64,000 bases of DNA from Curvibacter sp. GWA2_63_95 (GTDB taxonomy: Bacteria > Pseudomonadota > Gammaproteobacteria > Burkholderiales > Burkholderiaceae_C): assembly GCA_001795455.1 (NCBI GenBank), contig MGPB01000025.1, positions 1 through 64,000 of the forward strand, read 5' to 3'. The notes beneath the pieces were generated by a model. That model was not told the DNA's origin. It saw nothing but the letters and a program-made list of their open reading frames with translations, and ran no database searches. Below, in pieces: positions 1-64,000 of the stretch (its first letter is position 1; each line of letters starts with the position of its first letter). The position numbers and the translations under genes were made by a program.

Positions 1-128
1 AGAATCGCGGCACTGCTTTGGCCTGCACCGCCAGTGAACCTGACGTGGCAGGCTTATTGCTTTCGATGGTCTAACGCCACCAGTGTTAACGGCCATGCCG
101 TTCGCACACAAGAACAACGGAGTTTTCT

Positions 129-1058
129 ATGGATATTTTGATACAGCAGATCATCAACGGTCTGGTGTTAGGTAGCATGTATGCGCTCATCGCGCTGGGC
201 TACACGATGGTGTACGGCATCATCAACCTGATCAACTTTGCCCACGGTGAGGTCGTGATGGTGGGGGCCCTCACCAGTTGGACCATGATTGGTCTGATGC
301 AGGATGCGATGCCCGGCACTCCCGGCTTCATCATCCTCTTCCTGGCCCTCATCATTGCCTGCGTGGTTGCTGCCACGCTGAACTTTGTGATTGAGAAGGT
401 GGCTTACCGTCCCCTGCGCAACAGTCCCAAACTGGCCCCCCTGATCACTGCGATCGGCATGTCCATCTTGCTGCAAACGCTGGCCATGATCATCTGGAAG
501 CCCAATTACAAGTCCTACCCCACGCTTTTGCCCAACACCCCTATTGATATTGCCGGTGCGGTGATTACCCCTACGCAAGTCATGATTCTGGGCGTGACGG
601 CCGTCTCCCTGGCACTGCTGATGTGGCTGGTGAATTACACCAAGCTGGGTCGTGCCATGCGCGCAACGGCCGAGAACCCCCGCGTCGCGGGTCTGATGGG
701 TGTCAAGCCTGACATGGTGATTTCCGCCACCTTCATCATCGGTGCCGTGCTGGCCGCGATTGCCGGTGTGATGTACGCCTCCAACTACGGCACCGCTCAA
801 CACGCCATGGGCTTCCTGCCCGGCCTCAAGGCCTTCACCGCGGCCGTGTTCGGCGGCATCGGCAACTTGGCGGGTGCCGTGGTCGGCGCCATTCTGCTGG
901 GTCTGATCGAATCCATCGGCGCGGGCTACATCGGTGCCCTGACCGGCGGTGTTTTGGGCAGCCATTACTCCGATATTTTTGCTTTCGTTGTTCTGATCAT
1001 CGTGTTGACACTGCGCCCCTCCGGCTTGCTGGGTGAGCGTGTAGCCGATCGTGCCTAA
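129..1058 (+). CDS. livH: Branched-chain amino acid ABC transporter permease LivH
   Basis: First gene of a four-gene HAAT-family ABC importer operon (livHMGF). The 309-residue product is an inner-membrane permease with about eight hydrophobic helices. It carries the loop RAMRATAENPRVAGLMGV near residues 174-191, the region that contacts the ATPases in LivH proteins. The ATG is preceded by an ACGGAG ribosome binding site about six bases upstream. Length and motifs match the family. The binding protein that normally goes with it is not in the window and may lie upstream. The substrate cannot be read from the permease: leucine, isoleucine and valine are most common, but amide or urea importers share the fold. 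Confidence 0.93.
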   Translation: MDILIQQIINGLVLGSMYALIALGYTMVYGIINLINFAHGEVVMVGALTSWTMIGLMQDAMPGTPGFIILFLALIIACVVAATLNFVIEKVAYRPLRNSPKLAPLITAIGMSILLQTLAMIIWKPNYKSYPTLLPNTPIDIAGAVITPTQVMILGVTAVSLALLMWLVNYTKLGRAMRATAENPRVAGLMGVKPDMVISATFIIGAVLAAIAGVMYASNYGTAQHAMGFLPGLKAFTAAVFGGIGNLAGAVVGAILLGLIESIGAGYIGALTGGVLGSHYSDIFAFVVLIIVLTLRPSGLLGERVADRA

Positions 1059-1071
1059 GGAGACCCAACAC

Positions 1072-2157
1072 ATGAATTCTCAAAAACGACTGTTGACCAT
1101 GCTGGTAGCCGCCGCGGGTCTGTTGATCCTGCCGCTGGTGCTGCAAGGGTTTGGCAACGCCTGGGTACGCATTGCCGACATGGCTTTGCTGTTTGTGCTG
1201 CTGTCCCTGGGCCTGAACATTGTGGTGGGCTATGCGGGCCTGCTGGATCTGGGCTACGTGGCGTTCTTCGCCATTGGTGCCTATATGTTTGGCCTGATGG
1301 CGTCCCCCCATCTGCCTGAAACGTTCCCTGCCATTGCCGCCATGTTCCCCGACGGGCTGCATACCCCGCTGTGGGTCGTGATTCCGCTGGCGGCGGCCTT
1401 GGCCGGGGTGCTGGGCATCCTGCTGGGTGCTCCCACCTTGCGTTTGCGCGGTGACTACCTGGCCATCGTGACCCTGGGCTTTGGCGAAATCATCCGCGTG
1501 TTCCTGAACAACCTGGACCACCCCGTCAACATCACCAACGGCCCCAAGGGCATTGGCCAGATCGACGCGATCCAGTTCTTTGGCATCAGCCTGGGCAAGC
1601 GGCTCAACATCGCTGGTTTTGAGTTGTCTTCGGTCACTTTGTATTACTACCTGTTCCTCACCCTGGTGGTGGTCAGTGTGATCATTTGCCACCGCCTGGA
1701 GCTGTCCCGCGTGGGCCGCGCCTGGATGGCGATTCGTGAAGACGAAATTGCTGCCAAAGCCATGGGCATCAACACCCGCAACGCCAAGCTGCTGGCTTTC
1801 GGTATGGGCGCCACTTTTGGTGGTGTGTCTGGCGCCATGTTTGCTGCCTTCCAGGGTTTTATCTCGCCCGAGTCCTTCAGTCTGATGGAGTCGGTGATGA
1901 TTGTGGCCATGGTGGTGCTGGGTGGTGTAGGCCACTTGCCTGGCGTGGTGCTGGGCGCCATTTTGCTGGCTGCATTGCCAGAGGTGCTGCGTTATGTGGC
2001 CGGTCCTTTGCAGGCCATGACGGGCGGTCGGCTGGATGCTTCCATCCTGCGCCAGTTGCTCATCGCCCTGGCCATGATCAGCGTGATGTTGTTGCGCCCC
2101 CGTGGCTTGTGGCCCGCGCCTGAGCACGGCAAGTCTTTGCAAAGCACCAAACCCTGA
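1072..2157 (+). CDS. livM: Branched-chain amino acid ABC transporter permease LivM
   Basis: Second permease of the HAAT importer, 361 residues. The conserved stretch GYAGLLDLGYVAFFAIGAY at about residues 53-71 and the ATPase-contact loop AIREDEIAAKAMGI identify LivM. I chose the ATG at 1072 because a strong AAGGAGA ribosome binding site sits at 1057-1063. A GTG at 1051 in the same frame would overlap the livH stop and add seven non-conserved residues. The gap after livH is 13 bases, so the two are co-transcribed. It should pair with LivH as a heterodimeric transmembrane channel. Confidence 0.92.
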   Translation: MNSQKRLLTMLVAAAGLLILPLVLQGFGNAWVRIADMALLFVLLSLGLNIVVGYAGLLDLGYVAFFAIGAYMFGLMASPHLPETFPAIAAMFPDGLHTPLWVVIPLAAALAGVLGILLGAPTLRLRGDYLAIVTLGFGEIIRVFLNNLDHPVNITNGPKGIGQIDAIQFFGISLGKRLNIAGFELSSVTLYYYLFLTLVVVSVIICHRLELSRVGRAWMAIREDEIAAKAMGINTRNAKLLAFGMGATFGGVSGAMFAAFQGFISPESFSLMESVMIVAMVVLGGVGHLPGVVLGAILLAALPEVLRYVAGPLQAMTGGRLDASILRQLLIALAMISVMLLRPRGLWPAPEHGKSLQSTKP

Positions 2158-2217
2158 ACCTTGCAGGGCAGCCCGGCATATGCGCACGCGGCTGCCCTCC
2201 ACTGAATGGAATCCAAC

Positions 2218-2988
2218 ATGACAGATACAGTACTCAACGTCTCCGGCGTTTCCAAGCGGTTTGGTGGTTTGCAAGCCCTGAGCGATGTCGGCATCAAAAT
2301 TGAACGCGGTCAGGTCTACGGCCTGATCGGCCCCAACGGCGCTGGCAAGACCACTTTTTTCAACGTGCTGACCGGGCTCTACACACCCGACAGCGGCAGT
2401 TTCGAGCTGGCTGGCAAGGCGTATCAGCCCACCGCGGTGCACACCGTGGCCAAGGCCGGCATTGCGCGCACTTTCCAGAACATCCGGTTGTTCGCCGAAA
2501 TGACCGCACTGGAAAACGTGATGGTGGGTCGCCACATCCGCACCCATTCCGGGTTGCTCGGCGCCGTGTTCCGCACCCCCGGTTTCAAGGCAGAAGAGGC
2601 GGCTATTGCCAAGCGCGCACAAGAGCTATTGGAGTACGTGGGTATTGGCAAGTTTGCCGACTACAAGGCCCGCACCCTGAGCTATGGCGACCAGCGCCGG
2701 TTAGAGATTGCCCGTGCCCTGGCTACCGATCCGCAACTGATTGCACTGGATGAACCAGCCGCCGGCATGAACGCCACCGAGAAGGTCATGCTGCGCGAGT
2801 TGATTGACCGCATTCGCAACGACAACCGCACCATTTTGCTCATCGAACACGATGTGAAGCTGGTGATGGGCCTGTGCGACCGCGTGACGGTGCTCGACTA
2901 CGGCAAGCAGATTGCCGAAGGCACACCCGCGGAAGTACAAAAGAACGAAAAAGTGATTGAAGCCTACTTGGGCACGAGCGGCCACTAA
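2218..2988 (+). CDS. livG: Branched-chain amino acid ABC transporter ATP-binding protein LivG
   Basis: Cytoplasmic ATPase of the HAAT importer, 256 residues. Visible motifs are Walker A GPNGAGKTT (38-46), a signature-like LSYGDQRRLE (about 154-163), Walker B LIALDEP (174-180) and the H-loop IEHD (His211). The family-specific insert with RTFQNIRLF (84-92) separates LivG from LivF. Two in-frame ATGs exist, at 2206 and 2218. The second has a GGA element upstream and begins at the usual N-terminus of the family, so it is preferred with modest certainty. It follows livM by 60 bases and precedes livF by 9. Confidence 0.91.
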   Translation: MTDTVLNVSGVSKRFGGLQALSDVGIKIERGQVYGLIGPNGAGKTTFFNVLTGLYTPDSGSFELAGKAYQPTAVHTVAKAGIARTFQNIRLFAEMTALENVMVGRHIRTHSGLLGAVFRTPGFKAEEAAIAKRAQELLEYVGIGKFADYKARTLSYGDQRRLEIARALATDPQLIALDEPAAGMNATEKVMLRELIDRIRNDNRTILLIEHDVKLVMGLCDRVTVLDYGKQIAEGTPAEVQKNEKVIEAYLGTSGH

Positions 2989-2997
2989 GGAATACGC

Positions 2998-3717
2998 ATG
3001 ACAACCCAGACTCTGCTCAAAGTTAAAGGCCTGAAGGTCTCGTATGGCGGCATCCAGGCCGTCAAAGGTGTGGATTTTGAAGTCCACGAAGGTGAATTGG
3101 TCTCCCTGATCGGCTCCAACGGTGCCGGCAAGACCACCACCATGAAGGCGATCACCGGTACCTTGCCCATCAATGCTGGCGATATTGAATACCTCGGCAA
3201 AAGCATCAAGGGCCAAGGCCCTTGGGATTTGGTCAAACAAGGCTTGGCCATGGTGCCGGAAGGTCGCGGTGTGTTCACCCGCATGACCATCATCGAAAAC
3301 CTGCAAATGGGCGCCTACATCCGCAACGACAAGGATGGCATCGCCGCAGACATCGAGAAGATGTTCACCATCTTCCCGCGCCTGCGCGAACGCAAGGACC
3401 AGTTGGCCGGCACCATGTCCGGTGGTGAGCAACAAATGCTGGCCATGGGCCGTGCCCTGATGAGCCGCCCCAAGGTGCTGCTGCTGGACGAACCCTCCAT
3501 GGGCTTGTCGCCCATCATGGTCGACAAGATCTTTGAAGTGGTCAAAGACGTGTACGCCCAGGGCGTAACCGTGCTGCTGGTGGAGCAAAACGCCAGCCGC
3601 GCCTTGTCCATTGCCAACCGCGGCTATGTGATGGAGTCCGGCATCGTCACCATGACCGGCAACGCCGCCGATATGCTGACCGACCCGAAGGTGCGCGCCG
3701 CTTACCTGGGCGAATAA
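2998..3717 (+). CDS. livF: Branched-chain amino acid ABC transporter ATP-binding protein LivF
   Basis: Second ATPase of the importer, 239 residues, last gene of the operon. Walker A is GSNGAGKTT (39-47), the signature is SGGEQQMLAMGRAL, and Walker B is VLLLDEPSMGLSP, which is characteristic of LivF. The VPEGRGVFTRMT segment in the helical subdomain is also typical. Together with LivG it would form the nucleotide-binding dimer under LivH/LivM. The start is preceded by AAGGA. All four subunits look intact, so the importer is probably functional once its binding protein is supplied from elsewhere. Confidence 0.92.
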   Translation: MTTQTLLKVKGLKVSYGGIQAVKGVDFEVHEGELVSLIGSNGAGKTTTMKAITGTLPINAGDIEYLGKSIKGQGPWDLVKQGLAMVPEGRGVFTRMTIIENLQMGAYIRNDKDGIAADIEKMFTIFPRLRERKDQLAGTMSGGEQQMLAMGRALMSRPKVLLLDEPSMGLSPIMVDKIFEVVKDVYAQGVTVLLVEQNASRALSIANRGYVMESGIVTMTGNAADMLTDPKVRAAYLGE

Positions 3718-3729
3718 ACCGATCCCGGG

Positions 3730-3771
3730 CATCCCGAATACAAGTTGTTACGGCACTTTGCATTCGGGATG
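3730..3771. terminator. Long-loop inverted repeat after livF
   Basis: CATCCCGAAT at 3730-3739 is the exact reverse complement of ATTCGGGATG at 3762-3771, with a 22-base loop. It lies 12 bases after the livF stop. No T-run follows, so it is not a classical intrinsic terminator. It could stabilise the 3' end of the liv mRNA or be a protein-binding site. Confidence 0.4.
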
Positions 3772-3844
3772 TCAGGCTGCCTGTGTGTAGGTCCGTTGTA
3801 GGCACATGGAGTCATTCCATGTACACCCTCAACAGGAGTTCACT

Positions 3845-4228
3845 ATGAAAATTCACACTGTGCTGGCAGGTCTGGTCTTGGTAGCAAGCGGTGCCGCCTT
3901 TGCACAAACCACAACGCTTGCGCCCAAAGATCCTTTGGCGACCCCCAAGATTGACCAGCGCGATGCCAACCAAGACAAACGCGTTGCACAAGGTGTTGAG
4001 TCTGGCCAGTTGACTCGGCGTGAAACCCGTCGCCTGAACCGCGGTGAAGTCCGCATCGACAAGGCTGAAGATCATGCCGCTGCGGACGGCAAGGTCACGG
4101 GCCAGGAGCGTAAGCGCATTGCACATATGCAGCGCGCCGAGAGCCGCGACATTGCCCATCAGAAGCATGACCGCCAAGTGGACTTGAACCACGATGGCAA
4201 GCGTGACGGCAAGAACGGCAAGCTGTAA
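3845..4228 (+). CDS. Small secreted, highly charged protein with an EF-hand-like C-terminus
   Basis: 127-residue protein with a clear signal peptide (MKIHTVLAGLVLVASGAAFA, cleavage after residue 20). The mature part is rich in Arg, Lys, Asp and Gln with little hydrophobic content. It includes repeats of the type QGVESGQLTRRETRRL. The C-terminal DLNHDGKRDGKNGK resembles a dockerin or EF-hand calcium loop (D-x-N-x-D-G). The ATG at 3845 has an AGGAG site seven bases upstream. I cannot assign a function. Similar short periplasmic proteins annotated as hypothetical occur in Comamonadaceae. It is monocistronic and ends at a good terminator. Confidence 0.8.
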   Translation: MKIHTVLAGLVLVASGAAFAQTTTLAPKDPLATPKIDQRDANQDKRVAQGVESGQLTRRETRRLNRGEVRIDKAEDHAAADGKVTGQERKRIAHMQRAESRDIAHQKHDRQVDLNHDGKRDGKNGKL

Positions 4229-4248
4229 GTCGACCGCTCACTATCCAG

Positions 4249-4280
4249 AAAGGCCTGGGCCGTGTGCCCCGGCCTTTTTT
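4249..4280. terminator. Bidirectional rho-independent terminator
   Basis: AAGGCCTGGGC pairs with GCCCCGGCCTT, with one mismatch, followed by a run of seven T. A-rich sequence precedes the stem, so it can also serve the convergent minus-strand reductase gene that ends at 4284. Confidence 0.8.
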
Positions 4281-4283
4281 TGT

Positions 4284-5336
4284 TCAGGCCGCGTGCTTGT
4301 CCGCCTCGGACGTGAACGCGTCCGCAAAAAAAGCATCTTCGGGCAAGCCAGCCAGCGTGCAGAAGTCCTTGCGGGCGGAGTCCACCACGATGGGGGCGCC
4401 GCAGGCATAGACCTGGTGGCCGGACAGATCGGGCAGGTCGTCCAGCACGGCACGGTGCACAAAGCCAGTACGGCCAGTCCATCCATCTTCGGCTTGTGCA
4501 TCAGACACCACGGGCACATAAACCAGTTGTGGCATGCGTTCCTGTTGGGCCCGGAGCCAGGTGTCCATGTACAGGTCGGCGGGACGCCGACCACCCCAGT
4601 AGACGGTCACAGTGCGCTGGATGTCATGGGCCTGCATATGCTCCAACAGCGCCTTGATGGGGGCAAAGCCGGTGCCAGAGGCGAGAAACACCAGCGGTGC
4701 CTCGGAGTCCTCACGCAGGAAGAAGGAACCGAAGGGGCCTTCGATGCGCAAGATTTCTTTTTCCTTCATGGTGCCAAACACATGGTCGGTGAATTTGCCA
4801 CCGGGCATGTGGCGGATGTGCAGCTCCAGCGCATTGGCTTGTCCGGGGGCGTTGGCCATTGAATAGCTGCGCCGCGCGCCGTCGCGCAGGATGAACTCCA
4901 CGTACTGGCCCGCCCGGTACAAAAAGCTGTCGTTGGCAGGCAACTGCAGGTTCAGCATCACCACATCCTCAGAGAGGCGCGTCATCGTGGTTACCCGTGT
5001 CGGCATTTTTTTGATCGGCAAGGCGCCTTGTTCTGTCACCTGGCGCGACTCCAACACCACATCACTCTGCGGTACGGCACAACAGGTCAAGATCAGGCCT
5101 TGGGCGGCCTCTTCTGCACTTAGGGCCTTGGCCTGGTGCGGGCCGTGTGTCACCTCGCCACTGATTTTTTTGCATTTGCAAGAGCCGCAAGCGCCGTCTT
5201 TGCAGCCGTAGGGCAGGCCAATCCCGTGGCGTATGCCGGCAGCCAGAATGGCTTCATCGGCGTCGGCGGTGAAAACCCGGCCACTGGGCTGTACGGTGAT
5301 GGTGAAGGCGGCGTGGCTGGCGGGGGAGACGGTCAT
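4284..5336 (-). CDS. 2Fe-2S ferredoxin-NAD(P)H flavin reductase (AscD/phenol hydroxylase reductase type)
   Basis: 350-residue one-electron transfer flavoprotein. An N-terminal plant-type ferredoxin domain has Cys45-x4-Cys50-x2-Cys53 and a distal Cys85. This is followed by an FAD domain with RSYSMAN (156-162) and an NAD(P) domain with GTGFAP (221-226). This order is that of phenol hydroxylase reductases. In Comamonadaceae such genes are usually labelled CDP-6-deoxy-delta-3,4-glucoseen reductase, but no deoxysugar genes lie nearby, so that label should not be taken literally. I chose the ATG at 5336 because AAGGA lies about nine bases upstream and the ferredoxin fold begins right after it. It is divergent from the epimerase gene. 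Confidence 0.85.
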   Translation of the reverse strand: MTVSPASHAAFTITVQPSGRVFTADADEAILAAGIRHGIGLPYGCKDGACGSCKCKKISGEVTHGPHQAKALSAEEAAQGLILTCCAVPQSDVVLESRQVTEQGALPIKKMPTRVTTMTRLSEDVVMLNLQLPANDSFLYRAGQYVEFILRDGARRSYSMANAPGQANALELHIRHMPGGKFTDHVFGTMKEKEILRIEGPFGSFFLREDSEAPLVFLASGTGFAPIKALLEHMQAHDIQRTVTVYWGGRRPADLYMDTWLRAQQERMPQLVYVPVVSDAQAEDGWTGRTGFVHRAVLDDLPDLSGHQVYACGAPIVVDSARKDFCTLAGLPEDAFFADAFTSEADKHAA

Positions 5337-5380
5337 CTTTTGGGTATCCTTGGGGACTCTCAAGTCATCAACCCTCAATT

Positions 5381-6301
5381 TTGCCTTCAAACCAATCCCC
5401 CCTGGGGGCCTTGCCCTCCCGTTTTCGCAAACAGCGGGTGCTGGTGCTGGGCTGTGGCGACGTCGGTGTGCGCATGGTCAAGGCCCAAGGCGTGCAGGCC
5501 CGCTGGCTGGCGCTGACATCTTCTGCCGAGCGTATCCCCGCGCTGCGGGCCATGGGGGCCACCCCCTTGCTGGGCAATCTGGACAAGCCCCAGACTCTGC
5601 GCCGCTTGGCTGGGTTGGCTCAGCGGGTGTTGTACCTGGCACCGCCACCCTTCGAGGGGTGGGTGGACTCCCGCGCTCTGGCACTGGCCCGCGTATTGCG
5701 CCGCCGTACCGCGCCCGCGAGCGTGGTGTATGGGTCCACCAGCGGAGTGTATGGCGACTGCCAGGGGGAATGGGTGCCTGAGACACGTGCCGTTGCACCA
5801 CAAACTCCGCGCGCGCAGCGCCGTGTCCACGCCGAATACGCCATGCGCTTTTGGGGCCGCAGCAGTGGCGTACGGGTGTCAGTGATCCGCATTCCGGGTA
5901 TTTACGCACCCGACCGAGAGGGTGGCACACCGCAAACCCGTTTGGCCAAGGGCACACCGGTGCTGCAGGCCGCTGACGATGTGTACACCAACCATATCCA
6001 TGCCGATGATTTGGCGCGTGCCTGTTGGCGTGCGCTGTGGCTGGGCTTGCCCCAGCGCCTGTACAACGTGAGTGACCACTCCGAGCTCAAGATGGGGGAC
6101 TACTTCGATCTGGCGGCTGACCTGTATGGCCTGCCGCGCCCGCCCCGGGTGTCGCGCACAGGTGCACGCGAGCAGTTGCCGGTGATGTTGTTGAGTTTTA
6201 TGGATGAGTCGCGTCGACTGGTCAATACGCGCATGGTGCAGGAGTTGCGTTTGACGCTGCGCTACCCCAGCGTGCACACCGGTTTACGTTCGAGCGCTTG
6301 A
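5381..6301 (+). CDS. NAD(P)-dependent epimerase/dehydratase, YeeZ-like
   Basis: About 306 residues. The Rossmann motif GCGDVG lies at residues 24-29, and VYGSTSGVYGD followed by GEWVPET is the pattern seen in YeeZ-type NAD-binding proteins. The classical YxxxK pair of short-chain dehydrogenases is not obvious, so a catalytic role is uncertain. There is no ATG upstream of the Rossmann fold in this frame. Initiation must use TTG at 5381, TTG at 5411 or another rare codon; the start is tentative. The 3' end overlaps the convergent PAP2 gene by 18 bases. Confidence 0.75.
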   Translation: MPSNQSPLGALPSRFRKQRVLVLGCGDVGVRMVKAQGVQARWLALTSSAERIPALRAMGATPLLGNLDKPQTLRRLAGLAQRVLYLAPPPFEGWVDSRALALARVLRRRTAPASVVYGSTSGVYGDCQGEWVPETRAVAPQTPRAQRRVHAEYAMRFWGRSSGVRVSVIRIPGIYAPDREGGTPQTRLAKGTPVLQAADDVYTNHIHADDLARACWRALWLGLPQRLYNVSDHSELKMGDYFDLAADLYGLPRPPRVSRTGAREQLPVMLLSFMDESRRLVNTRMVQELRLTLRYPSVHTGLRSSA

Positions 6302-7000
6302 GGTGTGTACATCGCGCCAGCGGTAGGCGTGCACCAGCCCTTGCCACACCAGCCAACTGGTGATCAGGGTGATGGGGTAGGCCCACAGCACATCGCTGAA
6401 CCAGTGCGCCACGTCCGACATGCGGGCGAAGCCGATCACCAGTCCCGCCCCGGTGCCCACCAAGGCCCAGGTCTTTTGGCGGCGACGGTGCACCAGCAGC
6501 AGCGTGGCAAAGAAGAAACCACAGGCCACATGCCCACTGACAAAGGAGCAGTTGTTGTTGCACTGGTCCGTGATGAGCGTGGCGCGGGTGAACTGCTGTT
6601 CGCCGCCGAAGTGTTCAACTTGGTAAGGGCGTGCGCGCTGCCAGTGCTCTTTGAACACCGCATTGACCACCACGCCCGGGCCCATGATGCCCGCTACCAC
6701 GACAAAGGCCAGAGGCAGGCGCCAAGCCTTCCAGCCTTTGCCAAAAGTCACGACCAACCAAGCCACAAAACACAGGGCCAGTCCGACGCGAAACAGGGCG
6801 GGAACATAGAGGTTGATGCCTAACACCCACCACCATTCCTTGGAGTCAATCAAGGGGGGCGTGCCTGTAAAAAGGGCCGCCAGCGCCAAGTCTGCCGTCG
6901 GCCATATGGTGGGCACCAGGGCCGCCGCCACAGACAGCGCCAGCACCACGATAAACAGACGGGGTGTGGTAGTGGCCGGGCGCGCGGTATCGGTGGGCAT
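6284..7000 (-). CDS. PAP2-family membrane phosphatase
   Basis: 238-residue integral membrane protein with about six helices. All three PAP2 signature motifs are present: K117-x6-RP125, S152-x-x-SGH157 and R193-x5-H199-x3-D203. These make up the vanadium-haloperoxidase-like active site, facing the periplasm. Likely substrates are lipid phosphates (undecaprenyl pyrophosphate, phosphatidylglycerol phosphate or lipid A), but the sequence does not decide among them. The ATG at 7000 is preferred over an upstream TTG at 7042. It is divergent from the META lipoprotein. Confidence 0.85.
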   Translation of the reverse strand: MPTDTARPATTTPRLFIVVLALSVAAALVPTIWPTADLALAALFTGTPPLIDSKEWWWVLGINLYVPALFRVGLALCFVAWLVVTFGKGWKAWRLPLAFVVVAGIMGPGVVVNAVFKEHWQRARPYQVEHFGGEQQFTRATLITDQCNNNCSFVSGHVACGFFFATLLLVHRRRQKTWALVGTGAGLVIGFARMSDVAHWFSDVLWAYPITLITSWLVWQGLVHAYRWRDVHTSSART

Positions 7001-7059
7001 GGTGTGGGGTGTGAACTCGGGAAGTCGGTGATTGTGCGGCAATTCGGCAGGTGATTAAG

Positions 7060-7533
7060 ATGGCTCCTCCTTCATTACCTTCGCGTTGTATGGCTTTGTC
7101 CTTTTTTTCTCGCAGGCTGGCGTCCAGTTTGTTGGTGCTGCTGGTGTCTGCGTGTGCGCTGCCTTCGCCGCAACAGGGGGGCTTGCCCGCATCGGGTGCC
7201 GCACTGGTGGGTCAGGAGTGGGTGGCCAACCAGATTGCAGGTGTGTCGACGGTGCTGGCTCCCGTGCCGCGTTTGCGCTGGGCATCGGCGGAGCAGATCA
7301 CGGGTTCTGGTGGGTGCAATGCATTTGCGGGCCGCGCCGTGGTGAGCCAAGGGGCGCTGCAAGTGGGGAACCTGGCAGCGACCGGGCGCCTGTGTGTGGC
7401 TTTGCCGCAGGGCGGGCAGGAAGACCGCTTCTTTGCGGTGCTGGAGTCCGCGCGCACCGTACGGCTGGTGGACGGGCAACTGGTGCTGGAAGACGCAGCG
7501 GGCCAGATACTGGCCCGCTTTGCCAAACCCTGA
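7060..7533 (+). CDS. META-domain lipoprotein (HslJ-like)
   Basis: About 157 residues. The N-terminus has a lipoprotein signal with lipobox LVSAC. The mature part is a META domain as in HslJ, ending in a strand pair around QLVLEDAAGQILARF and containing the GGCNAFAG core typical of the family. The role is probably envelope stress or peptidoglycan-associated; related proteins affect novobiocin resistance in Escherichia coli. ATG 7060 has an AGG element eight bases upstream. ATG 7090 would give a neater 22-residue lipoprotein signal, and the mature protein is identical either way. Confidence 0.8.
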   Translation: MAPPSLPSRCMALSFFSRRLASSLLVLLVSACALPSPQQGGLPASGAALVGQEWVANQIAGVSTVLAPVPRLRWASAEQITGSGGCNAFAGRAVVSQGALQVGNLAATGRLCVALPQGGQEDRFFAVLESARTVRLVDGQLVLEDAAGQILARFAKP

Positions 7534-7555
7534 GCTTTTGCGCCGCGCGGGGTGG

Positions 7556-9829
7556 TCAGGCCGCTTGGACCAAGGGGAGCCTGCGGTGTCGCTGGCCGGT
7601 CAGGGTGAATATGGCATTTGCCACCGCAGGCGCAAGGGGTGGCAAGCCCGGCTCACCCACGCCGCCAGGCGCGCGCGTGCTGGGTACCATGTAAGTGTCT
7701 ACCTGCGGGGCGTGGGCCAACTGCACCATGGGGTAGGTGGGGAAGTTGCTCTGCTGTACTACCCCGTCTTGAATGTCGATCTTGCCGTAGAGCGCCGCGC
7801 TTAGTCCAAAAATCACCGCACTTTCCATCTGCTGGGCTACGGTGTCAGGATTGACGACGGTACCGCAGTCGATGGCGCACACCACGCGATGCACGCGCGG
7901 CACACCGTTCTGGATCGACACTTCGGCCACTTCGGCCACGATGGAGCCAAAGGATTCGTGCAAGGCCATGCCCATGGCATGCCCCTTGGGCAGAGGGCTG
8001 CCCCAGCGTGCCTTGTCGGCGGCCAATTGCAAAACGGCGGCATAGCGTGGCGCGTCCTGGAGCAAAGCCAGCCGAAAGGCCAGGGGGTCTTTCTGGGTAG
8101 CTGCGGCCAGCTCGTCGATAAAGCTTTCCGAAAAAAACGCATTGTGCGAATGGCCGACTGAGCGCCAAAAGCCTACCGGCACCTCCATGTGGGTAGCCAC
8201 GTGGGCCATGTGCTGGTTGGCAAAGCCGTAGGGCAGGTCAAACAGGCCCTCGGCCGTGGTTTTGTCCGGCATGTCCACCGGGCCAGACAGGGCGGGCAGC
8301 CCGCGGGCCATCCAGCGTGGGCTGATGGCATCACCGGCGGATTTGATGCGAAGGCTGCTGACCTGGCCCGTGCTGTCGATGGCCGCACGCATGTCGGCCA
8401 CATGCATGGGACGGTAGAAGTCGTGTGTCATGTCCTCCTCGCGCGACCACACCAGTTGCACCGGTTTGCCCTCGCAAGCCAAGGCCACTCGCACGGCCTG
8501 GGCGACGTAATCCACCTCCAGCCGGCGTCCAAAACCGCCGCCCAGCAGCGTGACATGCAGGGTCACGTCCTTGGTATCCACACCGGCTACTTTGGCGGCT
8601 ATGGCACGTGCCATTTCGGGCACCTGGGTTGGGGCCCACACGGTGACCTTGCCGTCCAACACCTGTGCGGTGCAGTTCATGGGCTCCATGGTGGCGTGGG
8701 CCAGATAGGGCGCCTGGTAGCTGGCCTCTACCAGCCGGGCTGCGGAGGCCTCGGTTTGGCTGGCATCGCCTTTCTCATAGAACGCAAAACCGTCTTCGGC
8801 CTTCAAGGCTGCCTGCATGCGGGCCTCGATGGCCTGGGTGTCCAGGGCGCCATTGGGCGGTGCTGCCCATTGCGCTTGCACCGCCTGGGCCGCTTGGCGG
8901 GCATGCCAGGTGGTTTGTGCTACTACCGCAAACCCGGCCGTGGAGCCACCCAGGGCCTCCAATGGCACCACCTTGTGCACGCCGGGCAGGGCCAGGGCGG
9001 CTTGGGTGTCCAGGGTTTGGACACTGCCGCCGATTTGTGGCGCCAAGCGCAGTGCGGCAAACAGCATGCCGGGCTGGCGCACGTCGATGCCGAACCGCGC
9101 GGCCCCGGTAGTCTTGGCTGGAATATCCCCACGGGGGGTTGGCTTGCCCAACAGGGTCCATTGCTCGCGGGCCTTGAGGCTCACGTTCTTGGGACTGGCA
9201 CCGCCCGCGCCCGCCGCCAGCTCGCCAAAATGGGCCGATTTGCCGGAGGCGTGTTGCACCACGCCTGCCGCAATGCGCAGCTCCGAGACCGGCACCTGCC
9301 ATTGCTTGGCCGCCGATTCCAGCAGGGCGGCCCGTGCCGTGGCGGCCGCGGTGCGCAGGGGGAACCAGGCGTCGGCCACGCTGGAGGATCCACCGGTGGC
9401 GTTGATACCCAGTTCGCGCGCAATTTTGCCGACAAACCACTCGCCAAGTTTGACCTTGGTGGGCGGGTTGCCACCCTCGGACTCCAGGGGATGGAAGGGT
9501 AGGCTGGCCGTGAGCATGACCACATTGCCATAAATCGTGTCGGGCCCGGCCTGCTGCAGCCGCAGCTTGGCCAAGGGCAAGTCCAACTCCTCGGCCACCA
9601 GCATGGACAAGGCCGTGTGCACGCCCTGGCCCATTTCGCTGCGGGGCATGGCCAGCACCACGGAGCCGTCGCTGGCCACCTTGATCCAGCCGTTCAGGGC
9701 CACTTCACCACTTTCAGGCAGCATCAGTTCAGGGCTTCCCATGCGGGAGCGGGCGGGCATCACGCCCCAGCCCACTACCAGTGCGCCCGTGGCACCCAAT
9801 GCGCTCAAAATCCAGGTGCGGCGCTTCAT
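7556..9829 (-). CDS. Molybdenum hydroxylase large subunit (isoquinoline 1-oxidoreductase beta type)
   Basis: 757-residue molybdopterin-binding subunit of the xanthine dehydrogenase/aldehyde oxidase superfamily. The N-terminus carries a Tat-like signal ([11 protein letters not shown]), followed by [15 protein letters not shown] and [14 protein letters not shown], motifs of the IorB-type periplasmic enzymes that use molybdopterin cytosine dinucleotide. The ATG at 9829 overlaps the small-subunit stop by four bases (ATGA), so translation is coupled. There is no FAD subunit and no XdhC-type maturation factor next to it, consistent with IorAB-type two-subunit enzymes that pass electrons to a cytochrome. 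The substrate is probably an aldehyde or N-heterocycle. Confidence 0.88.
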
Positions 9830-10290
9830 GCTGCGGCTCCTTGCGTCTGGGCGGCAGCGCGGTGGATGGCGGCGCGTACACGTTGGTAGGTACCGCAACG
9901 GCAGATATTGGTCATGGCCTCGTCAATGTCCGCGTCAGTGGGTTTGGGTTTGCGCGCCAAGAGGGCCGCTGCGGCCATCAGCATGCCGCTCTGGCAGTAG
10001 CCACATTGGGGCACCTGTTCGGCAATCCAGGCGGCTTGCAGCACATGCAGCTTGTCGGGGGTGCCCAGGGCTTCGATGGTGGTGATCTTCTGGCCGACCA
10101 CGGCGGAGGCTGGCATGACACAGGAGCGCACAGGCTGGCCATCCACATGCACCGTGCAGGCCCCACAGGCCGCGACGCCGCAGCCAAACTTGGTGCCGGT
10201 CATGTTCAGGGTATCGCGCAGCACCCAGAGCAGGGGCATGTCGGGTGGGGCGTCGGCGGTCACCACCTTGCCATTGATGTTGAGTTCCAT
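9826..10290 (-). CDS. Molybdenum hydroxylase 2Fe-2S small subunit (isoquinoline 1-oxidoreductase alpha type)
   Basis: 154-residue electron-transfer subunit. The plant-type 2Fe-2S cluster is bound by Cys37, Cys42, Cys45 and Cys57. The second all-helical cluster uses Cys96, Cys99, Cys130 and Cys132 (CGYC...CRC). The ATG at 10290 follows AAGGAG by eight bases. It has no signal peptide of its own; in this family the small subunit is carried through the Tat pathway with its large partner. It is the first gene of the two-gene operon. Confidence 0.92.
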
Positions 10291-10417
10291 GGGGCGCACT
10301 CCTTGCGGGTTCTTGTGGGCCGCATCATAGGGGTGGTGCCAGTGCCCCGGTGTCACGCAGGCTTACACAGCGGGTAATCCATGAGGTTTTTTAGAGCGCC
10401 CAAACAAAAACCGGGCA

Positions 10418-10453
10418 CAAAAAAAGCCAGACGTCTTGCGAACGTCTGGCTTT
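10418..10453 (-). terminator. Rho-independent terminator of tRNA-Leu
   Basis: A perfect 12-base stem (AAAGCCAGACGT at 10423-10434 with ACGTCTGGCTTT at 10442-10453), a seven-base loop and a T-run on the minus strand. It begins five bases beyond the CCA end of the tRNA gene. Confidence 0.88.
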
Positions 10454-10457
10454 GATC

Positions 10458-10542
10458 TGGTGCCCAGGGCCGGACTCGAACCGGCACGCCTTGCGGCGGG
10501 GGATTTTGAGTCCCCTGAGTCTACCAATTTCACCACCTGGGC
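10458..10542 (-). tRNA. tRNA-Leu (anticodon CAA)
   Basis: 85-base class II tRNA read on the minus strand. The acceptor GCCCAGG pairs with CCTGGGC, and the 3' CCA is encoded at 10458-10460. The anticodon stem GGGGA/TCCCC frames a loop CTCAAAA, giving CAA at positions 34-36, which reads UUG. The long variable arm and GGTTCGAGTCC T-arm are present. It is immediately divergent from cysM and has its own terminator. Confidence 0.93.
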
Positions 10543-10577
10543 AGGTAATTCTGTGAAGCGCGAATTATGGCACATTT

Positions 10578-11486
10578 ATGGCCATGACATTCCAAACTAT
10601 TGAAGACGCTATCGGAAACACCCCCTTGGTCGCCCTGCAGCGCATCCAGGTCAGTGACAACCAGTCCCGCAACACCGTGGTTTTGGGCAAACTTGAAGGC
10701 AACAACCCCGCCGGTTCTGTCAAAGACCGCCCGGCACTCTCCATGATCCAGCGCGCCCAGGAACGTGGCGACATCCAACCCGGCGACACGCTGATCGAAG
10801 CCACCTCAGGCAACACCGGCATTGCCTTGGCCATGGCCGCAGCCGTCAAGGGCTACCGCATGGTCTTGATCATGCCGGAGGACCTGTCCATCGAGCGCGC
10901 CCAGACCATGAAGGCTTTTGGCGCCGAGCTGATCCTGACGCCCAAGAGTGGTGGCATGGAATACGCGCGCGACCTGGCGGAGCAAATGCAGCGCGACGGC
11001 AAAGGCCGGGTGCTGGACCAGTTTGCCAATGGTGACAACCCCCGCATTCACTACGAAACCACCGGCCCCGAGCTCTGGGCGCAAACCAACGGGCGCATCA
11101 CCCACTTTGTCAGCGCGATGGGCACTACCGGCACCATCACCGGCGTGTCGCGCTTCCTGAAGGAAAAGAACCCGGCCATTCGCATCATCGGCGCGCAGCC
11201 ATCGGAAGGCTCGCGCATTCCCGGCATCCGCAAATGGCCCGAGGCCTATCTGCCCAAAATTTACGACCCCAAGAACGTGGACGAACTGGTTTACGTGAGC
11301 CAGGCGGACGCCGAGGACATGTGCCGACGTCTGGCGCGCGAGGAAGGCATTTTTGGCGGCATCTCGGCTGCTGGTGCCTGCTGGGTCGCGCAGGAGATTG
11401 CCAGGCGCGAGCGTGATGCCGTGATCGTGTTTGTGGTGTGCGACCGCGGTGACCGTTACCTCTCCACCGGGGTCTTTCCCGCATAA
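10578..11486 (+). CDS. cysM: Cysteine synthase B
   Basis: 302-residue PLP enzyme that makes cysteine from O-acetylserine and sulfide or thiosulfate. The PLP lysine lies in GSVKDRPAL (Lys49), with substrate and phosphate loops TSGNTG and GTTGT. The ending CDRGDRYLSTGVFP is typical of CysM rather than CysK. Two ATGs (10578 and 10584) are equally possible and no strong ribosome binding site is visible. It is monocistronic, divergent from tRNA-Leu and followed at once by a copy of the dispersed repeat. Confidence 0.93.
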   Translation: MAMTFQTIEDAIGNTPLVALQRIQVSDNQSRNTVVLGKLEGNNPAGSVKDRPALSMIQRAQERGDIQPGDTLIEATSGNTGIALAMAAAVKGYRMVLIMPEDLSIERAQTMKAFGAELILTPKSGGMEYARDLAEQMQRDGKGRVLDQFANGDNPRIHYETTGPELWAQTNGRITHFVSAMGTTGTITGVSRFLKEKNPAIRIIGAQPSEGSRIPGIRKWPEAYLPKIYDPKNVDELVYVSQADAEDMCRRLAREEGIFGGISAAGACWVAQEIARRERDAVIVFVVCDRGDRYLSTGVFPA

Positions 11487-11552
11487 TTTAAGCAAAAAGT
11501 GCCTGTAGCGCCCGTCCTTATTGCGCGAGCAGCTACTGAATGTATAGCAAAT
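11487..11552 (+). repeat. Dispersed Comamonadaceae-type repeat, copy 1
   Basis: Fills the intergenic space between cysM and the Nudix gene. It contains the core ATTGCGCGAGCAGCTACTG and ends with TATAGCAAA, shared with six other places in this window. The Nudix ribosome binding site begins at its right edge. Confidence 0.8.
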
Positions 11553-11563
11553 AAAGGGTGGAT

Positions 11564-12115
11564 ATGTCTGCTGTTTTCAAGTTTTGTCCGCAGTGCGCCA
11601 CGGCGCTGGAGCACATCACCCTGGCAGAAGACGGTGGCGACAAAACCCGCTTGCGCTGCCCGGCCTGCGACTTCACGCACTGGAACAACCCCACGCCCGT
11701 GCTGGCGGCGGTGATTGAGTACAACGGGCAAATACTGCTGGCACGCAACGCCGCCTGGCCCGGCAAGATGTACGCATTGATCACCGGCTTCATGGAGGCG
11801 GGTGAGACGCCCGAAGAGGGCATTGCGCGCGAGATTGCGGAAGAGACCAACCTGACCACCAGCGCGCTCAAGCTGCTGGGTGCCTATGACTTCCAACGCA
11901 TGAACCAGGTCATCATTGCCTACCACGCGGTCTGCCATGGCGACGTGAAGCTCAGCCCTGAGCTGGTGGACTATCGCCTGTATGACTTGCAGGACGTGAA
12001 GTGCTGGCCCGCGGGAACGGGTTACGCCTTGGCCGAATTCCTGCGCTCACGTGGACACGAGCCCACCTTCATCGACCCGGTGTGGCGCCAGGACGTCGAA
12101 AAGCTGGCGACTTAA
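11564..12115 (+). CDS. Zinc-ribbon Nudix hydrolase
   Basis: 183 residues. An N-terminal zinc ribbon (Cys8, Cys11, Cys32, Cys35) precedes a Nudix box at about residues 75-97 (GFMEAGETPEEG...REIAEETNL). The layout resembles a short NudC-like NADH or mRNA-cap pyrophosphatase without the large N-terminal domain. It probably hydrolyses a nucleoside diphosphate derivative; the substrate is unknown. ATG 11564 is chosen because AAAGGG lies upstream. The next gene, tusA, starts 30 bases downstream. Confidence 0.87.
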   Translation: MSAVFKFCPQCATALEHITLAEDGGDKTRLRCPACDFTHWNNPTPVLAAVIEYNGQILLARNAAWPGKMYALITGFMEAGETPEEGIAREIAEETNLTTSALKLLGAYDFQRMNQVIIAYHAVCHGDVKLSPELVDYRLYDLQDVKCWPAGTGYALAEFLRSRGHEPTFIDPVWRQDVEKLAT

Positions 12116-12145
12116 AATCGCCAGCTACGCCAGAAAGCTGCTTGC

Positions 12146-12373
12146 ATGAACACCGACAAAGAAGTTGACACCCGCGGGCTGAACTGCCCGCTGCCCATCC
12201 TCAAGGCCAAGAAGGCCCTGGCCGAGCTGTTGAGCGGCCAGACCCTGAAAGTGGTCGCCACCGACCCCGGCTCCATCCGGGACTTTCAGGCCTTCGCCAA
12301 ACAGACCGGCAATGAGTTGCTGGAGCAGCAAACGGTAGGCGCCGAGTACATCCACGTGTTGCGCCGGCGCTGA
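12146..12373 (+). CDS. tusA: TusA-family sulfur carrier protein
   Basis: 75-residue SirA/TusA protein. The catalytic motif is RGLNCPLPILKAKKAL, with persulfide Cys14. TusA relays sulfur from IscS for tRNA thiolation and molybdenum cofactor synthesis. In other species paralogues serve sulfur oxidation, and no such genes are nearby. The size is normal for the family. It probably shares a transcript with the Nudix gene and ends at a strong terminator. Confidence 0.88.
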   Translation: MNTDKEVDTRGLNCPLPILKAKKALAELLSGQTLKVVATDPGSIRDFQAFAKQTGNELLEQQTVGAEYIHVLRRR

Positions 12374-12388
12374 GTTTTTCTGCGTCTC

Positions 12389-12432
12389 CAAACAAAAACG
12401 CCGCACGGGGAAACCCTGCGGCGTTTTGTTTT
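12389..12432. terminator. Bidirectional terminator between tusA and valS
   Basis: AAACAAAAACGCCGCA pairs with TGCGGCGTTTTGTTT, with one bulge, and the loop side contains CGGGGAAACCC. A-tract and T-tract on either side let it serve both convergent genes. Confidence 0.82.
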
Positions 12433-12458
12433 GGCGCAGGCCCCATCGGGCCGACGCA

Positions 12459-15347
12459 TCAGCCCAAGCGGGCCAGTTGCTCTTTCACCTTTTCCAGTGT
12501 TGCCGCAAAGTCCGCCACGCGCTTGCGTTCCTGCTCCAGCACGGCAGCGGGGGCTTTGGCCACAAAAGCTTCGTTGCTCAACTTGGCGCTGGCCTTGGTG
12601 ATCTGCTCTTCCAGGCGGGCCACTTCCTTGCCCAGGCGGATCTTTTCGGCAGCCACGTCCACTTCCACAAACAGGCACACACGCGCTTCGCCTACCACGG
12701 CCACGGGGGCGGACTGGGCGGCGGCTTGCCAGCTGGCTTCGTCGGCAAACACCTTCACTTCGCTCAGCTTGGCCAGGGATTGCAGCACGGCGGCCGAGGC
12801 TTGCAGGAACGCACCTTCGGCCGCGCTGTGGGCCACCACGAACAGCGGCAGGCGCACGGCGGGCGACACGTTCATCTCGCCCCGCAGGTTGCGGCAGGCG
12901 TCTACCAAGGCCTTGAGCTTGACCACGTGGGCAATGGCCGCCTCGTCAATGCGCTCGGGCTGGCTCACCGGGTAGGCGGCGATGGACACCGACGGGCCTT
13001 GGCGGCCAGCCACCGGCGCCACCTTTTGCCACAGCTCCTCAGAAATGAAGGGCGTGATGGGGTGGATCAGGCGCAGGATGGTTTCCAGCGTGCGGATCAG
13101 GGTGCGGCGGGTGGCGCGCTTTTGCGCGTCGGAGCCGGTGTTGATCTGCACCTTGGCGATTTCCAGGTACCAGTCGCAGAACTCGTTCCAGACAAAGTCG
13201 TAGATGGTGTTGGCCACGTTGTCCAGGCGGTAGTCGGCAAAGCCCTGGGCGACTTCGGCTTCCACCTTCTGCAGTAGCGACACGATCCAGCGGTCGCTGG
13301 CGCTGAAGTCCAGGGTGGCGGTGTCGCACTGGGCGTTGTCCTGCACGCCGCAGTCCTGGCCTTCGCAGTTCATCAGCACAAAGCGCGTGGCGTTCCACAG
13401 CTTGTTGCAGAAGTTGCGGTAGCCCTCGCAGCGCTTGCTGTCGAAGTTGATGGAGCGGCCCAGCGAGGCCAGCGCGGCGAAGGTGAAGCGCAGGGCGTCG
13501 GCACCGTAGGCGGGAATGCCCTCGGGGAATTCCTTTTGCGTGTTCTTGCGCACCTGGGGCGCGGTTTCGGGCTTGCGCAGGCCGGTGGTGCGCTTGTCCA
13601 GCAGGGGTTCGAGCGCGATACCGTCGATCAGGTCCACGGGGTCGAGTACGTTGCCTTCCGATTTGCTCATCTTCTTGCCCTGCGCATCGCGCACCAGGCC
13701 GTGGATGTAGACGTGCTTGAAGGGCACCCGGCCGGTGAAGTGCTTGGTCATCATGATCATCCGGGCCACCCAGAAGAAGATGATGTCGTAGCCGGTGACC
13801 AGCACGGAGGAGGGCAGGTACAGGTTGTAGTCGTCGGTGGCGGCGGTGCCCGCACCTTCATTGCCCCAACCCATGGTGGAGAAGGGAACGAGGGCCGAGG
13901 AGTACCAGGTGTCGAGCACGTCCTCGTCGCGTTTCAAGGTCTTGCCGGGCGCTTGGGCCTGCGCTTCGGCTTCGTTGCGGGCCACGTAGACCTTGCCGTC
14001 TTCGTCGTACCAGGCCGGAATCTGGTGGCCCCACCAGAGCTGGCGGCTGATGCACCAGTCCTGGATATTGTTCATCCACTGGTTGTAGGTATTCACCCAG
14101 TTCTCGGGCACGAACTTCACGTCGCCGCTTGCTACTGCATCAATAGCGCCTTGCGCAATGCTGGTGCCGCTTGGCGCCGGTTTTGTCATGGAAACAAACC
14201 ACTGGTCGGTGAGCATGGGCTCGATCACCTGGCCGGTGCGGGCGCAGCGCGGCACCATCAGCTTGTGCTTCTTCACTTCCACCAGGAAGCCACCGGCCTC
14301 CAGGTCGGCAACGACCTTCTTGCGCGCTACAAAGCGGTCCAGGCCCTGGTAGGCGGCGGGGGCGTTCTCGTTGATCTTGGCGTCCAGTGTCAGCACGCAG
14401 ATCATGGGCAGCTGGTGGCGCTGGCCCACGGCGTAGTCGTTCTGGTCGTGGGCGGGCGTGACCTTGACCACGCCGGTGCCAAAGGCCTTGTCCACGTAGT
14501 CATCGGCAATCACGGGGATGGTGCGGCCGCACAGGGGCAGGGTCACCTGCTTGCCGATCAGCGCGGTATAGCGCTCGTCTTCGGGGTGCACCATCACGGC
14601 CACGTCGCCCAGCATGGTCTCAGGCCGGGTGGTGGCCACGGTGATGTCACCGGAACCATCGGCCAGCGGGTAACGGATGTGCCACAGCGAGCCGTCTTCC
14701 TCTTCGCTTTCCACTTCGAGGTCGCTCACCGCGCTCATGAGGATCGGGTCCCAGTTCACCAGGCGCTTGCCGCGGTAGATCAGGCCCTGCTCGTAGAGCT
14801 GCACAAAGGTTTCGGTCACCGTCTTGGACAGCTTCTCGTCCATGGTGAAGTACTCGCGGCTCCAGTCCACGCTGTCACCCATGCGGCGCATCTGGCCGGT
14901 GATGGTGTTGCCGGATTTTTCTTTCCAATCCCACACCTTGGCGGTGAAGGCCTCGCGGCCCAGGTCGTGGCGGCTGACTTTTTGCTCTTGCAGCTGGCGC
15001 TCCACCACGATCTGGGTGGCAATGCCGGCGTGGTCGGTGCCCGGAATCCAGGCCGTGTTGAACCCGGCCATGCGGTGGTAGCGCGTCAGGCTGTCCATGA
15101 TGGTCTGGTTGAACGCATGGCCCATGTGCAGGGTGCCGGTCACATTGGGCGGCGGCAGCTGGATGGCAAACGCGGGCTGGCCGGCCTGCGGGGCCTGGGT
15201 GCCGCGGTAGCCCGCTACGCCATAACCGCGCTTTTCCCATTCGGGGCCCCAGTGCGCTTCCAGCGCGACGGGCTCAAACGATTTGGACAGGGACTGCAGA
15301 CCCGGTTGTTCGGGGGCGGAGGGCGTGGGGGTGGCTTGGTCAGACAT
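12459..15347 (-). CDS. valS: Valyl-tRNA synthetase
   Basis: 962-residue class I synthetase charging tRNA-Val. The HIGH-type motif is HMGH (74-77), within [13 protein letters not shown], and the KMSKS loop is at 559-563. The editing domain contains [10 protein letters not shown]. The C-terminal coiled coil of valine enzymes is visible (arginine- and lysine-rich [14 protein letters not shown]). Length is normal for proteobacteria. The ATG has GAGAATCCC upstream, a weak ribosome site. It is essential and intact. Confidence 0.96.
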
Positions 15348-15418
15348 GGGATTCTCTTGTGAGGACCGACGATTTTACCGGGCGGGCGTTAAGCTACGGG
15401 GCCTGCCCAGGAGGAACC

Positions 15419-15913
15419 ATGCCCGATACCCGCCCGAACGCCGAGTTTCCTGTTGCCGTGGCCGCCACCGAGGTGGCGCCGCGCACCAAACCCTCCAACT
15501 ACCCCGCGCCTTTTGCCGCGCGCATGGCCGGGCGCGAGAAGCGCCAGTTGGGGGATGTGTTTGGCTTGAGCAACTTTGGCGTGAACCTGGTGCGGCTGGC
15601 GCCACATTCCGTGTCGGCGTTGCGCCATGCGCACACCCGGCAAGACGAATTCATTTATGTGCTGCAGGGGCATCCCACGCTGCACACTGACGAGGGATTG
15701 ACGGCGCTGTCACCCGGCATGTGCGCGGGCTTCAAGGCCGGCACCGGCAATGGCCACTGCCTGAAAAACGAAACCGATGCCGAGGTGGTGTACCTGGAGG
15801 TGGGCGACCGCACGCCGGGCGATGAGGGCAGCTACCCGGACGACGACCTCAAAGCCCTGCTGGTGGCGACAGGCCAATGGCGCTTTGTGCACAAGGACTG
15901 CACGCCGTACTGA
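15419..15913 (+). CDS. Cupin-domain protein
   Basis: 164-residue single-domain cupin. The metal-binding segment reads HAHTRQDEFIYVLQG, that is His-x-His-x4-Glu, as expected for motif 1 of a metal-dependent cupin. The N-terminal 50 residues are less ordered. AGGAGG lies five bases before the ATG at 15419. The substrate is unknown; proteins of this subgroup are often annotated as sugar or auxin-binding-like cupins. It is divergent from valS. Confidence 0.82.
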   Translation: MPDTRPNAEFPVAVAATEVAPRTKPSNYPAPFAARMAGREKRQLGDVFGLSNFGVNLVRLAPHSVSALRHAHTRQDEFIYVLQGHPTLHTDEGLTALSPGMCAGFKAGTGNGHCLKNETDAEVVYLEVGDRTPGDEGSYPDDDLKALLVATGQWRFVHKDCTPY

Positions 15914-15952
15914 CGCGTGTGGCCCCGGTGCAGTTGCGGCGCCAGTCCGTGA

Positions 15953-16465
15953 TCAGGCCGTGGGGGGAGCGAGGTACGTGCCGGACTTGCCGCCGTGCTT
16001 CTCCAGCAGCCGCACATCGGTCATCACCATGCCTTTGTCCACGGCCTTGCACATGTCGTAGATGGTCAGCAGGGTGATTTGCACGGCGGTCAGGGCTTCC
16101 ATTTCCACACCGGTGCCGCCGGTGGTTTCGGCAATCGCCAGGCACTGCACGGCGGGCAGGGTGGTGGCGGTGGCAGGCACCATCTCAAACTCGATGGCCA
16201 CACGCGACAACATCAGGGGGTGGCACAGCGGGATCAGGTCACTGGTGCGCTTGGCGGCCATGATGCCGGCCACGCGCGCCACGCCCAGGACATCGCCCTT
16301 GGCGGCCTGGGCGTTCTGGATCAGGTCCAGGGTGTGTTGCTGCATCTGGATGCGGCCACCGGCCACGGCCTTGCGGGCCGTCAGCGGCTTGCTGCCAATG
16401 TTCACCATGTGGGCGTCGCCCTTGGTGTCGAAGTGGGTGAGGGCAGAAGGGTTGGGTTCGGTCAT
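15953..16465 (-). CDS. moaC: Cyclic pyranopterin monophosphate synthase
   Basis: 170-residue MoaC, the second step of molybdenum cofactor synthesis. Conserved blocks present are [20 protein letters not shown] and [19 protein letters not shown]. The ATG at 16465 starts the family-typical N-terminus. No other moa gene is adjacent, but its product supplies the cofactor needed by the molybdenum hydroxylase at 7.6-10.3 kb. It lies 22 bases downstream of the MaoC-like gene on the same strand. Confidence 0.94.
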
Positions 16466-16487
16466 CGTCAATCCTGTGGTCAATGGC

Positions 16488-17399
16488 TTAGAGCGGGCGC
16501 AATGTGCCAGCGATATGTGGCTCACCGCCGGGCTGCACTTGCAATACAAAGTGGGTGGCGTGCGGGGTGTCGGTCACATCCTGATTTTTATATAAGGCCA
16601 CCTGGCCCGGAATCAACAGGGGGCGCTTGAAGCGCAGGTCCAGCGCCAGTGGCGCGTTGGCTGGCAGGTCGTGCTGCAGCAGCGCCAGGCAGCGTGCGGC
16701 GCTGAACATGCCGTGCGCAATGGCGCGTGGGTAGCCAAACAGACGGGCGGTCAGCGCACTCACGTGGATGGGGTTCCAGTCGCCCGAGGGGCCGGCAAAG
16801 CGGCGCCCGGCGTTGGCGGCCACGGCCCACTGGGCGATGGGGGTGCCCCAGTCAGGCTCGCTGCCATCCGGTGAAGCCTTTTTGCCCGGCTTGCTGCGCG
16901 CCAGCGGCGACAAAAAGGTGCTGGTCTCGCGCCAGGCGACCGTGCCGCCCGTGCTCAGCGTGGTGTGGATGGCAAAGGACTGGCCGCGCTCGGTGGTCTG
17001 GATGCCGTCCAGCGTGCAGTGCATGTCCATCGCCTCGCCATTGGCAATAGGGCGCAGGCTCGCCAGCTGGTTGCTCCAGTGCACCAGGCCCAGCAGGCGT
17101 AGCGGAAAGCGCGCATGGCTCAGGATGGCCATGTGCAGCGGCATGGCCATGGCGTGCAGGTACAAGAGGGGCAGGGTGCCGGTGTCGGGCAGGTCGCAGA
17201 CCTGGCGGTACTGGGCCAGGCGCTTGGCATCGGCGCGGGCACCATGCCAGTGCGCCTCAAACCGGATGCCATGCTGGGCAAGGGGTGCCTGGGCCGGGCG
17301 GGCGGCGAACAGGCTACGCACCAGGGCGCCACCATGGCGGGGCGGGGCGTGGTACTGAAGGGTGATGGGCGTGTCAGGCATGGTGCCGCCATTGTGCAT
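16488..17399 (-). CDS. MaoC-like hot-dog dehydratase
   Basis: 303 residues. The C-terminal half carries the R-hydratase signature [26 protein letters not shown], where Asp and His form the catalytic pair of enoyl-CoA hydratase 2 enzymes. The N-terminal half is a second, degenerate hot-dog fold, as in two-domain MaoC proteins. It probably acts on a 3-hydroxyacyl-CoA or enoyl-CoA. ATG 17399 begins 24 bases after the upstream esterase stop; ATG 17381 is an alternative. Confidence 0.8.
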
Positions 17400-17423
17400 G
17401 GCGGCACCATACGCAGCGCGGTT

Positions 17424-18800
17424 TTACTTCGCGTCTACCAGCGCTTGAATGTCCAGCAGCGTCAGCTCGTTGTCGTCCGGCTGGCCCAGCGTGCGGCCGC
17501 TGGAGTAGGGGAAGTTGTTGTCGTTCACCACCACGATGTGGGTGGCGTCCACCACGCTCAGGCCCTCGGGGCCCAGGTGGGGCAGCACAAAGTTGGCTTC
17601 GTTGGGGCCGCGTTTGGCTTTGCCGTGGGGGTTGGCGATCTTGGTCAGGTCGATGAAGGCCACCTTCTTCACAAAGCCATCGGCATCCAGCTGCGACAGG
17701 TCGATCTTGTAGATGCGCTTGAACTTGGCCGGGCGGGTAAAGCAGTCGGTGCGCGGTGCGTCTTTGCACACATTGCCCGCGCCCTCGGTGGCGTCGTCGC
17801 GCTCGATCACTAGGCCGGTGGTCGCGTCCAGCATCTGGAAGTCGGCGGCCACATTGCCAGCTTCTTCAAACGCGTATTTCCATTGGCGCGTGCCGTAGGT
17901 GCGGGTGGCTACGTCCAGTTCCAGAATGCGAGTGAACGGCTTGCCGTTGCGCGTGTCCTGCGCCTTGGCGGTGGCGTCCCACAGCGGCCACTCGAACATG
18001 GGGTACACCGTTTTGCCGTCCACCGCCTTGGCCATGGGCTCAAAGCCACCGCTGCGGCGTACTTCAAAGCCGGCGTCGCCGGGGTAGTTGGGCAGGCGGC
18101 CGTTCAGGTAGTTGTCGGGGCCGCGGGTGGCTTTGCCGTCCACCACGGTTTCCACCACACCCAGCACCTTGCCCTGGTGGTTCACGCGCAGCACATAGGG
18201 GCCAAACTCATCGCCAATCCACCACTCGTTGCCCACCACCTGGATGGACTCGGGGTCGAAGTCGATGCCGGTCAAAAAGCGTTCGGCCGTGGCTTCGTTC
18301 TGGATGGCAAAGGGCACCTTGCGGTCAGGGTCCTGCAGAAAGGTGGTCTTCTGGCGTGTCACCTTGCCGCTGGTCCAGTCGGCCTTCACGTGGTGCACCA
18401 TCAGCAGTGCGTCCTGTGAGTTGATCTTGCTGCCAAAACCGTTGTCGGTGAGGGCCAAAAACTCGCCCTTGCCCAGCGACACAATGCCCGAGAAGCCCTG
18501 CACGGCCTGGCCCTTGATGGGCAGGCTGCCGCCGGACTTGCGGGGGTACTTGGGATCACCCACAAAGGTGATGCCGTCGATGCTGTGCAGTGCCTCGGTG
18601 CGCTGGCGGTTCGCTGCGGCAAACTTGCCCGCCGTCGCAAAGAACTTGCCAGCTGACTTGGGCGCTGCCACGCTGGTGTTCGAGGGCAGGGCGGCGTGGC
18701 CGGCCAGCACGGCTGTCACTTCGGTCTGGGCCAGGGCCGCGGAGGCGCCCAAGCTCAGGGCGGTAGCCAGGGCCAGGTGGGTCAGGGTGAACGTGCGCAT
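17424..18800 (-). CDS. Secreted esterase-like activity of phytase family protein
   Basis: 458 residues with a signal peptide cleaved after AALA (residue 24). The body is the phytase-like beta-propeller family: GFSGIVSLGKGEFLALTDNG, DPESIQVVGNEWWIGDEFGPYV and GPEGLSVVDATHIVVVNDNNFP are its hallmark blocks. Members are periplasmic or extracellular, with proposed phosphoesterase activity and likely calcium binding. Direct evidence of phytate hydrolysis in this branch is lacking. It is first in a minus-strand series with the MaoC-like gene and moaC. Confidence 0.85.
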   Translation of the reverse strand: MRTFTLTHLALATALSLGASAALAQTEVTAVLAGHAALPSNTSVAAPKSAGKFFATAGKFAAANRQRTEALHSIDGITFVGDPKYPRKSGGSLPIKGQAVQGFSGIVSLGKGEFLALTDNGFGSKINSQDALLMVHHVKADWTSGKVTRQKTTFLQDPDRKVPFAIQNEATAERFLTGIDFDPESIQVVGNEWWIGDEFGPYVLRVNHQGKVLGVVETVVDGKATRGPDNYLNGRLPNYPGDAGFEVRRSGGFEPMAKAVDGKTVYPMFEWPLWDATAKAQDTRNGKPFTRILELDVATRTYGTRQWKYAFEEAGNVAADFQMLDATTGLVIERDDATEGAGNVCKDAPRTDCFTRPAKFKRIYKIDLSQLDADGFVKKVAFIDLTKIANPHGKAKRGPNEANFVLPHLGPEGLSVVDATHIVVVNDNNFPYSSGRTLGQPDDNELTLLDIQALVDAK

Positions 18801-18947
18801 GGTGAAGAAAATTCCCGGTGGTGATGAACAAGGGGCGAAGCCTAGGTGCCCAATGTGAAAAAACCGTGACGCCCGGTGCCTATGCCTTTCACGCTAAACT
18901 GCCCCGCACTCCCCCTGGGGCGTCTCGTCTGCCTTGCCCACACCACC

Positions 18948-19721
18948 ATGCTGTTCCTGCTTTCCCCCGCCAAATCCCTGGACTACGACACCCCTTTGAG
19001 TGGCCAGCCGCACACCGCGCCACTGTTCGTCAAGCAGTCCAAAGAATTGATTGCGCTGTTGCGCGACTACTCCCCGCAGCAGATTGCCGAGCTCATGGAC
19101 CTGAGCGACAAACTTTCCACGCTCAACGTGGCACGTTATGCGGCCTGGTCGTCCCGCGCCACGCCCAAAAACGCACGCCAAGCCGCGCTGGCCTTTGACG
19201 GTGATGTGTACGACGGCCTGCAGGCCAAGACCCTGGGTGCGGACGACCTGGCCTGGGCGCAGGACCACCTGTGCATCTTGAGTGGCCTGTACGGCGTGCT
19301 GCGTCCGCTGGACCTGATGCAGCCTTACCGGCTGGAGATGGGCACCACGCTCAAGGGCCCGCACGGCAGCAACCTCTACCACTTCTGGGGCCGGCAGATT
19401 GCCGACTACCTGAACACCCGTCTGCGCAAGGATGCGTCACCCGTGGTCATCAACCTGGCTTCCAACGAGTATTTCAAGTCGGTGGACACCAAGGCCCTAA
19501 AAGGCCGCGTGGTGGAGTGTGTGTTCCAGGAGTACAAGGACGGCCAGTACAAGGTCATCAGCTTCTTTGCCAAAAAGGCGCGCGGCCTCATGGCGCGCTA
19601 CGCCATCGAACACCGCCTCATGACCCCCGAGCAGCTGCGCGGCTTTGACGTGGACGGCTACGCTTTTGCTGCGGACCAGTCCACCCCCGAGCGCCTGGTT
19701 TTTAGACGAAAACAGGGCTAA
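18948..19721 (+). CDS. yaaA: Peroxide stress protein YaaA
   Basis: 257-residue UPF0246 protein. The diagnostic start MLFLLSPAKSLDY and the central ICILSGLYGVLRPLDLM-like segment are present, and NLASNEYFKS is conserved. YaaA limits intracellular iron during hydrogen peroxide stress and binds DNA in E. coli. The ATG at 18948 is fixed by the conserved N-terminus; an upstream in-frame ATG at 18876 is not conserved. Its last codons run into a copy of the dispersed repeat. Confidence 0.92.
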   Translation: MLFLLSPAKSLDYDTPLSGQPHTAPLFVKQSKELIALLRDYSPQQIAELMDLSDKLSTLNVARYAAWSSRATPKNARQAALAFDGDVYDGLQAKTLGADDLAWAQDHLCILSGLYGVLRPLDLMQPYRLEMGTTLKGPHGSNLYHFWGRQIADYLNTRLRKDASPVVINLASNEYFKSVDTKALKGRVVECVFQEYKDGQYKVISFFAKKARGLMARYAIEHRLMTPEQLRGFDVDGYAFAADQSTPERLVFRRKQG

Positions 19722-19766
19722 GCCACCGTAGATATTGCGCGAGCAGCTATGAAAATAAGAGCAAAC
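19716..19766 (+). repeat. Dispersed repeat, copy 2, overlapping a start codon
   Basis: Contains GATATTGCGCGAGCAGCT followed by ATGAAAATAAGAGCAAA. In other copies this last part reads ACTGAATCCATAGCAAA. The ATG of the downstream alpha/beta hydrolase lies inside the element. Confidence 0.78.
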
Positions 19767-20648
19767 GAAATCGATATCGAAATCGAAGACAGCGCCCAGA
19801 CGGACGCGTCGTTCGCCGGCAAACCCGTGGTGCTGCTGATCATGGGCCTGGGCATGCAGCTGATTGCCTGGCCGCCCGAGATGGTGCGTGCCTTGGAAGA
19901 TGCGGGCTACCGGGTGCTGCGTTTTGACAACCGCGATGTGGGCCTCTCTAGCCACTTCGATGTGCTGGGCAAGCCCAATCTGCTGTGGGCCAGCATCAAG
20001 TACAAGCTGGGCCTGGTGCCTGCCGCGCCTTACACGCTGGGCGACATGGCGGCCGATGCGATCGGTGTGCTGGACGCCTTGAAGGTTGAGAAAGCCCATG
20101 TGGTGGGCGTGAGCATGGGCGGCATGATTGCGCAGCGCGTGGCGCTGGCAGCCCTTGCGCGCACGCTGAGCCTGACCAGCATCATGAGCACCAGCGGTGC
20201 GCGTGGTCTGCCGCAGGCGGCGCCCGAGGTGGTGCGCGTGCTGCTGAGCCGCCCGGCCGGCACCAGCACTGCGGCTGTGGTGGAGCACACCATGCGCCTG
20301 TTCAAGGCCATTGGCAGCCCCGCCTACCCCGTGCCCGAAGCCGAAATGCGTGCCCGCGTGACCGAGGGCGTGCAGCGCGCCTTCCACCCCGTGGGCACGG
20401 CGCGCCAGATGCTGGCCGTGGTGGCCGATATCACGCGCGCCGCGCTCTTGGGCCGCATCACCGCGCCCACGCTGGTGATCCACGGCACGGCCGACCCGCT
20501 GGTGCCGCTGGCCTGTGGCGAAGACACGGCACGCCGCATTCCTGGCGCCAAGCTGGTCACCATTGATGGCATGGGCCACGACCTGCCGCCCGAGCCGGTG
20601 CGCCAGATCCTGGCCGCGCTGATTCCCCATTTGAAAGCCTCCGTATGA
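19749..20648 (+). CDS. Alpha/beta hydrolase
   Basis: 299-residue alpha/beta-fold hydrolase. The nucleophile elbow is GVSMGG (Ser122), the acid is in HGTADPLV and the histidine in DGMGHD near residue 276. An oxyanion-type MGLGMQ loop follows the first long strand. The substrate is unknown; family members include epoxide hydrolases and esterases. The start codon and first five residues (MKIRA) are encoded inside the dispersed repeat. It overlaps queF by four bases, so the two are translationally coupled. Confidence 0.87.
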
Positions 20649-21490
20649 ACACCCCTGAACAATCCCAACTCGGCAAGGCCTCGGCCTATGTGGACCAGTA
20701 CGACGCCAGCCTGCTGTTCCCCATCCCGCGTGCGGGCAAGCGGGCCGAGATTGGCATCACCGGTGCAGCGCCATTTTTTGGCGCCGACATGTGGACTGCG
20801 TTTGAGCTGAGCTGGCTCAATACCCGCGGCAAGCCGCAGGTGGCGCTGGTGCACTTCACCATCCCCTGCGAGTCACCCAACATCGTGGAGAGCAAGTCCT
20901 TCAAGCTTTACCTCAACAGTTTCAACAACACCCGCTTTGCCGACGCGGCCGAAGTGCTGCAACGGCTGCGCACGGATGTTTCCGAAGCCGTGTGGCGCGG
21001 CGGTGTGGTGCAAAGCGCCATTGGCGTGAGGCTGGTCGACGCCACGCTGTTTGACCGCGAACCCGTGCATGAGCTGGACGGCCTGAACCTGGACCGCCTG
21101 GACGTGGAGTGCACCCACTACCAGCCCGCCCCCGAGCTGCTGACTACGGTGCCCGATGAAGGCGCGGTGGACGAGGTGCTGGTGAGCAACCTGCTCAAAA
21201 GCAACTGCCTGGTGACGGGCCAGCCCGACTGGGGCAGTGTGCAGATCAGCTACTCGGGCCTGCCGATCCGGCAAGAGGGCTTGTTGCAGTACCTGGTGAG
21301 TTTTCGCAACCACAACGAGTTCCACGAGCAGTGTGTGGAGCGCATCTTCATGGACATCTGGACGCGCTGCAAACCGAGCAAGCTGACGGTCTATGCGCGC
21401 TACACGCGCCGCGGCGGGCTGGACATCAACCCCTTCCGCACCAGCCACCCGCGGGCCCTGCCAAGCAATACGCGCACCGCGCGCCAGTAA
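20645..21490 (+). CDS. queF: NADPH-dependent 7-cyano-7-deazaguanine reductase
   Basis: 281-residue long-form QueF that reduces preQ0 to preQ1 in queuosine synthesis. The QueF motif [14 protein letters not shown] is at residues 82-95, and the catalytic Cys188 sits in [15 protein letters not shown]. The ATG lies in an ATGA overlap with the hydrolase stop. Length matches the unimodular-tandem QueF of proteobacteria. No other queuosine gene is in the window. Confidence 0.94.
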
Positions 21491-21537
21491 GTTTGCTATA
21501 TATTTAGGAGCTGCTCGCGCATGTTTTGCGGGGGCTA
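21491..21537 (-). repeat. Dispersed repeat, copy 3
   Basis: On the minus strand it reads TAGCCCCCGCAAAAC, then ATGCGCGAGCAGCTCCTAA, then ATATAGCAAA. It occupies the whole gap between the convergent queF and GGDEF-EAL genes. The TAG stop of the GGDEF-EAL gene (21535-21537) lies inside it. Confidence 0.78.
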
Positions 21538-24189
21538 GGCAACGATTTGCTTGCTATTTAGCAGGGCCTCCAGCTCCTCGATGGGCAGTGGCGTGGCAAA
21601 CAGGTAACCCTGGAACAGGTGGCAGCCGTGGGCGACCAAAAAGTAATATTGCTCCTCGGTCTCCACGCCCTCGGCAATCACTTCCAGGTCCAGGGTCTCG
21701 GCCATGCCCAGAATGGTTTGCACCATCACTGCGTCGGCAGCCTGTTCTCCCAGGTTGCGGATGAAAGACTGGTCGATCTTGAGTTGGTCCAGCGGCAGCT
21801 TGGTCAGGTAGGTCAGTGAGGATTGGCCGGTGCCAAAGTCATCCATCGAGAAGCGCAGGCCCAGCGCCTTGAGCTCCCGCATCTTGGCAATGGTCCCCTG
21901 CACGTCGTCCAGCACCAGGCTCTCGGTCAGCTCCAGTTTGAGCCTTTCGGGGTTGGCGCCGGTCTCTTGCAGGGTGGTGCGCACCAGGTCGACAAAACTG
22001 TCTTGGCGGAACTGCAGCGCGCTCACGTTCACCGCCATTTGCAGGTCTGCACGGTCGGGCTGTCGGGCCCACTCGGCCAGCTGGGTGCAGGCGGTGCGCA
22101 GCACCCATTCCCCCAGTGGCACGATGAGTCCGGTCTCTTCCGCCAGGCCGATGAAAACCAGCGGCGACACCAGACCGCGTGTGGGGTGCTTCCAGCGCAC
22201 CAGAGCCTCCACACCCATGGGCAGGCTCTCGTCCGACACCTGGAGCTGGTAGTACAGCGCAAACTCGCCCACCGCCAGTGACTGGCGCAGATCGCGCTCC
22301 AGCTCCGCCCGCGCCTCGATGGCGGCCAGCATTTGCGGATCGAAGAAGCACAGCGCGTTGCGGCCCGAACTTTTCACCTGGTACATGGCAATGTCGGCCT
22401 GCTTGAGCAACTCGGAGCTGGATTGCAGTGCGTCGCCAAACAGGGTTGCGCCCACGCTGCTGGTGCTGCGGTAGACCACCCCATTCAGGGAAAACGGCTC
22501 GTTCAGCGCGGCCAGGATGCTGTCGCCCACGATCTTTGTTTGCGACGCAGCCTCCATGGCGTGGGGGCTCAGGTCCTGCAGCATCACCACAAACTCGTCT
22601 CCGCCCAAGCGGGCCACTGTGTCGGCCTCGCGCACACAGGCGCTCACGCGCTGGGCCACCTGTTGCAGCAGCAGGTCGCCCACGTCGTGGCCCAGCGTGT
22701 CGTTCAGGGTTTTGAAATGGTCCAGGTCCATGAACAGCAGCGCCCCTTTGCGGCCGCTGCGGGCGCTGGCCATCACTGCTTGTTGCAGGCGGTCGCTCAG
22801 CAGGCGGCGGTTGGGCAGACCGGTCAAGGGGTCAAAGAAGGCGAGTTGTTCGATCTCGGCGCTGGCGCGGCGGATGTGGGTCACATCCTGGTAGACGATG
22901 ACCACACCGCCGTCGGGCGTGGTGCGTTCGGTGATCTCGATCACATGGCCATTGGGCAGGTGGCGCTCGTGGCTGTGCACGCGCTTGTGCAGCAGGGCCA
23001 TGCGGTCCTGCACCCACTGGCGCTGCGCCTCTGCGTCGGCCTGGGGCAGCGTGATGCGGGAGGTGGCTGTGAGCATGGTCTCAAACGGGATGCCCACGGC
23101 AATATGTTCGCGCTGCCAGGGGTAAATTTCCAGGTAGCGCCGATTCCAGCTCAGCACGCAGTGCTGCGCGTCCAGCAGCAGGAAGCCGCTTTCCATGGAC
23201 TCCAGCGCCTGGTCCAGGGTGGACTTGGCTTGCGAGATGGAGCGCTGCGCCTGCGCCATCTGCGCCAGGTAGCGCAGTGCCACGGCGCCGGCCCCCAGCA
23301 GCATCAGGACAAAGGCTGTGCTGACGCCCGCCACCAGCCAGCTCTCGCGCCGCCATTCACCCAGCACCGTGTCCATGGGAATGCTGGCCGTAATCAGGAT
23401 GTCGTGGTACAGCATCTTGCGTTGCACCACCAAGGCGTCCACACCGCTCAGGCGGGCGGGCATCTGGGTCGCGCCGTCCAGCGGGTTGCGCCCCCCCAGA
23501 GGCGGCTTGAGCAGGGTGCCCGAGAGGGAGTCCATGGCCGGTGCGCTGGCCAGCAACTGGCCGTCACCGCGTTCCAGAGTGGTCTCCAGCCCTTCAATGT
23601 CTACCCCCTGTACCAGGATGCTGGACAGCAGGGACACCTGGACCTCCGCAATCGCCAGCACCTTGGAACCATCGGCCAGACGGATGGGGCGCGCGAAATA
23701 CATCACCTGCTCCGAGCTGCTGAAGTTGACCACGGGCACGCTGATGGACAAGCCGGCCACCACCTGCTCCAGGGCCCGTGCCACAAAGTTTGGCGGGGTG
23801 GCCAGCACCAGCTCGGCACCCCGCGCGTCGGAGGAGGCCAGCATCTGCCCCTTGTCGTCCAGCAGGGCCACGTGGCGTACCAGCAGGTTTTGCCGCAGCG
23901 CACCCTGGATCAGCCGGCTGGCCAGCGTGCCGTCAATCCAGTCGCGCTGCAAGTTGGCCAAGCCCAGCAGGCTGTCCACGCTGGCCAGCAGCACGTCTAC
24001 GCCCAGCAGGTTGCGGTTCACGGCGGCCTCGGCACCCGCCACAAAACGCAGGGCCTGGCCTTCACTGTTGGCCACCGCGGTGCGGTAGCCGTCGCGCACC
24101 ATCAGGGTGGCCACCAACAGGACGGCTACGACAAATAGCAGCACCGAACCGACGACGGCACGGGTAGCGCGGAACGATGCCAGCCGCAT
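21535..24189 (-). CDS. Membrane-bound diguanylate cyclase/phosphodiesterase (sensor-PAS-GGDEF-EAL)
   Basis: 884 residues. A first transmembrane helix at about 12-32, an extracytoplasmic sensor of about 250 residues and a second helix near 280-302 precede a PAS-like segment. GGDEF is at 529-533 and EAL at 661-663. EAL-domain ligands are intact (NVSALQF, ELTESL, DDFGTG, KIDQSF, EGVETEEQ), so both cyclase and phosphodiesterase activity are possible. The ATG shares one base with the stop of the TRAP-type binding protein gene (TGATG), indicating coupled translation and suggesting that the binding protein reports to this sensor domain. Confidence 0.9.
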   Translation of the reverse strand: MRLASFRATRAVVGSVLLFVVAVLLVATLMVRDGYRTAVANSEGQALRFVAGAEAAVNRNLLGVDVLLASVDSLLGLANLQRDWIDGTLASRLIQGALRQNLLVRHVALLDDKGQMLASSDARGAELVLATPPNFVARALEQVVAGLSISVPVVNFSSSEQVMYFARPIRLADGSKVLAIAEVQVSLLSSILVQGVDIEGLETTLERGDGQLLASAPAMDSLSGTLLKPPLGGRNPLDGATQMPARLSGVDALVVQRKMLYHDILITASIPMDTVLGEWRRESWLVAGVSTAFVLMLLGAGAVALRYLAQMAQAQRSISQAKSTLDQALESMESGFLLLDAQHCVLSWNRRYLEIYPWQREHIAVGIPFETMLTATSRITLPQADAEAQRQWVQDRMALLHKRVHSHERHLPNGHVIEITERTTPDGGVVIVYQDVTHIRRASAEIEQLAFFDPLTGLPNRRLLSDRLQQAVMASARSGRKGALLFMDLDHFKTLNDTLGHDVGDLLLQQVAQRVSACVREADTVARLGGDEFVVMLQDLSPHAMEAASQTKIVGDSILAALNEPFSLNGVVYRSTSSVGATLFGDALQSSSELLKQADIAMYQVKSSGRNALCFFDPQMLAAIEARAELERDLRQSLAVGEFALYYQLQVSDESLPMGVEALVRWKHPTRGLVSPLVFIGLAEETGLIVPLGEWVLRTACTQLAEWARQPDRADLQMAVNVSALQFRQDSFVDLVRTTLQETGANPERLKLELTESLVLDDVQGTIAKMRELKALGLRFSMDDFGTGQSSLTYLTKLPLDQLKIDQSFIRNLGEQAADAVMVQTILGMAETLDLEVIAEGVETEEQYYFLVAHGCHLFQGYLFATPLPIEELEALLNSKQIVA

Positions 24190-25259
24190 CACTTGGGCGC
24201 TGGGGCCACGATGCCGTGGGCCCGCCCGATGGTTTGGTCCCAGAGTTCTTTGCAACGCTGGTTGCAGCGCTGCAGCCAGCGCGGCAGCACCGTGTCCCCA
24301 AAAATTTCCTTGCGCCGGCGTTCATCCTCGGGGCTGCGTGCCACCTCGGTCATGTTGCCTTTGCGCGTGGTGGTGCATTGGGGCTGGCCGCGGTTGCAGG
24401 CCAGTCCTTCGGCGGTTTCGCGTTCACTCTCATTCCAGATAGCGATCTCCAGCTTGGGGATTTCGTGCGACAGCAGCGCCCGCAGGTCGCCGGGCAGAGT
24501 CTCCCAAGCGGCTGCGTTGGCGCCGAACACGGCCAGGCCCCAGGTCAAGGGCAGGGTGTGCACATGGGTGGTCACCTCGTGCAGGCCCAGCAGGTTGCCC
24601 GACATGATGCCGGTGATGGCGCACTCGGTGTTGCCGGAGGCCATATTGGGCAGGATTTGGGCAAAACCCACCAACACCGGAATGGCTCCCAGCGCGCCCA
24701 TGAAGTCGGCCTGCGTGGCCGAGGACACGCGCACGCGCCGACCCTGCAGGTCGGCCAGCGAGGCCAGCGCACGTTTGCAAAACAGCACTTGCGCTGGGTA
24801 GACGTAGACCGCCAGCACTTCCACACCGTGGCGCTCGCGCAGTGATTTTTCGAGGTAAGGCCGAAACGCAGCCAGCGTCTTTTTCAGGGTGGCCATATCG
24901 GGGTTCAGACCCGCCAGGTCGGGGGCTGCGTACTCGGGATACTGGGCAGAGATATTGCTCAGCAAGGCCGTGCCGAAGGGCACCACCCCCAGTTGGATGA
25001 GGCGCAGCATCTCTGAGCCCGGTACGCCTGCGCGGTCAAACGGTGCAATTTCGGCGGTGTAGCGGCCCTGGCTCAGGCGTTGCAGCTCCTTGGTCCAGAA
25101 CGGCTCTTCGTTGCGGGTGTATTGGTTCAGGCCTGCCAGGCCGCCCACGATGCGCAGCTTCTGTGTTGCGGTCGAGGCCTCTGCCCAGGCGCGTGACATG
25201 CCCCCCAGGCCCAGTAAAAGGGCCAGGGTGCACAAGCTTGCTGCAGTGTGTGTGTTCAT
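24189..25259 (-). CDS. TRAP-type (DctP-like) periplasmic substrate-binding protein
   Basis: 356-residue secreted protein with a signal peptide ending RAWA (residue 26). The DctP fold is recognised by WTKELQRLSQGRY, GVPGSEMLRLIQLGVVPFG and LQGRRVRVSS. A lysine- and arginine-rich C-terminal extension of about 60 residues with two CNR/CNQ segments (GLACNRG, RCNQRCKELW) is unusual. The small and large membrane subunits of a TRAP transporter are absent. Instead the gene is directly coupled to a membrane GGDEF-EAL protein, so a sensory rather than a transport role is likely. The ATG has AAAGG upstream. Confidence 0.86.
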   Translation of the reverse strand: MNTHTAASLCTLALLLGLGGMSRAWAEASTATQKLRIVGGLAGLNQYTRNEEPFWTKELQRLSQGRYTAEIAPFDRAGVPGSEMLRLIQLGVVPFGTALLSNISAQYPEYAAPDLAGLNPDMATLKKTLAAFRPYLEKSLRERHGVEVLAVYVYPAQVLFCKRALASLADLQGRRVRVSSATQADFMGALGAIPVLVGFAQILPNMASGNTECAITGIMSGNLLGLHEVTTHVHTLPLTWGLAVFGANAAAWETLPGDLRALLSHEIPKLEIAIWNESERETAEGLACNRGQPQCTTTRKGNMTEVARSPEDERRRKEIFGDTVLPRWLQRCNQRCKELWDQTIGRAHGIVAPAPK

Positions 25260-25324
25260 GACGACCTTTCGCGCCTGGGTCGGGGCGGGCGGGCGTGCGC
25301 TTCTGCGGCGCGTGTGCAGCCCGG

Positions 25325-27943
25325 CTATCTTCCTGGCGCCAAGTCTAGCGGGTCTGGGCACCCGCGCGCAGCCAAGTCATGCGCTGATTCCGGGCGGCCA
25401 AAAAAATACCCCTGGAAGGCGTCGCAGCCCATGTCCGCCAGGGCATCGCGCTGGGCCGCGGACTCGACGCCCTCGGCAATCACGTTCAGGCCCAGGCTGT
25501 GGCCCAGTGCCACCACGGTGCGGGCAATCACCGCGTCGTTTGGGTCAGTCAGGACATCGCGCACGAAGGACTGGTCGATTTTGAGCTGCGACAGCGGCAA
25601 GCGCTTGAGGTAGGACAACGAGGAATAGCCGGTACCGAAGTCGTCCAGCGAGAAGCCCACGCCCAAAGCCTGGATGGACGCCATCTTGTGGATGAGGTCT
25701 TCCATGTCATTGACCAGCATGCTCTCGGTGATTTCCAGTTTGAGTTGCGTAGCCGGTGCGCCAGAGTGGCGCAGCGCCGTGTCCACGTTGGAGACAAATT
25801 CGGTCTGTGCCAGTTGCGAGGCGCTCACATTGACCGCCAGAGTCCAGTGGGCGGTGGCGGGCTGCTGGCTCCAGGCCGTCAACTGGGCGCAGGCCGTCTC
25901 CAGCACCCACTGGCCCAGCGGCAAAATCATGCCGGTTTCTTCGGCCAGCCCGATGAACTGCCCCGGTGCCACCAAGCCCCGTGTGGGGTGCTGCCAGCGC
26001 ACCAGGGCTTCTGCCCCCAGGCTACGCCCCTTCTGGTCCACCTGCACCTGGTAGTGCAAGACAAACTCCTCGCGCTGCAGGCCCAGCCGTATTTCTTTGG
26101 ACAGCTCGGCGTGGGTGGCCACGGCGGCCTGCATCACGGGGTCAAAAAAGCGCGCCGTGTTGCGCCCAGCGGCCTTGGCCTGGTACATGGCCACATCGGC
26201 TTTCTTCAGCAGGTCGTCCATGCTCTTGTGGTCTTGCATGAACACCACGATGCCAATGCTGGGGGTGCTGCTGTAGCTGTGCTGGCGCAAGCTATAGGGT
26301 TGCGACAGGGTGTCCAGAATCTTGTGCGCCACCGCTTCGGCATGGGTGGCGGCTTCGCCGACCTGGTGGCTCAGGCCTTCGAGCAAGACCACAAACTCGT
26401 CGCCACCCAGGCGGGCCACACTGTCGCCTTCGCGCACACAGCTGCACAGGCGCGCGGCCACCTGTTGCAGCAACTCGTCGCCCACGTCGTGGCCCAGGGT
26501 GTCGTTGAGCAGTTTGAAGTGGTCCAGGTCCAGGAACATGAGTGCGCCATGCTGCTGCAGCCGCGCGGCGTTGCCCATGGCATGGCGCACCCGGTCCAGC
26601 AGCAGGCGACGGTTGGGCAGCCCGGTCAGCGGGTCGTAAAACGCCAGGCGGCGGATTTCTTCTTCGTCCTGGCGCTGCTGGGTGATGTCACGCAGCAGCA
26701 CCACATAGCTCTTCTGTGAGGCATGGGGTATTTTGGAGAACGACAGGCTGACCGGAAAGCTGGTGCTGCCGTGCCGCTGCGCCCGGGTCTCCAGGGTTTT
26801 GCCACTGTGATCCAGTGCGTCCACTTCGGCCAGCAGCGCCGGGATGTCTGTGGGGCTGGCCAGCCAATCGGAGAGGCGTTTGAGCGGTCCAGGCGCGGTT
26901 GGCAGGTCCAGCATGGCGCCTGCGGCATTGTTGTGGGTCAGGATCTCGCCCAGCGGATTCACGGTGAGCAGACCATCCACCATGCTGTCCAGGATGGCTT
27001 GGCGGTAGCGGCCACCGTCTTCCAGTGCACGCCGGTGGGCCTCCAGTTTTTGCGCATGGCGGGCCCGTTCGATGGCCAGGCCCAGCAGGTAGGCGCTGCG
27101 CTGGATGGCTTGCAGCTCGGCCTCCGATGGCGCGCGCACATGGTGGTAGTAATTGCCAAAGGTGCCCAGGGTGTGACCTTGCGACGATCGGATGGGGATG
27201 GACCAGCATGCCTTGAGCCCGTAGCCCAGTGCGAGCTCGCGAAAGTCGTCCCACAGGGCATCCTTTGCGATGTCGGCCACCAGCACGTCCTTTCCTGTGA
27301 AGGCGGCAGTGCCGCAGGACCCCACCCTCGGGCCGATGGCGACGCCGTCCAGCGCGGCACAGTAGGCTGCAGGCAGGCTGGGTGCGGCGCCGTGACGCAG
27401 GTGTATGCCGTCCTCGTCCAGCAGCAAGACCGAGCATTGCACGTCCGGAAAGGTGGCCTCAAAGTCCCGGATGAAGCTGTGCATGATGTCACTCAGCGTG
27501 GCCTGGCTGACCAGCATCTCCAGCAGCTTGAGTTCGGACCGTGCCTGCTGCTCCAGGTGCCGTTGCTCGGTGATGTCCAGGGTGGTGCCCACCAGGTACT
27601 GTGGCGCGCCCGCGGCATCGAACACCGGGGCCAGCGTCGTGTGCATGCGGCGGCGGTGTACCGCGTCGGCCTGCCACACCAGGTCTTCGCTGCTGAGGGG
27701 CTGGCCCTGGGTGAACGCGACGCGGTCTTGGACAGCAAAATGCGCCATCTGCGCGGGTGTAAAAAACGCGGCGTCTGCACGGGGGGCCAAGGGGGCGTCA
27801 CCCAGCGCCAGGGTGTTGCGCCAAGCCTGGTTCAAAAATAGCACCTCGCCCTGTGCGTTCTTCACAAACAGGGGGACCGGCACCGCGTCCAGCAGTCGCT
27901 GCAGGTCGTCCGGCGGGATGGGGCTGATCGACGGCGCGGGCAT
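25325..27943 (-). CDS. PAS-GAF-PAS-GGDEF-EAL c-di-GMP signalling protein
   Basis: 872-residue soluble protein. Domains in order are PAS (about 15-135), a GAF domain (about 150-315, with GSCGTAAF and SIPIRSSQGHTLGTFGNYY), a second PAS (about 330-450), GGDEF (motif at 513-517) and EAL (645-647). EAL catalytic blocks NVSASQL, EITESM, DDFGTGYSS, KIDQSF and EGVES are intact. There are no transmembrane helices, so it senses a cytoplasmic signal. The ATG at 27943 has no strong ribosome binding site. It lies 31 bases after the chemoreceptor gene and 65 bases before the DctP-like gene, in one likely operon. Confidence 0.9.
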   Translation of the reverse strand: MPAPSISPIPPDDLQRLLDAVPVPLFVKNAQGEVLFLNQAWRNTLALGDAPLAPRADAAFFTPAQMAHFAVQDRVAFTQGQPLSSEDLVWQADAVHRRRMHTTLAPVFDAAGAPQYLVGTTLDITEQRHLEQQARSELKLLEMLVSQATLSDIMHSFIRDFEATFPDVQCSVLLLDEDGIHLRHGAAPSLPAAYCAALDGVAIGPRVGSCGTAAFTGKDVLVADIAKDALWDDFRELALGYGLKACWSIPIRSSQGHTLGTFGNYYHHVRAPSEAELQAIQRSAYLLGLAIERARHAQKLEAHRRALEDGGRYRQAILDSMVDGLLTVNPLGEILTHNNAAGAMLDLPTAPGPLKRLSDWLASPTDIPALLAEVDALDHSGKTLETRAQRHGSTSFPVSLSFSKIPHASQKSYVVLLRDITQQRQDEEEIRRLAFYDPLTGLPNRRLLLDRVRHAMGNAARLQQHGALMFLDLDHFKLLNDTLGHDVGDELLQQVAARLCSCVREGDSVARLGGDEFVVLLEGLSHQVGEAATHAEAVAHKILDTLSQPYSLRQHSYSSTPSIGIVVFMQDHKSMDDLLKKADVAMYQAKAAGRNTARFFDPVMQAAVATHAELSKEIRLGLQREEFVLHYQVQVDQKGRSLGAEALVRWQHPTRGLVAPGQFIGLAEETGMILPLGQWVLETACAQLTAWSQQPATAHWTLAVNVSASQLAQTEFVSNVDTALRHSGAPATQLKLEITESMLVNDMEDLIHKMASIQALGVGFSLDDFGTGYSSLSYLKRLPLSQLKIDQSFVRDVLTDPNDAVIARTVVALGHSLGLNVIAEGVESAAQRDALADMGCDAFQGYFFGRPESAHDLAARGCPDPLDLAPGR

Positions 27944-27974
27944 GGTCAACACTGTAGCCGTGTTGACCCCGTGG

Positions 27975-29534
27975 TCAAGGAAGCTTGAACACTTGCACCG
28001 AACGGGCCAAGGTGGCCGCACTGGCATTCAGCGCCGCAGCCGAGGCCGCCGACTCTTCAACCAGCGCTGCGTTTTGCTGCGTTACCGTGTCCAACTGGGT
28101 GACGGCCTCGTTCACCTGGGCGATGCCAATAGACTGCTCTTTGGTGGCACTGCCGATCAGCTGAATCAGGTCGCCGACTTCTTTCACTGATCGCACCACT
28201 TCGTCAATGGTTTGTCCGGCCCCCGTCATTTGGTGGTAGCCCGAAGAGATCTGCTCGGACGACTGCGCAATCAATTCACGGATCTCCTTGGCCGCCACGG
28301 CGCTGCGCTGCGCCAGGGCACGCACTTCAGATGCCACCACTGCGAAGCCGCGGCCTTGTTCACCCGCCCGAGCGGCTTCGACGGCAGCGTTGAGCGCGAG
28401 GATGTTGGTCTGGAAGGCGATGCCTTCGATGACGCCAATGATGTCGCGCATCTTTCCCGAGGACGCGTCTATGGCCTGCATGGCCTGGCTCACCTGGTGC
28501 ACCGCATTGCCACCCTGGGTGGCTACTTCGGTGCTCTTGGCGCTCTGGTTGGTCACGCGTGCGGCGGTATCCGCGGTTTGTTTGATGGTGCTGGAGATCT
28601 CTTCCATCGATGCGGCGGTTTCCTCCAGGCTGCTGGCCTGGGCTTCGGTGCGCGCGGACAAGTCCATACCGCCTTCGGCAATTTCGGCAGCCGAGCGGGT
28701 GAAGAGTGCAATCTCTCCTCGCACATCCCCCACCACGGCGCGCAGGTTGACCTGGATCTGCCGCAGCGCGCGAATCAAGGTGCCCAGAGGGGGAGGGTAT
28801 TGGCCGTCGACCGTGGTGGTGAGGTTGCAACCCGCTAGGTCATCGGCAAACGCCTCTGCTGTGCCAATGGCGGTGGCAAAGCGCAGTTGAAACCAGGCCA
28901 GCACGCAGCCCGCACCGATGAGCAGGGACACCAGCTGCGCGGCCACGGCTCCCCAGCCCTGCAGGCCCAAAAACTGCGGAATCATGCCCAGCAGGGTCAT
29001 GCCCAGCAGGGCCAGGGCCAGGCGGGTGCTCAGGGTGGTGCGGGTGAGGGCGCCCAGCCAGCCGCGCAGGCCCTTGTAACGCACCTCGCCGCTGCGCAAA
29101 TACATCAGGCTTTTGCCAGCCTGGCTATCGGCGCGCAATTGTGCGTACAGCGCCTCGGCCGCCTGCACGTCCTGGCGGCTGGGCTTGATGCGCACCGACA
29201 TATAGCCTTTGGGTTTGCCGTTTTCCAGGACCGGGGTGACGTTGGCCTGCACCCAGTAGTGGTCGCCGTTCTTGCGGCGGTTTTTGACCAGTGCCGTCCA
29301 AGGCTTGCCGCGGCCGATGGTTTGCCACATGTCCTTGTAGGCCTCGGGGGGCATGTCCGGGTGGCGCACCAGATTGTGGGGCTGGCCAATGAGCTCTTCG
29401 TAGGTGAACCCGCTGGTTTCCACAAAGGCATGGTTGCAGTGGGTAATGATGCCTTTGGTGTCCGTCATGGAGACCAGCATGTGATCGGCGGGGTATTCGT
29501 ACTCCCGTTGGGTCACAGGTAGGTTGTTGCGCAT
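27975..29534 (-). CDS. Aer-like PAS methyl-accepting chemotaxis protein
   Basis: 519 residues. The N-terminal PAS domain (about 15-115) contains [14 protein letters not shown] and [12 protein letters not shown], the Aer pattern that binds FAD and reports redox state. Two membrane helices follow at about 168-216, with no large periplasmic domain. The signalling hairpin tip lies within [28 protein letters not shown]. It probably mediates aerotaxis or energy taxis through CheA/CheW encoded elsewhere. The ATG has AGGGAG upstream. It is the first gene of a minus-strand signalling cluster. Confidence 0.92.
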
Positions 29535-29747
29535 CAGCTCTTCTCCCTTTGTTTATGGAAAACTTGTATTGATCAACCGTAAAAACATTTAGCAACAAGT
29601 TTGGGCCTGGCGTCAACTCGGATTACGCTGGGCCATGTTGTTTAATTGACTTGAATTAGGCTTGTATTGCGCGCACAAAATACCCGGATCGACCCTGCCG
29701 GATGCTGCAAATGTTTGGGGGCGCTGCGGGTCCAGTATGATTTTTCC

Positions 29748-30257
29748 ATGCAACGCCGTCATTTCCTTCTTGCCCCTTTGGCACTTATCCCGGGAGCCGC
29801 CATGGCCGATAGCCCCAAAGTCCAGTCGCTGGACGACGTGATGCGCTGGCTTGACCGGCTGGAACGTGCCACCCAGGTACAAAGCACCACACCATGGAAA
29901 ATGTCTGCTGTTCTGGAGCACATGGCGCAGAGTGTGGACATGAGCATGGATGGGTTTCCGGAACCCAAGAGCGCACTGTTTCAGTCCACGCTGGGAAGCG
30001 CCGCGTTTGCGGTCTTCCGGCTGCGCGGCAAGATGTCGCATGGGTTGACAGAACCTATTCCCGGGGCGCCAGCTTTGCCACAAGTCGACGATTGGAAGCC
30101 CGGTGCCGCGCGATTGCGCAGCGCGGTGCAGCGTTTTCAGGCGTATGCCGGGCCGCTCAAGCCGCACTTCGCCTATGGCGCACTGAGTCGCGCTGACTTT
30201 GCTTTGGCCCACACTTTGCATATTGCCAATCATCAAGACGAGATTACCGTGGTGTAG
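29748..30257 (+). CDS. DUF1569-family protein with signal peptide
   Basis: 169 residues. The N-terminus MQRRHFLLAPLALIPGAAMA is a Tat-like or Sec signal. The rest matches the DUF1569 (DinB-like four-helix) family: KMSAVLEHMAQSVD, GFPEPKSALFQSTLG and KMSHGLTEPIPG. DinB-like folds often hold a metal through histidines; here His59, His130 and two C-terminal histidines (AHTLHIANH) are candidates. The function is unknown. The preceding 213-base gap, divergent from the chemoreceptor, holds no other visible feature. Confidence 0.8.
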   Translation: MQRRHFLLAPLALIPGAAMADSPKVQSLDDVMRWLDRLERATQVQSTTPWKMSAVLEHMAQSVDMSMDGFPEPKSALFQSTLGSAAFAVFRLRGKMSHGLTEPIPGAPALPQVDDWKPGAARLRSAVQRFQAYAGPLKPHFAYGALSRADFALAHTLHIANHQDEITVV

Positions 30258-30261
30258 GGGC

Positions 30262-31014
30262 TCAGGGGTTGCCGATCGCCAGCACGGCCGTGCGCAGCGC
30301 CTGCCAACCTGCCAACGCTTCAGCGGAGCGGCCCCTTGTGCAGTCCTCTTCCAGGCAATGCGCCTGGGTGCTTAATGCCGGATAACCCAGCATACGCAAC
30401 ACAGATTTGGCGTTATGTGCCAAGTGCCGCAGAGAGACCAGGTCGTGCGCGGCTGCAGCGGTATCCCCGTTGTGCACATCGTGGACAAACTGGGTCAAGC
30501 AGGTGGCCCGGTAGGCCCGGTACAGGGCGCCATCACCCGCGAAATATTCCTCAATCGCCGCCTGCGCATGCGCGCGCGCTGCGTTTGCAGGCAAAGGCTC
30601 CGGTGCTGCAGTTGCGGGGGGCTTGGTAGGGGATGCAGGCGCAAGCCCTTCGTTGATACAAGCCATCAATTGCACGACAGACACCGGCTTGTCCAAAAGG
30701 CACCAAACGTCCATGTGCACCAGTTCTTCGCGTCTGGCGGGGGTCAAGCCTGCGCTGAGCACCACCACGCGCGCCTGCCCACGCAGGGCGGGCTGCTCCT
30801 TCAGGCGTTGCAGCAAGCCCAGCCCGGACTCGCCCGGCATCATGAGGTCGGTCACGATGATCTGAACGGGGCCTTCTTGCAGCACCTGCACGGCGGTACT
30901 CACCCGGTCGCACGTAATGAGGTCCAGCGGCATGTCCTCCAACGCCATTTGCGCAAACCGCCGCAAAGCCGGGTCGTCATCGACCAAAAGGATGCGGGCT
31001 TGTGGAGCGGGCAT
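30262..31014 (-). CDS. Response regulator with C-terminal HPt domain (REC-HPt)
   Basis: 250 residues. The receiver (residues 6-122) has acidic Asp12-Asp14, phosphoacceptor Asp56 in VTDLMMPG, Ser in VVLSAG and Lys109 in LLDKP. A proline-alanine linker (about 125-150) leads to a helical domain with HNAKSVLRMLG, where His200 fits the HPt phosphohistidine position (compare H-x-x-K-G-S). There is no DNA-binding output. It probably acts as a phosphorelay intermediate. ATG 31014 begins two bases after the stop of the HTH-receiver gene, so the two are co-transcribed. Confidence 0.83.
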   Translation of the reverse strand: MPAPQARILLVDDDPALRRFAQMALEDMPLDLITCDRVSTAVQVLQEGPVQIIVTDLMMPGESGLGLLQRLKEQPALRGQARVVVLSAGLTPARREELVHMDVWCLLDKPVSVVQLMACINEGLAPASPTKPPATAAPEPLPANAARAHAQAAIEEYFAGDGALYRAYRATCLTQFVHDVHNGDTAAAAHDLVSLRHLAHNAKSVLRMLGYPALSTQAHCLEEDCTRGRSAEALAGWQALRTAVLAIGNP

Positions 31015-31016
31015 GG

Positions 31017-31682
31017 TTACTGTGCCGGAAGCTTGTTCAGGCACGCACTGAGCAGGCCGGGCAGCTCGACCACCAGCTGCGGCTTGTGCACCACCGCAAT
31101 GCCGTGCAGGGAAAATGCGTAAGGGGTCAGTTGCTGGGCATCCAGTGAGGTCACCACGATGATTTGCATGGCCTGGAACTGCGGCATGGCGCGCAGGCTG
31201 GTAATCAAGGCTGCACCGTCAATGCCGGGGAGCAGGATGTCCACCATCAGCACATCGGGCTGGTATTGCCCGACCATGGCCAGGCCGGAGATGCCATCGC
31301 TGGCCGTTAACAGTTCCACCTGCGGGAACTGTTGACCCAGTAGCAGCTTGATCAGGTTCTGGAAGTGGGCCGAATCCTCGATCAGCAGCACCCTGGGGGC
31401 GCTTCGTCCCGGCGTTGGGGCCGGTCCGGTCCGGTGGCCCGATAAGGTGGGCACCTGGTCCTGGGGGGGGGTGTTGACCCGTTCGCCCTGGCGCCAGCGT
31501 TCGACCGATGTGCGGGAGATGCGCCTGTGGCCACCCGGTGTTTTCCATGCTTCCAGCTCGCCCCGGTCCACCATCAGTTGGACGGAGCGTACCGCCATTC
31601 CCAGCAGGCGCGCTGCTTCCAGCGTGGTGACGTGGTCGTCTGCGGGGACCTTGGAAAGAGAGGACTTGTCTAATTGCATCAT
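31017..31682 (-). CDS. Response regulator with N-terminal excisionase/MerR-like HTH and C-terminal receiver
   Basis: 221 residues. An N-terminal winged helix-turn-helix of the excisionase/MerR type (about 18-64, TTLEAARLLGMAVRSVQ...TPGGHRRISR) is linked by a proline-rich spacer to a receiver (about 96-215). The receiver has Glu102-Asp103, phosphoacceptor Asp148 in MVDILLPG, Thr in VVTSL and Lys in VHKPQ. Most DNA-binding response regulators have the opposite domain order. It probably controls the divergent signalling operon. The start MMQL could be either Met; no clear ribosome site is seen. Confidence 0.83.
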   Translation of the reverse strand: MMQLDKSSLSKVPADDHVTTLEAARLLGMAVRSVQLMVDRGELEAWKTPGGHRRISRTSVERWRQGERVNTPPQDQVPTLSGHRTGPAPTPGRSAPRVLLIEDSAHFQNLIKLLLGQQFPQVELLTASDGISGLAMVGQYQPDVLMVDILLPGIDGAALITSLRAMPQFQAMQIIVVTSLDAQQLTPYAFSLHGIAVVHKPQLVVELPGLLSACLNKLPAQ

Positions 31683-31720
31683 TTAAGTCTACCAAAAACA
31701 TCAACTTTAATAAATATCAA

Positions 31721-31749
31721 TTGTCTTTGATATAAATGATACATATGAT
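31721..31749 (+). promoter_or_regulatory. Candidate sigma-70 promoter of the receiver/HD-GYP operon
   Basis: TTGTCT (31721-31726), a 17-base spacer and TATGAT (31744-31749), 51 bases before the ATG of the receiver gene. It lies in a conspicuously AT-rich intergenic patch (31683-31770) between divergent regulator genes. No transcription data are available. Confidence 0.55.
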
Positions 31750-31800
31750 AGATAATAACTGATACCAACAACGGTGCCGCCGTGCGCGCGGAAATGGCCT

Positions 31801-32166
31801 ATGAAAAAGATTTTGATTGTGGAAGACCATGCTGACATCCGGCGCCTGATCCGCATGACGCTCGAGTTTGACAACTACGAGATTCGCGAGGCCGTGGACG
31901 GGGACTCTGCGCTGGCGATCGCCCAAGAGTTCGAGCCCGACTTGCTGCTGCTGGATGTGATGATGCCCGGCAGCCTCGATGGCCTGGATGTGTGTTCCAT
32001 GGTCAAGCTCCAATACAAGGCGCCCCGCGTGGTCTTGTTGTCCGCCCGCGGGCGCAGTGAGGACTTTGAAGCCGGCATGCACGCGGGAGCCGATGCCTAC
32101 CTGGTCAAGCCCTTCAGCCCGCTGGCCCTGATAGAAACGATCAATGCGCAGTGGGAGGTTGCATGA
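31801..32166 (+). CDS. Single-domain response regulator (REC)
   Basis: 121 residues, a stand-alone CheY-like receiver: acidic pair Glu8-Asp9, phosphoacceptor Asp52 in LLDVMMPG, Ser in LLSARG and Lys in VKPFSP. It has no output domain. The four-base ATGA overlap with the HD-GYP gene makes it functionally a detached receiver for that phosphodiesterase. It closely resembles the receiver at 50793, including a SLDG/ALDG insertion after MMPG and the block DAYLVKPFSP. Confidence 0.9.
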   Translation: MKKILIVEDHADIRRLIRMTLEFDNYEIREAVDGDSALAIAQEFEPDLLLLDVMMPGSLDGLDVCSMVKLQYKAPRVVLLSARGRSEDFEAGMHAGADAYLVKPFSPLALIETINAQWEVA

Positions 32167-32939
32167 CGATGGACGCGTTGACAGGCCTGCCGGATGAGCT
32201 GGGCGGAGGCAACAGTTTTTCGCCGGAGGCCTCCATGCAGATGGAGCGCCTGGTCGGGGATTTTGGGCGCATGTACCGTGAGCGCAACGATGCGCTCAAC
32301 GAGGTGGCACATGCGCACCACGAGGCGCTTTTCCGCTTGTCGCTGGCGGCCGATCTGAAAGACGACGACACCGGCATGCACATCATCCGCATTGGATTTT
32401 TATCGGAGGCACTGGCTTTGCTGATGGGGGAATCACCGGCCAAAGCTGCCATGCTGCGCAAAGCGGCGCCGATGCACGACATAGGCAAGATTGGAATTCC
32501 GGACCGGGTCCTCAAAAAGCCAGGTGCGTTTGACCCGGAGGAACGGGCCATCATGAATGAACACGCCCGCATGGGGGCCGAAATTCTGGGCCGTTCACGC
32601 ATTCCCTTGTTCCAACTGGCCGCCGAGCTGGCCCTGTCACACCACGAGCGCTGGGATGGCAGTGGCTATCCCTCGCAACTTGCAGGATCGGCTATCCCTT
32701 TGTCAGGTCGCATTGTGGCGATTGTGGATTTTTTTGATGCCCTGACCATGGACCGTGTCTACCGTCCAGCCTTGCCGGTCGATGTGGCATTGCCCATGCT
32801 GCTGGCGCAGCGTGGCAAAGCGTTCGACCCGGAGATTGTGGATACATTCATGGCAAACGCGGTCGAACTCAATGCCCTGCGGGAGCGTATCAAAGCCAGC
32901 CATTTGAGTTATTCGGATTTGGTGAATGGAGTCGTTTGA
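32163..32939 (+). CDS. HD-GYP cyclic-di-GMP phosphodiesterase
   Basis: 258 residues. The HD pair is at 105-106 in MHDIGKIGIPDRVL, HHERWDGSGYP places GYP at 168-170, and DFFDALTMDRVYRPA is the conserved third block. These are the metal- and substrate-binding residues of HD-GYP enzymes that cleave c-di-GMP. An N-terminal helix of about 50 residues precedes the catalytic core. It lacks its own receiver, which is encoded by the overlapping upstream gene. ATG 32163 is the start; a GTG at 32151 is less likely. Confidence 0.92.
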   Translation: MTMDALTGLPDELGGGNSFSPEASMQMERLVGDFGRMYRERNDALNEVAHAHHEALFRLSLAADLKDDDTGMHIIRIGFLSEALALLMGESPAKAAMLRKAAPMHDIGKIGIPDRVLKKPGAFDPEERAIMNEHARMGAEILGRSRIPLFQLAAELALSHHERWDGSGYPSQLAGSAIPLSGRIVAIVDFFDALTMDRVYRPALPVDVALPMLLAQRGKAFDPEIVDTFMANAVELNALRERIKASHLSYSDLVNGVV

Positions 32940-33780
32940 GATGGTGAAGATATACGGAACGGAAAGGGGCGCTGCCCTGCCAGTGCCGGCCAAGATGCTT
33001 GGCTGGGTTTGTGCCATGGTCATCGGGTGGGCGGCATCGGGTGCTGCCACGGCGGCCGGTGTGCTGGACCGCGTCAGAGCGAAAGAGACCGTGCGGGTCT
33101 GTATTTGGCCCGATTACTTCGGCGTCAGCCACCGCAACCCCAACACCCAGCAGCTCGAAGGCGTGGACATCGATTTGTCCGTCGAACTGGGGAAAGACCT
33201 CAAGGCCAAGGTGCAGTATGTCGATTCGTCGTTCGCCACGCTGGTCGACGATGTGACCGCAGAGCGCTGCGATGTCGCCATGTTTGCGGTGGGCATGCTG
33301 CCACAGCGCCTGCAACATCTCAAGTTCTCGCGGCCCTATATGCAGAGCGACATCTACGCCATCACCACCAAAAGCAACCGCACGGTGCGCCAATGGTCGG
33401 ACATCGACCAGCCGGGCGTGCTGGTGGGGGTGCAAGGCGGCACCTTCATGGAGCCGGTGATGAAGGCCAAGCTGACACAAGCCGAGATGCTGGTCATCAA
33501 GCCCCCACAGACGCGCGAGCGTGAGTTGGAGGCGGGGCGCATCGATGTTTTCATGACCGATTTTCCCTACAGCCGCCGCTTGCTCAGCAATGCGGACTGG
33601 GCCAAGCTGATTGCCCCCCCCACACCTTTTTCGGTCCTGCCTTACGGGTATGCTGTCAAGCCGGGCGACGAGGCTTGGTTGGCCGTGATTGACGGGTTTG
33701 TGGCGCGTATCAAAAAAGATGGGCGCTTGCGTACCGCCGCCACGCGCCACGGCCTGTTGCCCATCGTGGTGAACGACTGA
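32926..33780 (+). CDS. Family-3 periplasmic solute-binding protein (amino-acid type), kinase-linked
   Basis: 284 residues with a signal peptide (hydrophobic stretch ending ATAA, about residue 43). The SBP_bac_3 fold shows in VRVCIWPDYFGVSHRN, LEGVDIDLSVELGKDLKAKV, RCDVAMFAVGMLPQRLQHLKFSRPY and GVLVGVQGGTFME. No permease or ATPase gene is nearby. It is flanked by HD-GYP and histidine kinase genes in one operon. I infer a ligand-presenting co-receptor for the kinase. ATG 32926 overlaps the HD-GYP stop; ATG 32941 is an alternative. Confidence 0.85.
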   Translation: MESFEMVKIYGTERGAALPVPAKMLGWVCAMVIGWAASGAATAAGVLDRVRAKETVRVCIWPDYFGVSHRNPNTQQLEGVDIDLSVELGKDLKAKVQYVDSSFATLVDDVTAERCDVAMFAVGMLPQRLQHLKFSRPYMQSDIYAITTKSNRTVRQWSDIDQPGVLVGVQGGTFMEPVMKAKLTQAEMLVIKPPQTRERELEAGRIDVFMTDFPYSRRLLSNADWAKLIAPPTPFSVLPYGYAVKPGDEAWLAVIDGFVARIKKDGRLRTAATRHGLLPIVVND

Positions 33781-33795
33781 GATTTTCCCGCACGC

Positions 33796-36312
33796 ATGCA
33801 TCAACCCGATTTTTCGGCCCACACTTTGCGCCGCTTTGCGGCGCTTGCGACTGCATTTGGGCTGGTGCTGTCGTTGGCGGTTATCGCCGCCGTGGTGTGG
33901 TTGGGGTGGTACGAATACCGGGAAGCGCTGGAGACTGACCGGGCCCGCAGTGAACTGGAGGCGCGTGTCATTGATGACCACGCGACCCGCACGGTGGAGA
34001 CCGCATCGCTGGTGATGGCCTATGTGGGGGGGCAGTTGCATGCACCAGACATGGCGCAGCCGCACCTGGCCGACCCCTTGCTGGCGCAGGCGCTGGCGGC
34101 GCTGCCTTTTGTGCGCAGCCTGCATGTGCTGGATGACGCGGGCCGGATCGTGGCCAGTACCGCTACGAGTGATGTGGGCGTGACAGTCTCGCTGGACCGG
34201 TTGGCCCCCTTGCCCGCGCCGGGGCAGGATGCCCTGGGTGTGTTTCAGCCCGGTCGGGGGCTCAGTGCCCTCGGCCTCGCGGCCCCGTCGACTGCCGCCA
34301 ACATCGGCTTCATCCCTTTCAGTCGAAGCTTGCGCAACGCCGAGGGCAAGGCCCTGTTCCTGGTGGCCCTGATCAACCCTGATTTTTTGTCGAGCTTTCA
34401 ACTGCTCACGCTCGGCGATCAGAAAGAGAGCGTGTACCTCTTGAACTACCAGGGGGTGGTCATGGTCAGCAGCGGCCCTCGTGCGGCCAATCCGGGCACG
34501 GTGTTTGCTGTCCATCCGGTGTTTCGCAAGTTTTTGCCGTCTCGAGAACACTTTACCTATGAAGGTGACGGTGCTTCGCCTGGTACCCAGGTCGTGTCGT
34601 ACCGGCTCTCCAAAACCCGCCCTTTGGTGGTGGTGGTTGAGCAGCCCTTGGCAGACACGCATGACCGTTGGATCACATCCGTGCGCTGGTTCATCACGGC
34701 GGCCGTTGTCACTGTGTTGTTTCTGGTGCTCATGACGGTGGCGATTCGCCGCAGCCTGCGGGCCCGTGAGCGGGGGCTGGAGGCCCTGGGCAGCGCGCGC
34801 GCCGAGGTGGTCCGTAAGGAGCACGATTTGCATGTGCTGGTGAAAAGCGTTCAGGAGCTGTTGTTCCGCACCGACCCCTCGGGGGTCCTGACCTATGTGA
34901 ACGAACGCTGGGTCGCCGTGACGGGCCGCAGCGTCGCGCAGGCAGAAAACCACCCGTTGACGGAATGGGTGTGTGAAGTCGATCGCGCGGGCGTGGCCCA
35001 ATTGTTTGCACTGGATACCACGGCAGCGGTACGCACGCAGACCGCCAGCATGTGTGCCAGCGACGGTAGCCTGCACCGTTTTGACGTTGCAGTGGTGCCC
35101 CTGTGGGAGGGGGAGCACATCATCGGCTTTGCGGGCAGTGCGGTCGATGTCACCGAGCGGCTGGCCGCCGAAAGTGCCTTGCAACACCAGCTCGACTTCG
35201 TCGCTTTTTTGCTGGAGATCAGCCCCTTGCCGGTGGCCACCTTTGACCGGTATGGCCGTTACGTCTCCGTGAACCGGGCCTGGGAAGATTTCACCGGCCT
35301 GCTGCGCGGCCAGGTGATGGGGCAGGCGGCGAGTGCGTTCATGGCACCGACCGATGCCGCGTTTCATGCCGAGAAAGATGCAAAACTCTGGCGCTCCGGG
35401 GGCACCCTGCGTTACGAGTCCACACTCCGGCATCGCGATGGAAGCCTGCGTGAGGTCATCATCACCAAGGTGGTTTTGCCAGGCGACGAGCAACACGCCA
35501 ACGGCGGTCTGCTGAGTACCCTGATGGATGTGAGCGAATTCCGGGCAGCCGAGCGCGCCAAGGACGCAGCCCGGCATGCGGCCGAGGAGTCGTCCCGCAC
35601 CAAGTCTGATTTCATTGCCAATATCAGCCACGAACTGCGTACGCCGCTGCAATCCATTTTGGGTTTTTCGGAGCTGGGCATGATGCGTGGCAAGGATGAA
35701 CCCCGGCTGATGGGCATGTTCACCGACATCCATGCAGCCGGCGCCCGCATGCTGGCCCTGGTCAATGATTTGCTGGACGTTTCCAAAATCGCCAGCACCT
35801 TGGGGGTTGTCAACCTGGAGCGCACCGATATTCGCGGACTGATCGGCCCGGTGGTGCAGGAGTTGACGCCCCAAATTCACGCCAAGCGCCTGGCCGTCGA
35901 TATACAGCTTGGCCCCGTTCCGCTGATTGCCAAGGTGGACCCCGTACGTTTTGCGCAGGTCGTGCGCAATGTGATGGCCAATGCCATCAAATTCGCGCCC
36001 ACACAAACTGGCATCGAGCTCAGCGCCTACCTGACGGGGGAGGACCGCATCTGCGTCAGCGTGCGGGACCATGGTGCGGGCATTCCGGTTGCAGAGCTGG
36101 ACCGCATTTTTGAGGCCTTTGTGCAGTCCAGCCGTACGCAAGATGGCTCGGGTGGCACGGGGCTGGGCTTGGCCATTTGCAAAACCATCATGGACGCGCA
36201 TGGCGGGCGTATCACCGCCGAAAACGCCGCGGACGGTGGTGCCGTGTTCCGCATCTATCTGCCCGCACGCCGCAGCGGGCAGCGTGAGACGGATTTCCAT
36301 TCCATCTATTGA
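33796..36312 (+). CDS. Membrane PAS-PAS sensor histidine kinase
   Basis: 838 residues. A transmembrane helix at about 16-38, a periplasmic sensor of about 260 residues and a second helix at about 297-317 are followed by PAS domains near 345-465 and 470-590. The phosphoacceptor is His612 in NISHELRTPL. The ATPase has N box VMANAIKFAP, G1 DHGAGIP and G2 GTGLGLAI. There is no attached receiver, so its partners are probably the receiver at 31801 and the REC-HPt and HTH-REC proteins. It starts 16 bases after the binding-protein stop. It is convergent with dinB, and no terminator is evident. Confidence 0.92.
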   Translation: MHQPDFSAHTLRRFAALATAFGLVLSLAVIAAVVWLGWYEYREALETDRARSELEARVIDDHATRTVETASLVMAYVGGQLHAPDMAQPHLADPLLAQALAALPFVRSLHVLDDAGRIVASTATSDVGVTVSLDRLAPLPAPGQDALGVFQPGRGLSALGLAAPSTAANIGFIPFSRSLRNAEGKALFLVALINPDFLSSFQLLTLGDQKESVYLLNYQGVVMVSSGPRAANPGTVFAVHPVFRKFLPSREHFTYEGDGASPGTQVVSYRLSKTRPLVVVVEQPLADTHDRWITSVRWFITAAVVTVLFLVLMTVAIRRSLRARERGLEALGSARAEVVRKEHDLHVLVKSVQELLFRTDPSGVLTYVNERWVAVTGRSVAQAENHPLTEWVCEVDRAGVAQLFALDTTAAVRTQTASMCASDGSLHRFDVAVVPLWEGEHIIGFAGSAVDVTERLAAESALQHQLDFVAFLLEISPLPVATFDRYGRYVSVNRAWEDFTGLLRGQVMGQAASAFMAPTDAAFHAEKDAKLWRSGGTLRYESTLRHRDGSLREVIITKVVLPGDEQHANGGLLSTLMDVSEFRAAERAKDAARHAAEESSRTKSDFIANISHELRTPLQSILGFSELGMMRGKDEPRLMGMFTDIHAAGARMLALVNDLLDVSKIASTLGVVNLERTDIRGLIGPVVQELTPQIHAKRLAVDIQLGPVPLIAKVDPVRFAQVVRNVMANAIKFAPTQTGIELSAYLTGEDRICVSVRDHGAGIPVAELDRIFEAFVQSSRTQDGSGGTGLGLAICKTIMDAHGGRITAENAADGGAVFRIYLPARRSGQRETDFHSIY

Positions 36313-36340
36313 GTGCGTCCCGCATCCGGGCACCTACACC

Positions 36341-37606
36341 TCAGAACAGCTGCCCTGTCAGGGGATCATCTGCTCCTGTATTGATAGCTGTTAGCGCAAT
36401 ATCCATAAGGGTTGCAGGCTGATTTGACTTGAAATCCAAGGCCTGGGCCTCGTCGACACTCAGCAGGGCGCCCATGCGCACGCCCAGCAGGCGCAGCTTC
36501 TTGTGCAGCGGTGCGCGCTTGAGGCACTGGCCGGCCACGCGGCGTATGGCCTTCGCATCGGCAATGTGGCGCGCGATGGTGATATCGCGCGTTACGGCTG
36601 TGAAATCTTCGTACTTCAGCTTGATGCCAATCGTTTTTCCCACGTAGCCCTTGCGCTGCAGGTCGTCGGCCAACTGCTCGCACAGGCGCGTGAAGATGGC
36701 ACCCAGCTCGGCCTTGTCGCGTACCGCATGCAGGTCCCGCTCAAACGACGTTTCGCGGCTGATGCTGACCGGCTCGCTCTCCAGCACGATGGGCCGCTCG
36801 TCCCGCCCCCGTGCGGCATCAAACATCCAGGCGCCGGTGCGCTGGCCGAAGGTGTCCATCAGCCATTGCAGGTCCTTGGCGGCCAACTGGCCGATAGTCT
36901 CTATGCCATGGGTTTTCAGCTTGGCGTCCGCCTTGGGGCCAATGCCATTGATCTTGCGGCAGGCCAGCGGCCAGATCATCGTCTCCACATCCGTGTCATG
37001 GACGATGGCTATGCCATTGGGCTTGTTGAACTCGCTGGCCATCTTGGCCAGCAGCTTGTTGGGCGCCACGCCCACCGAACAGGTCAGGCCGGTATCGTCA
37101 AAAATCGCCTTCTGGATCAGCCGCGCCAGCACGCGCCCCCCCTCGCGCTGGCCACCGGGCACCTGGGTGAAATCGATGTAAACCTCGTCCACGCCGCGGT
37201 TCTCCATCAACGGCGCAATCTCGGTGATGATGGCTTTGAAACGCTGCGAGTAATGCCGGTACTGCGCAAAATCCACCGGCAACAAAATCGCCTGCGGGCA
37301 CAGCTTGGCCGCCTTCATCAGCCCCAGGGCCGAGCCCACGCCAAACTGGCGCGCGGCGTAGGTGGCGGTGGTGATGACGCCGCGCCCGGTGTAGTCGCGC
37401 AGCAGCGGAAAGGCGGCGACGGGAATTTCGTGCAAGGGCAGCTCGGCGTACTGCGCGCGCAGCGCATCGTCCAGCGCCCGCCGCCCGCCGCCAATCACCA
37501 CGGGCAGCCCCTTGAGCTGCGGGTAACGCAGCAGCTCCACCGACGCGTAAAACGCGTCCATGTCGAGGTGGGCGATGCGGCGTATCGCGGGGGCGGTGGC
37601 ACTCAT
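36341..37606 (-). CDS. dinB: DNA polymerase IV (Y-family)
   Basis: 421-residue translesion polymerase. The catalytic block HLDMDAFYASVE gives Asp15 and Asp17, and GVDEVYIDFTQ is the second carboxylate block. KMASEFNKPNG and KINGIGPKADAKL form the fingers and helix-hairpin-helix. The little-finger domain ends near residue 388. The last 30 residues (about 391-411) are encoded by a copy of the dispersed repeat, in frame. No beta-clamp motif is obvious in the tail. The ATG at 37606 is fixed by the conserved N-terminus. Confidence 0.92.
   Translation of the reverse strand: MSATAPAIRRIAHLDMDAFYASVELLRYPQLKGLPVVIGGGRRALDDALRAQYAELPLHEIPVAAFPLLRDYTGRGVITTATYAARQFGVGSALGLMKAAKLCPQAILLPVDFAQYRHYSQRFKAIITEIAPLMENRGVDEVYIDFTQVPGGQREGGRVLARLIQKAIFDDTGLTCSVGVAPNKLLAKMASEFNKPNGIAIVHDTDVETMIWPLACRKINGIGPKADAKLKTHGIETIGQLAAKDLQWLMDTFGQRTGAWMFDAARGRDERPIVLESEPVSISRETSFERDLHAVRDKAELGAIFTRLCEQLADDLQRKGYVGKTIGIKLKYEDFTAVTRDITIARHIADAKAIRRVAGQCLKRAPLHKKLRLLGVRMGALLSVDEAQALDFKSNQPATLMDIALTAINTGADDPLTGQLF
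36376..36436 (-). repeat. Dispersed repeat, copy 4, in frame in dinB
   Basis: On the minus strand it reads GATTTCAAGTCAAATCAGCC, then CTTATGGATATTGCGCTAAC, then AGCTATCAATA. It matches the consensus along its whole length. It encodes residues 391-411 of DinB (SNQPATLMDIALTAINTGA) without a stop. Confidence 0.78.
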
Positions 37607-37674
37607 GGGGCGCAAGGATACCAAGCGGCTGGTGTCACAATCGGGTGGCTGATTCCCTGTTCCAAGTCTTCTGT

Positions 37675-39036
37675 ATGACGTCGTTGTTCTTACCCCCGCC
37701 CCAGCACCGGCCACGGCGTCGCCAGGTCCTGCAAGCCACCGTGTCCGTGTTTGGCGCGGCGCTGCCGCTGGCCAGCAGCCGGGCCGCGGACCGCTATGCC
37801 AAGTACCGGGGCCAGACGGTGGCATTCAGTATCCCGGACCACCCCCATTACGACGCCATGGTCAAGCTGCTGCCGCGTTTCACGCAGGAAACCGGCATCC
37901 AGGTGGAGCTGTCGCGCGAGCACATCCTGCGCATGAAGCACCGGCAACTGGCCGAGCTGTCGCAGGCCCGCAGCTCCTTTGACCTGGTGAGTTACGTGGC
38001 CACCTGGAAGAGCGAGTACGTGAGCAAGCAGCTGATTCACCCGCTGGCTCCGTTCCTGCAAAACCCGGCGCTGGCCGACCCCGGCTTTGACCTGGCCGAT
38101 GTGGTGCCCGGCTACCTGCAGAACATCGGTTTGGTGGGCGGACCCAAAGGCTATCTGCCAGGCCCCGGTGCCCGCCTGTACGGGCTCCCCTACGGTGCGG
38201 AGACCTCGGTGCTGGCCTACCGGCGCGATGTGTTTGCCACGCTCGCGGTGCAGCCGCCCACCACCTACGCCCAGTTGCGCCAGCTGCTGCCTGTGCTGCG
38301 CAGCAAGTCTGGCATGGCGGCGCTGACCTCGCGCGGGCAGATGGGGCACAACTGCGTGCATGCCTGGTTGCTGCACCTCAGCCCGCTGGGCGGGCGCGTG
38401 TTTGATGCGCACTGGGTGCCCACCTTCCAACAGACGCCGGGCGTACAGGCGCTGCAGTTGCTCAAAGAGATTGCCGACACCGGCCCCGAGGGCATGGCGA
38501 ACTTTGGCTACAACGAGATGCTGCACACCTTTCTGGACGGGCGCAGCGCCATGTACCTGGATTCCACCGCCGTCTTCGGTGCGGTGCGCAGCTCCCCCCT
38601 GTCCCGGGTGGATGGCAAAGTGGGGTACGCGCTGCACCCGCGCGGTACACGCAGGGCTTCGCAGACCGGAGGGTTGGGGCTGGCCATCGCGCGCACCTCC
38701 GAGCGCGCCAACGCTGCGTTCTTGCTGATGCAGTGGCTCACTTCCAAAGCGCAAGACAAGGCGGTCTGCGCATTGGGGGCCGCGCCCTTGCGGCTGTCGA
38801 CCCTGCGCGACGCAGAGCTGCTGCGCCGTTACCCGGAATTCGCCCTGCTGCGCGAACAACTGCGGTATGCCGACCCCGACTGGCGCCCCATCATCAGCGT
38901 GTGGGACGAGATCAACACCGGCCCTCTGGGCGCTGCCGTACACCAGGGCCTCACCGGTGCCGTGCCGCCCGAGCAGGCGCTGAGCGCCATCCTGGGGCGG
39001 GTGACTGATATTTTGGTGGCGGGAGGCTACCGCTAA
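37675..39036 (+). CDS. Orphan Tat-type extracellular solute-binding protein (family 1)
   Basis: 453 residues. An arginine-rich signal (RPRRRQVLQATVSVFGAALPLASSRA) suggests Tat export. The mature protein is a family-1 sugar-type binding protein: VKLLPRFTQETGIQVEL, YGLPYGAETSVLAYRRDVF, DGRSAMYLDSTAVFG and TGGLGLAI are diagnostic. No permease or ATPase gene adjoins it. The ATG at 37675 is 68 bases from the divergent dinB start. The neighbours give no clue to ligand. Confidence 0.85.
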   Translation: MTSLFLPPPQHRPRRRQVLQATVSVFGAALPLASSRAADRYAKYRGQTVAFSIPDHPHYDAMVKLLPRFTQETGIQVELSREHILRMKHRQLAELSQARSSFDLVSYVATWKSEYVSKQLIHPLAPFLQNPALADPGFDLADVVPGYLQNIGLVGGPKGYLPGPGARLYGLPYGAETSVLAYRRDVFATLAVQPPTTYAQLRQLLPVLRSKSGMAALTSRGQMGHNCVHAWLLHLSPLGGRVFDAHWVPTFQQTPGVQALQLLKEIADTGPEGMANFGYNEMLHTFLDGRSAMYLDSTAVFGAVRSSPLSRVDGKVGYALHPRGTRRASQTGGLGLAIARTSERANAAFLLMQWLTSKAQDKAVCALGAAPLRLSTLRDAELLRRYPEFALLREQLRYADPDWRPIISVWDEINTGPLGAAVHQGLTGAVPPEQALSAILGRVTDILVAGGYR

Positions 39037-39054
39037 GCCGTCCCTCCGCGCTGG

Positions 39055-40200
39055 CTAGTAAGTGCCAGGAATCAGGATGCCCTGGTCCACGTTCTGGATG
39101 TTGGTGTGGCCGCAAAAGGCCATGGTCACGTCCAGCTCTTTGTGGATGATCTGCAGGGCCTTGGTCACACCGGCTTCGCCCATCGCACCCAGGCCGTAGA
39201 CCATGGCACGGCCAATCATGGTGCCCTTGGCGCCCAGGGCCCAGGCCTTGAGCACGTCTTGCCCGCTGCGCACACCGCCGTCCATCCACACTTCAATCTG
39301 GCTGCCCACGGCCTGCACGATGGCGGGCAGGGCGCTGATGCTGCTGGGCGCGCCGTCCAGCTGGCGGCCACCGTGGTTGCTCACCACAATCGCATCGGCC
39401 CCGCTGGCCACGGCCAGCTGGGCATCTTCCACGTCCTGAATGCCTTTGAGGATCAGCTTGCCGCCCCACTTTTCTTTCACCCACTTCACGTCGTCCCAGG
39501 ACAGGCGGGGGTCGAACTGCTCGTTGGTCCAGGCGGCCAGGGATTTCATGTCGCTGACCGACTCCACATGGCCTACCAAGTTGCGGAAGGTGTGGCGTTT
39601 GGTACCCAGCATGCCCAGGCACCAGCGCGGCTTGGTGGCCAGGTTGATGATATTGGCCAAGGTGGGGCGGGGCGGGGCGGTCAGGCCGTTCTTCAGGTCC
39701 TTGTGGCGCTGGCCAATCACCTGCAGGTCCAGCGTCAGCACCAGCGCGCTACAGCGGGCAGCGCGGGCGCGCTCAATCATCTTGGTCATGGCCGCGCGGT
39801 CGCGCATCATGTAGAGCTGGAACCAGAAGGGCGCAGAGGTGTTCTCGGCAATGTCTTCAATCGAGCAGATGCTCATGGTGGATAGCGTGAACGGAATGCC
39901 AAATTTCTCGGCCGCGCGCGCGGCGTGGATCTCGCCATCGGCATGCTGCATGCCGGTCAGGCCCACCGGGGCAATCGCCACGGGCATCTTGGCGGCTATC
40001 CCCACCATCTGGGTGGCGGTGGTGCGGTTTTCCATGTTCACCGCCACGCGCTGGCGCAGTTTGATTTTCTGGAAGTCGTCTTCATTGGCACGGTACGTGC
40101 CTTCGGTCCAGGAGCCGGAGTCGGCGTAGTCGTAGAACATGCGCGGCACGCGCTTTTCGGCCAGGACGCGCAGGTCTTCAATGTTGGTGATCACGGGCAT
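39055..40200 (-). CDS. FMN-dependent alpha-hydroxy-acid oxidase/dehydrogenase (LldD-like)
   Basis: 381 residues of the L-lactate dehydrogenase/glycolate oxidase family. The active-site histidine is in SNHGGRQLDGA, and the phosphate-binding loops are EVWMDGGVRSGQDVLKA and GTMIGRAMVYGLG. The substrate loop FWFQLYMMRDR is present. The likely reaction is oxidation of lactate or another 2-hydroxy acid to the keto acid. AGGAG lies five bases before the ATG at 40200. The family also contains mandelate dehydrogenases, so the exact substrate is open. Confidence 0.88.
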   Translation of the reverse strand: MPVITNIEDLRVLAEKRVPRMFYDYADSGSWTEGTYRANEDDFQKIKLRQRVAVNMENRTTATQMVGIAAKMPVAIAPVGLTGMQHADGEIHAARAAEKFGIPFTLSTMSICSIEDIAENTSAPFWFQLYMMRDRAAMTKMIERARAARCSALVLTLDLQVIGQRHKDLKNGLTAPPRPTLANIINLATKPRWCLGMLGTKRHTFRNLVGHVESVSDMKSLAAWTNEQFDPRLSWDDVKWVKEKWGGKLILKGIQDVEDAQLAVASGADAIVVSNHGGRQLDGAPSSISALPAIVQAVGSQIEVWMDGGVRSGQDVLKAWALGAKGTMIGRAMVYGLGAMGEAGVTKALQIIHKELDVTMAFCGHTNIQNVDQGILIPGTY

Positions 40201-40346
40201 GGGGTCTCCTGTAGTGGCGCAAATGGTAGCGGCGCAGCGACAAGCGGTGTGTGAAATCGGCCCGCGGTCGATTGAAATTATTTGCGTGGGTCTTGGGCTA
40301 GACTGGCCCGCCACAGCGACAGACCACAACAACAGGGAGCGACAGC

Positions 40347-43238
40347 ATGGTGATATGGGGCGCAATCTGGGGGGCCATCGTGGGCTACCTCACCGCAGAG
40401 TACGACGAGGAGGTGGGCCTGTTCATCGGTGCCATCCTGGGAGCCATCGCCGGCCTGAGCTTGCGCGCAGCGGTGCGCCGCGAGATCACAGCGCAGCGTG
40501 CCCAGGCCCCGGTGGCCGAGGCCATGGCGCCCGCCGCAGTGCCGGAGCAGGCTGCGGGTCCTGCCGCCGCCGTGCCTGTCTCCATGCCTGCCACGCCCGC
40601 TCCTGCCGTCGTGCCGGAGCGTCGGCTGCCGCCAGAGCCGGAGCCCGATGAATTTCTGGATGCACCGCCGTCGCATGCACCGAACCCGACGACCGCCCGC
40701 GAGCGTGTGGGCCACAGCGAAGACCTGCCCGATACCCCCGAATGGGTGGCGCAGCCGCCCGATGTGCTGATCCGCCTGGTGGCGCAGGCCAAGGGCTGGC
40801 TGCTGGGGGGCAACACCATCGTGCGCGCTGGTGTGCTGGTGCTGTTCGTGGGCCTGGCCTTTCTGGCCAAGTTTGCGATGGACAACGCGCTCTTACCGCC
40901 CGAGCTGCGCTTGGCCGCCATTGGCGTGGCTGGCATTGGCTTGCTGGTGTTTGGCTTCCGTCTGCGCAGCCGCCAGCCCGACAAGCTGGCCTATGCGCTG
41001 ACGCTGCAAGGCGCGGGCGTGGCGGTGTTCTACCTCACCGTGTTTGCCGCCTTCCGGCTCTACCAGTTTTTGCCAGCGGGCGCGGCGTTTGCCGTGCTGG
41101 GGCTGGTGTGCGCGTTCTCCACCGCCATTGCGCTGTTGCAAAACGCCATGCCCATGGCCTTCATCGGCTTTGCGGGTGCGTTTGCAGCGCCCATTCTGGT
41201 GTCCACCGGGCAGGGCGGCCATGTGGGCCTGTTCAGCTACTACCTGGTGCTCAACCTCGCCATCGTGGCCGTGGCCTGGTGGCGCGCGTGGCGGCCGCTG
41301 AGTCTGCTGGGTTTTTTTGCCACCTTTGGCGTGGCCACGGCCTGGGGCGCGTTGAAGTACCAGCCTGAACACTTGGCCAGTACCGAGCCCTTCCTCATCG
41401 CCTTCTTCGCCATTTACCTGCTGGCCAGCCTGCTGTTCGCACTGCGCCATTCGCTGGCGCCCAAGCAGGCAGTAGACGCCACGCTGGTGTTTGGCACGCC
41501 GCTGGTGGCCTTTGGCCTGCAGGCCGCGCTGGTGCAGCACATCGAATACGCCACCGCCTTCTCGGCCTTGGCCCTGGGGGCCTTGTACCTGGGGTTGGGC
41601 TGGTGGGCCGTGAAGCGCCAGGGCGCCAACCAGGCCGTGGGCCAGTGGCTGGCCGAGTGTTTTGCGGCGCTGGGGCTGGGCTTTGTCACGCTGGCCGTGC
41701 CACTGGCGCTGGATGCACGCTGGACCAGTGCCGTCTGGGCGGCTGAGGGCGCTGCCGTGTACTGGATGGGTCAGCGCCAGGGCCGCTGGCTCGCGCGCCT
41801 GGCAGGGCTGGTGCTGCAGGTGCTGGCCGCTGCCAGCTACCTGCACGGGCTGGACCAGATGCACGCCAGTGCCTGGCCGATTGCCAACCCGGCCTTCGTG
41901 GGCGCGGTGCTGTTGGCTGCGTCGGCCCTGGCTTTGGCCCATTGGACGCGGTTCGCGGCCACCCCTGCGGTATCGGACTCGGGCGCCAGCCGGCTGCTGG
42001 CCACCGTGGAGCAGAAGGCCTCGCCCGTGTTGTTCTGGGTTGGCTTCCTCTGGTGGCAGTTTGCGCTGTTGCACGATATCGAACGTGCCTTGCCTGGGCC
42101 GGATGGCAACTGGGCGCCGGTGCTGGGCGCGGCCCTTCAGTCCCACCTGGAGATGCTGGGCTGGTTGCTCAGTGCCTGGGTGGCGCACCGCTTTGCATTG
42201 TCCACACGCGCGCAGCCTTGGGCCATCGCGGCTACCCCGGCCTGGTTCTCGCTGCCCATCCTGGCCGTGTTTGCGCTGGAGGGCGTGGTGGCGCTGGACC
42301 ATGTGTTCCAGGCTTGGGGCTGGTTGGTCTGGCCCGTGGCGCTGGCCTTGCACTTTGTCACGCTCAAGAACCTCGATAGCCTGCCACCCCAGCGCTGGTG
42401 GCGTGCGGTGCACACCGGCGGTGTGTGGCTGGTGGCGCTATTGGTGGGCAACCTGCTGGTCTGGGCGGTGCAGCAGGCGCAGTTGCGCGGCACGGCGTGG
42501 GCCAGCGTGATCTTTTTGGTGGCCAGTGTGCTGGTGCTGCTGGCGCTGTGCCGCCGCAGTCTGTACGACGCCGGCAGCCGCGTGCGCCAGGCCTGGCCGC
42601 TGAATCGCTTTGCCCCTGCCTACCTGTGGCATGCAGCCGTGCCACTGGCCGTGGCGGTAGGCATGGGGGCTGTGCTGGTGGCGGTGTCGTCCGACGGCAA
42701 TGCGCGGCCCTTGCCCTATGTGCCGCTGCTCAACCCCACCGACCTGACGGTGGCGCTGGCGCTGCTGGCTGCTGCCTTGTGGCTCACGCGTGTGCGCCAG
42801 GGCGATTTGCCGGTGCCCGGCTGGGTGCATGACCGGCGCTGGACGCTGTTGCTGTGTGCCCTGGGCTTTGTGGCGGTGAACACCGTGTGGCTGCGCGTGG
42901 CGCACCAGTACGCGGGGGTGCCCTGGAATGCCGAGCGCCTGTTCGAGTCCTTCCTGGTGCAGGCCGGTTATTCCATCTTGTGGACGCTGCTGGCCCTGGG
43001 CCTGATGCTGGTGGCACACCGCCGCCTTGCGCGCCCGGTGTGGATGGGCGGTGCGGCCCTGTTGGGGCTGACGGTGGCCAAACTGTTCCTGGTGGACTTG
43101 AGCAACCGTGGTGGCTCCGAGCGCATCGTGGCCTTTATTGCGGTGGGCGTGATGATGCTGGTGGTGGGCTACTTTGCGCCCATTCCACCCGCCGCCGCGC
43201 CGCCTGCGCAAGACGGCGAAGAAGGGAGCGCCGCATGA
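40347..43238 (+). CDS. DUF2339 multi-span membrane protein
   Basis: 963 residues. The N-terminus has a glycine zipper-like hairpin (GAIWGAIVGYLTAEYDEEVGLFIGAILGAIAG), followed by a proline- and alanine-rich linker (about 55-130) and then more than twenty hydrophobic helices. GNTIVRAGVLVLFVGLAFLAKFA marks the DUF2339 core. The function is unknown. The C-terminal GGSERIVAFIAVGVMML is conserved in the family. It is followed, with a four-base overlap, by the DUF3999 gene, a pairing I recall from other proteobacteria. Confidence 0.85.
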   Translation: MVIWGAIWGAIVGYLTAEYDEEVGLFIGAILGAIAGLSLRAAVRREITAQRAQAPVAEAMAPAAVPEQAAGPAAAVPVSMPATPAPAVVPERRLPPEPEPDEFLDAPPSHAPNPTTARERVGHSEDLPDTPEWVAQPPDVLIRLVAQAKGWLLGGNTIVRAGVLVLFVGLAFLAKFAMDNALLPPELRLAAIGVAGIGLLVFGFRLRSRQPDKLAYALTLQGAGVAVFYLTVFAAFRLYQFLPAGAAFAVLGLVCAFSTAIALLQNAMPMAFIGFAGAFAAPILVSTGQGGHVGLFSYYLVLNLAIVAVAWWRAWRPLSLLGFFATFGVATAWGALKYQPEHLASTEPFLIAFFAIYLLASLLFALRHSLAPKQAVDATLVFGTPLVAFGLQAALVQHIEYATAFSALALGALYLGLGWWAVKRQGANQAVGQWLAECFAALGLGFVTLAVPLALDARWTSAVWAAEGAAVYWMGQRQGRWLARLAGLVLQVLAAASYLHGLDQMHASAWPIANPAFVGAVLLAASALALAHWTRFAATPAVSDSGASRLLATVEQKASPVLFWVGFLWWQFALLHDIERALPGPDGNWAPVLGAALQSHLEMLGWLLSAWVAHRFALSTRAQPWAIAATPAWFSLPILAVFALEGVVALDHVFQAWGWLVWPVALALHFVTLKNLDSLPPQRWWRAVHTGGVWLVALLVGNLLVWAVQQAQLRGTAWASVIFLVASVLVLLALCRRSLYDAGSRVRQAWPLNRFAPAYLWHAAVPLAVAVGMGAVLVAVSSDGNARPLPYVPLLNPTDLTVALALLAAALWLTRVRQGDLPVPGWVHDRRWTLLLCALGFVAVNTVWLRVAHQYAGVPWNAERLFESFLVQAGYSILWTLLALGLMLVAHRRLARPVWMGGAALLGLTVAKLFLVDLSNRGGSERIVAFIAVGVMMLVVGYFAPIPPAAAPPAQDGEEGSAA

Positions 43239-44662
43239 GCACGCCCCGAATCGCCCGCGCGCTGCTGGCCCTGTGCAGTGTGATCCACATGGCGTGGGCC
43301 GCCGACGCGCCCACGCCCGCCGAATTTGCCTGGCGCGGCCAGCTGCTGCTGCCCGCTGGTGCCAGCCTGGTGCGGGCCGAGCTGCCGGTGGAGGCCTTGC
43401 TGCGCATGCAAAACGCTGCGGGCCACGATGTGCGTGTGTTCAACGCCGACGGTGCTGTGGTGCCCTATGCATTGCTGCGCCCGGCCGACCTGGAGCGCAG
43501 CGCCCCGGCCGTGCAAACCCGGGCCTACCCGGCCTACCCCTTGTTTGCCACCGCCGCTGGTGCACCGCCCGCACGCGGTGCGGTGGAGGTGCGCGTGTCG
43601 GCGGATGGCGCCAGCACCGGCAGCGCCTGGGTGCGCTGGAATACAGCGGCTAAGGCCGGTGACAAGGCCAGTGCCGCACTGCCTGCCGATGCGCAGCCGT
43701 TGCAGGCCGCCCTGTTTGACACCCGGGCCGAGCAGCACACGCTGTCCGCGCTGCGCCTGAAGGCCGAGCTGCCACGCAATACGCTGGTGCACCTGCAGCT
43801 GGAGAGCAGTGCCAACCTGCAGGGCTGGCAGAGCGTGCCGGTGAAAGGCCCGCTGTTCCGTTTTGACGGGGCCGACGCGCCCAACAGCATGGTGCTGGAA
43901 CTGCAGCAGCCACTCGATGTGAAAGGTCGTTACCTGCGCCTGGGCTGGGCCGGGCAGGACGGCGTGCAGGTCAGCGCGCTGACCGGCCAGGTGGCCACGC
44001 CCCACACGCAGCCCCCGCGTGTGCGCGCCGCCTTGCCGGCTGGCGCGGCCGATGGCAACAGCCTGGTGTGGACGCTGCCTTTTGCCACACCGCTGATGGC
44101 GTTGCACTTGCAAGCCGCACAAGACAACACCCTGGTGCCGGTGCGTATTTCGGGCCGCAGTGATGCGACCCAACCTTGGCGGGCGCTGGCGTCCACCGTG
44201 GTCTACCGCCTGGACACCGTGGGCCAGGGCAGCAGCAACCGTGCATTTGCCCTGCCAGCCACCCCGGTGCGCGCGTTGCGGGTGGAGGCCAGCAACGGCC
44301 AGCCACTGCCTGCGGGCGGACTGCATGCCACGGTGGAATTTGCGCCCTTGCAACTGGCGCTGCTGGCCTCGGGCCCCGGGCCGTTCACGCTGGCCGTAGG
44401 CCGGACCAACACGCCGTCGGCTGCGGTGGAGGCCGGTGTGTTGGGGGCGGTGTCACCGGCCAAGCTGGCCGAACTGCCCGCAGCCGCGGTGCAGCAGCTG
44501 CGGGCCGACCCACCCGATGCCCCCCAGCTCTGGGCTGCCAAACTGCTGCCCAGTGGTGTGAGCCTGCGCACGGCAGCGCTGTGGCTGGTGCTGGTGGTGG
44601 GGGTGTTGGTGCTGGCGGGAGTGGCCTACGCCCTGATCCGCCAGATCACTGGCTCAAAATGA
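43235..44662 (+). CDS. DUF3999 family protein
   Basis: 475 residues. There is a signal peptide ending AWA (about residue 22), a long beta-rich periplasmic domain and a single C-terminal membrane helix (LWLVLVVGVLVLAGVAYALI) with the short tail RQITGSK. The ATG lies in an ATGA overlap with the DUF2339 gene, so translation is coupled and the two products probably interact at the inner membrane. No enzymatic motif is evident. The 3' end overlaps the convergent RcnB-like gene by 17 bases. Confidence 0.85.
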   Translation: MSTPRIARALLALCSVIHMAWAADAPTPAEFAWRGQLLLPAGASLVRAELPVEALLRMQNAAGHDVRVFNADGAVVPYALLRPADLERSAPAVQTRAYPAYPLFATAAGAPPARGAVEVRVSADGASTGSAWVRWNTAAKAGDKASAALPADAQPLQAALFDTRAEQHTLSALRLKAELPRNTLVHLQLESSANLQGWQSVPVKGPLFRFDGADAPNSMVLELQQPLDVKGRYLRLGWAGQDGVQVSALTGQVATPHTQPPRVRAALPAGAADGNSLVWTLPFATPLMALHLQAAQDNTLVPVRISGRSDATQPWRALASTVVYRLDTVGQGSSNRAFALPATPVRALRVEASNGQPLPAGGLHATVEFAPLQLALLASGPGPFTLAVGRTNTPSAAVEAGVLGAVSPAKLAELPAAAVQQLRADPPDAPQLWAAKLLPSGVSLRTAALWLVLVVGVLVLAGVAYALIRQITGSK

Positions 44663-45098
44663 TCTGCGCAATGACACCGGTGGCGATCGCGATCAGCACA
44701 TAGTCCGCGCCCACCTGCACCCACTGGTGGCCGCGGCGTGGCGCGGGCAGGTGGTGGCCGTAGTAGTTGTTCACCACATAGATAGGGCGGCGGTATTCGT
44801 AGGGCAGGTAGCCGCCCCGGCGGAAGTCGGGCCCGCGGGCGCCGTAGTAGCCGGGGTGGCCATCCCAGCGGCTGTAGCCCCGGTTGTCACGGCGCTCATC
44901 GTGCCGGTTGTCGTAGCGCTCATCCCGGCGATCATCGCGGTCGTCGTTGCGGCCACGGCCGTTGTCGTGGCGTCCCCGGTCCTGCTGGCTCCAGCGTTCG
45001 TCGTCCGGCCCGTGTCGACCACGGCCTTCGGCCTGCGCCAGGGTGCCAAACCCCATGCTGGCGATGACGATGGTGCACACAATGGCGGTGGATTTCAT
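44646..45098 (-). CDS. RcnB-like periplasmic protein
   Basis: 150 residues. A signal peptide ending AQA (residue 23) is followed by an Arg/Asp/Asn-rich low-complexity region (about 25-75), then the RcnB fold: RRGGYLPYEYRRPIYVVNNYYGHHLPAPRRGHQWVQVG and the hydrophobic C-terminal strand YVLIAIATGVIAQIILSQ. RcnB modulates nickel and cobalt efflux in E. coli, but members without rcnA nearby, as here, have unknown roles. The ATG at 45098 fits the signal peptide. Confidence 0.85.
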   Translation of the reverse strand: MKSTAIVCTIVIASMGFGTLAQAEGRGRHGPDDERWSQQDRGRHDNGRGRNDDRDDRRDERYDNRHDERRDNRGYSRWDGHPGYYGARGPDFRRGGYLPYEYRRPIYVVNNYYGHHLPAPRRGHQWVQVGADYVLIAIATGVIAQIILSQ

Positions 45099-45206
45099 AA
45101 GGTGCCTATGGAAGTGAAGGAGCTTGCATGGTCCCCCGCGCAGGTAACGGGCGTGTAAAGCCTTTGCGCTTTTGTGCAAGCAATGGTTGCACCCTGTGCT
45201 GCCCCA

Positions 45207-45274
45207 TTTATGAACAAAATAGGCCTCTAGCCCTCGTGGAATATGCGCAAGCAGCTACTAAATTTATAGCGGTT
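45207..45274 (+). repeat. Dispersed repeat, copy 5
   Basis: Intergenic between ogt and the RcnB-like gene. It reads TTTATGAACAAAATAGGCCT, then AGCCCTCGTGGAATATGCGC, then AAGCAGCTACTAAATTTATA, and is full length by comparison with copy 6. The rest of this 197-base gap holds nothing else I can identify. Confidence 0.8.
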
Positions 45275-45295
45275 TGCAGCCCACCTGCCCGGGGC

Positions 45296-45847
45296 TTATT
45301 CGTCAAACAAGCCCGGTCCGTTGAAGCGGGCCCGCTCGGCCAACAGCATGCGCAGCTTGGTGTCCATGCCGCCGGGGGCCGAGAAACCACCTGCCCCGCT
45401 TTGGGCGGCCAGGATGCGGTGGCAGGGCACCACCGGGGCAAACGGGTTGGCACCCAGGGCCTGGCCCACGGCGCGTGCCGCACCGGGCTCGCCCAGCAGG
45501 TGCGCCAGCTCGCCGTAGGTCAGCGTCTCCCCGGGCGGGATGCTGCGCGCCAGCGTGTAGACGCGTTGGTAAAAAGGTGGCACACCCTCCATGTCCAGCA
45601 CCAGGTGGCTCAGGTCGCGCGGCTCGGTGGGCGCACCGGCCAGCAGGGCCGCGATGGCATCCATGGCGGTTTGCACATCGGGTGGCGGTGCAGCTTCGGG
45701 CGCGTGGGGAAAACGGGCCTGCATGCGCAGGCGCGTGGTGGCTTCATCGGCCTCGGGCAGTTGCACGCCGGTCAGGCCCTGGGGGCCCCAGGCAATGCCG
45801 CAGTGGCCCAGCGCGGTGGCAAACAGGGCGAAGGCGGTGGTGGGCAT
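45296..45847 (-). CDS. ogt: Methylated-DNA-protein-cysteine methyltransferase
   Basis: 183 residues. The suicidal cysteine is Cys142 in PVVPCHRIL, and IPPGETLTYGELAHLLG and ARAVGQALGANP form the DNA-binding helix region. It repairs O6-methylguanine. The N-terminal pseudo-domain is short and there is no Ada metal-binding domain, so the Ogt type fits better than Ada. It follows the RskA-like gene by nine bases on the same strand and could share its transcript. Confidence 0.92.
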   Translation of the reverse strand: MPTTAFALFATALGHCGIAWGPQGLTGVQLPEADEATTRLRMQARFPHAPEAAPPPDVQTAMDAIAALLAGAPTEPRDLSHLVLDMEGVPPFYQRVYTLARSIPPGETLTYGELAHLLGEPGAARAVGQALGANPFAPVVPCHRILAAQSGAGGFSAPGGMDTKLRMLLAERARFNGPGLFDE

Positions 45848-45856
45848 GGCCGGGGC

Positions 45857-46387
45857 TCAGATCGCCTTGTGCACCACCGCGCCCTGGAACAGATAGGGCA
45901 GGCGCGGGCCGCGCTCACCGGGGACGCCGCCTTTGTCTTCCACACTGATGGCGAGTTGTGCCACGCCCTGCAGGGCGTCGGCCCGGGCGGGCAGTGCCAA
46001 GGTGCCGGCTTTGCTGGCCAGCACCCCCAGCGACTGGGGTGCCTGCCCCAGGCGCAGCGCCCAGAGTTGCATGCTGTCCTCGCGGCCTTCCTTCACCCCA
46101 TTCAGGCGTTGCAGTTGCAGCACGCCACTGGACGGGTCCTGGGTGACCAGCAGTGCCGGGCTTTGTGTGCTGTCCAGCAGCACCGCCAGCGTGCGGATTT
46201 GGGGTTGTTGTGCCAATTGCTGTTGTTGGTGGGCAATCTGGGCTTTGAACTGCTCGAACATGCTGGCCGTGCCAGCGATCAGCGTGGCCAGCAACACCGC
46301 CAGGGTGATGGCCCCGGCGCGCCACCAGGGGCTGACGCCTGTGCGTGCTGGGGCAGGGCTGGTGGTGGTGGGAGTCGTTTCGGTCAT
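45857..46387 (-). CDS. RskA-like membrane protein lacking the anti-sigma domain
   Basis: 176 residues: a short cytoplasmic N-terminus, one membrane helix (about 24-44), then a periplasmic domain with MQLWALRLGQAPQSLGVL and VAQLAISVEDKGGVPGE, the pattern of the C-terminal domain of anti-sigma-K factors of the RskA type. The N-terminal zinc-binding anti-sigma domain is missing, replaced by a Thr/Pro-rich 20-residue leader, and no ECF sigma gene lies beside it. It may have lost its original function or bind another partner. Confidence 0.68.
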   Translation of the reverse strand: MTETTPTTTSPAPARTGVSPWWRAGAITLAVLLATLIAGTASMFEQFKAQIAHQQQQLAQQPQIRTLAVLLDSTQSPALLVTQDPSSGVLQLQRLNGVKEGREDSMQLWALRLGQAPQSLGVLASKAGTLALPARADALQGVAQLAISVEDKGGVPGERGPRLPYLFQGAVVHKAI

Positions 46388-46452
46388 GGGTGTGGAAGTG
46401 GGCTGGTGCAGGTGTGCATCGTAGTCCCTTGCGCAGCTATGCGTGTCGTCAC

Positions 46453-47217
46453 TTAGCCAGCGGCGTGCAGTGCCTGCCCAAGGGTTTGCGCGCCCGGTGC
46501 ATAGGCCGCCAGGCCTGCGCCCACCAGCGCCACAAACAAGGCAGTCAGCGCGAAGGGCAACACGGTGCGGCGAAACGCGGTGCTGAGCCAGTGGCTGCTG
46601 TCGGCATTGCGCAGGCGGCGGTACAGCGTGTACGAGAGCACACCGTCAAACAGCAACTCGGCAAACAAGGCAGGCGCCAGGTACACCACATACAGCGACG
46701 CAAACGCCAACCCGATGGCCAAGGCGATGGCCAGCAGCGGAATGGCGAATTCATCGGCATCGCCCACCGAGCCCACCGCATCGCCCACAGAGGACAACAC
46801 ACCGGGCTCGTCGGCAGGCAGTGCCGTGGATGCGTCAAAGTGGCCGCTGGCGCCACCACCCACAAAGTCTCCACCGCCGCCACTGGGCAGCGGCGCCTCG
46901 CCAGCACCACAGTTGCCACTGCGGGGCAGCGCCAAGTCCACCACATCGGGCAGCAGGTTGTAGTCCTGCGCCTGGGTACGCAGCCACAGCCATAACAGGC
47001 CCAAAAACACCAGGTAGCCGCCCGCCAGCGCTGCGGGGTAACGCAGTGCCATCTGGTCCATGCCCAAGGCCAGCAAGAGGACGGACAGCAGCCAGCCGGC
47101 CGCACCGGTGAGCGCCACGATGAGGCCCATCTGCAGGCGTGGGTAGGTGTCTTGCTCCAGCTGGTGCTGCAGGCGCACGATGGCCAGGGATCGGGTCAGG
47201 CGGATGTGGCGGGGCAT
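46453..47217 (-). CDS. Membrane protein of unknown function
   Basis: 254 residues, four to five predicted helices (two near 32-76, others near 165-190 and 220-245), with a central cytoplasmic or periplasmic linker rich in Gly, Ser and Asp (about 97-155). I do not recognise the family. It lies 18 bases downstream of pbpC and 65 bases before the RskA-like gene on the same strand, so it may belong to a pbpC operon. AT-rich or transferred character is not evident. Confidence 0.72.
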   Translation of the reverse strand: MPRHIRLTRSLAIVRLQHQLEQDTYPRLQMGLIVALTGAAGWLLSVLLLALGMDQMALRYPAALAGGYLVFLGLLWLWLRTQAQDYNLLPDVVDLALPRSGNCGAGEAPLPSGGGGDFVGGGASGHFDASTALPADEPGVLSSVGDAVGSVGDADEFAIPLLAIALAIGLAFASLYVVYLAPALFAELLFDGVLSYTLYRRLRNADSSHWLSTAFRRTVLPFALTALFVALVGAGLAAYAPGAQTLGQALHAAG

Positions 47218-47235
47218 GGCGGATGGCTCCGTGGT

Positions 47236-49524
47236 TCAACGGCGGGGGGCGGTGGTTGGCGGGGTTTTGACACCGGCCCCGCGTACTTCAAAACGCACCT
47301 CGTCCAGCACCTGGCCTTTGGCATCGGTAATCTGGATGAGATGCCGGCCGGGCCAGATCGGCCACTGCGCGGTGTTGCCTTTGGCTACCGGCTTGCCGTC
47401 CACCAGCCAGCGCAGGTTGCTGCCCTCGGCTTGCAGCGTCAGGCGCTGCGCTTTGGGGGGGATGTCGGGGTCCAGGGCGATGATGGTGCCGTGGGTGGGG
47501 GCGGTGATGCGGGCAGTGGGTGCAGCGCCAGATTTCAAGCCTTTTTGGCCCCCAGCCCTCGTGGATATTGCGCGAGCAGCTCCTGAATCCATAGCAAATG
47601 TAGCTTGCTGCGTGCCGTCCACAAACCACTCGGTGCGCGCCGCCTCCAGGCTGGGGGTGTTGTTGGCAGGGGCAAATTGCACCGTTTTTTGCACCAGGCC
47701 TGTGGGGGGCTTGGGCGCACGGCTGGCTTGCTTGGCATGCAAGAAGTTCATCACCGCGGCCCAGATGGGCGCCGCACCCGTGGTACCGCTGACGTCCCAC
47801 ATGGGCGCGCCGCTGGCGTTGCCTACCCACACGCCCACGGTGTAGCGCTGGCTGTAGCCCACGGCCCAGTTGTCGCGCATGTCTTTGCTGGTGCCGGTTT
47901 TGACCGCGCTCCAGAAACGCGTGGCCAGCACGCTGTCGGTGCCAAAGGTGCGGGCGCGGGCCATGGGGTCACTCAGGATGTCGCCCACGATGAAGGCTGC
48001 ACGCGGGTCCAGTGCCTGGGGGGCCGGCGCTGGCTTGCCGGGCAGCAGGGTGGTGGGGCTGGCCCGCCCGCCATTGGCCAGCGCACGGTAGGCGTTGGCC
48101 AGGTTCAGCAGCGAGACCTCGGCACTGCCCAGCGCCAGGCTGTAGCCGTAAAAGTCGCCACTCTCGGCCAGCGGCAGGCCCAGGCGCACCAGTTGCTTCT
48201 GGAAGGCATCGGGCGAGACCATCACCAGCGTGCGCACCGCCGGTACGTTGAGCGAGGCGCCCAGCGCGGTGCGCGCCGACACCCAGCCTTTGAAATGCCG
48301 GTCGTAGTTCTGCGGGATGTAGAGGCCGCCCGTGGTCTGGATCTGTGTGGCCGAGTCTTCCAGCAGCGAGGCCGCGGTGATGCGCCGCTCGGCAATGGCT
48401 TGCGCATACAGGAAGGGTTTGAGCGTGGAGCCGGGCTGGCGCAGTGCGGTCACCGCGTCCACATCGGCTGCGTTGCTCAGCGGCCCGCTGGAGCCGACCC
48501 AGGCCAGCACCTCGCCGGTGGCGTTGTCCAGCACCAGCAGGGCGGCATCTTCCACATGGCGGCCTGCCAGTTCGCGCAGGTGGCTTTGCAGCGTTTGCAC
48601 CGCAAAGCGCTGCAGCGGGGCGCGCAGGGTGGTGCGGATAGCCGCCCTTCGCGCTGCGCCTGGCCCGTCCTGAGCAGGGCGAACGGATGCGAGTTGCCGC
48701 GCCACATGCGGGGCAATACCTTCGCTGGCGGCGTAGTCGCGCCGCTGCAGGGCGCCGGTCACAAACAAATCCAGCGCGGCACAGTTGGCAGCCGCAGTCT
48801 CCAGGCTTTTGAGCACACTGCAGGCGCGCTGCACCACCTGTGGCTCTTTGGCGTTGGGCGCGCGCACCAGGGCGGCGGCCACGGCGGCTTCGCGGTTGTC
48901 CAGGCCGTGGGCGGCTTTGCCAAACAGGGTCTGGCTCAGCGCATCGATGCCCACCAGCTCGCCACGGAACGGCACCAGGTTCAGGTAGGCCTCCAGAATC
49001 TGGTCCTTGCGCCAGCCACGCTCCAGGCTCTGGGCCGAGAAGGTTTGGCCCAGCTTCTGCACCACGCTGCGCCCGCCGCTGCCGCGCCGCAAGTCTTCGT
49101 CCAGCAGACCGGCCAGCTGCATGGTGATGGTGGAGGCGCCGCGCGTCTTGGTGTTCCACAAATTGGCCCAGGCTGCGGCGGACACGGCGCGCCAGTCCAC
49201 CCCGCTGTGTTCGTAAAAGCGTTTGTCCTCCGACAGCACCAGCGCTGTGCGCAGGGCAGGGGAGATGTCGGCCAGAGCTACCCACTGGCCACGCCGCACC
49301 GTGGCGTCGGTGCGCAGGCGGTGCAGCAGCTCGCCGTCGCGGGAAAGGATCTGGGTGTCGGAAGGCTGGTAGCCCGCTTTTGTTTCATTAAAAGTGGCTG
49401 TGTTGCCCGTGGATTGTGCGCAGACAGCTACTAAAAATATAGCAATCAGCGTGCCCGGTCGCCCCCGAAGTAGTCGTTTCTGCAACGTGTTCGTTCCCGT
49501 TTCTGTATGCCGCGTAGCACGCAA
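47236..49524 (-). CDS. pbpC: Penicillin-binding protein 1C
   Basis: 762 residues from the TTG at 49524. The glycosyltransferase domain carries SEDKRFYEHSGVDWRA and GASTITMQLA. The transpeptidase has S366-T-L-K369 and KTGT at 542-545, and a C-terminal BiPBP_C domain follows. It makes peptidoglycan at the inner membrane. No ATG precedes the glycosyltransferase motifs; TTG at 49524 or TTG at 49485 (with GGGA upstream) must initiate. The short membrane anchor (about 26-48) and a linker in the C-terminal region (about 642-665) are encoded by copies of the dispersed repeat. Its usual partner, alpha-2-macroglobulin, lies 10.8 kb upstream. Confidence 0.9.
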   Translation of the reverse strand: MRATRHTETGTNTLQKRLLRGRPGTLIAIFLVAVCAQSTGNTATFNETKAGYQPSDTQILSRDGELLHRLRTDATVRRGQWVALADISPALRTALVLSEDKRFYEHSGVDWRAVSAAAWANLWNTKTRGASTITMQLAGLLDEDLRRGSGGRSVVQKLGQTFSAQSLERGWRKDQILEAYLNLVPFRGELVGIDALSQTLFGKAAHGLDNREAAVAAALVRAPNAKEPQVVQRACSVLKSLETAAANCAALDLFVTGALQRRDYAASEGIAPHVARQLASVRPAQDGPGAARRAAIRTTLRAPLQRFAVQTLQSHLRELAGRHVEDAALLVLDNATGEVLAWVGSSGPLSNAADVDAVTALRQPGSTLKPFLYAQAIAERRITAASLLEDSATQIQTTGGLYIPQNYDRHFKGWVSARTALGASLNVPAVRTLVMVSPDAFQKQLVRLGLPLAESGDFYGYSLALGSAEVSLLNLANAYRALANGGRASPTTLLPGKPAPAPQALDPRAAFIVGDILSDPMARARTFGTDSVLATRFWSAVKTGTSKDMRDNWAVGYSQRYTVGVWVGNASGAPMWDVSGTTGAAPIWAAVMNFLHAKQASRAPKPPTGLVQKTVQFAPANNTPSLEAARTEWFVDGTQQATFAMDSGAARAISTRAGGQKGLKSGAAPTARITAPTHGTIIALDPDIPPKAQRLTLQAEGSNLRWLVDGKPVAKGNTAQWPIWPGRHLIQITDAKGQVLDEVRFEVRGAGVKTPPTTAPRR
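47531..47601 (+). repeat. Dispersed repeat, copy 6, in frame in pbpC
   Basis: Best-preserved copy: GATTTCAAGCCTTTTTGGCC, then CCAGCCCTCGTGGATATTGC, then GCGAGCAGCTCCTGAATCC, then ATAGCAAA. The complementary strand is read as pbpC codons for FAMDSGAARAISTRAGGQKG without a stop. Confidence 0.85.
49382..49447 (+). repeat. Dispersed repeat, diverged copy 7, in pbpC 5' region
   Basis: GTGGATTGTGCGCAGACAGC followed by TACTAAAAATATAGCAATC aligns with copy 6 at roughly 70 percent by eye. Its complement encodes LIAIFLVAVCAQSTGNTA, the membrane anchor of PbpC. Confidence 0.62.
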
Positions 49525-49628
49525 TAGGTTGGCTACGCATGCGCAAGTATTACCTCGCGGGACCCCGTGGAGACCCCGATGGGGAAGGAATGTGCATGAG
49601 CTTTTAAAAATATCATTTCAATCAATAT

Positions 49629-49656
49629 TTGACTTTATTGATAAAAGTGATAAATT
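49629..49656 (+). promoter_or_regulatory. Candidate sigma-70 promoter of the second signalling operon
   Basis: TTGACT (49629-49634), a 16-base spacer and TAAATT (49651-49656), 33 bases before the ATG at 49690. The surrounding stretch (49600-49685) is strongly AT-rich, and its AAATATCA...TTGATA wording resembles the promoter patch at 31700-31745. Confidence 0.55.
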
Positions 49657-49689
49657 AAATGCAGCAAACAGCAAATTTATATCCAGATC

Positions 49690-50796
49690 ATGGCTATCAA
49701 TTACCACCAACCCTCCGTAAACGCGCTTTTCGATGCGATGCCGTGGCCGATTCTGACCTTCGGCGTCAATGGATTGATCAGCTATGCGAACAAGGCTGCC
49801 AAGGTGCATCCCGGCAAGCCGGTAGACGCCATGAGCGGGAAGCCTGTCATCAAGTCCCTGGTGAGGGATGTGGCGCTGAACAAAGTAAAACTTCCCTACA
49901 AAGTTGACGTTGAGTTGGCGGATGGGAATCGTGTTGCCGGCATGTTCATGGCGGGCCCTTGTGGATTGGATATTGCCTTTGTCATCCAGGATGCCACGGA
50001 ACAGGCCAGCCGGGAGACCCAACTGCGCGGCCTGCCGGACATCATTGCGCTGCTTCGCGATGAAGTGGGCCCCCCCTTGCGCAAGCTCTCCGGTCTGCTG
50101 GGCTCGCTGCCCGAAAGTTCTGAGCTTGCTGCATTGGAAGAGGCCGCAGGTGCGCTGGACCAACGGCTTCGGCGTTTGGCTGACCTGATCGCCGTGTTCG
50201 GCGACGAGGTGCTGATTACCACGGACCGTATCGAACTGTCGGAGGTTGTTCAGTCAGTCTGTGCGGAACTGACACCTCGCGCAACTGCCAAAAAGGTGCT
50301 GATTCAAATTACGGAGCCTTCGCAGGTGCTTCCGCCCATCTATGGCAATGCCAATCTCATTCGGCGTGCTTTTTTCGAGTGTTTTGACAACGCAATCACC
50401 CACTCCCGCAGAGAGGTCAACAGCCAGCAACAGCTGTTGGTCAAAGTCGCCTACACACTGACCGGAGAACATGTGCTGATCACGGTGCGCAATTTGGGGG
50501 CCATTCCTGAAGAGGAGCGGGGTGTGGAAACCCGTGATGTATTCACGAAATCGCCCAACCTCCCAGCCAATGACACCAAAGGCAGATTGGGCCTGCCGCT
50601 GGTGAGCCGCATCGTGGGGCTGCATGGGGGCAACATCCGTGTTGCGGCAATGGGGGATGACGAGACGCGGGTCATGATGGAGTTCCCCACAGGGGCCCCT
50701 TTGCGCGGGCAAGCACAGCTCGATATTGCCCAGGCGCAGCGCTATGCCGCGGATCTGGCCCAACTTATGTCACGCCGTAAAAAGGAGGCAGCATGA
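49690..50796 (+). CDS. PAS-containing degenerate histidine kinase (phosphoacceptor His replaced)
   Basis: 368-residue soluble protein. An N-terminal PAS domain (about 8-105) leads to a dimerisation-like helix pair. RDEVGPPLRKLSGLLG occupies the place of the usual SHELRTPL...ILG, putting Asp124 where the phosphohistidine should be. The ATPase domain keeps the N box (FECFDNAITHS), a G1-like NLGAIP without the usual Asp-x-Gly, and GRLGLPLVSRIVGLHGG. Autophosphorylation therefore looks impaired. It overlaps the receiver gene by four bases. It may bind ATP and regulate the partner kinase or receiver. No ribosome site is clear at the ATG. Confidence 0.82.
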   Translation: MAINYHQPSVNALFDAMPWPILTFGVNGLISYANKAAKVHPGKPVDAMSGKPVIKSLVRDVALNKVKLPYKVDVELADGNRVAGMFMAGPCGLDIAFVIQDATEQASRETQLRGLPDIIALLRDEVGPPLRKLSGLLGSLPESSELAALEEAAGALDQRLRRLADLIAVFGDEVLITTDRIELSEVVQSVCAELTPRATAKKVLIQITEPSQVLPPIYGNANLIRRAFFECFDNAITHSRREVNSQQQLLVKVAYTLTGEHVLITVRNLGAIPEEERGVETRDVFTKSPNLPANDTKGRLGLPLVSRIVGLHGGNIRVAAMGDDETRVMMEFPTGAPLRGQAQLDIAQAQRYAADLAQLMSRRKKEAA

Positions 50797-51170
50797 AACG
50801 CAGTGCCTTGATTGTTGACGATCAGGTCGATATCAGGAGTCTTTTGCTTGTGACCATGGAGTCCGAGGATTTCGACCTCCATGAAGCCGACAACGGAGAA
50901 GACGCCTGGCGCATTGCGCAGAACCTGCGCCCCGCCATCGTGCTCCTCGATGTGATGATGCCTGGGGCACTGGACGGGTACCAGGTGTGCCAAAAAATAA
51001 AGACCGATGCCACCCTGCAATCCATGACCAAGGTCATCCTGCTGACGGCCCGGGGCCAAAGAACGGACATCGAAAGAGGCGAGGCCGTGGGGTGTGATGC
51101 CTACCTGGTGAAACCATTCAGCCCGATAGAACTGCTGGATACCGTCGACAGATTGCTGGCAAAACCATGA
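50793..51170 (+). CDS. Single-domain response regulator (REC), paralogue of the one at 31801
   Basis: 125 residues. Asp9-Asp10, phosphoacceptor Asp53 in LLDVMMPG, Thr in LLTARG and Lys in VKPFSP are intact. There is no output domain. A strong AAAGGAGG site precedes the ATG, and ATGA overlaps join it to both the degenerate kinase upstream and the binding protein downstream. The shared GALDGYQVC / GSLDGLDVC and DAYLVKPFSP blocks indicate common descent with the receiver of the first island. Confidence 0.9.
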   Translation: MKRSALIVDDQVDIRSLLLVTMESEDFDLHEADNGEDAWRIAQNLRPAIVLLDVMMPGALDGYQVCQKIKTDATLQSMTKVILLTARGQRTDIERGEAVGCDAYLVKPFSPIELLDTVDRLLAKP

Positions 51171-52039
51171 AAAAACACCTCCTGCCCTCTTCCATTCGCC
51201 GTTCCATGCTGGGGGCCGGCATCGGCTTGGCAGCGCATTGGGCCTTGCCGGCCATCGCCGCCACGCCACAGCCCACCACGGGCCGTCGCGCCTTGCGCCT
51301 TGCGGTGGTCCCCCAGCTAACCGCCATTGAAATGAGCCGGTACTGGTCTCCCATAGTGGATGCCCTGGGGCAAAGCGGCATCCCCTGTGAGCTGGTGGTG
51401 TATCCATCGATCGCGAGTTTTGAAGCCGAGTTTCTGAGCGGGAAGGCCGATCTTGTCTTCTTGAACCCCTACCACATGGTCATGGCGCACCGTGCGCACC
51501 GGTACGAACCCTTGTTGCATGACGCGCGAGGCTTGGAGGGGGTTTTGCTGGTCAGCGCAGATGGGCCTATCGAGCGGATTGAGCAATTGAAAGGGCAGCG
51601 GATATCGTTTCCAGCGCCCAATGCGTTCGCCGCAAGTCTCTACATCCGGTCGGTCCTCGATGTGAAGCACCATTTGTCGTTCGAGGCCCACTATGCCCAG
51701 AACCATCGCAATACATTACGCCAGGTCCTCCTCGGCGACTCCATGGCCGCGGGCTTGGTGAAAACCACGCTGGAGAAAGAAGCACCAGAGGTGCAGCAGA
51801 AATTGCGCACCATTTACACCACGCCATCTTTGGCTCCGCACCCCTTGGCGGTTCACCCGCGTGTTTCTCGCTCTGTCAGAAATGCCATTACGGAAGTGCT
51901 GCTGGGTCTTGCCGCAGCTCCGCAAACACAGGCACACATGGCAGGGATACAAATGCCCAACCCAGTCCTTACCAGTTACGCAACGGACTACGCTCCATTT
52001 GAACAACTGCACATCGACAAGTACGTCATCCTGGAGTGA
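51167..52039 (+). CDS. PhnD-type periplasmic binding protein, kinase-linked
   Basis: 290 residues with a signal peptide (RRSMLGAGIGLAAHWALPAIAA, cleaved near residue 32). The PhnD/phosphonate-binding fold is shown by LRLAVVPQLTAIEMSRYWSPIVDAL, ADLVFLNPYHMVMAHR, LKGQRISFPAPNAFAASLYIR and DSMAAGLVKTTLE. It has no transporter genes. It is embedded between receiver and kinase genes with coupled translation (ATGA at 51167). The likely role is to bind a small anion or oxo-compound and present it to the membrane kinase; the ligand is unknown. Confidence 0.87.
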   Translation: MKKHLLPSSIRRSMLGAGIGLAAHWALPAIAATPQPTTGRRALRLAVVPQLTAIEMSRYWSPIVDALGQSGIPCELVVYPSIASFEAEFLSGKADLVFLNPYHMVMAHRAHRYEPLLHDARGLEGVLLVSADGPIERIEQLKGQRISFPAPNAFAASLYIRSVLDVKHHLSFEAHYAQNHRNTLRQVLLGDSMAAGLVKTTLEKEAPEVQQKLRTIYTTPSLAPHPLAVHPRVSRSVRNAITEVLLGLAAAPQTQAHMAGIQMPNPVLTSYATDYAPFEQLHIDKYVILE

Positions 52040-52044
52040 ACGTT

Positions 52045-54624
52045 ATGGACGCTGTATCGCGACTTAAAGCCTTGATTGAGCCGCCGTACAGCTTGCGTGC
52101 AGCCATCATGGCGGGCGCAACGGTCGTCATCGTGGTCCTTGGCTCCGTTTTTGCCGCGTTTGCTTACAACCGGCTGGAAGCGGTGACGTGGACCAACGCA
52201 AAAAACTGGTCTGAATCCATGGCCCACCTCGTGGCCAACGGCAATGCCAGCGCCGTGATTCTCAATGATGTGGCCGCCATTGAATCCAATTTGCAGCAAG
52301 TTGCAGAGCTTCCCGGTATCGACCGGATCGCCGTGTACCGGGCGGATGGTCGGCAGTTGGTGGTGGCCTTCAAGCAGAACGAAGAGATTCGATCGGAAGT
52401 CGGCGGCAAGGCGCGCATGGCGATCCCTTTGAATAGCGCGTCAAATGTGCCCGGAGTTACGTACGAAAATTACTACGAAGCGTGGGCCCCTGTTTTGATA
52501 CACGATGAGAACCCCAGCGCCTGGGTTCAAGTGCATTTCAGCCTCAGCCAAAGAAACACTGAATTGCGCCAACTGTGGGTCATGTCTGGCTTGGGCATTG
52601 CGTTGTTGGTGGTCCTGGTTATCGCCAGCCTCCAATACATCACGGCGCGTGTGTTGCAACCCATTCGGGCACTGTCGCTTTATGCACAGGAGATGCCCAC
52701 GCACATTGGCAGTCAAATTCAGGTTTCACACAACACGATTGAAGTCGGACAACTCGGTACGGCGCTTAATGAGGCTAGCAGAGGCATTGCAGAGCACATC
52801 GGCCGCACCCAAGCGATTGTCAATACCGCCTCGGAGGCCATCATCGGGCTGGACTCGCAAGGGAGGATTGCGACCTTGAATCCCGCCGTCAGCAGCTTCT
52901 TTGGGCGTCCAGAGGAAAGCATGCTGAGCCAGTCGGTTGAAAGCTGTGTGCCGGGGCTCAGCGTGCAGGCCTTGGAGGAGATGTTCGATCAGTCGAGTGC
53001 TTATCTCTCTGGGGTCAATCGCGTTGTCCGGAAAGAATTTTTCGGGACGCGTGCGGATGGGACTCTGTTCCCCGTCGAGATCTCACTGGGCGCCGTGGCA
53101 AACATCGAAGGCTTGCGATACGTCTGCATCATGCGCGACGTAACAGATGAACGCGCCGCGCTGGAATTTACCGAGCTGTACGAGCGTGCCCTTGCTTGCA
53201 GTCACAACTCGGTTTTCATTACGAATGCAAAGCTTGAGCATCAGCCCATTGTCTATGTCAACGATGCTTTTCAGGCCATGCTGCAACTCCCTCTGCACCA
53301 GATACTTGGAAAGAACATGGAGGAATTGGTCAGCATGGACTCCGATGCGCGGGCGCTCAAAGAATTGCGACTCGCAATGTCTGAGCAGCGCATCGCCAAC
53401 GTGACGTTGCACAAGACCTTGCCGAATGGCACAAAGCGGACCGTCGAGCTGTCACTCTCTCCCGTGAGGTCGGACAAGGGAACGCTCACCAACTTCGTGG
53501 GTATTGTTTTGGATGTGACTGCGCGGGTGTTGGCCGAGGAAGCCATCGCGAAGCGTCGTGCGCAGCTGGATGCAATCTTCAGCCTCAGTCCGGATGGGTT
53601 CGTGCTTTTTGATGCCAACGATTACATGGTGTTTGCCAATCCCGCGTTCGAGCGAATGACGGGTTGGAGTTGGGCCGAAAGCGCTCCGCCTGTGCACATG
53701 AATGATTTTGAAACCATGATGCGTGCCCTCTGCGATGACGATCAGGCGGCCTTGTCTTTGAGCGCCAACACCTCCGACGACCAGCCGTGGCAAGCGCGAT
53801 TGCATCTGACGCGCCCGCAAACCCGGGTTGTGCAGGCACAGTCGCGCAGGAATATTGCCGGGCGCAGTGAAACCATTTTGTACTTCCGCGATGTCACGCA
53901 TGAAGATGCCGTGGATCGGATGAAAAGTGAATTCCTGGCGGCCGCTGCACATGAGCTGCGTACCCCCATGGTCAGCATCTTTGGCTTTACAGAGTTGCTA
54001 CTCAAACGGAAATTTACGCCTGAGCGACAGGCTGACATGTTGCAGACCATTCATCGCCAGTCCGGCTTGCTGGTGAAGATGATCAACGAACTGTTGGATC
54101 TGGCACGCATTGAATCGCGTGGTGGGCTGGATATGCAGATTGATGCGCACCCATTGACGGAGCTCGTCGAAAACAGTGTGAAGGGGCTTATGCGCACCGA
54201 CACGGAGCGCCAGGTGCAGGTGGGCGTCACGCCGGATGTTTTGGTGTTGATTGACCCTGAAAAGATGCAGCTCGCCATGAACAACTTGCTGAGCAATGCC
54301 TTCAAATATTCACCACATGGTGGCACGGTGTGTCTGCAATCGCGCATTGAGCACAACGAAGGCAACGGCTTTGTCGTGATCGAGGTCAGTGACCAAGGGA
54401 TAGGCATGTCACCCGAACAGCTGGAACGGGCATTTGAGCGCTTCTACAGGGCGGATGCGTCGGGCAACATACCCGGGACCGGGCTGGGCCTGAGCTTGGT
54501 CAAGGAGGTTGCCGAGTTGCACCAAGGCCGGGTCACCTTGTCCAGCACATTGGGCTCTGGAACTACCGCCCACCTGTGGATTCCGCTGGCCACCAACAAA
54601 CCCTTGGCCTTGTCCAGGGACTGA
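52045..54624 (+). CDS. Membrane sensor histidine kinase with HAMP and three PAS domains
   Basis: 859 residues. Helices at about 20-43 and 172-195 enclose a periplasmic domain of about 130 residues. A HAMP region and PAS domains near 250-370, 375-495 and 505-620 follow. The phosphoacceptor is His636 in AAAHELRTPM, and ATPase boxes are NLLSNAFKYSP, DQGIGM and GTGLGLSL. ATG 52045 is preferred over the GTG at 52036 because GGAG lies eight bases upstream. It is the last gene of the operon. The receiver at 50793 is the obvious phosphotransfer partner. Confidence 0.92.
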   Translation: MDAVSRLKALIEPPYSLRAAIMAGATVVIVVLGSVFAAFAYNRLEAVTWTNAKNWSESMAHLVANGNASAVILNDVAAIESNLQQVAELPGIDRIAVYRADGRQLVVAFKQNEEIRSEVGGKARMAIPLNSASNVPGVTYENYYEAWAPVLIHDENPSAWVQVHFSLSQRNTELRQLWVMSGLGIALLVVLVIASLQYITARVLQPIRALSLYAQEMPTHIGSQIQVSHNTIEVGQLGTALNEASRGIAEHIGRTQAIVNTASEAIIGLDSQGRIATLNPAVSSFFGRPEESMLSQSVESCVPGLSVQALEEMFDQSSAYLSGVNRVVRKEFFGTRADGTLFPVEISLGAVANIEGLRYVCIMRDVTDERAALEFTELYERALACSHNSVFITNAKLEHQPIVYVNDAFQAMLQLPLHQILGKNMEELVSMDSDARALKELRLAMSEQRIANVTLHKTLPNGTKRTVELSLSPVRSDKGTLTNFVGIVLDVTARVLAEEAIAKRRAQLDAIFSLSPDGFVLFDANDYMVFANPAFERMTGWSWAESAPPVHMNDFETMMRALCDDDQAALSLSANTSDDQPWQARLHLTRPQTRVVQAQSRRNIAGRSETILYFRDVTHEDAVDRMKSEFLAAAAHELRTPMVSIFGFTELLLKRKFTPERQADMLQTIHRQSGLLVKMINELLDLARIESRGGLDMQIDAHPLTELVENSVKGLMRTDTERQVQVGVTPDVLVLIDPEKMQLAMNNLLSNAFKYSPHGGTVCLQSRIEHNEGNGFVVIEVSDQGIGMSPEQLERAFERFYRADASGNIPGTGLGLSLVKEVAELHQGRVTLSSTLGSGTTAHLWIPLATNKPLALSRD

Positions 54625-54775
54625 AGGCTCCACGGGGTGTGGAGAACTGCGCGGCGGCGCGGGTCGAAAATTCGAGTTTCTCTGTGCCTGTAGCCTTGGT
54701 GACCTTGCGTACAGCCGGGCATGGCGTGTACCCGTAAACTGAACCGGTTTGCAACTCGCTGATTCTTTTTAACCC

Positions 54776-55879
54776 ATGTCCTCCGCTGCACCCCTGTTCC
54801 AGCCCTTCGCCTTCAAGGGCCTCAAACTCGCCAACCGCATTGTCATGGCACCCATGACACGTTCGTTCTCGCCCGGTGGGGTGCCTACGCCCGCAGTGGC
54901 CGAGTATTACCGCAAGCGGGCTGCTTCGGCCGTGGGCCTGATCGTGTCTGAAGGCACGGTGGTGCAGCGCCCATCCGCCGCCAATGACCCCGATGTACCG
55001 CACTTCTGGGGCGATGCCGCGCTGGCCGGCTGGCAAGACGTGATCAACACCGTGCACAGCGCCGGTGGCGTGATGGCGCCGCAGCTCTGGCACGTAGGCG
55101 CTGCGCGCAACGCACGCACCACCTGGACTGCGCCACCGCCCGTGGATTCACCCTCCGGCCTGTCGCGCCCTGGCAAGCAGTTTGGTGCACCCATGAGTGA
55201 TGCCGACATTGCCGACACCATTGCCGCCTTTGCCAAGGCCGCCGGCGCGGCCAAGCGCCTGGGCTTTGACTGCATCGAGCTGCATGGCGCGCATGGTTAC
55301 CTGATCGACCAGTTCTTCTGGGACGGCACCAACCAGCGCGACGACCGCTTTGGCGGCAGCGACCTGGTGGCGCGTGGCCGCTTTGCGGCCGACATTTTGA
55401 AAGCTGTGCGCGCGGAGGTGGGACCCGACTACCCGGTCATCATCCGCCTGTCGCAATGGAAGCAGCAGGACTACAGCGTGCGCATGGCGCAAAACCCCGA
55501 CGAGATGGCCGCCTGGCTGCAACCGTTAGCCGACGCAGGCGCCGACATCTTCCATTGCTCGCAACGCCGCTTCTGGGAGCCAGAGTTTGATGGCTCGGAT
55601 TTGAACTTTGCGGGCTGGGCCAAGAAGCTCACGGGCCGCCCCACCATCACCGTGGGCTCGGTGGGCCTGAGCGGCGAGTTCATCGCGGCCTTTGGTGGCG
55701 AAAGCTCCAAACCCGCCTCGCTGGACGAGCTGATGCGCCGCTTCAACCGCGGTGACTTCGATCTGGTGGCCGTGGGCCGCGCGCTGATCAGCGACCCGGA
55801 CTGGGCGCTGAAGGTGCGCGAGGGGCGCATGGCCGAGCTGTCGGACTTTTCGCCGGCTGCCTTGGCGAGCTTGGTGTAA
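54776..55879 (+). CDS. NADH:flavin oxidoreductase, Old Yellow Enzyme family
   Basis: 367 residues. The OYE fold appears in LANRIVMAPMTRS, QLWHVGAAR, ELHGAHGYLIDQFF and GRALISDPDW. The His-Gly-Ala-His pair is the substrate-binding signature of the FMN enzymes. It probably reduces activated alkenes or electrophiles; the true substrate is unknown. The 151-base gap upstream contains a short hairpin (CTCCAC...GTGGAG near 54628) without a T-run. It is followed by the SLOG-fold gene 25 bases downstream. Confidence 0.9.
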   Translation: MSSAAPLFQPFAFKGLKLANRIVMAPMTRSFSPGGVPTPAVAEYYRKRAASAVGLIVSEGTVVQRPSAANDPDVPHFWGDAALAGWQDVINTVHSAGGVMAPQLWHVGAARNARTTWTAPPPVDSPSGLSRPGKQFGAPMSDADIADTIAAFAKAAGAAKRLGFDCIELHGAHGYLIDQFFWDGTNQRDDRFGGSDLVARGRFAADILKAVRAEVGPDYPVIIRLSQWKQQDYSVRMAQNPDEMAAWLQPLADAGADIFHCSQRRFWEPEFDGSDLNFAGWAKKLTGRPTITVGSVGLSGEFIAAFGGESSKPASLDELMRRFNRGDFDLVAVGRALISDPDWALKVREGRMAELSDFSPAALASLV

Positions 55880-55904
55880 GTACAACCAGTCAGGGAGACA
55901 TCAC

Positions 55905-56417
55905 ATGCAAAAGGCACATCGTCGCAAACAGGTGTGTGTATTGGGTAGCGCGGAGCCAGGCTCTGCGGCGTATGAACTGGCAGGCGAAGCCGGTCGCCTG
56001 ATGGCGGGCCTTGGCATCACGGTGGTCAGCGGTTGCGGCAGCCCAGCCACCCGCCATGCCGCCGAGTGCGCAGTGGCGGCGGGCGGGCAGGTGCTGAGCA
56101 TCATCCCCGAGGGTGAGATGCCGCCGCCCGATTGGCCCGCCACCGTGGTCGTCCCCTCGGGGGTGGGCGATGCACGCAATCTGTTGATGGCCCTGGCGGG
56201 CGATGCCTGCCTGGTCATAGGCGGGCGGGCCGGCACCATTTCGGAGGTGTGCCTGGCCTGGCTGCACAAACGGCCTCTGTTGCCGCTCACGGGCTGCGGC
56301 GGTTGGTCGGACCAACTGGAGCAGAACCCGCCGGACGAACGCAAAAACTCGCCCATCCTGCCGTGGAGCAGCGTGGCCGAGTTGGAGGCCCGGTTGCGGT
56401 CCTTGGGCCTTGCCTAG
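55905..56417 (+). CDS. SLOG/LOG-like Rossmann protein (TIGR00725-like)
   Basis: 170 residues. QVCVLGSAEPGSAAYELA opens a Rossmann fold, GITVVSGCGSPATRHAAECAV is the second glycine loop, and VIGGRAGTISEVCLAW corresponds to the PGGxGTxxE motif of LOG and DprA-like nucleotide-binding proteins. Relatives include cytokinin-activating phosphoribohydrolases and molybdenum cofactor carriers. The key Glu is retained (Ile-Ser-Glu). The role here is unknown. It may be co-transcribed with the OYE gene. Confidence 0.82.
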   Translation: MQKAHRRKQVCVLGSAEPGSAAYELAGEAGRLMAGLGITVVSGCGSPATRHAAECAVAAGGQVLSIIPEGEMPPPDWPATVVVPSGVGDARNLLMALAGDACLVIGGRAGTISEVCLAWLHKRPLLPLTGCGGWSDQLEQNPPDERKNSPILPWSSVAELEARLRSLGLA

Positions 56418-56430
56418 TGCCCGTGGCGCT

Positions 56431-56790
56431 TCACATCAGGTAGACGGCCACCAAGCCCAACACAGCGGGCACGGTCTGGATGTACAGAATGCGCTTCATC
56501 ACCGTGACCGCACCCCAAATACCCGCCACAGCCACGCAAGCCAAGCCAAACACGGCAAAGGCTTTGGCAATCGCCGGGTCGGGGTAGACCAGGCCCAGCA
56601 GCAAGGCGGCTGCCAGAAAGCCGTTGTAGCAACCCTGGTTGGACATGGCCACGGCGCGCGACTCCACTTCGGCCTGCGGAATGCCGAACACCTTGGCGCC
56701 GCGTTTCTTGAACAGCACCGTCTCCAGCAAAAAGATGTACACGTGAATCAGGCAGACCAGTGCGATGAGGACGAGGGCGAGGATGTGCAT
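56431..56790 (-). CDS. DUF1304 membrane protein
   Basis: 119 residues, four hydrophobic helices. ALVCLIHVYIFLLETVLF, AMSNQGCYNGFLAAALLLG and VFGLACVAVAGIWGAVT are the DUF1304 blocks. Function unknown. It is divergent from the TetR gene, with a palindrome between them, so it is probably that regulator's target. Confidence 0.86.
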   Translation of the reverse strand: MHILALVLIALVCLIHVYIFLLETVLFKKRGAKVFGIPQAEVESRAVAMSNQGCYNGFLAAALLLGLVYPDPAIAKAFAVFGLACVAVAGIWGAVTVMKRILYIQTVPAVLGLVAVYLM

Positions 56791-56824
56791 GGAAAGTCTC
56801 GGTTGATGGAATGCTGCTGAGAAT

Positions 56825-56841
56825 ACATAATCACGTTATGT
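56825..56841. promoter_or_regulatory. Candidate TetR operator
   Basis: ACATAA, five-base spacer, TTATGT: perfect six-base arms in the 84-base gap between DUF1304 and the TetR gene. Size and position suit a TetR-family operator controlling both directions. Confidence 0.5.
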
Positions 56842-56874
56842 TTGTAAAGAAGCCTCTTGTCGCCCACGTTACCC

Positions 56875-57507
56875 ATGGCTGAAACCCCCACCAAACGCGA
56901 TGGTCGCAAAGAGAACGCCAGCGCCACCCAGGCCGCATTGCAGAACGCCGCGCTGCGCTGGTTCAGCGCGCAGGGCTTTGAGAAGGCGCCGGTCGGCAGC
57001 ATCTGCGCCGATGCCGGTGTGACCGTGGGCGCGCTGTACCACCACTACGGCGACAAGAAAGGCCTGTTTGCCGCCGTGGTGGAGCAGGTGGATGCGGGGC
57101 TGGTGCAACAAGCCCTGGCCGCACGCCAAGCCGTCATCGCCAGCGGCGGCAGTGCCTGGGATGCGTTTCTGGCCTCCATCGCCACCGTGCTGCAGGCTGG
57201 CACCAATGCACCGCTGCGCCGCCTGATGCTGGTGGACGCACCCGCGGTGCTGGGCGCGCAGGTGTGGGGTGAAATCCGCCAGCGGCAGGGCCTTGGCGCC
57301 ATGCGCGGCAGCATCGCAGCCATCCAGGCGCATGGCATTTTTCAGGGGCACGATGCAGAGCGTTTGGCGCGCATCGTGTTGGGCGCGCTTTATGGCGGCA
57401 TGGATTCACTGCCGGACGATGAGGCAGGCGTGCAGGATGCGCTGGCCGACACCCGGCAATGCCTGGTGGCCATGCTGGACGGATTGCGCAACAAGGACAC
57501 GCTATGA
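56875..57507 (+). CDS. TetR/AcrR-family transcriptional regulator
   Basis: 210 residues. An N-terminal HTH (about 25-65) contains ALRWFSAQGFEKAPVGSICADAGVTVGALYHHYGDKKGLF, a near-consensus TetR domain. The C-terminal ligand domain is not assignable. The ATG at 56875 has no ribosome site, so the transcript may be leaderless or use the TTG at 56857. It is divergent from DUF1304 and overlaps the next gene by four bases. Confidence 0.88.
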   Translation: MAETPTKRDGRKENASATQAALQNAALRWFSAQGFEKAPVGSICADAGVTVGALYHHYGDKKGLFAAVVEQVDAGLVQQALAARQAVIASGGSAWDAFLASIATVLQAGTNAPLRRLMLVDAPAVLGAQVWGEIRQRQGLGAMRGSIAAIQAHGIFQGHDAERLARIVLGALYGGMDSLPDDEAGVQDALADTRQCLVAMLDGLRNKDTL

Positions 57508-57968
57508 CGGTACAAACCATTCTTGAACTTGGCGCTGAGAGCAGCCGCGTGCTGTGTATCGAAGATGACCGCGTCGTTCTGGAGCAAGACCTACCGCTCG
57601 GCACCGCATCGCTGGCCCGCCAGTGGATGCGGCACACACCGCCCACGCCGCTGGACATCGAACACGCCATCGAGCAGACCGAAGATGTGGTGATGCCGCT
57701 GGCTGCGAAGCTGGTGCGCACAGAGCAATTGCAGTTGCGCGGGTCAGGCGCAGCGTTGATTCTGCAAGGTGTGGGCGCTGCGCCGGATGTCGCGCTGCCA
57801 TGGAATCTGGATGAGGTGGAAGACCTCTTCAACCGCATCGCCATGGTGAGCCAGGGGCGGCCCAGCGGGCAGGAGGCATTACCTACGGCGCCGGAGTTTT
57901 ATGCGGCGATGGTGATACTGCGGGAGTGCTTGCACCATTTGCGGTTTGGTGAAGTGCTGCTGGCATAG
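57504..57968 (+). CDS. Conserved hypothetical protein coupled to the TetR gene
   Basis: 154 residues, no signal or membrane segment. I do not recognise the family. The C-terminal 50 residues (DEVEDLFNRIA, SGQEALPTAPEFYAAMVILRECLHHLRF) are duplicated as a remnant at 59662-59843. The N-terminal half has alternating strands (ILELGAESSRVLCIEDDRVVLEQDLPLG). The ATG overlaps the TetR stop, so it is part of the same transcript. Confidence 0.78.
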   Translation: MTVQTILELGAESSRVLCIEDDRVVLEQDLPLGTASLARQWMRHTPPTPLDIEHAIEQTEDVVMPLAAKLVRTEQLQLRGSGAALILQGVGAAPDVALPWNLDEVEDLFNRIAMVSQGRPSGQEALPTAPEFYAAMVILRECLHHLRFGEVLLA

Positions 57969-57983
57969 AAGTTTGCATCCAAC

Positions 57984-58052
57984 ATGCGCCTCACAGTGCT
58001 TCGCTATTTACTGTCACTGTGGGCTGGTATCGCCCTTGCCCCAAGCGGCTGA
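57984..58052 (+). pseudogene. Truncated 5' copy of the small membrane protein gene at 59328
   Basis: An ORF of 22 codons starting MRLTVLRYLLSLWAGIALA and then a stop. It aligns with the first 20 residues of the small membrane protein at 59328 (MRPTVPRYLLSLLTGIFIA) at protein and DNA level. The remainder is gone. It sits 15 bases after the conserved hypothetical gene. Confidence 0.65.
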
Positions 58053-58111
58053 CGCGCGTGGTGGGGTGATGGGGGTAGTTGATAATCTCATTCCCTACAT
58101 TCGGAGAAGTT

Positions 58112-58507
58112 ATGAAATTTTTGCCAACAGCCTCATTGGCTGCGTGTTTGCTCTTATCGGCGCAAGGTGCCCATGCCGATATCACTGACAGCTGCAACAA
58201 ATTCAAAACCAGCTACGACAAAACCTATTGTGTTGCCAAGCTGTTCTTGGAATCGGACAATGAGCTGAACATGGTCTACACAGAGCTGCGCAAACCGCTC
58301 AAAGACAATGTCAAACAGCAGCTCACCGAAACGCAGCGCGATTGGATTAAATATCGGAATGCGGCTTGTGAGAGTTCGGGGTCGATCGACGTAGGCTGCA
58401 ACTACAAAGTCAACCGTGAGCGCACGGAGTACCTGCGTGACCGTGCCCGGGAGTGCAAAACCGGCAACTGCAACGATGCTGCCATCTCGAAGAAATCGTG
58501 GGAATAA
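58112..58507 (+). CDS. Secreted LprI-like (DUF1311) protein
   Basis: 131 residues with signal peptide cleaved after AHA (about residue 23). The mature part has the LprI pattern: cysteine-bounded short helices with NELNMVYTELRKPL and LTETQRDWIKYRNAACE. The founding member from Mycobacterium tuberculosis inhibits lysozyme. CGGAGAAG lies five bases before the ATG. The next gene encodes a peptidoglycan amidase, which makes a cell-wall-protective role worth testing. Confidence 0.82.
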   Translation: MKFLPTASLAACLLLSAQGAHADITDSCNKFKTSYDKTYCVAKLFLESDNELNMVYTELRKPLKDNVKQQLTETQRDWIKYRNAACESSGSIDVGCNYKVNRERTEYLRDRARECKTGNCNDAAISKKSWE

Positions 58508-58534
58508 GTAACGTCAGCACCTAGGCGGCAATGC

Positions 58535-59299
58535 ATGCTGCTGCGTTATTTCAAGAGGTGTGGCGCACAGACACTTTTGTGTTTGTGCGTTTTTTTTGCC
58601 TATTCCAAACCAAGTGAATCTACGGACGTACTGCAGGCCGTAGGCAAGCCATTCGTCGTCGTGATAGATCCAGGCCATAACCCCAAGCAACCTGGCGCAT
58701 TGGGAGCTCGGGGTATCCACGAAGTCACCTACAACGACGCACTGAGCAAAAAACTTGCCACAGCCTTGCAAGTCATTGGAGTGCAAGTGCTGCTCACGCG
58801 CGCAGCCACCGAAGAAATTAGCTTGGACGGGCGGGCCGAACTTGCAAATACCCAGCAAGCAGATTTGTTTTTGGCACTGCACCACGACTCGGCGCAGCTG
58901 AAATATCTGAACAAAATTGAAGTCAATGGCGCGTTGGCCTATGAGACGAAGCAGCCCATTTCCGGCTACTCCATTTTCGTGTCCAAGCTCAACCCCAAGT
59001 TTTCACAAAGCTATCGGTTTGCCAAACTATTGGGACAAGAGATACACGCCCTGGGTAGGCTGCCCACGCTGCACCACGCAGAGCCCATCGCGGGCGAGAA
59101 CCGCGAACTGCTGGATACCAACTTGGGCATTTACAAATTTGATGAACTACTGGTTTTGAGAAAAACCATAGTCCCCGCTGTGCTGTTGGAGGTGGGCGTC
59201 ATCGTAGATCCGGTGGATGAAAAGTATGTGGCCGACAACGCCAAGCAAGATGCCATCGTGCAGGCCATCGTTGCCGCGGTGGACGCATTTCAGCACTGA
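58535..59299 (+). CDS. N-acetylmuramoyl-L-alanine amidase (Amidase_3)
   Basis: 254 residues with an N-terminal signal or anchor (QTLLCLCVFFAY). The Amidase_3 zinc site is His48 (VVVIDPGHNP), Glu63 (IHEVTYND), His116/117 (LALHHDS) and the catalytic Glu219 (VLLEVGVI). There is no AMIN or LysM targeting domain, so it is shorter than AmiA/AmiC housekeeping enzymes. It would cut the amide between MurNAc and the stem peptide in the periplasm. It is 27 bases after the LprI-like gene and 28 bases before a small membrane protein. Confidence 0.88.
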   Translation: MLLRYFKRCGAQTLLCLCVFFAYSKPSESTDVLQAVGKPFVVVIDPGHNPKQPGALGARGIHEVTYNDALSKKLATALQVIGVQVLLTRAATEEISLDGRAELANTQQADLFLALHHDSAQLKYLNKIEVNGALAYETKQPISGYSIFVSKLNPKFSQSYRFAKLLGQEIHALGRLPTLHHAEPIAGENRELLDTNLGIYKFDELLVLRKTIVPAVLLEVGVIVDPVDEKYVADNAKQDAIVQAIVAAVDAFQH

Positions 59300-59327
59300 C
59301 AAGCTGTTTTAACTTCCTTTCGGCGAT

Positions 59328-59648
59328 ATGAGACCCACGGTTCCGCGCTATTTACTTTCGCTACTGACTGGCATCTTCATTGCCCTCTTCGCAACGCCCG
59401 CATTGGCTACCAGGCAGTGCCCACCCGAGTTCGGTGAGAAAAGTGTCATCGTCCTCATCGTCGGCTGGGCCGTAGTCGCTACGGGGTTCGTTGTGGGTTC
59501 CATGCTGATGCGCTACGTTTTTCTTCGCTCACGCAACCGGACATGGCTTTCGCAGACGCTCATTCTGCTCACTGGCATGGCTGGAATGTTTTTCGCGTGG
59601 TTCCTCGGTCTACTTGTTGCGTTCAACGGTTTTTTTCTCACCTGCTGA
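59328..59648 (+). CDS. Small membrane protein, duplicated family
   Basis: 106 residues. It has a signal-like first helix ending ATPALA and two further helices (about 42-64 and 76-102). I recognise no family. Its 5' end is duplicated in truncated form at 57984. It is the third gene of the LprI-amidase cassette and could anchor or control the amidase. Confidence 0.7.
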   Translation: MRPTVPRYLLSLLTGIFIALFATPALATRQCPPEFGEKSVIVLIVGWAVVATGFVVGSMLMRYVFLRSRNRTWLSQTLILLTGMAGMFFAWFLGLLVAFNGFFLTC

Positions 59649-59661
59649 ACGCGATACCCCC

Positions 59662-59843
59662 CGGGCGCCAAGTCGGATGAAATGTTGCAGAACTCTGGGT
59701 GAGGTGGAAGACCTCTTCAACCGCATCGCCATCGTCAGTCAAGGCTGCCCCAGCGGACAGGAGGTTTTGCCTACCGCGCCGGAGTTTTATGCGGGGATGG
59801 TGATTGTGAGGGAGTGTCTGCACCACTTGCGATTTACTGGCGT
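59662..59843 (+). pseudogene. Remnant of a second copy of the conserved hypothetical gene at 57504
   Basis: The nucleotide sequence from about 59662 matches 57775-57955. Translated, GEVEDLFNRIAIVSQGCPSG and APEFYAGMVIVRECLHHLRF align with the C-terminus of the intact gene. The 5' two thirds are absent and the 3' end runs out of frame with the original stop. Its tail overlaps the 3' end of the minus-strand gene ending at 59834 by about ten bases. Confidence 0.72.
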
Positions 59844-60352
59844 GGTGATCGGGGGCCTTTTCCGTCTCCCCCATTGAAAACGCTCAACTCACGGGATATC
59901 AAATCGCATAGATCAAGAACTTCCTCATCTCGAAGAATCGCTTTAAACGGAGATGGGAATCTGGCAAGCAGCAGGTGCTGCCCACTGGGGCCGCTGAGAT
60001 GAAGTGACCATCCCATGTATCGGACAAATGGACTGGCGTACACCCGTGTGAAGTCTCTAAGAGATACGGTCTTGGATTTTCGAAACGGATTTAGGTGCGA
60101 GTAGAAAAAAGTCGCCTCTTTGTTGCTAAAAGAAACGACAACTTTCTCTACCCTGTTTGTCCACCAGATTCCCACCAGCAGAGCAATGAAAATCGCCAGT
60201 CCGGCACCGAGAGCCAAAGCATGAGCGGCAGCGGCAAAAACAACTGCACCAATTTGAAAAGTTGCTATGAAGAAAACCCACGGGTTTCTCCGATTAAGAA
60301 TCGTAATTTCTTCGGGTTTTGATTGATTCATGTGCTGATTAATAGATGCCAT
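59834..60352 (-). CDS. Two-helix membrane protein downstream of alpha-2-macroglobulin
   Basis: 172 residues. Two helices (about 25-60) are followed by a soluble domain (VEKVVVSFSNKEATFFYSH and VSLRDFTRVYASPFV) that reads like a bacterial PH-type fold, though this is tentative. The ATG shares a base with the alpha-2-macroglobulin stop (TGATG), so it is translationally coupled to it. Function unknown. In other genomes pbpC would be expected here. Confidence 0.72.
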   Translation of the reverse strand: MASINQHMNQSKPEEITILNRRNPWVFFIATFQIGAVVFAAAAHALALGAGLAIFIALLVGIWWTNRVEKVVVSFSNKEATFFYSHLNPFRKSKTVSLRDFTRVYASPFVRYMGWSLHLSGPSGQHLLLARFPSPFKAILRDEEVLDLCDLISRELSVFNGGDGKGPRSPRQ

Positions 60353-63300
60353 CACTTCGCCCCTACCACCTTCACCTTCATATTCGGCGCCTCCCCAAAC
60401 ATCTCCGGCGCATACATCGCTTCCACGCGTGAGGGGGGCAGCGAGAACTCACCGACGTTGTTCAGGCGGATGGTGTATTCCATCTTCATCACGCCTTTGG
60501 GCAGGTACTCGTAGTAGCTACGGAAGGACTCGAAGCTGCGTTCTTCGAACGCGGCCCAGCCGTAGCCTTCCTTCTTCTCGCCCTGCGTAGCGATCTCGCT
60601 GTCGCGGCCCAGGCCACTGCCCAGAATCGTCGCGCCGCCGGGCACCGGGTCGGTGATGGCGACCCAGGTCATGTCGGCGCTGGCGTTCACCTCGATGCTG
60701 ATGCGCAGCACGTCACCACGCGTGTAGCTGCCGGCGGGCAGGCTCTTGTTGGCCTGCTCCACGGGGGTCACCGTTTTCTTGATCTGGTAGCCCGCGAAGA
60801 AGGGTGCCTTCAGCTGCACCGCCGCCACGGACTGCAGCGTGAGCCAGGGCTTGCCTGCGCCCTGGTGGGTGACGTTCAGTGTGTCTTTGGCCGCAGTGTT
60901 ACCCCAGGGCAGGAACATGGTGTTGTTCTTCAGGTTGCCTGGCGATGCGGGCGCGCCAAAGAAAGTGGTCTGGTGCGCAGCGCCTGATGCCTCGGTGGTC
61001 TTGATGCGCTCCACTTTGCTCCAGTCCACGCTCGCACTGCCCGTGCTCATGCTGGCCTTGGTGCTACCCGCCACCGGTACCGCTTCAAACTTGGCGCTGA
61101 ATTTCTCTAGCGCCAGGCCACCCCACAGGTTGGCCGTGGTGGTGTGCCAGGCGCCGTTTTGCTGGCGGCTGATGAAGCCGTTGGCCAGGCGACCCATGTC
61201 GTCCTTCCAGGCCGGGTCGTCCAGCACGCTGAGGATCAGGCGCGCGGTGTTCACGTCGCCGTTTTGCATCAGCCACCACCAGTAGTCGTCCTTCTCGCTG
61301 GAGAAGATCATCTTGGTGCCCTGGTAGCTGATGCGGCTGCGCAGGATCTGGTTGGCCTCGGCGATGCGCTTGTCGCGCTCGGGCACATCGTTCACGCGCT
61401 TGAGGATGTTGAGCCAATCAAGCACCGCATGGGTGGGCCACTGGTTGGGCGCAATGGTGATGCTGTGGACCATGCGGCCCTGCGCCTTGCCGTAGCGCGA
61501 CAGTGCCTCGATCGCGGCCAGCTTGCGCATGTCCAGATCTTTCCGCGGGCTCCAGAAGTCGCGCTGGATGCGGCCTTCCACAAACGCGATCAGGCCGCGC
61601 TCCATGGGCGCGCGGATCTCATCACTCAGCGCAAACGCCGGGTTGATACCAGAGGCCTCATGCGTGGCAGCCAGCAGGTAGGCGGTCAGTGTGTCGCTGC
61701 CGCGGTTGGCCTCGCCATCGCGCGGCGGGAAGTAGTTGGCCAGGCCGTCGCTGTCCAGGTAGCTCGGGATTTGCGTAGCCACCGTCTGCCACAGCTTGCC
61801 GTCGCGCAGGCCCACACTCTTGCTGGTCTTTTGTTCCAGGCAGGCAAAGGGGTAGAGCGCAAACCAGTCTTTCACACCCGGCAGGCCTTCGGCCAGCTTG
61901 GGCTGCAGCGCCATCTTCAAGCCGCCGCGGCCGGGCAGGGCGTCAGCCGGGGCGTTCACATCCATCGTGAGCGGGCCGTCGATCTGCACCAGCGTAGCCT
62001 GCTGCACGGTGAGTGGCACGGCGGGCACGATGCGCTGGCGCGCCTTCAGCGCATCGCGTGCGCCGCTGATGGTGTCCTTGGCTTCAATTTCCCACAGGAT
62101 GGCCTCGTTGCGCGTCAGTGCCAGCTGTGCGGGTGCTGTCACGTTCCACGCCACTTCGCGGGCATCACCGGCGGGAATTTCCACCGTTTGTGGTTCCAGA
62201 GTGAGCAGTGTGGCGCGCGGGCTCACCAGCACCTTCATGGCCTGCTTGGTGGTGTTGCGCAGCGTCAGTTGGGCGCGGTACTGGTCGTCCTCGCGCACCA
62301 GCGGCGGCAGGCCGCTGATGATTTGCAGGTCTTGCGTCGCGCGGATGCTGGTGCTGCCCGTGCCAAACATGCCGGTGAAGGCATCGGCCACCGCAACAAT
62401 CTTGAAGGTGGTGAGTGCATCGTTCAGCGGCACGGTGACCACGGCCTGGCCGTTGGCGTCCAGCTTCACGCTGGGGTTCCACAGCAGCAATGTCTCCAGC
62501 AGTTCACGTGCCCCGCTGTGGCCACCGCCACCGCCGGGTGCCACGGCCTTGCGGCCATAGTGGCGCCGGCCAATGATTTCCATCTGCGCGGTGGACGTTT
62601 CCACACCCCAGCTTCGGCGCTGCAACATGGCATCCAGCAGGTTCCAGCTGCTGTTGGGCATCAGCTCCAGCAGGGCCTGGTCCACGGCGGCCAGGGCCAC
62701 CTCGGCGTTGGCAGCGGGCTGGCCGTTGGGCAGCTTCACGGTGATGGTGACCTTGGCCTGGCTGCGCACGGCATAACTTTCCTTGTCGGCCTTCACGCTC
62801 ACTGCCAGCTCATGCGCCTTGGTGCCCACGCGGATTTCGGCCACACCCAAACGGAAGGCGGGCTTGCTCAAATCCACCAGTGCGGTGGGCGCCACGTACT
62901 CGCGCCCCTCGTACCAGAAGCTGGTCCACCACTCGCGCGGGGCCTTGTAGCCCCAGGTGAAGAAGCTGTACCACGGCACCTCGCGCAGGCGGCCGCGCAG
63001 CACCAGCGCGCTCACATACACATTGGGCCCCCAGCCCTCCTGAATCTTCAGGCTGATGGTCGGGTCTTGCCCGTTGAGCTGCACCACCTCGGTCTGCACA
63101 ATGCCTTCGCGCTCCACCGCCACCAGCGCGGTGGCAAAGCGAAACGGCATGCGCACCTGGAACTTGGCGGTTTCGCCGGGTTGGTAGCTCTTTTTCTCGG
63201 GCAGCAGGTCGATACGGTCGGTGTTCTCGCCACCAAACCACAGCTCGCCCTGCTTGGTGACATACACGCTGCTGGCCGCCTGAATGCTGTTGCCACTGCT

Positions 63301-64000
63301 GTCTTTGGCCGTCACCACCAGTTCCACTTCACCGGCTTCGTTTAGCGCGGTTTCGCACAACAGCAAGCCGCGCGAATCGCTCTTGCCGCTGCACACGCTG
63401 CCCATTTCCTTGGTGCTGGTCTTGTTGTCGTAGGTGTAGAAGCCGCCCACCATGCGCTTGCGCGTGGTGGTGGTGATGCGGGCGGTGGCTTTCACCTCCA
63501 GCGCCACGCCGGCCTGCGGCTTGCCAGTCAGGTCCAACGCCAGGGCCTGGAACTTTATCTTTTGGCTGCTGGACACCCAGCCCTCGGTCTTGATGCCGGC
63601 CACCACGGCCGCAGGCCACAGGGTCTGCGTGCTGCGGATGGTCTGCACCTCGCCGTTGGGGTCGGAGTAGGTGGCTTCCAGCAGCAGGTCTTGTGGCTGG
63701 CGGCTCTTGGGTACCTGATCGATGGCCAGCTTGCCGCCGCCGTTTTTGTCCAGCGTGATGGGCAGCTTGTCGGCAATCACGCGGTTGTCGATGCTGGCGC
63801 TGGTGTCTTCCTCGCCTTCGCCACTGCTGGCCTGTTGGTTGCCACGCGGTGCCGAAAAATTGAACTCGCTGAAGTCGGCAAAGCTGAGCGACTTGCTGCG
63901 CACCAGGGCCGACACGCGCACCGGCAGGTTCACCGCGCCGCCGCCCGACACGTAGTTGATCTGCACATCCACCGGCACCTTGTCCACATTGACCAGCGCT
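60352..64000 (-). CDS. yfhM: Bacterial alpha-2-macroglobulin (YfhM/ECAM-like), C-terminal part
   Basis: At least 1,216 codons are visible; the 5' end lies beyond the window. The thioester motif CLEQ is encoded at 61831-61842 within YPFACLEQKTSK, and the macroglobulin domains are recognisable (KKSYQPGETAKFQVRMPF; bait-proximal [16 protein letters not shown]). These periplasmic protease-trapping proteins guard the cell wall and work with PbpC, which patches breached peptidoglycan. Here pbpC is 10.8 kb away. The following membrane-protein gene is coupled to it by a TGATG overlap. Confidence 0.92.
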   Translation of the reverse strand, partial: ALVNVDKVPVDVQINYVSGGGAVNLPVRVSALVRSKSLSFADFSEFNFSAPRGNQQASSGEGEEDTSASIDNRVIADKLPITLDKNGGGKLAIDQVPKSRQPQDLLLEATYSDPNGEVQTIRSTQTLWPAAVVAGIKTEGWVSSSQKIKFQALALDLTGKPQAGVALEVKATARITTTTRKRMVGGFYTYDNKTSTKEMGSVCSGKSDSRGLLLCETALNEAGEVELVVTAKDSSGNSIQAASSVYVTKQGELWFGGENTDRIDLLPEKKSYQPGETAKFQVRMPFRFATALVAVEREGIVQTEVVQLNGQDPTISLKIQEGWGPNVYVSALVLRGRLREVPWYSFFTWGYKAPREWWTSFWYEGREYVAPTALVDLSKPAFRLGVAEIRVGTKAHELAVSVKADKESYAVRSQAKVTITVKLPNGQPAANAEVALAAVDQALLELMPNSSWNLLDAMLQRRSWGVETSTAQMEIIGRRHYGRKAVAPGGGGGHSGARELLETLLLWNPSVKLDANGQAVVTVPLNDALTTFKIVAVADAFTGMFGTGSTSIRATQDLQIISGLPPLVREDDQYRAQLTLRNTTKQAMKVLVSPRATLLTLEPQTVEIPAGDAREVAWNVTAPAQLALTRNEAILWEIEAKDTISGARDALKARQRIVPAVPLTVQQATLVQIDGPLTMDVNAPADALPGRGGLKMALQPKLAEGLPGVKDWFALYPFACLEQKTSKSVGLRDGKLWQTVATQIPSYLDSDGLANYFPPRDGEANRGSDTLTAYLLAATHEASGINPAFALSDEIRAPMERGLIAFVEGRIQRDFWSPRKDLDMRKLAAIEALSRYGKAQGRMVHSITIAPNQWPTHAVLDWLNILKRVNDVPERDKRIAEANQILRSRISYQGTKMIFSSEKDDYWWWLMQNGDVNTARLILSVLDDPAWKDDMGRLANGFISRQQNGAWHTTTANLWGGLALEKFSAKFEAVPVAGSTKASMSTGSASVDWSKVERIKTTEASGAAHQTTFFGAPASPGNLKNNTMFLPWGNTAAKDTLNVTHQGAGKPWLTLQSVAAVQLKAPFFAGYQIKKTVTPVEQANKSLPAGSYTRGDVLRISIEVNASADMTWVAITDPVPGGATILGSGLGRDSEIATQGEKKEGYGWAAFEERSFESFRSYYEYLPKGVMKMEYTIRLNNVGEFSLPPSRVEAMYAPEMFGEAPNMKVKVVGAK

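Follow-up and report, generated by a model that had tools for sequence, protein, structure and literature searches.

Three binding-protein genes paired with membrane sensor genes, predicted to encode co-receptors, in a bacterium close to Rhodoferax

Background

A periplasmic binding protein is the co-receptor of a kinase in LuxP-LuxQ, ChvE-VirA, TorT-TorS and BctC-BctE. These proteins belong to other binding-protein families than the three described here, and we know of no swap of output to c-di-GMP enzymes within any of these pairs. NspS, a PotD-like polyamine-binding protein, is an example with such an enzyme. In polyamine sensing by Vibrio cholerae, this separate periplasmic protein associates with the membrane GGDEF-EAL enzyme MbaA and sets the synthesis or breakdown of c-di-GMP, according to the part of PMC8967002 used here. 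In L-arginine sensing by Salmonella, the putative arginine-binding protein ArtI is required together with STM1987, a dCACHE_1 diguanylate cyclase, and this is the nearest match of a binding protein with a dCACHE sensor in the part of PMC8846402 used here. For AioX-AioS and ArrX-ArrS, a PhnD-like protein is encoded beside a kinase gene and serves the sensing of arsenic oxyanions, not transport (PMC5908839, in part). In the part of PMC9602780 used here, 13 of 22 solute-binding protein (SBP) families have a receptor-stimulating role, and only about ten binding-protein/kinase pairs had been characterised at its writing.

The window, which is the whole stretch of 64,000 nucleotides analysed, comes from a bacterium close to Rhodoferax and holds one binding-protein gene each of the DctP, family-3 and PhnD types (Table 1). 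Each adjoins a membrane sensor gene with no transporter, and it is highly probable that the proteins dock with their ligand on the periplasmic domain of the sensor, as predicted, and so switch its output. The proteins, predicted to be secreted, would likely be detachable sensors of small molecules outside the cell and not parts of uptake pumps, because adjacency to a sensor, not to a transporter, is kept in relatives across the family. For all three modules we infer secretion, docking, ligands and the direction of switching, and the proposed mechanism, as in NspS-MbaA and AioX-AioS, would be of an already known kind. The initial annotation of the window regarded binding-protein co-receptors as known singly and the three proteins as three folds, both of which were overstated. 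We take all three to be bilobal binding proteins. Most SBP families belong to two Pfam clans, and the stimulation of receptors by SBPs is treated as general and widespread, in the part of PMC9602780 used here.

Table 1. Features of the three modules in the window
Module	Feature	Coordinates	Strand	Basis or remark
DctP	Partner membrane protein, dCACHE-PAS-GGDEF-EAL, 884 aa	21535..24189	-	Pfam; GGDEF and EAL motifs intact
DctP	Predicted dCACHE periplasmic domain of GGDEF-EAL partner, residues 33-281	23347..24093	-	Candidate docking surface for DctP protein
DctP	DctP-family (TRAP-type) solute-binding protein	24189..25259	-	Pfam DctP PF03480 2e-15; 356 aa from ATG 25259
Family-3	REC-Hpt protein, divergent	30262..31044	-	Pfam Response_reg and Hpt
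Family-3	HTH_17-REC protein, putative transcriptional output	31017..31682	-	Pfam
Family-3	Stand-alone receiver (REC)	31801..32166	+	Pfam Response_reg 1.8e-27 (on 31774-32166); ATG 31801
Family-3	HD-GYP c-di-GMP phosphodiesterase	32151..32939	+	Pfam HD_5 (PF13487) 3.5e-34; HD and GYP motifs intact
Family-3	Family-3 (amino-acid type) solute-binding protein	32926..33780	+	Pfam SBP_bac_3 1.7e-20; alternative ATG 32941
Family-3	Partner histidine kinase, dCACHE-PAS-PAS-HisKA-HATPase, 838 aa	33796..36312	+	Pfam; SHELRTP at residue 611
Family-3	Predicted dCACHE periplasmic domain of partner kinase, residues 37-295	33904..34680	+	Candidate docking surface for family-3 protein
PhnD	HATPase_c protein, head of module	49690..50796	+	Pfam HATPase_c 1.8e-8
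PhnD	Stand-alone receiver	50793..51170	+	Pfam Response_reg 9e-25
PhnD	PhnD-type (Phosphonate-bd) solute-binding protein	51167..52039	+	Pfam 2.3e-45
PhnD	Partner histidine kinase: CHASE8-like periplasmic domain, HAMP, PAS, HisKA-HATPase	52036..54624	+	Pfam, CHASE8 (2e-5) and HAMP below curated cut-offs; HELRTP at residue 639

Results and Discussion

Gene arrangement

Pfam domains and bases place the DctP, family-3 and PhnD-type genes where the initial annotation had put them, each closely linked to the membrane sensor gene downstream of it and with no transporter gene in its module, as it had also described. Read from the bases, the DctP/partner junction TGATG is a one-base overlap, the receiver/PhnD junction ATGA is a 4-base overlap, and the family-3 partner kinase starts 16 bases on, all as claimed. 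Two other junctions depend on the start codon. The claimed 14-base overlap of the HD-GYP and family-3 genes holds for a start at ATG 32926, whereas ATG 32941 is one base past the HD-GYP stop; among relatives, TS-BS-61-7 has the 14-base overlap, while the ORF of Rhodoferax sp. TH121 starts one base past the stop. The PhnD partner kinase starts 6 bases on, as claimed, from ATG 52045, or alternatively from GTG 52036 with a 4-base overlap. Overlooked before were two parts of the family-3 module, namely the receiver gene, which overlaps the HD-GYP gene by 16 bases, and the divergent REC-Hpt/HTH-REC pair (31682-30262). The HTH-REC gene is divergent at 12 of the loci of 29 family-3 relatives, and the REC-Hpt gene is divergent beside 11, ten of them within 3 kb and the eleventh at 6 kb. 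The DctP protein has an N-terminal signal sequence, as read by eye. For the HATPase_c protein at the head of the PhnD module, hydropathy predicted no membrane helix, and there was no match to the phospho-acceptor His motifs HE or H[DE].RTP.

Neither BPD_transp_1 (57 matches in the whole genome) nor DctM (9 matches) was found on the 93-kb contig. All ABC ATPases found on it are those of a transporter for branched-chain amino acids (129-3717), which is separated from the nearest module by about 18 kb and has two permeases of the BPD_transp_2 type, a type looked for at this locus only.

Conservation of the pairs and their relation to transport

Is the pairing of binding protein and sensor kept in relatives? 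The initial annotation had proposed a survey of Comamonadaceae genomes for it. In 150 genomes of the family we found three conserved sensory groups, of DctP, family-3 and PhnD type, and the pairing is conserved across the family, without transporters apart from 3 of 29 family-3 and 3 of 20 PhnD regions; we found no transporter whose occurrence follows that of these binding proteins. Neither of the two outcomes that the initial annotation had named as refuting its reading was observed. All 23 DctP relatives at 330 bits or more, which define the sensory set, have downstream on the same strand a sensor with the same dCACHE-type domain, one partner (L048) ending at a contig end beyond the sensor domain. 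A partner with the same sensor domain was found for 28 of 29 family-3 relatives, the remaining one being cut at a contig edge, and each of the best 20 PhnD relatives is paired with either a kinase or a c-di-GMP (GGDEF) protein. As to the exceptions, the ABC permease genes in family-3 regions are all on the opposite strand, and two of those in PhnD regions are near, one on the same strand 1.9 kb upstream (L169) and one divergent at 0.3 kb (L177). Five weaker PhnD relatives lie beside ABC genes and make up a single clade of their own (five rows, 100/100); the ABC label was checked with Pfam for L159 and L160 and read by eye for L162, L164 and L166, and the kinase label of L158, L161 and L163 in this tree denotes membrane proteins with PAS that are truncated where the 1.5-kb flank ends.

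The DctP family allows a direct comparison with transport. The TRAP permease gene DctM was seen in none of the 23 sensory DctP regions (1.3-8 kb of flank per side), whereas it lies beside 16 of 17 more distant DctP relatives, where no signalling neighbour was seen; the exception, L071, is at the edge of a short contig and has the TRAP label in the DctP tree nevertheless. The TRAP-linked proteins are of the same binding-protein family, and the six cysteines of the sensory clade are largely common to both (15 of the 17 have them), but a TRAP transporter has DctQM (searched for as DctM), in the place of which the sensory clade has the sensor gene. Positions that are fixed in the sensory clade and vary among the other relatives include Pro94, Arg133, Arg141, Tyr152, Gly225 and Glu271. 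On the tree, from which the split DctP of one genome (L058 of G003) was left out, the sensory group branches apart from its transporter-linked relatives by a single branch with support 100/99. Because there is only this one split, the counts for DctM are not independent events. Three genomes (G071, G101 and G143) each carry one transport and one sensory copy. Among 273 other genomes from the class, only three reached E 1e-40, at 141-218 bits and all beside DctM, so in this sample sensory DctP is restricted to the family. In a separate scan, two Xanthobacter DctP relatives also had a GGDEF-EAL gene downstream, and the partner's sensor region at one of them (L241) scored no match to that of the window.

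Could the binding proteins still serve transporters elsewhere, so that the operon with a sensor does no more than place uptake and sensing under common regulation? Binding proteins with both uses are known, for example maltose-binding protein with Tar. The ligand-contact residues are kept: Arg177, presumably the conserved carboxylate-binding Arg of TRAP DctP subunits, is found in 40 of 40 aligned DctP rows (23 sensory and 17 other), and Arg128 and Asp212 in 30 of 30 family-3 rows. Moreover, the genome has an orphan DctQM pair on another contig (C21:332840) with no DctP within 200 kb, and weaker relatives of this DctM occur in 95 of the 150 genomes at E 1e-60, some of them with sensory DctP, e.g. 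G066, G143 and G088. However, its close orthologues (688 bits or more) were found in G053, G055 and G105 only, all of which are without sensory DctP, and thus in none of the 23 genomes with it. Of 22 DctM ORFs beside other DctP relatives, 18 best match another DctM of the window's genome and four the orphan (L062, L073, L255 and L256). The distribution of the close orthologues lowers the probability that the orphan pair is a hidden partner of sensory DctP, though only in part, since weaker relatives are common. Given also the distribution of DctM and the separate transport and sensory copies, continued service to transporters is improbable as the explanation, while occasional service is conceivable because the orphan pair exists and weaker relatives are common.

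Sensor domains and exchange of outputs

Single-chain models of the sensor domains in the DctP and family-3 modules predict with good confidence a dCACHE fold for each, a periplasmic domain of double PAS-like type flanked by two membrane helices. LuxQ was not among the 50 fold matches listed for either model, which excludes nothing. What lies behind the sensor domain is variable. The 25 DctP partners scanned (22 of the 23 in the family, without L048, that of the window, and two from Xanthobacter) are 17 GGDEF-EAL proteins and 8 kinases. The 28 family-3 partners (27 of 29, without L113 and L131, and that of the window) comprise 19 kinases, four GGDEF proteins (three with EAL), two SpoIIE proteins and three that are split, short or degenerate; the 21 PhnD partners are 16 kinases and five GGDEF proteins. 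The pair stays while the output changes between kinase, GGDEF(-EAL) and SpoIIE phosphatase. The binding protein would then confer specificity, and the sensor domain would serve as an adaptor able to carry different outputs. A general sensory design, as first proposed for the window, is thus supported family by family, and more strongly than could be seen at the time, because outputs swap while the pair persists; the occurrence of three modules within 33 kb, then offered as evidence for it, does not serve as such (see below).

The distances of DctP proteins and of their sensors correlate with r = 0.71 (22 pairs, L048, with its partner cut at the contig end, and L058 being omitted), and those of family-3 proteins and sensors also with r = 0.71 (28 pairs); in each case none of 999 permutations reached the value. 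The correlation fits co-evolution or shared species history alike.

It may be asked whether the signal binds to the dCACHE or CHASE8 sensor itself, while the binding protein only buffers or scavenges ligand, or signals independently. R.W[YF] is an amino-acid motif of directly sensing dCACHE domains, and it occurs in 0 of 24 and 0 of 29 sensor domains, which leaves room for other direct ligands; in addition, the pairing was kept over 23 and 28 loci through the swaps of output. On the other side, the dCACHE domains of the diguanylate cyclases SpdE and GcbC bind small molecules directly in the part of PMC8846402 used here, and AI-2 is the reported ligand of the dCACHE domain that gave the best fold match. 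Since such domains can bind ligands directly, a sensor could act without its binding protein, but the persistent pairing makes this an unlikely general account. Could the adjacency instead be chance clustering of functionally unlinked genes? Signalling genes are densely packed in this region, and one close Rhodoferax is the only relative in which the three modules were seen together. Nevertheless, the pairs persist in other genera at 43-72% identity of the binding protein while the flanking genes change. For example, QueF, the MaoC gene, the phytase-like gene and orf19497 of the window are in none of the 23 sensory DctP regions, and the partner is in all 23. The adjacency of DctP and its partner exceeds chance, and an explanation by chance clustering is hardly credible.

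Proposed signalling by the three modules

Under the co-receptor reading, the DctP protein would, probably with an organic acid as its ligand, make the GGDEF-EAL enzyme produce or break down c-di-GMP, as NspS does for MbaA. The predicted arrangement is alike, a binding protein with a membrane GGDEF-EAL enzyme, but the window protein is of the Pfam DctP and not the polyamine type, and its dCACHE partner family carries kinase outputs too. No description of a DctP/GGDEF-EAL pair was found in the literature searched (titles and beginnings of abstracts, with most subscription papers and bioRxiv outside the scope).

The nearest solved sequences to the family-3 protein are cyclohexadienyl dehydratase, with 2e-26 to ancestral reconstructions, which denotes similarity only. 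With an amino acid or a related compound as its likely ligand, the family-3 protein would set the state of the partner kinase. The kinase in turn would pass the signal to the stand-alone receiver, which would act together with HD-GYP, and to the REC-Hpt/HTH-REC phosphorelay. Four family-3 relatives use GGDEF outputs as ArtI-STM1987 does, but the window gene adjoins a kinase gene and belongs to a conserved cluster that includes receivers and HD-GYP.

Best solved relatives of the PhnD protein are ArrX (1.6e-8) and PtxB (4e-5), and the genes in the order REC-PhnD-kinase (50793-54624) agree with AioX, ArrX and ArxX in that a PhnD-like protein is encoded with a sensor kinase and a response regulator. 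Is it then an arsenic sensor? The pocket residues of these sensors are Cys106, Ser161 and Ser163 in the part of PMC5908839 used here. In the alignment with ArrX, the window protein lacks the pocket Cys and has Ala for both Ser, its only Cys being residue 74; by these residues, arsenic sensing is ruled out. The protein may set the state of the CHASE8-type kinase and of the receiver close by, a role like that proposed for AioX towards AioS. Its partners carry several types of sensor (sCache_3_2, CHASE8 and LapD_MoxY_N), the sensor region of the window's partner matched only 6 proteins in a large database, and this partner scores at least 25% of its self score at 1 of the 11 top PhnD loci. A single docking mode for PhnD partners is therefore unlikely.

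Implications

How might such pairs have arisen in this family? We lean towards a scenario in which several binding-protein lineages left transport for good and became interchangeable front ends, each with its sensor domain and with outputs swapped behind it. DctP would be a datable switch from TRAP transport to c-di-GMP co-receptor, of a class undescribed in the literature we found. Most c-di-GMP enzymes, like many kinases, have to our knowledge no signal assigned to them. If the pairs work as predicted, ligands could be identified with the small soluble binding proteins, which are easily purified and screened, and dozens of sensors would gain a signal together. Sister pairs of transport and sensory copies, in three cases within one genome, make the change from transport protein to receptor testable, and could show which surface residues changed in it.

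Clustering of the modules in relatives

Does the cluster of three modules form a conserved unit? Four named or same-genus Rhodoferax-type genomes were compared. In one of them, the same-genus genome G125, none of the three binding proteins has a close relative. In R. ferrireducens OTU1 the DctP and family-3 genes are far apart, apparently on different contigs, and the PhnD match reaches only 26 bits; in TS-BS-61-7 the DctP and family-3 genes are 7.7 kb apart, with no PhnD match. Rhodoferax sp. TH121 alone has all three modules together, with the window's own spacing, and since the cluster was seen beyond the window only there, it was rejected as a conserved unit. In a genome of another genus (G002), the PhnD and family-3 modules lie within about 5 kb of each other.

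Three modules of binding-protein and signalling genes

Are the binding proteins in the window co-receptors of the membrane sensors next to them, or are they parts of transporters? The initial annotation had described three unrelated binding proteins, of the DctP, family-3 and PhnD types, each joined to signalling genes without permease or ATPase genes, and it proposed a sensory role for them. This observation stands, as reading of genes, domains and motifs found the three modules present as described. The short overlaps and gaps between the genes are also as given, with one correction, a second good start for the family-3 gene. A receiver gene directly ahead of HD-GYP had been missed. Motif reading found the GGDEF, EAL, HD and GYP motifs intact, and likewise the H-box in each of the two partner kinases. 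No phospho-acceptor histidine motif was found by motif search in the HATPase_c protein at the head of the PhnD module; this protein may be a kinase that has degenerated, or it may act on the adjoining receiver by another route.

Features of the window discussed in the text
Feature	Position	Strand	Remark
Branched-chain amino-acid ABC set	129-3717	+	two BPD_transp_2 permeases, two ATPases
dCACHE-PAS-GGDEF-EAL protein	21535-24189	-	partner of DctP
DctP binding protein	24189-25259	-	
PAS-GAF-GGDEF-EAL protein	25325-28027	-	second such enzyme, just upstream of DctP
PAS-chemoreceptor	27975-29534	-	upstream of DctP
Response regulator	31017-31682	-	HTH_17/MerR-like DNA-binding domain ahead of receiver domain; conserved with family-3 module
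Receiver	31801-32166		121 residues
HD-GYP protein			family-3 module
Family-3 binding protein	32926-33780	+	second start ATG 32941, one base past HD-GYP stop
dCACHE kinase	33796-36312	+	partner of family-3 protein
HATPase_c protein	49690-50796	+	head of PhnD module
PhnD-type binding protein	51167-52039	+	
Kinase	52036-54624	+	partner of PhnD-type protein

The DctP module in relatives

Among 150 family genomes, the window's own included, DctP relatives of at least 330 bits occur in 23 other genomes (the split gene of genome G003 being counted once), 15 further loci score 149-264 bits, and the remaining listed matches lie below 70. The 40 regions compared were these 23, the 15 intermediate ones and two weak ones. 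The next same-strand downstream gene carries the same sensor domain at all 23 high-scoring loci, one partner (L048) being cut by the contig end beyond that domain. DctM was absent from all 23 within the DNA examined, which was at least 7-8 kb on each side of DctP, except that at three loci one side was as short as 1.3 kb. Of the 17 lower-scoring loci, 16 have DctM beside them and one, which lies at a contig edge, does not; no signalling neighbour was seen in any of the 17 within 6 kb or to the contig end. On the tree a single branch (support 100/99) divides the sensory from the transporter-linked kind.

The partners, counted with the window's own and two from Xanthobacter, are GGDEF-EAL proteins in 17 of 25 cases and histidine kinases in 8; a receiver domain was also matched in 8 of the 25. 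The kinase label needs five changes on the DctP tree, at least two of them forced by well-supported branches. Is the ligand site still in use? Arg177, which we take from TRAP proteins to be the carboxylate ligand, is identical in all 40 alignment rows, as are Gln157 and Thr216, and six cysteines are common to 23/23 sensory rows (the window and 22 others) and 15/17 of the rest; this argues that the sensory DctP proteins retained their ligand site.

The window's genome (3.88 Mb, 40 contigs) has 10 DctP matches, the window's being the lowest at 57.9 bits and the others at least 192. DctM was not found on the contig of the window's DctP, nor on that of another DctP gene, which lies at a contig edge (C40). 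A DctQM pair with no DctP gene nearby (G000:C21:332726-334123, L257) adjoins heavy-metal P-type ATPases and a PAP2 gene.

Rhodoferax TH121 and TS-BS-61-7, whose DctP proteins are 89% and 86% identical to the window's, show the same order of chemoreceptor and PAS-GAF-GGDEF-EAL genes upstream of DctP, and a chemoreceptor gene also lies upstream of DctP at region L239. None of the 23 surveyed sensory regions contains a protein close to the window's chemoreceptor (at least 25% of self score). The DctP, HD-GYP and family-3 partner genes of G003 (L058, L116) are each broken between frames, possibly by decay or by an error in sequencing.

The family-3 module in relatives

Family-3 relatives of at least 255 bits occur in 29 other genomes, the next match scoring 93. 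A sensor partner lies downstream in 28 of the 29 regions, and the remaining one (L131) is cut at a contig edge. Three weak control relatives (L135-L137) have no signalling neighbour, and two of them have an ABC permease. The 28 classified partners (27 relatives and the window's) comprise 19 kinases, 4 GGDEF proteins (3 with EAL), 2 SpoIIE phosphatases and 3 that are split, short or degenerate.

Unlike the DctP case, further genes travel with this module: HTH-REC in 12/29 loci, REC-Hpt in 11/29, HD-GYP in 10/29 and a same-strand REC at most 3.6 kb upstream in 9/29. They suggest a phosphorelay with putative wiring from the family-3 kinase to HD-GYP and to transcription; 17/29 loci are without these phosphorelay genes. 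Arg128 and Asp212, kept in all 30 rows, align with the Arg and Asp that bind the ligand in amino-acid-binding proteins.

The SpoIIE-type partners (two by Pfam, placed by eye at L110 and L128) also have an ATPase-like C-terminus, which suggests that the family-3 front end there controls an alternative sigma factor. Among solved sequences, those nearest to the window's family-3 protein are ancestral reconstructions of cyclohexadienyl dehydratase; this enzyme descends from a binding protein.

The PhnD module and the search for permeases

Of the three modules, that of PhnD is the loosest, since sensor types vary among its partners and the window's own sensor region has only 6 relatives found in a large database. 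Scores of the relatives grade smoothly. Each of the 20 best matches outside the window's genome (at least 49 bits) is partnered by a kinase or a GGDEF protein; with the window's own, 16/21 are kinases and 5/21 GGDEF, a label needing at least four changes on the tree. With 1.5-kb flanks, five of eleven weaker loci lie by ABC ATPase or permease genes, five by kinases or PAS sensors, and one by a chemoreceptor gene; the five ABC-linked relatives form one clade (100/100). The nearest solved structures to the window protein are ArrX and PtxB. The arsenic-binding residues of ArrX-type proteins are not kept. At L167 (genome G144) a PhnD-type gene overlaps an upstream chemoreceptor gene by four bases.

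A permease profile built from 26 sequences of the window's genome recovers 30/30 control loci there, 26 of these being its own training rows. It matches nothing in the window, none of the 23 sensory DctP regions, 3/29 family-3 regions and 3/20 PhnD regions. The profile is blind to BPD_transp_2, the permease type of the complete branched-chain amino-acid ABC set at 129-3717 in the window, and the counts for relatives apply to the permease type on which it was built. Two of the PhnD cases (L169, L177) are close to the binding-protein gene, and these count against the sensory reading.

Relation to known receptors

The sensory reading is right in kind and is better supported in detail than was first claimed; docking, ligands and direction of switching are predictions. 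The reading is less novel in principle than was claimed. Receptors stimulated by SBPs have been called general and widespread, involving 13 of 22 SBP families, with about ten characterised SBP/kinase examples (PMC9602780), and many SBP-activated kinases have genes adjoining that of their SBP, while one tested pair, that of AgtS, gave no binding (PMC11113362). Among single systems, NspS can set the GGDEF-EAL enzyme MbaA in both directions (PMC8967002), and ArtI is paired with the dCACHE cyclase STM1987 (PMC8846402). What appears new, so far as literature searches show, is a sensory clade of DctP proteins whose outputs are GGDEF-EAL or kinase, the clean separation of this clade from relatives linked to transporters, and the swapping of outputs in all three binding-protein families.

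Clustering of the modules

Is the grouping of three modules also general? In Rhodoferax TH121 the DctP gene lies 7.67 kb from the family-3 gene and the latter 18.3 kb from the PhnD gene, the same spacing as in the window; from their positions we conclude that a single contig carries the DctP region (NZ_NOXW01000021.1) and the regions of the other two genes (contig number 14). TS-BS-61-7 has its DctP and family-3 genes at a distance of 7.7 kb and gave no match to PhnD, and in R. ferrireducens OTU1 the DctP and family-3 genes are far apart, apparently on different contigs, with a PhnD match of only 26 bits. Thus the modules are grouped only locally, whereas each by itself is general. One other genome of the window's genus (G125) was included in the search. 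In another genus, a PhnD-kinase and an HD-GYP-family-3-kinase module lie about 5 kb apart (genome G002, contig C14, L118/L168).
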